Virus record (IMG/VR): IMGVR_UViG_3300007346_000239
Coordinates: 1 to 24,030 of that record
Direction: 5' to 3' (one strand)
DNA from: a virus
Length of the DNA stretch: 24,030 bases
How positions within the stretch are numbered: position 1 is the first letter of the stretch; every line of letters starts with the position of its first letter. The notes under the pieces are model-generated. The model had not been told where the DNA came from. It made no database searches and saw only the letters and a list, made by a program, of their open reading frames with translations. Made by a program: the position numbers and the translations under genes. Of this stretch, positions 1 to 24,030 are shown in pieces.

Positions 1-6
1 CATGCT

Positions 7-282
7 ATGTGGTCTGAGTTGACACGCCAACTAGAAAATATTGGTAAGAAGAAGCCAGCGGAAGCGGTTGTAGAAAACCCCCCAAAGGCATCTGAAGAGT
101 TTGAAAACACTCCCACAGAAAAACTATTCTCCCTAGCTAAAGAAGCAGGAATAGTAAAATGGCATCCCCCACACTTCATAGTAGGGGCATCAAAGGCAAA
201 AGGGAAAGACGAGTTTATCAAACTTATTGACTCAGATAAAGACCTACGAAACCTTATCATCACTTACCTAAAAGCTGAGTAA
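7..282 (+). CDS. Small protein of unknown function upstream of terL
   Basis: A 91-residue soluble, Lys/Glu-rich protein. The first ~35 residues are low in complexity and probably disordered; residues 38-90 look like a compact helical domain ending in a charged helix. No signal peptide, membrane segment or catalytic motif is visible. Its stop codon overlaps the next start (TAATG at 280-284), so it is translated together with the following gene and terL. The reading frame stays open to the left edge of the window and no promoter is visible, so the true start could lie upstream. I do not recognise the family. Its position before terL makes a packaging role (for example a small terminase partner) possible, but that is inference from position only. 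Confidence 0.6.
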   Translation: MWSELTRQLENIGKKKPAEAVVENPPKASEEFENTPTEKLFSLAKEAGIVKWHPPHFIVGASKAKGKDEFIKLIDSDKDLRNLIITYLKAE

Positions 283-614
283 TGAAAACCGAGGACTTGC
301 AAAAGAAGTCTAAGGAAGAATTAATTGACATAGTGGAGAACTTTTACGGTTCTCCCTTTGTCAATATTTACTTCTCGGTAAAAACTCAAGCCGACAAACT
401 ATCTAAGCAAATAGAGGAAGCCGATATAGACTTTAAAGATGATTCAGCCCCCTTTAAGAACTTTGTTCTTTGGAGTAAAGAGTCGTTGACGATTTTAGAT
501 AATATAGAGAAAATATTAGCTAAGATTGATAAAGATATTTTAATAAAGGCTCAAGAGAAAAGGGTTTCCGCTGAGGATACAACCCCCGAATCTTATGTCA
601 GAAAAGGAAGATGA
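282..614 (+). CDS. Small helical protein immediately upstream of terL (small terminase candidate)
   Basis: A 110-residue charged protein, predicted mainly helical. It has Lys/Glu-rich segments at residues 1-20 and a longer helical stretch around 60-100 (hydrophobics spaced in SLTILDNIEKILAKIDKDIL), compatible with a helical bundle or coiled coil. It overlaps the upstream gene by one base and the terminase gene by four bases (ATGA at 611-614), so the three are probably translationally coupled. Many phages place the small terminase subunit directly before terL, and a short helical, charged protein fits that. No convincing helix-turn-helix is visible, so the assignment rests on position and size. 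It could instead be an unrelated structural or regulatory protein. Confidence 0.6.
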   Translation: MKTEDLQKKSKEELIDIVENFYGSPFVNIYFSVKTQADKLSKQIEEADIDFKDDSAPFKNFVLWSKESLTILDNIEKILAKIDKDILIKAQEKRVSAEDTTPESYVRKGR

Positions 615-2707
615 CAAGCGCGGAAAAAGAGTGTCTAAAGGCATACAATGGATTTAAAAGAATAAGGGATTTCTCAAAGGAGATTCCAAATTGTGTGTGG
701 GATATGGAGATTAAACTCCCCGCCCCACCAAAAAACCCTGCATCCATAGCAAATTGGGGAGAGACCAAAAAGAAGAGGAAATTCCCATATCACGACAGAG
801 ATTTAATAAAGGAGATAGACAACCTCCCTACGTCAGACCAAAGAAGAAAGTCATTTATTGACGAGGAGTGGAATAGAAGGCAAAACGGATTTTGGTTCTA
901 CAATGGGGATAAGTTAGAATGGATTAACGGACACTACTACATGACACTTCAATATTGGTTAATTCCAATTGAAGACCAAGACGGGGAGTCAGCCAATCCA
1001 AAATTTGTTGATATGCAGAGGGATTTAAACCTCGCTATTTGGTGGTGCAAGCAAGATAAAGATACTACTGGATTAGCTTACCTAGGCTCAAGGAGAAGCG
1101 GCAAAACTGTAATAGGATTATCCAATGGGTATTGGGATACTACAGAAAGGTATAACGCCATTTGCGGCATACAGTCTAAAACAGACCCAGACGCAAAGGG
1201 ATGTCTATTAAAACTCGTAAGCAGTTGGCAGAAGTTGCCACAGTTCTTAAAACCAGTTGACACTGGATACACAACAGTTTCTAGGGAATTATTATTCGCG
1301 GAACCCCAACGAAAAGACTCAAAAGGAAAGGCTAGAGAATATAAGGAGGTTTTGAACTCCAAGATAGTTGCGTTTTCATCAAAGGAAACAGCAATGGACG
1401 GACAACGAACTACTTGGCAATTTCAAGATGAGTTTGGTAAAAGAGAGGACTCAGATGCCGCAAAAACACAAAGGATTACAAAAATATGCTGCGTTGTAAA
1501 CTCAAAAGTAGTTGGATTTGCTTTTTGGGCAACCACTGTGGAGGAGTTAACTAAAGGGGGCGGGGAAGCCGCTAAAATTATATGGAATGATTCTGACATA
1601 AAAAGGAAGAATAAAAACGGAAGAACACCAAGTACAATGTACAGATTATTCTTCCCCGCAGAGTATGGAATGTTTGAGGGGGATGGATTTATAGATGAGT
1701 GGGGTTACTCTGATATGAAAAAAGCTGCCGAATGGATAGATAGGGAGGAAGAGGGACAAGAGGGAGAGGCGTTATTAGACTGGAAAAGAAAATACCCAAG
1801 AAATGTAAACGACTGCTTTTCCGTTCCAAGGTCTAGCAACACCTATAGCCAAAGAAAATTATTTGAGCAATATCTATACAACGAAAGTAAAGCGGGGGTA
1901 GAAGACCCAATTGTAAGAGGAACATTCTATTGGCAGGGGGGAATTAAAGACACCGAAGTAATCTTTAAACCCGACCCCGATGGAAGGTGGTTGGTTGCTT
2001 GGCATCCCCCGCAAGAAGACAGAAACAGATACGAACTAAAAAGTAATCAACGTTGGCCCACAAGAGATTTCTGTAAGACGGGTTGTGACCCGTTCTCCCA
2101 CGCACAAACAGTGGAGAAGGGTTCTGAGGGAGCTTCGGCTACTATTTTAGAAAACCATTGGAAATACCCCAAAATGAAAATGGCTTGGGTATGTACCTAT
2201 CTACACCGCCCCGCACATCCAACAGACTTCTATGAGGACATGATAATGCAATGTGTTTACTACTCCTCACCATTCTTAGCGGAAAATATAAAGTACGACA
2301 TCCTAGAACACTTCCACAGAAGAGGATACGACGGATTCTGCCTTTACAACCCACTAGACCCCGAATGGCAAAAGGCTTGGTTAAAAGGACAAAGAGGACT
2401 AGCCACAACCCACAAAGACGTAAGAGAAGCCCTAATGAGCATAACCCAAGCACACATCATGGACTACATAGGTCACAACGAGGAAGACGACAGTTATGGT
2501 TTCTGTCCATTCAAAGACATCATCGAACAATGGCAAAAGTTTGAGCCTAATAATTGGACACCCTATGACATGGCGGTAGCCACAGGACTAGCTTTAATCG
2601 CCACTAAGAAGCCTAAAAAAGCTATCGAACTAAAGTTTGGGAAGAATGATTGGCTACCAAAATTCAATAATTCTGGAAAGATTAGTAAGATTATTAGAAA
2701 CTTTTAG
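611..2707 (+). CDS. terL: Terminase large subunit (packaging ATPase and headful nuclease)
   Basis: The motor that cuts concatemeric DNA and pumps it into the prohead through the portal. The 698-residue protein has both expected domains. ATPase: Walker A at residues 159-166 (GSRRSGKT), Walker B with catalytic acid near 268-274 (TWQFQDE), and a motif III-like ATT at 307-309. RNase H-like nuclease: likely metal-binding acids D493 (GCDPF), E558 (FLAEN) and D653 (PYDMAVATGLA), the last in the usual C-terminal setting. The long N-terminal region (1-150), rich in Trp and Tyr, resembles that of terminases from crAss-like and related Bacteroidota phages. The start overlaps the upstream stop by four bases. 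A promoter-like box begins one base after the stop codon, so the terL operon ends sharply here. Portal lies 5 kb downstream instead of adjacent because an accessory block intervenes. Confidence 0.95.
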   Translation: MTSAEKECLKAYNGFKRIRDFSKEIPNCVWDMEIKLPAPPKNPASIANWGETKKKRKFPYHDRDLIKEIDNLPTSDQRRKSFIDEEWNRRQNGFWFYNGDKLEWINGHYYMTLQYWLIPIEDQDGESANPKFVDMQRDLNLAIWWCKQDKDTTGLAYLGSRRSGKTVIGLSNGYWDTTERYNAICGIQSKTDPDAKGCLLKLVSSWQKLPQFLKPVDTGYTTVSRELLFAEPQRKDSKGKAREYKEVLNSKIVAFSSKETAMDGQRTTWQFQDEFGKREDSDAAKTQRITKICCVVNSKVVGFAFWATTVEELTKGGGEAAKIIWNDSDIKRKNKNGRTPSTMYRLFFPAEYGMFEGDGFIDEWGYSDMKKAAEWIDREEEGQEGEALLDWKRKYPRNVNDCFSVPRSSNTYSQRKLFEQYLYNESKAGVEDPIVRGTFYWQGGIKDTEVIFKPDPDGRWLVAWHPPQEDRNRYELKSNQRWPTRDFCKTGCDPFSHAQTVEKGSEGASATILENHWKYPKMKMAWVCTYLHRPAHPTDFYEDMIMQCVYYSSPFLAENIKYDILEHFHRRGYDGFCLYNPLDPEWQKAWLKGQRGLATTHKDVREALMSITQAHIMDYIGHNEEDDSYGFCPFKDIIEQWQKFEPNNWTPYDMAVATGLALIATKKPKKAIELKFGKNDWLPKFNNSGKISKIIRNF

Positions 2708-2715
2708 TATTTTTG
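2702..2715 (+). promoter_or_regulatory. Promoter-like box (TATTTTTG) abutting the terL stop
   Basis: TTTTAGTATTTTTG resembles TTTTACTATCTTTG, found ahead of other elements in the window. The -7 box TATTTTTG at 2708-2715 fits the Bacteroidota consensus TAnnTTTG. It is followed after four bases by AAATCAACA, the left arm of a stem-loop, just as at 23273-23293. No open reading frame begins within a few bases, so any transcript would start into the hairpin. Confidence 0.4.
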
Positions 2716-2719
2716 CGGT

Positions 2720-2772
2720 AAATCAACACTCAGCTAAAGCATCGTTTTAATGTGCTTTAGTAATGTTGATTT
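2720..2772 (+). repeat. Promoter-linked stem-loop element, copy 1
   Basis: A two-part stem. AAATCAACA (2720-2728) pairs with TGTTGATTT (2764-2772), and CTAAAGCA (2734-2741) pairs with TGCTTTAG (2753-2760). The arms are separated by asymmetric bulges of 5 and 3 bases and the loop is TCGTTTTAATG. The right arm runs into a T-rich tract, so the RNA could act as an intrinsic terminator after terL. The same architecture recurs at 7655, 14531 and 23289. The inner stem differs from the 14531 copy by compensatory changes, while the loop is nearly unchanged. Confidence 0.75.
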
Positions 2773-2785
2773 TTTACTATCTTTG
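2771..2785 (+). promoter_or_regulatory. Accessory-class promoter for the 2790-3521 gene set
   Basis: TTTTTACTATCTTTG directly follows the stem-loop. The -7 box TATCTTTG (2778-2785) matches TAnnTTTG and lies four bases before the ATG at 2790, so transcription should begin at or next to the start codon. A TTTAG about 17 bases upstream could serve as a -33 element. Confidence 0.75.
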
Positions 2786-2789
2786 TTAA

Positions 2790-3005
2790 ATGATAAAGAG
2801 AAAGGGAGATGTGCTTTGCACAGATGAGTTTGATGTAGTAGCGGGAGAAGTGGCGAACTTAGAAATAAACTTCACAAATTATTGGGGCGTATTACTCGTC
2901 ACTAAACAAGGAAAAGAGTTTCAAGTTCCAACGGAAGAACCTTTAAAAACAAAAGAAGAAGCAATAACCTTTAAAAAACATTTACGAGATGAATACATTT
3001 GGTAG
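2790..3005 (+). CDS. Small accessory protein, unknown function
   Basis: A 71-residue soluble protein with alternating hydrophobic residues (VANLEINF, WGVLLVTKQGKEFQV), which suggests a small beta-sheet fold followed by a C-terminal helix (TKEEAITFKKHLRDEYIW). It is the first gene after a TATCTTTG promoter, with the ATG four bases from the box, so the mRNA is probably leaderless. It overlaps the following lipoprotein gene by 17 bases in another frame, which suggests coupled expression. There is no signal peptide and no known motif. I do not recognise the family; its place at the edge of the accessory block marks it as a moron-type gene. Confidence 0.7.
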   Translation: MIKRKGDVLCTDEFDVVAGEVANLEINFTNYWGVLLVTKQGKEFQVPTEEPLKTKEEAITFKKHLRDEYIW

Positions 3006-3237
3006 CATATTAATTTCACTTTTTATATTCGTTTCTTGTGGAACTGAGGACTTGGGTAGATTTTCTACACCAATTCCACCACCCGATACACCAAAAGATA
3101 CGCTTAGAGACTTATTTGAGCAAATGACTTGCTGTCAATATTGGAACGCTGAAAGGCTAGAGATAGTTACTTGCGTTACTACGGATGGAAGTTGCAGAAT
3201 GTGTGATTCAATTTGCGCTAGAAACCCAGCACCCTAA
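2989..3237 (+). CDS. Small Cys-rich lipoprotein, probably exported
   Basis: An 82-residue protein with a lipoprotein signal peptide: short N-region, hydrophobic stretch at residues 5-15 (GSILISLFIFV) and a lipobox-like FVSC with the lipidated cysteine at C17. The mature part begins CGTEDLG; acidic residues just after the cysteine resemble signals that send Bacteroidota lipoproteins to the cell surface. A Pro-rich linker (PIPPPDTP) precedes a compact segment with C48, C49, C62, C69, C72 and C76, which could form disulfides. Phage-encoded small lipoproteins in other systems, such as T5 Llp, block receptors against superinfection; that role is plausible here but is only inferred. The stop overlaps the next start (TAATG at 3235-3239). 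Confidence 0.75.
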   Translation: MNTFGSILISLFIFVSCGTEDLGRFSTPIPPPDTPKDTLRDLFEQMTCCQYWNAERLEIVTCVTTDGSCRMCDSICARNPAP

Positions 3238-3521
3238 TGAAGAGAAAGTCCATTATAGAAAAATGGCTTCACCAAGATAGGACATTTAAGAAGTCAGTCC
3301 TAGCTGAACTATTTGAGATGTCGCGGGATAGGTACGAAAAGGCACTAGAAACCCCGCATAAATACTTCACAGTATCCGACATAGACAAGATAGCGTCACT
3401 AACTGATAAAGATATAGTAGAGTGTTTCTTCGCGGTATGGAAAAGGCCGTATGCCTTAGTAGCACACGACCTTAAAAAGCTAGAACTTCTTACCGCTATA
3501 GAGCAGATGGGTTTGGAATAA
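3237..3521 (+). CDS. Small helical protein, possibly DNA-binding
   Basis: A 94-residue basic-to-neutral, all-helical protein. Residues 15-50 (TFKKSVLAELFEMSRDRYEKALE, then TVSDIDKIASL) have the spacing of a helix-turn-helix, so a small regulator is possible, but no family is recognised. It is the third gene of the 2790-3521 set, with a one-base overlap to the lipoprotein gene. Its last 26 bases overlap, in antisense, the 3' end of the minus-strand co-chaperonin-like gene. The two operons therefore converge and overlap with no visible terminator between them. Confidence 0.65.
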   Translation: MKRKSIIEKWLHQDRTFKKSVLAELFEMSRDRYEKALETPHKYFTVSDIDKIASLTDKDIVECFFAVWKRPYALVAHDLKKLELLTAIEQMGLE

Positions 3522-4230
3522 CCCCCGCAACGTGACGGGAATTTACATATCTCTTTGTCTTTATAAAGTTGCCATTATCTAACACGATAGCTTTTCCTTT
3601 GTACTTACCATCAACAACCCTGTAAAACTTCTCAGGGTTTTCTCGGTATATTCCGTTTACGATTGTAAATTCTTCACGCGGGGTTATTTCATTGTAGTCG
3701 TTACATAACTTACCATTCTTCTTGTAAATCTTTTCGTGAAGCTGAATGTAGTAAAGTTTCTTCAACCCAATCAAACACTCCCAGTCGATATTCTTTTCGT
3801 ACTCAATCATATCCCCCTTCTTGAACCCCCTAATGTCTGAGGAAAGAACCTTACCCATTGTAACGGGGTTTTTTGGGTCGTCAGGTATAATCAGCCACTC
3901 CGACTTTATTTTGTCGCTTATAGGCTCTACAATAAGGCAATTGAACGCCTTTTGCCTCTTACCCCACGCAACTATCAAATCAGGTTCGCAAATGTAGTAA
4001 TCAACCCCATCTATTTTAGCATGATCGTCAATCGCTTGGTAGTTCACATAGACTACTTCTCCGATAGGGATTTTAAAACCTTCAGGAGCCACTTCAAGAA
4101 CCCCGCGATAAGGAAGGCTTTCATAAATCGAACCCTCCGCTACTGGATTATACAACTTTACAGAATCCCCAACGGTTCTGTTTTCATCAAGGTCAACCCT
4201 TATCCAAACTCTTTTGTGTGATTTTAACAT
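3496..4230 (-). CDS. Tandem GroES-like co-chaperonin
   Basis: A 244-residue protein that appears to contain two GroES (Cpn10) folds. Domain 1, residues ~5-90: RVWIRVDLDE, a gap like the mobile loop, then YRGVLEVAPEGFKIPIGEVV and KIDGVDYYICEPDLIVAW. These parallel GroES RGEVLAVG, VKVGD and the KIDxxEYLIxxESDILA end. Domain 2, residues ~96-169: FNCLIVEPISDKIKSEWLIIP, VTMGKVLSSDI, FKKGDMIEY and LKKLYYIQLHEKIY. This parallels the GroES LIVKP...GIIIP mobile loop, the G-V block and the VKxGD block. Residues 170-244 are an extra tail of unknown fold. Phage co-chaperonins (T4 gp31 type) partner host GroEL to fold capsid proteins. The gene is last in a minus-strand operon after two glycosyltransferase genes, overlapping the upstream one by one base. 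The assignment is by pattern only. Confidence 0.65.
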   Translation of the reverse strand: MLKSHKRVWIRVDLDENRTVGDSVKLYNPVAEGSIYESLPYRGVLEVAPEGFKIPIGEVVYVNYQAIDDHAKIDGVDYYICEPDLIVAWGKRQKAFNCLIVEPISDKIKSEWLIIPDDPKNPVTMGKVLSSDIRGFKKGDMIEYEKNIDWECLIGLKKLYYIQLHEKIYKKNGKLCNDYNEITPREEFTIVNGIYRENPEKFYRVVDGKYKGKAIVLDNGNFIKTKRYVNSRHVAGVIPNPSAL

Positions 4231-4808
4231 TAGTTTTTAGTCATTAAAATTTTAGGTATTCTGATAAACTTCAAGTTAGGAACTTGCTTAATTAACTCCT
4301 CAACAAATATACCATCAGCTACATACTGTTTCCACATATCGTCAGCTAAAACAACCTTCTTAGCCACTTCACTTCTTATAGAGTAACTCCCCCAATCCAT
4401 TTTACTTATTCTAGGTTGGGTTATGGCGTACATAGTTTGGTATCCAAATATATGATGTGAAAAATCCCAATGCACAAAGTCAGCTTTCTCCCCGCATTCA
4501 ATAACCTCTTGAATAAGGGTTGGCGCATAGTAGTCTTCCACTGAAGTATTGATGAGCATAACACCATCAGGCAAACCATTCTCAATGTAATCCTTTCTGT
4601 TTAACGCCCCCCAAAATTCGGTATTAGTGGGGGTAATGGTAACTGAAATCCTTTCATCATCCAAAACAATGTCATTAGCAGATGCATCCCCATTGGAGCA
4701 AATAATAAGTTTCCAATTTGGGTTTGTCTGCATTTTAAGTGAATGTATAAGCGTTTGACATTTTTCTAACTGCTTATAGTAAGTGGCAAAAATAATTACT
4801 TCTCTCAT
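4230..4808 (-). CDS. Glycosyltransferase, GT-A (family 2-like), short
   Basis: A 192-residue protein with the N-terminal Rossmann-like pattern of GT-A enzymes: beta strand MREVIIFATYY, helix KCQTLIHSLKMQTNPNW, then KLIICSNGDAS. A strand-loop (GVMLINTSVEDYYAP, residues ~80-95) lies where the metal-binding DXD normally sits. Here the motif is not a clean DXD (NTSVED), so metal binding or activity may be altered. It is shorter than typical GT2 enzymes (~250-300 residues). It overlaps the upstream glycosyltransferase gene by four bases and the downstream co-chaperonin-like gene by one base, forming a tight operon. Possible roles are modification of phage DNA, the virion or host surface glycans; the sequence does not decide which. 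Confidence 0.7.
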   Translation of the reverse strand: MREVIIFATYYKQLEKCQTLIHSLKMQTNPNWKLIICSNGDASANDIVLDDERISVTITPTNTEFWGALNRKDYIENGLPDGVMLINTSVEDYYAPTLIQEVIECGEKADFVHWDFSHHIFGYQTMYAITQPRISKMDWGSYSIRSEVAKKVVLADDMWKQYVADGIFVEELIKQVPNLKFIRIPKILMTKN

Positions 4809-5749
4809 TTATTTAGTATTTCAGTGTAAATTTCTCTTCTCCTTTTGTTAAGGTTACGAACATCCCAAGGCTGAACTAATTTAAAAAGCTCCTCCCCGCG
4901 TTGCGTTGCCTCCTCCATTGTGTACGATTCTATTCTCTCCTTCCAACTTTCCCCCACTTTGATTCTATCTATCACAGGGTAGAACTCAGGATGTCTATTA
5001 TAAGGCTCTGTATCTGAAACGATTATAGCCTTCTTCTTAAACCCCGACTCCACCACCTTTAAAAATGACTTTGACTGGTTAAATTTATTTGGAACAAGCG
5101 GGGCTAAAGCAACATCAATACAGTTATACTCCCAAGCATATTCATTCCAAGTTTTAAGAAGAGAGTGGTGGGATACATTTAATAAGTTCCTGTACTCCTC
5201 ACAAACAACAAACAAAGGCCGAGTACTAAAGTCGTATTCCATAACCCTAAGATCATCCTCATGCCTAGTAGAACCCAAGTAACCAAATACAGGTTCCTCA
5301 TTTTTCACAGGATAAATTTTCCATTGGTCTTCCTTTGGGTCTATTCCATTTTCGATAATATACCCCCACTTATTATAGTAGTTCCCATAATGCCTTTGTA
5401 GATTCTCGGATGTCGTTGTAAGAGCATCACAAGCCTTTATAGCCTTAGCCACATCGGGTCGCTTCATGTATAGGTCATCCACATCTAAAACAATCTTAGT
5501 CCCCACCTTCTTAAAATGGTTTATAAGATTTGGGAAATCATTCGGGATAGTCAACCCAACGGAATATTGAACTAAATCAAAATGGTATTTAAAAACAAGT
5601 TCCCTTATTTTATCATAATGCCTCATTTCAACAATAGCTACAAAATCTTCCCCAAACTCATCACCACTATCCATCCAAGTTCTATGTGGCACAAGCTGCC
5701 TGTGGTAGTACAAACCAGACTCCGTACTTTGTAATACAAGTATCTTCAT
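4805..5749 (-). CDS. Glycosyltransferase, GT-B (group 1-like)
   Basis: A 314-residue protein with a GT-B outline. The N-terminal domain starts with strand MKILVLQSTE and contains KIVLDVDDL (residues ~85-93), characteristic of this glycosyltransferase group, followed by CDALTTTSENLQRHYG and IIENGID. The second domain has PVFGYLGSTRHEDDL (~153-167) and a donor-site-like KVVESGFKKKAIIVSD near 230-245 with the expected Glu. It is the first gene of the minus-strand operon and starts four bases downstream of a TATTTTTG box. Phage group-1 enzymes often glucosylate DNA, virion proteins or lipopolysaccharide; acceptor and sugar donor cannot be read from sequence. The neighbouring co-chaperonin may be a passenger or may help fold the modified product. 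Confidence 0.75.
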   Translation of the reverse strand: MKILVLQSTESGLYYHRQLVPHRTWMDSGDEFGEDFVAIVEMRHYDKIRELVFKYHFDLVQYSVGLTIPNDFPNLINHFKKVGTKIVLDVDDLYMKRPDVAKAIKACDALTTTSENLQRHYGNYYNKWGYIIENGIDPKEDQWKIYPVKNEEPVFGYLGSTRHEDDLRVMEYDFSTRPLFVVCEEYRNLLNVSHHSLLKTWNEYAWEYNCIDVALAPLVPNKFNQSKSFLKVVESGFKKKAIIVSDTEPYNRHPEFYPVIDRIKVGESWKERIESYTMEEATQRGEELFKLVQPWDVRNLNKRRREIYTEILNK

Positions 5750-5753
5750 GTTA

Positions 5754-5761
5754 CAAAAATA
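5754..5761 (-). promoter_or_regulatory. Promoter -7 box for the minus-strand glycosyltransferase operon
   Basis: Read on the minus strand, TATTTTTG fits TAnnTTTG and lies four bases (TAAC) before the ATG at 5749. This is the same 4-base spacing seen at five genes in the window, implying a leaderless mRNA. It lies just after a dyad (5772-5795) and an A/T tract. Confidence 0.6.
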
Positions 5762-5771
5762 AAAAAAAATT

Positions 5772-5795
5772 CTACTAAGTCTATAGATTTAGTAG
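5772..5795. promoter_or_regulatory. Dyad between divergent promoters
   Basis: CTACTAAGTC (5772-5781), loop TATA, GATTTAGTAG (5786-5795): a 10-bp stem with one G-T wobble. It sits between the minus-strand promoter (5754-5761) and the plus-strand promoter (5805-5812). Read on the minus strand it is followed by a run of nine T, like an intrinsic terminator that would insulate the glycosyltransferase promoter. It could equally be an operator shared by both divergent promoters. Confidence 0.6.
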
Positions 5796-5804
5796 GAATT
5801 TATT

Positions 5805-5812
5805 TATATTTG
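5805..5812 (+). promoter_or_regulatory. Promoter -7 box TATATTTG for the 5826 gene pair
   Basis: TATATTTG fits TAnnTTTG and lies 13 bases before the ATG at 5826, leaving a very short leader. It is divergent from the glycosyltransferase operon promoter. No TTTTACAAA element is present at the late-promoter distance. Confidence 0.55.
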
Positions 5813-5825
5813 TATAAAATTAAGT

Positions 5826-6086
5826 ATGGAGTCACAAGATTTTATAAATGATGTGTACGAAGTTTCGATAGGTAACGACCCTAAAGAAGACTTCCGATTT
5901 ACTGTTGGCAGAAACCACAGGGTGAAGGATGGAGTTATTACCATAACCGAAATAGTTTACGACCAAAACGCTTTCCATTCCTTTGGTATTAGGCGGTGCG
6001 AGATTTGGGCGAAGAAAGAAAGCGGGGAGGAATTTCTTTGGAAAGTAAGCGAGAACCAACCATTAATGATAACAAGCAAGGTATGA
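5826..6086 (+). CDS. Small accessory protein, unknown function
   Basis: An 86-residue soluble protein. Alternating residues (DVYEVSI, DFRFTVGRN, GVITITEIVYD) suggest a small beta-sandwich or barrel, followed by RRCEIWAKKESGEEFLWKV. It has no signal peptide or catalytic motif and I do not recognise the family. It follows a TATATTTG promoter and overlaps the next gene by four bases (ATGA at 6083-6086), so the two are probably co-translated. The location, in a block of short genes with their own promoters, suggests an early-acting or host-interaction gene. Confidence 0.65.
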   Translation: MESQDFINDVYEVSIGNDPKEDFRFTVGRNHRVKDGVITITEIVYDQNAFHSFGIRRCEIWAKKESGEEFLWKVSENQPLMITSKV

Positions 6087-6409
6087 AAGAGTTTAAGGCA
6101 AAGCCATTCGTAGAGCATATTGAAGAGTTAAGCGGAACCCCGCAAAAGAAGGTTGAAAAACTAGTTTCAATATACTCGGTGTACTCACAACCACTAACCG
6201 AGAAGAACTTCAAAAAGTACCTTTGGACAAAGGACGATGATTTTGAGATACACGATGGGGAGGGTGTGCTTTTCTATTGGGAGCATCCAATACTAACGCG
6301 ACCCGTTACTATTGACCAATTCATATCAGTCTCAGCATCACTAGGGAGAGACTTGTTTTGGCACGAAGACGTGTACTTGAACAACCTAAACATCACTGTA
6401 AAATATTAG
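6083..6409 (+). CDS. Small accessory protein, unknown function
   Basis: A 108-residue protein when started at the ATG at 6083, which overlaps the upstream stop as ATGA. The frame stays open further upstream, to an ATG at 5996, but that start would lie deep inside the preceding gene, so 6083 is preferred. Residues 1-50 look helical and basic (EHIEELSGTPQKKVEKLVSIY); the rest contains many aromatic and acidic residues (KKYLWTKDDDFEIHDGEGVLFYWEHP). No recognised motif. It is the second gene of a two-gene transcript. Confidence 0.6.
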   Translation: MKEFKAKPFVEHIEELSGTPQKKVEKLVSIYSVYSQPLTEKNFKKYLWTKDDDFEIHDGEGVLFYWEHPILTRPVTIDQFISVSASLGRDLFWHEDVYLNNLNITVKY

Positions 6410-6441
6410 CAAAAACCCCGCATAAACACCACTTATATTTG
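6405..6441 (+). promoter_or_regulatory. Promoter for the 6446 gene (degenerate late-like)
   Basis: The box TATATTTG (6434-6441) lies four bases before the ATG at 6446. Exactly 20 bases upstream is ATTAGCAAA (6405-6413), which matches TTTTACAAA at six of nine positions. This may be a weak member of the late promoter class or a chance match. Confidence 0.5.
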
Positions 6442-6445
6442 ACTC

Positions 6446-6622
6446 ATGGAAGAAAGAATAGCAGAGTTAAAATCTAAACTAACTGGTAATTTTCTAAAAG
6501 ACCTTGACATCCAACAGGAGATATGGGAACTAAAGAAAATAATGGCAGCAGAAAAAGGCGAACTCAGCGAACTCTTCGAGAATTATGAGGAAGATGAGGA
6601 TTGTCTTTACTGCGGAAGCTAA
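6446..6622 (+). CDS. Very small acidic helical protein with a C-terminal CxxC
   Basis: A 58-residue protein: MEERIAELKSKLTGNF, then a helical segment with LDIQQEIWELKKIMAAEKG, and an acidic tail ending in EDCLYCGS. The two cysteines (C53, C56) form a CxxC that could bind metal or pair with another chain. The ATG is four bases downstream of a TATATTTG box, and the stop overlaps the next start (TAATG at 6620-6624). This, together with phage-like codon use (many AAA, GAA, AGA), supports a real gene despite its size. Function unknown; small acidic phage proteins are often inhibitors of host or defence enzymes, but nothing here proves that. Confidence 0.65.
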   Translation: MEERIAELKSKLTGNFLKDLDIQQEIWELKKIMAAEKGELSELFENYEEDEDCLYCGS

Positions 6623-6789
6623 TGGCAGAGATAGAAATAAACTTTGATAAATACGGAGACAAGTTTGTAAGGTATGAAGTCCATGATGACATCCTTGAAT
6701 ACATTGAGTATTTAGAGCGTTTATTAATACACACAGAAGACGAACTAGAGGCCACTTTAGATTTTTCTCACAAAAGCCACTCAAACTAA
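6622..6789 (+). CDS. Small acidic helical protein, unknown function
   Basis: A 55-residue protein starting at the ATG at 6622, which overlaps the upstream stop by one base. The frame is open a little further upstream, but the coupled start is more likely. The sequence is acidic and helical (DDILEYIEYLERLLIHTEDELEATLDF), compatible with a short coiled coil or DNA-mimic-like protein. It is the second gene after the 6434 promoter. A new promoter (TATCTTTG at 6801-6808) follows within 20 bases of its stop, ending this transcription unit. Confidence 0.6.
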   Translation: MAEIEINFDKYGDKFVRYEVHDDILEYIEYLERLLIHTEDELEATLDFSHKSHSN

Positions 6790-6794
6790 AATAT

Positions 6795-6808
6795 TTTTAC
6801 TATCTTTG
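6795..6808 (+). promoter_or_regulatory. Accessory-class promoter leading into a structured RNA
   Basis: TTTTTACTATCTTTGTAG: the box TATCTTTG at 6801-6808 matches TAnnTTTG. The promoter and the 30 bases that follow are nearly identical to those at 13861-13898, down to AAATCAACGG. The expected transcription start is near 6811-6815, inside the shared block. Confidence 0.75.
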
Positions 6809-6811
6809 TAG

Positions 6812-6956
6812 GAAATCAACGGGCATGGCTAAAAATAGTTGCGAGTATTCAGTTGGAAATAATAATGGTAGAAAATATAATTTGCTTGGGCGTTTCCGTT
6901 TTTGGTTAACGTTATGTAAACAATTGTTTTTAGGCGTTGTTGGCACACGTTTTTTT
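6812..6956 (+). ncRNA. Candidate structured RNA A, upstream of the HEPN-motif gene
   Basis: About 145 nt from a TATCTTTG promoter to a run of seven T (6950-6956). The ends pair: CAAC (6817-6820) with GTTG (6936-6939), and CTAAAAA (6829-6835) with TTTTTAG (6927-6933), separated by an asymmetric internal loop. The first ~30 nt and the last ~35 nt resemble candidate RNA B (13879-14026), while the middles are unrelated. In B the pairs differ but are kept, which favours RNA over protein coding. An alternative reading is that the ATG at 6825 begins a 62-residue N-terminal extension of the downstream protein; the CGT arginine codons there, rare in the downstream gene, argue mildly against this. No known RNA family is recognised. 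Confidence 0.45.
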
Positions 6957-7010
6957 AGTTCCCCTTCTATTGTCAAAAGTAATTCTTCATTTTTGGAAAA
7001 AGTAGAAAGT

Positions 7011-7625
7011 ATGCCTATTCCCGATGAAGCTTGGTTCTGTACCACTATAGACAATGAAGTTATTAGGTTTTCTGATTTAAGGTCTCTATTAAAGTCTGGT
7101 AATTCAGCTAGGTTAAGGGAAATCTTAAAGGATAGACTAGATAACATCTTAATAGCCCCATCAAAGAGACTTAATGATTCTAAACACGCATTTGCGTTGA
7201 TGATACTCACTTGCACAGGTATAGAGTCATTAGGGTCTATTTTTTACCCAAGTAATGTACATTCAGAACCATTTAGGGAAGTTTGTGGTAAAATGCACCA
7301 AGTCCTACCTAGAAAACTAACCAAAAAGTTCAAAGAGTCTTTATCGGCTAGGTGGTCAAACAATGAAGAAATTGATAAAATAACTCACTACTCTTATTTA
7401 ATCTATAGGTACATGAGAAATGAGTTATCTCATAATCTTGTTTCTAAAGGGGTATATTTATCATACGAAGAAACGGACACAATTATTGTTAATCAGGATG
7501 AAGGGTATTTAATTGTCAACCCAAGGTGGTTTTGGTTAAAGTTTGAACAGTTGTATCAAAAGCTACTTACATCCAACGACAGAGAAACTCAAATGATTCG
7601 TTATTTTGAGTCTATTGTTAAGTAG
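7011..7625 (+). CDS. HEPN-motif protein (possible RNase or abortive-infection factor)
   Basis: A 204-residue protein from the ATG at 7011; an in-frame ATG at 6825 would add 62 residues but would read through candidate RNA A. Predicted all-helical. Near the C-terminal third, a helix YLIYRYMRNELSHNLVSKG carries R136-N-E-L-S-H141, matching the HEPN nuclease signature R-[N/D/H]-x3-H in its usual context (aromatic helix, then a turn). HEPN domains are mostly RNA-cleaving enzymes found in toxin-antitoxin, abortive-infection and CRISPR effectors. In a phage it could be a host-shutoff or superinfection-exclusion gene. It stands alone between an RNA-like element upstream and a stem-loop copy downstream (7655), which gives it a cassette-like setting. 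The HEPN call rests on one motif and predicted helicity. Confidence 0.6.
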   Translation: MPIPDEAWFCTTIDNEVIRFSDLRSLLKSGNSARLREILKDRLDNILIAPSKRLNDSKHAFALMILTCTGIESLGSIFYPSNVHSEPFREVCGKMHQVLPRKLTKKFKESLSARWSNNEEIDKITHYSYLIYRYMRNELSHNLVSKGVYLSYEETDTIIVNQDEGYLIVNPRWFWLKFEQLYQKLLTSNDRETQMIRYFESIVK

Positions 7626-7654
7626 ATGTTCGTTTGTTTATTTTTAATGTGTGC

Positions 7655-7711
7655 CAACACGCGGCTAAAGTGCGTTTCAATGCATTTTTAGCCAATGTTG
7701 ATTTTACAAAT
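7655..7711 (+). repeat. Stem-loop element, copy 2 (57 bp identical to 23289-23345)
   Basis: CAACA (7655-7659) pairs with TGTTG (7696-7700), and GGCTAAA (7663-7669) with TTTAGCC (7687-7693), with an inner GTGC/GCAT and loop GTTTCAAT. It is identical over 57 bases to the element at 23289-23345. Unlike that copy, it has no TATCTTTG box directly upstream. The right arm runs into ATTTTAC, so it may terminate the HEPN-gene transcript, and its tail merges with the -33 element of the portal promoter. Confidence 0.85.
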
Positions 7712-7738
7712 ATTTTGTAATACGGTTTCTCATCTTTG
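7702..7738 (+). promoter_or_regulatory. Late-class promoter for portal
   Basis: TTTTACAAA (7702-7710), exactly 20 bases, then CATCTTTG (7731-7738), one mismatch from TAnnTTTG. The same arrangement with identical spacing precedes scaffold (10370), the tail operon (14887) and the last block (23336). The portal ATG at 7760 lies 21 bases after the box. Confidence 0.75.
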
Positions 7739-7759
7739 CTCCAAATTATATCCTGTACT

Positions 7760-10132
7760 ATGGAGCAACCCTCAGAGAATATGTACCCATCATCCTTTGT
7801 ACCCACAGAGGAAAAGAAAACAAAAGACTACATATTAGAATACGCCAAGACACTTTGGAGTGACGCGATAAACCAAAAGACAACTATCAACTTCAACGAA
7901 AGGGCTGATAGATACATAAATAACAGAAAGTATTCAGAGGGACTTCAATCAATAGAGAAGTTCAAAACACAGTTCTCATCCACAGGAGACGCAACATACC
8001 TTAATTTAGATTGGGACGTATCAACCCCGCTTCCTAAACTAGCTGAAGTAATCAGAAACCAAATGATTAATCAGCCATTCAAACCCCAATTCGCCCCCGT
8101 AGACTCAATATCTAAAACAGATTACGATAGAGAAAGGCTAGTAATGATAGCCAAGATGGAAATGAAAAAAGCTCTAGCTGGGTTAGAAGAGAAAAAGATA
8201 ATCAACATAGGGAAGAACATTCCCGAAGATGATGATGAGTTGGAAATCTACATGGCAACCAACTTCAAACTCGCGCAGTCGATGGCAATGGAAAGTATAA
8301 CCCAAGCCATACTAGAAGATAATGATTTTGAGAGAACACAGAAGAAAATAGCTAAAGACCTAACCGACATTAAAATATGCGCTAGTAGAATAACACTAGA
8401 CGAGGATAAGAACATTCAAGTAAACTACATCGACCCCGTAAAACTTGTAACATCCTTTGTAAGAAGAGATGACTTCAAGGACGCTAGGCATATTGGAGTT
8501 TTAGAGGATATTACCATAGAGGATTTAAGGGTTCAAGCAGCGGGGGAATTATCGGAAGAAGACCTATATATTATAGCTAAGTCTTGCGCGGGTAAGTACG
8601 ATAACGGTCTATTCCCATACCAACAACAAGTTTACTACAACTCAAACGTAACAAACCCCACAAGATACAATAAGTTCAACGTAAGGGTTCTTGACTTCGA
8701 GTTTTTCTCTACAGACCCACTAGTGGTAACAAAGGTAGATTCATCAAACGGAGGAAAGAAAGTCCTCATCAATGAAGAATCAAAGAACAAAAAGGCCACC
8801 AAAAAAGTATCAGTAAAAAAAGTTAAGAACGTATATGTAGGAAAGTACATTGTTGACACAGATTACCTATACGATTTCGGACTAAAGAAGCACATCATAA
8901 GAGAGAGACTAAACGGAAGGTACTCCACTAACACAACACTAGGCTTTGTGGTTTCAGCCCCCGATATTTATGATATGGAAAACAAATCAAAGGTAGAGGA
9001 AATGATTTCCTACGCTGACGAGTTAATCCGTATTCAGTTAAAGATGCAACAAGTAATAGCCAAAGCGAAACCATCTGGCTACATGATAAACGTAGATACG
9101 GTGGTAGAGGCATTACAAGGAATGGGAATGGGGGGCATGACCCCACTAGACGCTAGAGCCATCACAGACCAAATCGGTGACGTTTACTTTAAGGAGTTTG
9201 ACGAGAACGGAAGACCGCTAACAGCACACCAATCCCCAGTAACCCCACTTCCTAATGGACTAGATAACACCATACTTATTCTAACCGAAGCATACAACGC
9301 TTGCTTGGCTAGAATGAAGGAAACTATAGGACTTAATAGCGCTATTGACGCGGGGCAACCAGACAAGAGAGCAGCGGTTGGAGTACAGAAACTTGCAGCA
9401 GCAGCCCACAAACAAGCCAATAAAAGTCTTTATGACGCTTACTTAAAATTCAATGAAGACGTTGTAAGACAAGTAGCACTACTGTCTCAACAACTAATCC
9501 GAAAAGGAATCAACATAAATAAGTTTGAGAACATGGTGGGCAAAGAAACCGTGAAGCAGTTAGACATGAGCAAACTATCAGCAGCCGATTTCGCCATCAA
9601 TGTTAAAATGCTTCCTGACGAAGAGGAGCAAATGCAGTTGAACCAATTGGTAGAACTACAACTAACAGCGCAACCCCCGCGAATTAACCTATCAGACGCC
9701 TTCGCTATTAGAACAGTAATGAAGGAAGATATACAGAAAGCGGAACAGCTTTTAGTAGTAAGGGAAAGAAGAAGGGCAAAAGAACAGCAACAAGCAAGCG
9801 CGGCATTGCAACAACAAAACGCACAAGTTCAAATGCAGTCCAACCAAGCGGCTGAACAGTCTAGACAACAAACCATACAGATGGAGGCGGAATTAAAGGC
9901 CAAAGTACTGCAAGCAGAATACGATCTAAAGCTAAGAAACGATATGCAATTAGAGGAAGCCAAGAGGATAACCATGTCACTCGAAGCAGACTTCGATATG
10001 CAAAGATTACAGAAGGCGGCAGAATTAAAAGCGCAGACCAACGGAGGCAACTATGACGTTTCCAAAGATTCTGTTCCTCAGATAGCGGGGAAGATAGAAC
10101 CAAATATCCTACCCGAAAACCCGCTTAAATAA
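7760..10132 (+). CDS. Portal protein
   Basis: The dodecameric ring at the capsid vertex through which DNA is packaged and ejected, and where the tail attaches. The protein has 790 residues from the ATG at 7760. A TTG eight codons further upstream falls inside the promoter box and is unlikely to be used. The sequence fits large crAss-like portals: a helical N-terminal region, a central mixed core (NYIDPVKLV, DFEFFSTDPLVV), a KR-rich insertion with VNVDTVVEAL and GMGGMTPLDARAI, and a helical domain containing NSAIDAGQPDKRAAVGVQKLA. The last ~150 residues are a long Gln/Glu/Ala-rich helical barrel-like tail (RRAKEQQQASAALQQQNAQ and on). Its 3' end overlaps the minus-strand XRE gene by eight bases. 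The late-class promoter is just upstream. Confidence 0.88.
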   Translation: MEQPSENMYPSSFVPTEEKKTKDYILEYAKTLWSDAINQKTTINFNERADRYINNRKYSEGLQSIEKFKTQFSSTGDATYLNLDWDVSTPLPKLAEVIRNQMINQPFKPQFAPVDSISKTDYDRERLVMIAKMEMKKALAGLEEKKIINIGKNIPEDDDELEIYMATNFKLAQSMAMESITQAILEDNDFERTQKKIAKDLTDIKICASRITLDEDKNIQVNYIDPVKLVTSFVRRDDFKDARHIGVLEDITIEDLRVQAAGELSEEDLYIIAKSCAGKYDNGLFPYQQQVYYNSNVTNPTRYNKFNVRVLDFEFFSTDPLVVTKVDSSNGGKKVLINEESKNKKATKKVSVKKVKNVYVGKYIVDTDYLYDFGLKKHIIRERLNGRYSTNTTLGFVVSAPDIYDMENKSKVEEMISYADELIRIQLKMQQVIAKAKPSGYMINVDTVVEALQGMGMGGMTPLDARAITDQIGDVYFKEFDENGRPLTAHQSPVTPLPNGLDNTILILTEAYNACLARMKETIGLNSAIDAGQPDKRAAVGVQKLAAAAHKQANKSLYDAYLKFNEDVVRQVALLSQQLIRKGININKFENMVGKETVKQLDMSKLSAADFAINVKMLPDEEEQMQLNQLVELQLTAQPPRINLSDAFAIRTVMKEDIQKAEQLLVVRERRRAKEQQQASAALQQQNAQVQMQSNQAAEQSRQQTIQMEAELKAKVLQAEYDLKLRNDMQLEEAKRITMSLEADFDMQRLQKAAELKAQTNGGNYDVSKDSVPQIAGKIEPNILPENPLK

Positions 10133-10370
10133 AGTCGTCCAAATTGTCGTAAAACTGTTTTAATGTCATTTCATAGAATGACAAAATATCAGAAAGGGTT
10201 TCCATCTTTGGGCTAGACTTCCCGTTCTCTAAGCGGGATAGATACGCCAAATCCTTACGCGTATAGAAGGCTAAATCTTCTAACGTATGACCCTTGATTC
10301 TTCTCAAAGCACCAAGCCCGCGACCTAAGTGATTGAAGTTTATTTTCCTATACTTTTCTACGTTATCCAT
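10125..10370 (-). CDS. XRE-family helix-turn-helix repressor
   Basis: An 81-residue DNA-binding protein of the Cro/C1 (XRE) type. The HTH spans residues ~29-50: TLEDLAFYTRKDLAYLSRLENG, where the second helix and the S-x-L-E-N-G turn are typical, followed by KSSPKMETLSDILSFYEM of the last two helices. It is transcribed against the structural genes, between portal and scaffold, and overlaps the portal stop by eight bases. Its ATG abuts the TTTTACAAA element of the scaffold promoter, so the two promoters overlap. A dyad TTTGTCAACAAA lies at the scaffold promoter start site. The simplest reading is a repressor controlling its own gene and late scaffold/capsid expression; this is inference from layout. 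Confidence 0.85.
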   Translation of the reverse strand: MDNVEKYRKINFNHLGRGLGALRRIKGHTLEDLAFYTRKDLAYLSRLENGKSSPKMETLSDILSFYEMTLKQFYDNLDDFI

Positions 10371-10406
10371 TTTACAAAAAATCAGGTTTACTTGTTTTTA
10401 AATTTG
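10370..10406 (+). promoter_or_regulatory. Late-class promoter for scaffold and major capsid genes
   Basis: TTTTACAAA (10370-10378), 20 bases, TAAATTTG (10399-10406), which fits TAnnTTTG. The scaffold ATG at 10436 follows after a 29-base leader. The upstream element begins at the A of the divergent XRE start codon. Confidence 0.7.
10375..10382 (-). promoter_or_regulatory. Probable -7 box of the XRE gene, overlapping the late promoter
   Basis: On the minus strand ATTTTTTG stands four bases (TAAA) before the XRE ATG at 10370. It departs from TAnnTTTG at two positions but keeps the TTTG core and the 4-base spacing typical here. It physically overlaps TTTTACAAA of the plus-strand late promoter. 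Confidence 0.4.
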
Positions 10407-10414
10407 TCAACAAA
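10403..10414. promoter_or_regulatory. Candidate operator dyad at the scaffold promoter
   Basis: TTTGTCAACAAA: arms TTTGT and ACAAA around CA. It overlaps the end of the -7 box and the expected transcription start of the scaffold promoter, 33 bases from the XRE start codon. A repressor bound here would block late transcription. The arms are only five bases, so chance is possible. Confidence 0.4.
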
Positions 10415-10435
10415 TATACTCAATTTAAAACAAAA

Positions 10436-11491
10436 ATGGATAGTAAGTTTAAAGAAGCCGTTGAAGGACTATTCAACGAAGAAGAAAGTTCATTGACAGA
10501 GGTTAATACAGAAACGACAGAAGTAACAACCGAAGCCCCCATAGAAAAAGCGGCAGAGCCGATTATCGAGAAGACAGAACCGATAGTCGAAACCCCGCCA
10601 ATAGTAAACGAATGGGAACAAAAAGCTAAGGAATACGAACTAAAAATAAAAGAGTATGAGGAGAAGGTAAGTTCGATACCTGACGAAGACTCTGTATTTG
10701 CAAACCCCACAATAAAAAAACTTAATCAACTAGCCAAAGCAGGAATCAATGTTGACTCAGAAGATTTCTGGAAATGGCAAGCGGTTGATTTAGATACGTT
10801 CTCTCCCGACAAAGTAGAAGACGCTTTACAATTAAAACGCCTTGAACTAAAGGTAGACAGACCAGAGTTGTCAAACGAAGAAGTTGAAAGACTCCTTCGC
10901 AGAACCTACAAAAACATAATGTCAGGAGACTATATCCAAGAGGACGAAGAGTACCAAGAGGCATTGTTAGATTTGAAAATTGACGCTAAGAGCAGCAGAA
11001 CTAAGTTGCAAAAGCACAAGGAAGCCATTACGCTACCTAAAGTCGATTTAAAAGCTAAAGAACAAGAAGAGGAGTCTCGAAGACAAGCGTTGGAAAACTA
11101 CAAACTTACAGTTAAGTCTGAAGTCAACAACTATGCTGAAGAGACACTAAGCCTAGATGAAGGATTGGAGATTAAATACAAACCATCAGACGAAGCAAAA
11201 AAGTTTGTGGAACGATCACTATTAAACGACACGTCATTCTTTTACGACAACTACTTTGATAAAGAAAGTGGTAAAGTCGATTTCAAAAGAGCGAAGCGCG
11301 ACCTAACAAGAATCGTTGACTACGACAGACAGATTAAACTTGCTTATGAGCAGGGTGTATCTAAAGGAAAAGAATCCGTGGCAGATGTTTTAGAGAATAG
11401 TTCAGTGGACATTCAAGGACAGAAAGCACAGATAGAAGAAGACTTTAACACCCAAATCTTTAATCAAGTTGCAGCAAAATGGAAACGATAA
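10436..11491 (+). CDS. Capsid scaffolding protein
   Basis: A 351-residue, highly charged protein directly upstream of the major capsid gene, the usual place of a scaffold. Residues ~15-60 are a Glu/Thr/Pro-rich disordered segment (repeats of TE, PIxE). This is followed by a helical stretch (EQKAKEYELKIKEYEEKV, ~60-80) typical of coiled coils, and further Lys/Glu-rich helices to the C-terminus, which ends basic (AAKWKR). A basic C-terminal helix commonly binds the inner face of capsid proteins. It would guide prohead assembly and then leave or be degraded. It is transcribed from the late-class promoter at 10370, and the capsid gene follows after 14 bases. No protease motif is visible. Confidence 0.75.
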   Translation: MDSKFKEAVEGLFNEEESSLTEVNTETTEVTTEAPIEKAAEPIIEKTEPIVETPPIVNEWEQKAKEYELKIKEYEEKVSSIPDEDSVFANPTIKKLNQLAKAGINVDSEDFWKWQAVDLDTFSPDKVEDALQLKRLELKVDRPELSNEEVERLLRRTYKNIMSGDYIQEDEEYQEALLDLKIDAKSSRTKLQKHKEAITLPKVDLKAKEQEEESRRQALENYKLTVKSEVNNYAEETLSLDEGLEIKYKPSDEAKKFVERSLLNDTSFFYDNYFDKESGKVDFKRAKRDLTRIVDYDRQIKLAYEQGVSKGKESVADVLENSSVDIQGQKAQIEEDFNTQIFNQVAAKWKR

Positions 11492-11505
11492 AACAAAAAT
11501 AAAAA

Positions 11506-12939
11506 ATGGCAGTAACATCAAATACGCCTTCAATAACCAACGTAGCCACCGAGTACAACTATTTGAACTCGTTGACTTTGGCGCAAGGCATCCACAAGCC
11601 AGAAGTATCTGACTTGTTCATTCAACGCTATGGTCGTCAGGACATCACTGGCATCATGGAAATGTTGGGCAACACCAACGCAATAAACAACCTGACCTTT
11701 ACCCACTACGAGCAAGACCGTATTCACGGTGTTATTCGCGTAGGTTCAGCGGCTTCTGCATCAGGTTCAGCAGTACAAGGTTTTACAGCAGCTACCGCTT
11801 ACAACTACACCTACACAGGTCAGTCTCCATACGCAACAGGAGATTCTTTTACTTCTTACGCAGTACAGCCTTATGACGTTATAGAGATTAACGGCTATCA
11901 GTATTTAGTAACAGCAACAGGAGCAGGTGTATTCTCAGCTCTAGCCGCTGATCCAACCGTCACTCGCCCCGCTATTTCGACATCAGATGATATTATCATC
12001 TTGGGAACAGCGATGCCTGAAGCATCCACAGCCCCGCAATCAAGAAACAGTACTCAGTTAAGCTACTCTAACAACCTTCAGATTCACCGAAGAACCCACA
12101 AGGTAACAGGAACTGAAATGGGTATCAAAACTTGGGTTAACTACAAGGGTAAAGATGGTCAATCAAAACCATTCTGGTATGTAGAAGGTATCGCAGACGA
12201 ATACTTGCGAACACTAAACGAGCGTGAGGCTATCTTGCTTGCAGGTCAGCAAATCACCAACAAAGCAGCTTTGGCAAGCGTAGGTTCAACATCTATCGGA
12301 GACTTTGACTCAGTATCAACCACTCAAGGTTTGATTCCTCAAATTTCTGCAAACGGCAACGTTGAGGCTTACACATCAGGCGCCTTCGGATGGTCAGACA
12401 TCGACAACATGGTTACTAACCTTCAAAAGTATCGTGGTGCTTCTGAAAACTGGTTGTTCTGTGGACACCCACTTTCATTAGACATCTCTGACTTTATGTT
12501 GAACGGATTGTCAGCCGCCACAGGTGGTCAAGCAACCCCATTCATCAGCTTGAACACAATGTCTCAAGGATTGAACCTTGACTTCGATTGGTTCACAAGA
12601 GGTAAGTTCCGATTCGCTGTTAAAGTTGTAGACGCCTTCTCTGACCCTAACTTCTTAGGTTACGCAGGTGGTATTTACGGCAAACTAGGTATCGTAGTGC
12701 CAATGGGTAATACAGTTACTTACAACAGCATGAACGCTACAACTAGCGTGACTGTTCCAACTCTACGAGTTAACTACCTTCAGAATGACGATGGTGGCCG
12801 ATACATCCGTGAGTGGGTAACTGGTTACGGTGGTGGCGCAATGTCAAACGGAACAGATGCTTTCGAAGTACACTGGCTAAGCCAAGTTGGTCTCGAAGCG
12901 TTCGCTCTCAACCGCTTTGGGATCTTTGTTGGCTCCTAA
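11506..12939 (+). CDS. Major capsid protein (HK97 fold, crAss-like)
   Basis: A 477-residue protein in the standard position after the scaffold. The N-terminal arm (~1-75) with TPSITNVATEYNYLNSLTLAQGIHKPEVSDLF resembles crAss-like capsid proteins. It is followed by a Ser/Thr/Ala-rich loop region (~80-170) compatible with an E-loop or insertion domain, then a core with REAILLAGQQITN, a helix SDIDNMVTNLQKY, and C-terminal strands ending EAFALNRFGIFVGS. Arginine is mostly CGT/CGC/CGA here, whereas neighbours use AGA/AGG; this signature of strong translational selection is expected for the most abundant virion protein. No promoter is visible in the 14-base gap, so it is read from upstream. A strong terminator follows at 12973. 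Confidence 0.88.
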   Translation: MAVTSNTPSITNVATEYNYLNSLTLAQGIHKPEVSDLFIQRYGRQDITGIMEMLGNTNAINNLTFTHYEQDRIHGVIRVGSAASASGSAVQGFTAATAYNYTYTGQSPYATGDSFTSYAVQPYDVIEINGYQYLVTATGAGVFSALAADPTVTRPAISTSDDIIILGTAMPEASTAPQSRNSTQLSYSNNLQIHRRTHKVTGTEMGIKTWVNYKGKDGQSKPFWYVEGIADEYLRTLNEREAILLAGQQITNKAALASVGSTSIGDFDSVSTTQGLIPQISANGNVEAYTSGAFGWSDIDNMVTNLQKYRGASENWLFCGHPLSLDISDFMLNGLSAATGGQATPFISLNTMSQGLNLDFDWFTRGKFRFAVKVVDAFSDPNFLGYAGGIYGKLGIVVPMGNTVTYNSMNATTSVTVPTLRVNYLQNDDGGRYIREWVTGYGGGAMSNGTDAFEVHWLSQVGLEAFALNRFGIFVGS

Positions 12940-12972
12940 TCAAGCGTTTAGGTAAAAATTAAATCTAAAATT

Positions 12973-13000
12973 AACCGCCTTCGGGCGGTTTTTTTATTTT
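12973..13000 (+). terminator. Strong rho-independent terminator after the capsid gene
   Basis: AACCGCC, tetraloop TTCG, GGCGGTT (12973-12990), followed by a T-rich tract to 13000. A perfect 7-bp GC-rich stem with a UUCG loop. It ends the scaffold-capsid transcript and separates it from the homing endonuclease gene. It is the only classical intrinsic terminator in the window. Confidence 0.95.
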
Positions 13001-13026
13001 ATATACCCCAGTTCCGATTATTTGTG

Positions 13027-13034
13027 TATCTTTG
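13027..13034 (+). promoter_or_regulatory. Promoter -7 box TATCTTTG for the homing endonuclease
   Basis: TATCTTTG fits TAnnTTTG and ends four bases (TATT) before the ATG at 13039, again implying a leaderless message. The endonuclease therefore carries its own promoter just after the capsid terminator. Confidence 0.7.
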
Positions 13035-13038
13035 TATT

Positions 13039-13860
13039 ATGAATAAAGCATACTACATTTACGCATTAGCTGACCCAAGAGATATAAACCATATCCGATA
13101 TGTTGGCTTCACAACACAACCTCTACACATAAGACTATCAAACCATGTGTGTAATTCAAGAAACAAAGCGGACAAGAATTTTAAAAAAGAGTGGTGGATT
13201 AGGTCTCTTCTAAAAGAGGGATTAAAGCCTTCTATTTATGTGTTAAAGCAACTTACTTCTAGGGAGGAAATGCTAGCCGAAGAGATAAAGCAAATAAAAA
13301 AGGCAAAGAAAGACGGTCACAAAATATTTAACGTACAAGATGGTGGAATATCTGGGTATAAACGAAATCCCAACAGAGACAAGTCCCAACACAAATACAA
13401 AAAAGTAGAAGTACATAAGTACAGCCTAAGCGGAAAATTCATAGAATCTTTTGACAGTTGTAAGGACGCGGCAGAATCAGTGGGATGCAGTAAGTCTCTA
13501 ATAACAATGTCCGCTAAAGATGAAGTTTTTACAAGAGTTGGAGCGGGGTTTTATTGGAGATATTTTAAAGTTGACAAAATAGCCATAAATATTCCACCAC
13601 ACGGGATGACAGGTAAAAAGAGATCAGAAGAATACAAAAGACAAGCAAGCGAGAGGAATAAAAATTATAAGCCCACAGAAGAAGCTAAAGCTAAACAATC
13701 AGAAGCTCAAAAAATTCCAATAAAGCAAATGGACGCCAACGGAAACGTAATTAAAATTTGGCCGAGTCAGAGGGATGTAAGATTAGAATTGGGGATTAAA
13801 CTATACTCTTCAAGGTTCCCAAATAAAATTCAGCATAAATATTTTTGGGATTGGGCGTAA
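13039..13860 (+). CDS. GIY-YIG homing endonuclease with NUMOD modules
   Basis: A 273-residue free-standing homing endonuclease. The start at 13039 is chosen because the TTG further upstream lies within the promoter. N-terminal GIY-YIG domain: YYIYAL (5-10) and YVG (21-23), catalytic Arg probably R32 (IRLSNH), Glu near 81-82. It is followed by DNA-binding modules: VHKYSLSGKFIESFDSCKDA with a CSKSLITMSAK helix and GAGFYWRY (NUMOD1/4-like), HGMTGKKRSEEYKRQASERN (NUMOD3-like), and IKQMDANGNVIKIWPSQRDV (a second NUMOD1-like). Such enzymes cut related phage genomes lacking the gene and spread by repair; a target in or near the capsid gene is likely. The capsid gene itself is intact, so there is no intron. 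The stop codon abuts the next promoter. Confidence 0.85.
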   Translation: MNKAYYIYALADPRDINHIRYVGFTTQPLHIRLSNHVCNSRNKADKNFKKEWWIRSLLKEGLKPSIYVLKQLTSREEMLAEEIKQIKKAKKDGHKIFNVQDGGISGYKRNPNRDKSQHKYKKVEVHKYSLSGKFIESFDSCKDAAESVGCSKSLITMSAKDEVFTRVGAGFYWRYFKVDKIAINIPPHGMTGKKRSEEYKRQASERNKNYKPTEEAKAKQSEAQKIPIKQMDANGNVIKIWPSQRDVRLELGIKLYSSRFPNKIQHKYFWDWA

Positions 13861-13874
13861 TTTTACTATCTTTG
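13861..13874 (+). promoter_or_regulatory. Accessory-class promoter leading into structured RNA B
   Basis: TTTTACTATCTTTG begins at the base after the endonuclease stop; the box TATCTTTG is at 13867-13874. Together with the following block up to GGCTA it matches 6795-6830 with about three differences. No open reading frame of more than a few codons starts nearby, so it appears to drive an RNA. Confidence 0.75.
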
Positions 13875-13878
13875 TAGT

Positions 13879-14026
13879 AAATCAACGGACTTGGCTATGA
13901 AACGTTACGGCTTTTTAGCAGTAACATCATAGGAAGAAAGGTTAGAATATTGAGCGGTTATTTCATTGGTTAGTTTAAACGTAGTAATGTTTTATAGCCC
14001 TTGTTGTGCTTAGTGTTTTTATTTTT
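13879..14026 (+). ncRNA. Candidate structured RNA B, related to RNA A
   Basis: About 148 nt between a TATCTTTG promoter and a T-rich tail. End pairing: CAAC (13883-13886) with GTTG (14003-14006), and GGCTAT (13893-13898) with ATAGCC (13994-13999). An internal hairpin is visible: CTATGA (13895-13900) with TCATAG (13927-13932) and GTTAC (13904-13908) with GTAAC (13921-13925). It shares bases with the terminal stem, so the two folds exclude each other. The ends match RNA A; the middle does not. No long ORF occupies the segment: the ATG at 13897 gives only 11 codons. Function and family unknown. A 5' leader controlling the small gene at 14079 is an alternative. Confidence 0.5.
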
Positions 14027-14078
14027 CTTCTTGTTTCAATTAACCAATAGTCAAGGTAAACATTGGTTGAATTATGTA

Positions 14079-14267
14079 ATGAAATTTGAAGTAACCAATA
14101 GAGAAGAAATTGAAAGTCATTTAGGTAGAGAAATAAATAAGGTAGATGAAGCTCTTATACACCTGTCAATGATTAAACGACAAGGAGTAGTAAATCCAGA
14201 ACTCTTTAATTCTGAAAGTCTTCGTGACGACCTCCATACTTTCTTACAAAGCCAGAGGTGTCTTTAG
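14079..14267 (+). CDS. Small accessory protein, unknown function
   Basis: A 62-residue protein from the ATG at 14079 (MKFEVTNREEIESHLG...). The open frame extends upstream to 14001, but that part lies in the T-rich end of RNA B and would encode an implausible poly-Phe/Leu start. The protein is helical and charged, with KVDEALIHLSMIKRQ as the main helix. No motif is recognised. It overlaps the minus-strand gene at 14206-14481 by 62 bases, tail to tail. Only one of the two may be expressed at a time, or one may be spurious. Confidence 0.5.
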   Translation: MKFEVTNREEIESHLGREINKVDEALIHLSMIKRQGVVNPELFNSESLRDDLHTFLQSQRCL

Positions 14268-14481
14268 GGTTACATTTTTTAAATCCGTAATTATCTTTTA
14301 GTATTTTATAAACGTCCTCATTGTCAGTCCTAAGTAATAGTATAGATTCATTTTCAAAAATTTCAACGTTAAATCCGCCTCTTGTGTAAAGATGAGCATT
14401 AGACGAAATCAACAAGGGGAGTTTATCAAAGACTGTGTCGTAGCCTTCTTTTATTATGTATTCTGCGAAAATGTATTCCAT
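14206..14481 (-). CDS. Small accessory protein on the minus strand, unknown function
   Basis: A 91-residue protein (MEYIFAEYIIKEGYDTVFDKL...). It has an alternating beta pattern in HLYTRGGFNVEIFENESILLLRT, then a helix NEDVYKILKDNYG and a basic tail. No signal peptide or recognised motif. Its 3' end overlaps the plus-strand gene at 14079-14267 by 62 bases. No convincing TAnnTTTG box is seen just upstream of its ATG. Coding is supported by the length of the frame and the ordinary amino-acid composition, but the evidence is moderate. Confidence 0.5.
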   Translation of the reverse strand: MEYIFAEYIIKEGYDTVFDKLPLLISSNAHLYTRGGFNVEIFENESILLLRTDNEDVYKILKDNYGFKKCNPKDTSGFVRKYGGRHEDFQN

Positions 14482-14530
14482 GTTTAATATTTAGTTTAAA
14501 GTTTATTACGGAGTCTTTTTACATTAAGCA

Positions 14531-14576
14531 CAACAACTAGCTAAAGTGTCGTTTCAATGCACTTTAGGTTTTGTTG
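14531..14576 (+). repeat. Promoter-linked stem-loop element, copy 3
   Basis: CAACAA (14531-14536) pairs with TTGTTG (14571-14576), and CTAAAGTG (14541-14548) with CACTTTAG (14560-14567); the loop is TCGTTTCAATG. Compared with the copy at 2720, the last two pairs of the inner stem change from CA/TG to TG/CA with pairing kept. A T tract and a TATCTTTG promoter follow immediately, as in the 2720 copy. Confidence 0.75.
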
Positions 14577-14578
14577 AT

Positions 14579-14593
14579 TTTTTGCTATCTTTG
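14579..14593 (+). promoter_or_regulatory. Accessory-class promoter for the 14612 gene
   Basis: TTTTTGCTATCTTTG with the box TATCTTTG at 14586-14593. It directly follows the stem-loop, as at 2771-2785. A TTTAG about 18 bases upstream of the box is a possible -33 element. Confidence 0.65.
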
Positions 14594-14611
14594 TTTAAAA
14601 TAAACGAAATT

Positions 14612-14869
14612 TTGGAATTAAAAACACTGATAAAAAACTCAGAAGAAAGGGTTGTCGACTATAAAAAAATGTTAGAGGAAGTCCACAAGGATAAAATCAA
14701 CTTCCCACCTAATAGTGAACTTACAGTTTGGTATAAAACCTTTTTACGGGAAAATAAAAATTCAGAACAACTGTGGCTAAAAGAATTAATTGAAGAGAGG
14801 ACTTACGAAAACGAGGGGCTTAACCCACCATTTTACTATCCTGAATATTGGAGGGAGGGGAAAAATTAA
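14612..14869 (+). CDS. Small accessory protein, unknown function, start uncertain
   Basis: About 85 residues if started at the TTG at 14612. The frame is open from 14546, but the upstream part overlaps the stem-loop and promoter and cannot be in an mRNA made from that promoter. By the 4-6-base spacing seen elsewhere, an ATA at 14600 would be the leaderless start, which is non-standard; the first in-frame ATG after the promoter is at 14669. The protein is helical and charged (LELKTLIKNSEERVVDYKKM, then WLKELIEERTYENEG) with a Pro/Tyr-rich end (PPFYYPEYWREG). Family not recognised. It may be a gene whose start codon has decayed. Confidence 0.5.
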   Translation: MELKTLIKNSEERVVDYKKMLEEVHKDKINFPPNSELTVWYKTFLRENKNSEQLWLKELIEERTYENEGLNPPFYYPEYWREGKN

Positions 14870-14886
14870 AATATTGTTGATTTAGT

Positions 14887-14923
14887 TTTTACAAAAACAC
14901 CCCCAAACCATAAGATACCTTTG
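14887..14923 (+). promoter_or_regulatory. Late-class promoter for the tail operon
   Basis: TTTTACAAA (14887-14895), 20 bases, TACCTTTG (14916-14923), a full match to TAnnTTTG. The ATG at 14944 follows after 20 bases. The bases around the box (AGATACCTTTGCT) nearly match those of the 23365 promoter (AGATACCTTTGCT there too). Confidence 0.8.
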
Positions 14924-14943
14924 CTGATACAAAACATTCAGCA

Positions 14944-16770
14944 ATGGCAATATCGGTTAAATTTAAGAGAACCACAACCACAAATACATTTGTAGTTACA
15001 GCGGGGTCAGGAGACACTGGAAAGTTACAAATACAACTTGACGGTTCAGATGTATATAACAACCTTAGTGGTTCTTCTAGTGATATAATTAGCGGGGCGG
15101 CAAGCATTACCCCATCAATTACACTAGATGATGATGGTAATATCCCACAGGGGGTTTACTACTTCAAATTTGTGGCAAGCGTAGGAACAAGCGCAGCACT
15201 AACAACTCAGTTTTTAGTAAGCCACATTGAACCATCAATTTCTATCACCCCCGATACATACACCCCCGAATTAACCACAACCGACAATACATCGTATTCC
15301 ATAGCAGATGCGTCAGCGACATCGGTTAGCAGAACACTAACACTGACCTACCCAACGGGTAGCAACCAAACAGCATTAACGGCCAGTGCAGCAGCATCGG
15401 CGACATCGGTTAGCATCACCACAAGTAATGTATGGACGGGTGCAAACCAAGTAACATTAGACTACGACCTTACATATACAGTAACCCCCACATCTTCATT
15501 ATATTCTTCATTCACTTACCAAGAGACTGGTGTAGGTTACGAATCAGAAATAATTGAAGCGGACAACGCGCTATGTACACTTTATTGTTGTATAGACGGG
15601 CTAAGGAAGAAAGTAAAAGCAGCCGCAAGCGGGGGTCGCGCAAACTACCCAAGTTTACTAAGCGACTACACTTACGCTTGTTCTTTGGCCATGCAATACA
15701 GAGAGGCCATTAGTTGTAATAAGACAGCAGCACTAGACGATATCTACGCTCAAATAGAGAAGGCAACTCAATGTACGGGGTGTACAGATTGTGTAGATGC
15801 GTCATCTACCGCCCCCACTAAAATATACGGAATAGGAAACTCCACTAACACAGAGGAAGTTCAAGACATAGTAGGAACAATGTTTGAGAACGGAGTAGAC
15901 TACGGAATTACAGCTACCTATGACGACACCACAGGAACAGTTGGTTTAGAGAATTGGGGGCTTTATTTACAAGTCTACAACGATACGGGTTCAACCATTT
16001 CAAAAGGAAAAGTAGTTTACATTTCGGGTTATGACACTACAACAGGACTACCTGAAGTAAGCCTAGCAAGCCCCGCATCTTCAGCATCAGCACAAGCTGT
16101 TGGATTAATATCAGCTGATATTGCAAGCGCGGCATCAGGAAGGTGTGTTGTGAGTGGAACATGGACAGGGGATACTTCTAGCTTTACTGTTGGGGACAAG
16201 TTATTTTTAGATACAGCGGGGGCATTAACTACAACGGTTCCATCGGGAGTACTAATATACCAATATATTGGAGTTGTTTCGGTGGTAGATTCCACCAACG
16301 GCAAAATTGAGGTCAACATAAGCAGGGCTTTTGACTTCAACTCCATCATAGACAACAGTACCGCTGTGAATACGTTGCAACAAAACACATCAAAGGTAAA
16401 CGTAACGTTATCTGCAATGGGTAATTTAAACTCGTTAGCAGCATCGGCCATAGCAAGTGTAAGCACTTACGTTACATACTTATACGGTGGAATAGTACAA
16501 GTAACAACTCCACCATCAGCCCCCGTAGCAGATTTAACATTGAATATTTATGGTAACAACACATCTGCATATAACAGTACATCTATAATTGGAACAGTGA
16601 CTATATCTTCAGCTATCTCAGCGAATCAAACACAACAGATAGGGATAAGTCAACTTAGTAATTTAGTTGATTTAGAGGATGGGGTTTACATAGGAACATC
16701 ATCAGACGTTACATCATGGTCAGACGGGGCTGCAAAAGTAATACTATTCTACTCTCAATTCAGACCATAA
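14944..16770 (+). CDS. Beta-rich virion structural protein (probable head- or tail-fibre type)
   Basis: A 608-residue Thr/Ser/Ala-rich protein, first in the tail operon. Residues 1-100 and ~100-200 look like two beta domains; residues ~145-160 repeat a short motif (SATSVS). A Cys-rich helical segment follows, with C211, C215, C216, C246, C258, C277, C280 and C283 and a CxxCxxC end. Residues ~335-460 (SKGKVVYISG, AVGLISADIASAASGRCVVSG, FTVGDKLFLDTAGALTT) closely resemble beta-domain repeats found in phage fibre or decoration proteins. The C-terminal part (~490-608) is another beta domain. No signal peptide. It likely forms a fibre or decoration on the capsid or tail; which one cannot be read from sequence. 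Confidence 0.65.
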   Translation: MAISVKFKRTTTTNTFVVTAGSGDTGKLQIQLDGSDVYNNLSGSSSDIISGAASITPSITLDDDGNIPQGVYYFKFVASVGTSAALTTQFLVSHIEPSISITPDTYTPELTTTDNTSYSIADASATSVSRTLTLTYPTGSNQTALTASAAASATSVSITTSNVWTGANQVTLDYDLTYTVTPTSSLYSSFTYQETGVGYESEIIEADNALCTLYCCIDGLRKKVKAAASGGRANYPSLLSDYTYACSLAMQYREAISCNKTAALDDIYAQIEKATQCTGCTDCVDASSTAPTKIYGIGNSTNTEEVQDIVGTMFENGVDYGITATYDDTTGTVGLENWGLYLQVYNDTGSTISKGKVVYISGYDTTTGLPEVSLASPASSASAQAVGLISADIASAASGRCVVSGTWTGDTSSFTVGDKLFLDTAGALTTTVPSGVLIYQYIGVVSVVDSTNGKIEVNISRAFDFNSIIDNSTAVNTLQQNTSKVNVTLSAMGNLNSLAASAIASVSTYVTYLYGGIVQVTTPPSAPVADLTLNIYGNNTSAYNSTSIIGTVTISSAISANQTQQIGISQLSNLVDLEDGVYIGTSSDVTSWSDGAAKVILFYSQFRP

Positions 16771-16773
16771 TTT

Positions 16774-17457
16774 ATGTTGATAGACAAAGTATATTCAGCG
16801 GTAAGTCAAATAGCAAACAAGAACCAACTTGGTGGGTATATATCCCCCGCTGAGTTCAACAAGTATGCGGAGTTCGCTCAGATAGATGCCATAAACGAAA
16901 CGGTAGATGGTAAATTAAGTGGGGCTTTACTAGATATTGACGAACTATCTGACGTAATAAAAACCACACAAATAGCAGTGGCAAGCGGTTTCGCCACGCA
17001 ACCATCTGACTACTTCAGATACAGAGCATCTATGGGGTACTCTGTATACAAAGGCAAAGGACGAAGTGTTGTTTTAAATTTAGTGGAAGAGAATGAGTGG
17101 GCAGAAAGGTTGGCAAGTGAGATAAACATACCGACAACAACCTTTCCGATAATGAGGGGCGTTGGTACGTCTTTTGAAGTAGCCCCCGCGACCCTAAACC
17201 AAATAGTATTGACCTATGTAAAAGTACCGTTGATGCCTTGGTGGAATTACACACTATCAGGAAGCACACCCGTATTTGCAGCAACATCAGGAACAACAAC
17301 AAACCCAAACTCAGGTGTAACAGCAGGGGATAGCACAGACTTAACTTTGTCAGATGCTTTCTTCCCAACACTTGTTTTTAAGATTTGCAGATACTTTGGT
17401 ATCGAGATAAAAGACGCAGACCTCTATCAAGGGGCTATAACTGAACAGAAAAACTAA
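16774..17457 (+). CDS. Tail ring / connector protein (crAss-like)
   Basis: A 227-residue protein, second gene of the tail operon. It starts with a helical region (MLIDKVYSAVSQIANKNQLGGYISPAEFNKYAEFAQIDAINE) and continues as a beta-rich domain. The PAEFNKYA and PSDYFRYRA patterns are of the kind found in proteins between capsid and muzzle genes of crAss-like phages, which form rings in the short tail. The stop codon overlaps the next start by one base (TAATG). Together with the next two genes it probably builds the head-tail connector. The specific ring cannot be assigned. Confidence 0.6.
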   Translation: MLIDKVYSAVSQIANKNQLGGYISPAEFNKYAEFAQIDAINETVDGKLSGALLDIDELSDVIKTTQIAVASGFATQPSDYFRYRASMGYSVYKGKGRSVVLNLVEENEWAERLASEINIPTTTFPIMRGVGTSFEVAPATLNQIVLTYVKVPLMPWWNYTLSGSTPVFAATSGTTTNPNSGVTAGDSTDLTLSDAFFPTLVFKICRYFGIEIKDADLYQGAITEQKN

Positions 17458-18059
17458 TGGCAGCAACCATATATAGGTTAGGGGAAGATATTGTAAAGTC
17501 CTATGCACAGAGGGTACAGGGCGGTAAGATAACTATTCAAGAGGCAATGCTGAAAGGCGCACAAGCCTCTAATAAGTATATCCGCGACCTTATATGGAGA
17601 AACATATCAATGGGGGAATACACAGTACCCTATGGATGTTTATTCGAGTACACAGTGGGGGTGGAGAAAGACACAACGAAAGGAAAGTGGTTTGCAACCC
17701 TACCCATAAGAACATTGGAAAGCCTACACAACAACATGGGCATTTACTATGTTGCAGCGGCTACTGACATTTATACCCCAATAATCCCACTAGCCACAAA
17801 CTTCAACGCACTTTACAGGGGGCTTGATGCGTTTGGATTAGAGACACAATTAGGGTACACACCCGAAAGAGACAGAATCTATATTCAAGGGGTTGATGTA
17901 GACGAAGACTTCAAAGTGTTTATGAGATTAATTCCCGACAGCACAACATTGAATCCTGACGATCCTATGCCGATACCACCTGACTGTGAGTACGAGGTAA
18001 TTCAAATGGCACTTCAGTTACTCGCCCCGCAAATCCAAACCCCAGAAATCCTTAAATAA
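17457..18059 (+). CDS. Tail ring / connector protein (crAss-like)
   Basis: A 200-residue protein in the run of three ring-like genes, with one-base overlaps at both ends (TAATG at 17455-17459 and 18057-18061). The N-terminus is helical (DIVKSYAQRVQGGKITIQEAMLKGAQASNKYIRDLIW). It is followed by a beta-rich middle and a C-terminal segment ending in a helix with CEYEVIQMALQLLAP. Fold and operon position suggest a connector ring, but no catalytic or binding motif is present. The order of these genes before the muzzle-like gene is as in crAss-like phages. Confidence 0.6.
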   Translation: MAATIYRLGEDIVKSYAQRVQGGKITIQEAMLKGAQASNKYIRDLIWRNISMGEYTVPYGCLFEYTVGVEKDTTKGKWFATLPIRTLESLHNNMGIYYVAAATDIYTPIIPLATNFNALYRGLDAFGLETQLGYTPERDRIYIQGVDVDEDFKVFMRLIPDSTTLNPDDPMPIPPDCEYEVIQMALQLLAPQIQTPEILK

Positions 18060-18814
18060 TGAACACAATAACATTAGATGAGATAGTAAGGGAGTACATG
18101 ATAGGGGAAGGTAAAGAATCTTTCCACGACTACCCCCGCTATTTACAAATGGCAGCAAGAGGACTAAAGGAAATGAACACAGACGTTTCAGCAGTACCTA
18201 TGGTATCCATATTAGAAGTAGAAGATGGAGGACGTGCCACACTACCACAAGACCTCATTAGACCTATTAGGATAGGTTTTGCGGGGAGTGACGGAAGATT
18301 TATAGAGATATACTCAGATAATACTTTAATTGTAGGAACAGACGGTGTATATAGTTGCGCTACCGATACGGACAACCTTAGCGGACTAGACCAAACAGTT
18401 CCCATATCAAGCAACATAGCAGACCTAAGCGGCTCTTTTAGAAACGGGGAAGTTATAGGAAGGCAGTATGGAAATGTGGGGGGTAGTGTATTTAGTTACA
18501 GAATGGATTGGGCGCGGGGCGTAGCAGAATTTTCATCCAACATATCAGGTCAAGTCGTTTTAGAATATCTAGGCGACCCCCAAAAAGTAGATGGACAATA
18601 CATAGTACACCCATTCTTAATTGAACCGATACTAGCTTGGTTAGCTTATTCTCTAATCAGGTTTAAGAAGTCGGTATCGCCAAACGAAAAAAACTACGCC
18701 TTCCAACAGTACGTTAATAAAAAAAGACACGCTAGAATAAGGTTCGCAAGCGAATCAATAGGCAGCATTATAAACGCATCAAGGAAGACTTTTAACGGTT
18801 CCGCAAAATTCTAG
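18059..18814 (+). CDS. Tail ring / P22 gp4-like connector protein
   Basis: A 251-residue protein. It opens with TLDEIVREYMIGEGKESFHDYPRYLQMAARGLKEMN, a helical head that recurs in P22 tail accessory factor gp4-type and crAss-like ring proteins. A beta domain then carries VPMVSILEV, RATLPQDLIRPIRIGFAGSDGR (a PxDxxxxxRIG pattern typical of this group), and further strands up to ~170. The last ~80 residues are helical and basic (LIRFKKSVSPNEKNYAFQQYVNKKRHARIRF), consistent with docking under the portal. It is followed after one base by the 1,481-residue gene. Confidence 0.7.
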   Translation: MNTITLDEIVREYMIGEGKESFHDYPRYLQMAARGLKEMNTDVSAVPMVSILEVEDGGRATLPQDLIRPIRIGFAGSDGRFIEIYSDNTLIVGTDGVYSCATDTDNLSGLDQTVPISSNIADLSGSFRNGEVIGRQYGNVGGSVFSYRMDWARGVAEFSSNISGQVVLEYLGDPQKVDGQYIVHPFLIEPILAWLAYSLIRFKKSVSPNEKNYAFQQYVNKKRHARIRFASESIGSIINASRKTFNGSAKF

Positions 18815-18815
18815 T

Positions 18816-21800
18816 ATGGTAGAAAAAAGGCTATTCGATGGGGGGATGAATATGGACGATGACGAAACACGCATCGAACCAAACCAATACCGCTATGCTT
18901 TAAATATCCGAAATGGAAATTCCGAAAAGGGTTCAGTTGGAACAATAACAAACGCAGAGGGGAATACCCTAGTGAGTGTGACCCTTCCTAGTGGGGGAAA
19001 TAAAGTTATTGGAGTTTACGATGACGAACCCCGCGACAGAATAATTTACGTTGTATATAACACGGGAGGGTTAAACCTAATTCTTTGTTACAACTACAAA
19101 GCACAAGTAGTACAGACGGTTCTAAGAGACTACAACAACATACTAGACCTAGACCCCAATTATTTAATAACTGGAATCAACGTAGTAGAGGGAGACGCAA
19201 ACTCCTATCTTCTAATGACGGATGATAATGGAGAGCCTAAGAACATTAATATCGAAGCGGGGGTTAGAACCTTCGACACTAATTCAGCTAACGGAGAATA
19301 CACATACAGAAAATACATTGGAGATTGGGACGACCTTTCAGCAACTTCAGCAGCGGCAGACCAAGTTTATAAGCGGGGTATTGTTTACACAAATTCAGCA
19401 GGAGGAAGTGTAGACGTAGATTTCTACTACCGTTGCACAGCCGACACAACTAACGACCCCACAGCAAGCACATCATCAGGACTACCTAGTGAAGATTGGG
19501 AGATATGCCCATCGGGATACGTTTACACCGTACAGACAGTTTCAAATGTGGATTATATTTCAGCGGAGTGGCAAGTAACTAATATAGTAAAACCCCCGCT
19601 TGCCTATCCCGATATGGAGTACGGAACAAATGGAAATGGGTATAACTACCTAAAGGGAAGTTTGTGGCAAGTTAAGTATAAGTATGTTTGTAACGATGGG
19701 CGGGAATCATCTTGGAGTCCTATAACCCCATTACAAAACCCAAAGTACTTAGCAGATTCAATATTAACTAAGAGCGAATACAAGAATGATAACGAGGCAA
19801 ACTCACTAACCTTATTTTTAGAAGCCCCCGACACAAACCACTACAAACAAATAAAGATATCGGTAAGGAGAGTTCTAAGCGATAAAAGTCCTGACGATTG
19901 GTATTTATTCGACACAATAAAAACTAATGACGTAACAAATAGGTACTACGACACATCAGCAAAGATAAAAAGTCAGTTTGATAATTCAAACACGTTGATG
20001 CCGCTAGACCAATCCGAAGTGAATCAACTTTTCTCTTGGGTTCCAGACAAAGCACAAGCGCAGGGCGTTACATCAGGAAACAGACTTATATACGGAAATT
20101 TTTCAGAGGGAAAGGAGTATTCACTAGACGGGGTTTACGGAATAAACAAGAACCCACCAACAGCTGAGTTCTACGAAAGGTCAAACCCGTATATAACATT
20201 ATCCCCATTGACGGCTCAAACTTTCAATAGTTCTGTGTTCACAACAGTCACGGCAGAGACTTTTTTCGACCCCGTAATAAAAAACGCATCAGGAGTAGGA
20301 TTTAAGTTTCCTGCTAGTGTGCAAGTAGGCGCAGACTACACTATTAACGTAGGTGTAAAAATAGCCGCGTCCGTAGGAAACGGTATAAATATCCCCGCCC
20401 AATTAAACTTCCTAAAGATTTTAACGTATAGCGCGTCAAGCACAAATTCATCTGCTTTAGTAGACCAATTTGTAGCGGGCATAAACAACTCAAAGTACAT
20501 AACATCAGATGCCTTTGCGGGTACATCCCCCTATCAATTACTAACAGCGACAAATGTAGCATCGGGAGGAAGTTCTTATCTAAAGATTATACCCCTATCA
20601 GGGTTTACATCAAACGGATTTACATACAACGTATTTATTCAGAATGTTCCAACATCACAAGTTGCACAAGTAAAAACCGCAATACAAACATTTAAAAGAG
20701 GAACATCTCAAAAGTTTGCAATAGCCTATGCGGATAAATACGGAAGGTTAAGCACGGCTATAAGACACCCAAACTTAGAAGTCACAAGCCCTTGGTGGAG
20801 AGATACAGTTTATAGTGCAATAACAGCATCTGGAGTAGCGGGTAACGTTTTAAGCGCAATAGGGGCTAGGTACGCCCAAATACAATTTAACCATGATGCC
20901 CCAGAATGGGCAGAAAAGTTTTACATCGTAAAGACACTTTCAAATGGGCTTGATTACTACAAAACTTTTGTAACCACAAAGGCTGTGGAGTTGGCGAACT
21001 TACTTAGGTACGCCACAACAACCGACCCATCTGGCTACGCCACAATCCTAAATATGTTGCAGGGTAAATATTTTTACCGAGGATATATTAAGACGAGTTT
21101 TGATGATTTGAACTACGGCATGGTAACATCTGCCACATCATTAGGTGGGCAAGAGTTACTTTATATCCCCGTTACATCTCTACAAGGCTCCCCATTTTCA
21201 TACAACTCTCTAACAAGAACGGATGTCAACTATGAATTTGTAAAAGGGGATAGGGTTAGGGCTTGCTACAATATAACACCTGTAACAGCATCAGGTTCGG
21301 CAAACGTAAGCGATTATTATACATCATCTTTTGATGCCGAAATTCTTGACTACAACACACAATTAAACTGTCTGATACTAAGGGTAAATGACCTACCAAA
21401 TGAATATGTAAACTCCGCGTCATCCACCGTTCTATTTGCATCAGCAAATACAGCGGGGGCAACTAATGGGGATATTGCGGGATTGGTGCTAGAGATATAC
21501 CGACCAACAAAAGATAGAGGCAGAGACTTTTATTATGAAATGTACGCGGGGGACGTGGCATCAGCTGACGTGGGAGGGGTAACAAGATATTTCCATAACG
21601 GAAACTTCCAAAACCAAACTAGCGCACAATCCGCTATTATAAATTTGACCAACGGGGACTCTTACCTAAAACCAAGAACCTATGCTGTTGTAGCGTCAGG
21701 AGGCACTGGTGCATTAGTAGCGGCCAGTTCCAGATCATATCAGTTCTTTGTAGAAGACGAAAGTTACTATGACAAGACACCATCTAAAGCGTGGGGGGCG

Positions 21801-23261
21801 GGAAGGCCAAACGCACTAATAAGGTCAACAAGTAACGCTGAAGATTACTCGGGATTTTTAGGGGAAGTTCAACGCCCCACAACAATAAGATATTCTAAAC
21901 CATTCTTAGCGGCACAAGGTTATAATGGATTGGGTACGTTCTATGACATAGACTTTAAGGACGCAAACCCCGCATTAAGATCAATACAAAAACTCCATAC
22001 AGAAGGAAACAGAATCATAGTACTCCACGAGAACGCAGTAGGTTGGGCAGAAACAGATAGAGTAGTAGCCAAAGTAGGAGAGGGCAATATTGTCATAGAG
22101 GGTAACACCCCACTATCCGACATTATCTACTACCAAGGAAGACACGGAATATCCACAAACCCTGAATCCTTTGCGGCTAATGGAAGCAGAAAATACTTCG
22201 TAGACATAGACCAAGGACAAGTATGTAGACTATCTCAAGACGGTGTTACAGTCATCTCAGATAAGAAGATGAACAAGTACATCAAACAAGTCTTCAGAGA
22301 GATGCAGCAGTCAGAAAATGAGAGTTATATTTTTGGGGCTTACGACAAGCGATTCGATGACTATATTTTAGTATTAAAATGGCCAGCAACTTTTGAACCC
22401 ACAACAGAAGAGTTTACCGTTACAGCAAGCGGGGCAACGCTAAACCTAACAGCAAGCGGATATGATTTCTTTGAAGGAGGAACAGTACCAATAACCCTAG
22501 CAGCTTGTAATAGAGGGGCAACATACTATTCACAAAAGGAATCAACAGCAGCGGTAACAACTGTAAGCGGAAGCAGCATAACGCTATCCATTGCATTAGC
22601 CGATAGGGCGCAAGCAGCAGTGCTAGGTGGGGGCATAGAGTCAGCGTGGTATTTTAGGATTTACCCACTAAACACTAGAACCTTAGTTTTTAACGAGAGG
22701 TTGTCTGTGGATATAAACCGACAAGGTGCGTGGAGTAGCTTTATGAGTTACCCCGCTGAGAACCTTTCTCCTGCGGGAATAGATTTAGTTTCTTTTAGGG
22801 CGGGAAAATTGTACATACACAACGATTACGCAAACCCCGCAAGCTACTATGGAACAGACTACCCAAGCTACATAGATATAGTTTCAAACCCCGCAGCAGA
22901 CGGAACTAAAGTATGGAAAGGAATATCACTAAAAGGAAATTTTACTTCAGGGGATGAGGCTAACATATCTGTACCTATTGCGTCAGAAGATACAACGCGA
23001 GCGGTAGAAGCCGTAGGCGGTGGTATAACCACAAGCAACGAGCAATACTCAACCACACAGAGTTTTGTTTTCAAGGAGGGTCAAATCTACGCCCCCGTAC
23101 TAAGAACAGGCTCAGGAACATCTTATTCTTCTTATATTGAAGGAGACAAAGTAAGGGGATATTGGATAAAGACGAGAATTAAAATTGCAGCGGGGGTTAC
23201 TAAGATTTACAAGATTCTTGAAGCGGCATTTGATTTTATTCCGTCAAATTACAATCAGTAA
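18816..23261 (+). CDS. Very large tail hub / muzzle-like protein
   Basis: A 1,481-residue protein, the largest in the window. The N-terminus (residues ~5-60: RLFDGGMNMDDDETRIEPNQYRYALNIRNGN...GSVGTITNAEGNTLVSV) is the hallmark start of crAss-like 'stabilisation/muzzle' proteins and resembles P22 gp10 / T7 gp12-type tail nozzle proteins. Next come beta-propeller-like segments (KVIGVYDDEPRDRIIYVVY), many Ser/Thr-rich beta insertions, and a C-terminal part with RFDDYILVLKW (~1175), AWSSFMSYPAENLSPAGIDLVSFRAGKLYIHND and WIKTRIKI. It probably forms the distal end of the short tail and contacts the host or receives fibres. It is the last gene of the 14944-23261 operon; a promoter follows within 12 bases of its stop. 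Confidence 0.8.
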   Translation: MVEKRLFDGGMNMDDDETRIEPNQYRYALNIRNGNSEKGSVGTITNAEGNTLVSVTLPSGGNKVIGVYDDEPRDRIIYVVYNTGGLNLILCYNYKAQVVQTVLRDYNNILDLDPNYLITGINVVEGDANSYLLMTDDNGEPKNINIEAGVRTFDTNSANGEYTYRKYIGDWDDLSATSAAADQVYKRGIVYTNSAGGSVDVDFYYRCTADTTNDPTASTSSGLPSEDWEICPSGYVYTVQTVSNVDYISAEWQVTNIVKPPLAYPDMEYGTNGNGYNYLKGSLWQVKYKYVCNDGRESSWSPITPLQNPKYLADSILTKSEYKNDNEANSLTLFLEAPDTNHYKQIKISVRRVLSDKSPDDWYLFDTIKTNDVTNRYYDTSAKIKSQFDNSNTLMPLDQSEVNQLFSWVPDKAQAQGVTSGNRLIYGNFSEGKEYSLDGVYGINKNPPTAEFYERSNPYITLSPLTAQTFNSSVFTTVTAETFFDPVIKNASGVGFKFPASVQVGADYTINVGVKIAASVGNGINIPAQLNFLKILTYSASSTNSSALVDQFVAGINNSKYITSDAFAGTSPYQLLTATNVASGGSSYLKIIPLSGFTSNGFTYNVFIQNVPTSQVAQVKTAIQTFKRGTSQKFAIAYADKYGRLSTAIRHPNLEVTSPWWRDTVYSAITASGVAGNVLSAIGARYAQIQFNHDAPEWAEKFYIVKTLSNGLDYYKTFVTTKAVELANLLRYATTTDPSGYATILNMLQGKYFYRGYIKTSFDDLNYGMVTSATSLGGQELLYIPVTSLQGSPFSYNSLTRTDVNYEFVKGDRVRACYNITPVTASGSANVSDYYTSSFDAEILDYNTQLNCLILRVNDLPNEYVNSASSTVLFASANTAGATNGDIAGLVLEIYRPTKDRGRDFYYEMYAGDVASADVGGVTRYFHNGNFQNQTSAQSAIINLTNGDSYLKPRTYAVVASGGTGALVAASSRSYQFFVEDESYYDKTPSKAWGAGRPNALIRSTSNAEDYSGFLGEVQRPTTIRYSKPFLAAQGYNGLGTFYDIDFKDANPALRSIQKLHTEGNRIIVLHENAVGWAETDRVVAKVGEGNIVIEGNTPLSDIIYYQGRHGISTNPESFAANGSRKYFVDIDQGQVCRLSQDGVTVISDKKMNKYIKQVFREMQQSENESYIFGAYDKRFDDYILVLKWPATFEPTTEEFTVTASGATLNLTASGYDFFEGGTVPITLAACNRGATYYSQKESTAAVTTVSGSSITLSIALADRAQAAVLGGGIESAWYFRIYPLNTRTLVFNERLSVDINRQGAWSSFMSYPAENLSPAGIDLVSFRAGKLYIHNDYANPASYYGTDYPSYIDIVSNPAADGTKVWKGISLKGNFTSGDEANISVPIASEDTTRAVEAVGGGITTSNEQYSTTQSFVFKEGQIYAPVLRTGSGTSYSSYIEGDKVRGYWIKTRIKIAAGVTKIYKILEAAFDFIPSNYNQ

Positions 23262-23266
23262 AGAAA

Positions 23267-23280
23267 TTTTACTATCTTTG
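23267..23280 (+). promoter_or_regulatory. Accessory-class promoter leading into stem-loop copy 4
   Basis: TTTTACTATCTTTG with the box TATCTTTG at 23273-23280, directly followed by TACGAAATCAACA, the left arm of the stem-loop. Any transcript would begin in the hairpin and could end at its T-rich tail, giving an RNA of only ~60 nt. No ORF starts here. Confidence 0.7.
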
Positions 23281-23288
23281 TACGAAAT

Positions 23289-23345
23289 CAACACGCGGCT
23301 AAAGTGCGTTTCAATGCATTTTTAGCCAATGTTGATTTTACAAAT
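23289..23345 (+). repeat. Stem-loop element, copy 4 (57 bp identical to 7655-7711)
   Basis: Same stem and loop as the 7655 copy, base for base over 57 bases: CAACA/TGTTG and GGCTAAA/TTTAGCC, loop GTTTCAAT. Here AAAT stands before CAACA, so the outer stem extends with ATTT on the right. It is preceded by a complete TATCTTTG promoter. Its right edge forms TTTTACAAA of the late promoter for the sulfotransferase-like gene. Confidence 0.85.
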
Positions 23346-23372
23346 TATTCCCAATATCCATAGATACCTTTG
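23336..23372 (+). promoter_or_regulatory. Late-class promoter for the last virion block
   Basis: TTTTACAAA (23336-23344), 20 bases, TACCTTTG (23365-23372), a full match to TAnnTTTG. The ATG at 23378 lies only five bases after the box, so the message is probably leaderless, unlike the other three late promoters. Confidence 0.75.
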
Positions 23373-23377
23373 CTAGA

Positions 23378-23851
23378 ATGATTGTAGTAACTGGTATGGC
23401 AAGAACGGGAACATCCAACATGGTTAAAACCCTTTTGAATATGGGATACAAAACCCCCGCCCCAAAATTCTTACCCGAACACGAACCAATCAAGGAGAGT
23501 AACCCAAAGGGATTCTACGAATTATTAGATGAAGTACATCACGGGGTAAAGACAAGTGAGTATAAAGGGATGGTAGTAAAGCTATTTCCATATTCTCTTA
23601 ACCTTACAGACCCCGAATTGATAGATAAACTAATAGTTTGCACAAGAGATAAAGATGAGTGCTTAGAAAGTTACAGGCCGATTCACAAAGCAATGAAAGA
23701 CCCCGCAACACCTGAAATAGTTTACGAGGCTAACATAAAATTGATAGAAGAGTTAAAGGAAAGGTTAGGACACATTGAAATAGATTTAAGTGAGTTCAAA
23801 ACCCCCGAAAAAGTTTACAGAAAAATAAAAAATTACTTATGCCAATCTTAA
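23378..23851 (+). CDS. P-loop sulfotransferase-like protein
   Basis: A 157-residue protein with an N-terminal P-loop, strand MIVVTGMARTGTSNMVKTLL. The G-M-A-R-T-G-T-S form (usually GxPRSGTS) is typical of sulfotransferases that bind PAPS. A second conserved segment, LIVCTRDKDECLESY (~86-100), corresponds to the R-x6-S region that binds the 3'-phosphate. The protein is shorter than stand-alone sulfotransferases (~250 residues), so it is minimal or acts on a small substrate; a nucleotide kinase is an alternative. The gene lies between the muzzle-like gene and a virion gene, under its own late-class promoter. It overlaps the next gene by 13 bases. It may modify a virion component or a host molecule; the substrate is unknown. 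Confidence 0.65.
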   Translation: MIVVTGMARTGTSNMVKTLLNMGYKTPAPKFLPEHEPIKESNPKGFYELLDEVHHGVKTSEYKGMVVKLFPYSLNLTDPELIDKLIVCTRDKDECLESYRPIHKAMKDPATPEIVYEANIKLIEELKERLGHIEIDLSEFKTPEKVYRKIKNYLCQS

Positions 23852-24030
23852 TAGGAGCAGCGGTGGCGGGTTCAATAGGTTTAGCTGGCATGGCTGGCGT
23901 AGGAGCCACGCAACTAGGAATAGGTGCATACAAAGCGCATAAGGGAAAGAAGGATTCCGCAGCCGCTATGGATGAATTGAAATCCACCCACTACGCCAAC
24001 TACAACCAAGCATACTTTGATGAACTCCAA
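23839..24030 (+). CDS. Gly/Ala-rich virion protein, 5' part only (probable ejected/cargo protein)
   Basis: An open frame from the ATG at 23839 to the window edge, 64 codons without a stop. The N-terminus MPILIGAAVAGSIGLAGMAG followed by VGATQLGIGAY is a Gly/Ala-rich hydrophobic stretch, then KAHKGKKDSAAAMDELKST, a basic helical segment. Small-residue hydrophobic starts like this are typical of internal virion proteins that are ejected and insert in the host envelope; crAss-like phages carry cargo genes right after the muzzle gene. It overlaps the sulfotransferase-like gene by 13 bases and shares its late promoter. The rest of the gene is outside the window. Confidence 0.65.
   Translation, partial: MPILIGAAVAGSIGLAGMAGVGATQLGIGAYKAHKGKKDSAAAMDELKSTHYANYNQAYFDELQ

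Follow-up and report, generated by a model that had tools for sequence, protein, structure and literature searches.

Integron attC sites are single-stranded DNA hairpins at which integrases insert gene cassettes. Here we report that four dispersed stem-loops in the late-gene region of a tailed phage of Bacteroidota are, almost certainly, sites of this kind, an identification that follows from their homologues, from their AAC/GTT core, from the arrays formed by the family and from an exchange of box sequences across inserted genes. The stretch of DNA analysed (the window) comprises positions 1–24,030 of the IMG/VR record IMGVR_UViG_3300007346_000239 and encodes a phage-type terminase, a portal and an SU10-like capsid protein. 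Taken as a whole, it is very likely that this phage, for which no integrase is detectable in the available DNA, bears integron attC sites that have captured gene cassettes. Although attC sites in phages are already known, three features are new here: resident sites that are linked to predicted promoters, have a phage-specific box and hold captured cassettes in the late-gene region; the position of these resident sites at rearranged borders of core modules; and an attC subfamily with a conserved CGTTTYAATG loop. The papers that we found do not describe attC sites in this setting and form. The sites tie the mosaicism of Bacteroidota phages to a defined recombination machinery, in which a host integron integrase could use border hairpins to load genes into an integrase-less phage. 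The footprints of insertion can be read in the phage, the subfamily, absent from Rfam, now has a covariance model, and a testable route emerges for gene traffic between bacterial integrons and phages.

The stem-loops and their homologues

The initial annotation had reported four copies of the stem-loop, and all four are present, all on the + strand, with limits set by the covariance model at 2723–2769 (site A), 7654–7701 (site X), 14530–14577 (site C) and 23288–23335 (site D). Each adopts the fold proposed for it, with an outer CAAC/GTTG stem, an asymmetric bulge, an inner CTAAAG stem and a CGTTTYAATG apex, and the minimum free energy (MFE) z-scores of the four hairpins range from −2.8 to −4.8 relative to dinucleotide shuffles. 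The pattern CTAAAGN{2,4}GTTTYAATGN{2,5}TTTAG matches four times in the window, and the reversed control pattern does not match at all. The four are not the only copies, however. A fifth short copy lies 0.8 kb upstream of the window, at 183–230 of contig G001, a 32,554-bp record that is 99.86% identical to the window and contains it as bases 1034–25062; the stem of this copy has decayed (30 bits). There are also two long versions, L1 (6816–6943, +, 128 nt) and L2 (13882–14007, +, 126 nt), which the initial annotation had registered only as promoter-linked sequence; folded on the top strand, they have an outer CAAC/GTTG stem and an inner GGCTA stem like the short copies. The window and G001 thus hold seven sites in a single orientation, and element length within this one genome runs from 47 to 128 nt.

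Beyond this phage, the pattern search recovered about 20 true relatives from viral contigs, together with several from bacterial assemblies that belong mostly to Bacteroidota. The outer parts of these homologues read TAAC...GTTA or GTTAGGC, which is the architecture of integron attC sites. The covariation check that had been suggested for the stem-loops gave a score of 0.324 for 18 homologues, four of them from the window, well above the shuffled (0.138 ± 0.018) and slid (at most 0.071) controls. Fifty distinct elements from outside the phage scored 0.405, compared with 0.147 ± 0.012 after shuffling; among them most stem pairs vary on both sides somewhere, and the AAC/GTT core is invariant in 49–50 of the 50. 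The swap of CA/TG for TG/CA in the inner stem is real, and the homologues add AA/TT, AG/CT and CC/GG. A covariance-model search, also suggested earlier, was run with R2, a model built only from elements outside this phage. It recovers the four copies with E values of 5e-11 to 6e-8, and because R2 was trained without this phage, chance is excluded. The same model finds the decayed copy at 183–230 of G001 (E 8e-5) and gives scores for L1 (E 0.005) and L2 (E 0.008) that are weak by the model alone. A reading of the promoter-linked sequences at 6801 and 13867 as attI-like half sites was rejected, as R2 and folding identify complete long attC sites there; at 6816 and 13882, where the cassettes landed, the site is a long attC and not an attI.

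The covariation bears out one part of the earlier proposal of selection on a folded RNA or single-stranded DNA, namely a folded single strand, but not an RNA family, the folded form of attC being single-stranded DNA. An Rfam search of the stem-loops returned no relevant match even at E values up to 5, and searches for tRNA and tmRNA found nothing.

The anatomy of the sites agrees with attC in most respects. AAC/GTT boxes are present in all six sites of the window, and the folds and covariation reveal an imperfect palindrome with paired arms, an asymmetric unpaired spacer and an end of variable length. The outer positions of the RYYYAAC/GTTRRRY consensus are only partly matched, the phage R boxes (AAATCAAC/GTTGATT) deviating outside AAC/GTT. 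In attC sites, two extrahelical bases, canonically arranged as T-N6-G, direct recombination to the bottom strand, and the terminal ends are normally variable. Some members of the present family have one extra base in the inner stem, and the 5′ spacer is longer than the 3′ one. The apical decamer CGTTTYAATG stays constant in all loop-type sites (for example, window 2743–2752 and L006:1437–1486) while the stems change completely. Only some of the upstream partner sites found in the hairpin-seeded check described below carry this loop, which is therefore a subfamily marker, and the loop-type subfamily is intermixed with ordinary long attC sites.

The homologues in many other contigs, from phages and from Bacteroidota, are lined up on one strand at intervals of between a few hundred and about 1,400 bp, the layout of cassette arrays. 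In some Bacteroidota assemblies, G025 with its 22 hits among them, the loop-type attC sites are dispersed as single sites or pairs and do not form one array. BLASTN of site D against phages gave chance matches only. A BLASTN search with one array element against 50,697 phage records yielded a sole significant match, Polaribacter phage P12002L (two records; 83% over 54 nt; 51–62 bits with models R1/R2). The matching site, 30007–30057 of KR136259 (E 1e-11 with R1), lies between two annotated DNA methyltransferase genes, a place from which we infer that it is P12002L_attC2. According to Qi et al. (2023, PMC9892861), the virulent phage P12002L has a methyltransferase CALIN, and P12002L_attC2 was recombined with attI1 by IntI1, on the bottom strand only.

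Gene cassettes and their insertion footprint

Four of the window's sites are resident. Site A, found by both R1 and R2 between the terminase gene and the glycosyltransferase module, is without a cassette and has phage-type boxes on both sides (AAATCAAC ... GTTGATTT), with AAC at 2725–2727 and GTT at 2765–2767. Site D, also found by both models, follows the large 4.4-kb gene and precedes an ORF that begins at 23378; it likewise has phage-type boxes on both sides. That small ORF (23378–23851), right after site D, has weak similarity to sulfotransferases (E 0.004, below the cut-off), and in relatives the next conserved gene directly follows the tail gene instead. The other two resident sites, L1 and L2, are occupied.

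L1 combines the phage R″ box AAATCAAC with a cassette R′ box GTTGGCACAC. The cassette that it holds, cassette X (6940–7697, +, 758 bp), was delimited by R″/R′ complementarity, has G^TT at both ends and carries a 204-amino-acid ORF (7011–7625) with no Pfam or PADLOC match. Its own attC, site X, identified with R1, R2 and box matching, has a cassette-type R″ GTGTGCCAAC and a phage-type R′ GTTGATTT. L2, with an 11-bp inner stem on the top strand, similarly combines the phage R″ AAATCAAC with a cassette R′ GTTGTGCTTA and holds cassette C (14004–14573, +, 570 bp), again bounded by G^TT and delimited by R″/R′ complementarity, with ORFs at 14079–14267 (+) and 14206–14481 (−). The ends of this cassette were also seen as a 16-nt inverted repeat, I25, and its attC, site C (R1, R2, box matching), has a cassette-type R″ TAAGCACAAC and a phage-type R′. 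A GIY-YIG/NUMOD1 homing endonuclease gene (13039–13860) immediately precedes the occupied L2, where the capsid and tail modules meet.

Before a cassette is inserted, its attC has complementary boxes R″ and R′, which insertion separates to the two ends of the cassette. The window preserves this arrangement twice: the L1 R′ box GTTGGCACAC (at 6939) is complementary over 10 nt to the R″ box GTGTGCCAAC of site X, and the L2 R′ box GTTGTGCTTA (at 14003) is complementary over 10 nt to the R″ box TAAGCACAAC of site C. Within the 24 kb, neither partner 10-mer has a second occurrence, and each lies exactly where the long attC was predicted to end; the two boxes within one site, by comparison, pair over only 4 nt. 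The outer boxes of both cassette units are the phage's own AAATCAAC and GTTGATTT. Phage-own outer boxes around complementary inner ends therefore place the crossover at G^TT. Crossover between G and TT of GTTRRRY, and an R′ box derived from the downstream cassette, are known properties of attC (PMC3518468).

The rule extends beyond this phage. Over 31 neighbouring site pairs, from the phage and other contigs, the summed match was 240, compared with 119.8 ± 5.6 when boxes were drawn from other contigs, and none of 20,000 such randomizations scored as high. In a check seeded with the hairpins, an 8-nt partner box was present upstream within 3.5 kb in 19 of 29 cases (one of the 19, in L059, being a trivial self-match), where 1.1 would be expected. 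The insertion footprint is the best evidence for attC identity, and together with the box exchange and the arrays it supports the role as a recombination site that the initial annotation had proposed.

Source of the integrase and the promoter-like boxes

A search for tyrosine recombinases (PF00589) gave no match in G001 and 17 further contigs with the hairpin pattern, and 15 relatives and records yielded none above the cut-off; for the phage itself this covers a 32.5-kb contig of an incomplete genome, half of which may be missing. The TIGR02249 integrase occurs in 85 of 296 sampled genomes of the phylum, and loop-type sites are almost absent from the 80 IntI-bearing genomes checked. Metagenome-assembled genomes that hold the hairpins have several tyrosine recombinase fragments, not tied to the hairpins; short C-terminal fragments of this kind occur in the same Bacteroidota assemblies that have scattered loop-type sites. 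With no integrase detectable in the available DNA, one acting in trans is the natural inference, and capture of the cassettes by such an enzyme is very probable.

In the mechanism that we propose, the phage would own A, L1, L2 and D as resident sites, in one orientation, with common boxes AAATCAAC/GTTGATTT and a promoter-like box upstream. The attC strand, exposed as single-stranded DNA during replication or DNA entry, would fold into a hairpin. An integron-type tyrosine recombinase, for which the host is the probable source, would act in trans and fuse this hairpin, presumably through its bottom strand, with a circular cassette, the crossover being at G^TT. Integration just 3′ of the resident site (of 758 bp at L1 and 570 bp at L2) would introduce the cassette's own attC, so that phage boxes come to lie on the outside and cassette boxes on the inside. 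Placed downstream of the promoter-like box, the cassette could then be expressed by read-through.

The sites might instead be degraded remnants, in which case a bacterial integron would have supplied attC sites and cassettes a single time, homologous recombination or duplication of the hairpin would have spread them, and recombination at them would since have ceased. In favour of this reading, the attC bodies of sites X and D and their right flanks (GTTGATTTTACAAAT), at 7655–7714 and 23289–23349, have almost the same sequence over 61 nt, as though it had been copied or converted. One of the two belongs to a cassette although the other is resident; gene conversion could account for the likeness, as could a deletion between R″ boxes. 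The decayed stem at 183–230 of G001 and the lack of a visible integrase also suit remnants. Nevertheless, both cassettes retain perfectly matched 10-nt ends, A, L1, L2 and D retain identical boxes, most sites retain good stems, and a homologue from another virulent phage was active with IntI1 (PMC9892861). We regard the remnant reading as possible but distinctly less probable than continued capture by a trans-acting integrase.

The boxes upstream of the resident sites are part of a repeated 26-nt unit, TTTTACTATCTTTGTANNAAATCAAC, in which a Bacteroidota −7-like box is fused at fixed spacing to the R″ box. The unit lies at 6795–6820 (+) and is repeated at 13861–13886 and 23267–23292, so that L1, L2 and D share it; site A has a diverged version with the same spacing (2702–2727). 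Promoter-like boxes thus stand at a fixed 9-nt spacing before the R″ of all four resident sites, and also directly after sites A and C; the TTTTACTATCTTTGTANNAAATCAAC boxes are predicted promoters on the basis of consensus. A late-promoter-like arrangement, TTTTACAAA-N~20-TACCTTTG or variants of it, recurs downstream of R′ boxes and ahead of structural genes at 7700–7740, 14890–14930 and 23335–23375, and an arrangement of this type likewise lies upstream of the homologous gene in L103. Of 50 elements elsewhere, 3 have a TAnnTTTG box in the 45 nt upstream and 2 have one in the 45 nt downstream, the background frequency being about 2.3% for a stretch of this length. There is thus no promoter enrichment across the wider attC family, and the promoter linkage that had been noticed holds as a trait of this phage, not of the family. 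Among viral contigs, the pattern TATCTTTGTANNAAATCAAC has related matches only in G001, so within that collection the promoter–R″ unit is peculiar to this phage. Contig L097 has a similar arrangement, with TAGTATCTTTG right after R′ at two sites.

Such features could also mark an RNA-level element, either a terminator with a promoter behind it or a 5′-terminal hairpin of transcripts, for which recombination would be secondary. The GTTGAT and short T run after the hairpins make a putative terminator role plausible, and the boxes at 9-nt spacing before four R″ boxes and directly after A and C, like TAGTATCTTTG in L097, would be in keeping with it. An RNA element leaves the invariance of AAC/GTT, the exchange of boxes between neighbours and the cassette arrays without explanation, promoters are not enriched around the 50 other elements, and no Rfam family matches; we consider it improbable.

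Module borders and known systems

The late genes of the phage fall into modules in the order Q (the gene whose 3′ end is window 1–282), terminase, glycosyltransferases, portal–capsid and tail. Relatives with about 60% portal identity have the same modules in other orders: portal–capsid, Q, glycosyltransferases, terminase and tail in the G425 type, and glycosyltransferases, terminase, portal–capsid, Q and tail in the L103 type, with the place of Q in relatives read by eye. The glycosyltransferase module (window 2790–6790) and Q differ in place relative to terminase and portal in L103, L105–L108 and G425, and the relatives in which they are displaced include phages without detectable attC. In the relatives at about 60% portal identity, neither R1 nor R2 found a site. 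Of about 24 gene junctions in the phage studied here, six are module borders, and all five attC loci lie on these (p ~1e-4 for random junctions), in support of the earlier observation that the copies sit at junctions between core and accessory genes; the true weight of this value is lower because few junctions have room for a site. Since the order of modules varies even among relatives that lack a recognized site, shuffling of this kind does not require attC recombination, and the link between the sites and core-module order is suggestive only. We think it rather unlikely that the late region is itself a cassette array, whose attC-bounded terminase, glycosyltransferase, portal–capsid and tail segments, with promoter–attC landing pads, would be shuffled and loaded with host-derived cassettes by a trans-supplied integron integrase.

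The initial annotation had viewed the stem-loops as a novel RNA or promoter-stem-loop family, a counterpart of T4 cassettes; this did not stand, as the elements are of a known kind, integron attC. The T4 'promoter early stem-loop' cassettes combine a stem-loop and a promoter at junctions of variable accessory genes and are thought to be exchanged by homologous recombination. A counterpart of this type, in which accessory genes are shuffled by homologous recombination between hairpin–promoter repeats without a site-specific recombinase, is slightly less probable still than an RNA element: the repeated 26-nt promoter/R″ unit, the near-identical hairpins at module borders and the rearrangement of core modules also between relatives without sites would fit it, but the precise G^TT boundary and the matched cassette ends are not expected from homologous exchange between repeats. 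The likeness to T4 cassettes would be one of setting, a stem-loop and a promoter at junctions where accessory genes vary, whereas a site-specific G^TT crossover is recorded here and the promoter linkage is not family-wide. A self-mobile hairpin element of the IS200/IS605-end, REP or MITE type, unrelated to integrons, is highly improbable, for although dispersed, mostly single copies occur in some Bacteroidota assemblies (22 in one), the arrays, the variable stems around a constant AAC/GTT and the neighbour-box rule fit integron cassettes, and a homologue is a tested attC (PMC9892861).

Comparison with bacterial integron cassettes and their attC sites (59-base elements) reveals the same AAC/GTT boxes, imperfect palindrome and asymmetric spacer, the same G^TT crossover, an R″ that matches the R′ of the preceding site and one small gene per cassette. 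Unlike in bacterial integrons, no intI or attI was found here, most segments between sites hold phage core genes and, in contrast to the variable end of ordinary attC, one subfamily has a conserved apical decamer. P12002L resembles the present phage in having sites of the same attC subfamily by sequence, a Bacteroidota host, no integrase and accessory genes between sites. Whereas P12002L has a methyltransferase CALIN with divergent sites, the phage described here has seven same-oriented sites over 24 kb of late genes, resident sites with promoter-like boxes and a phage-specific R box, and a readable insertion footprint.
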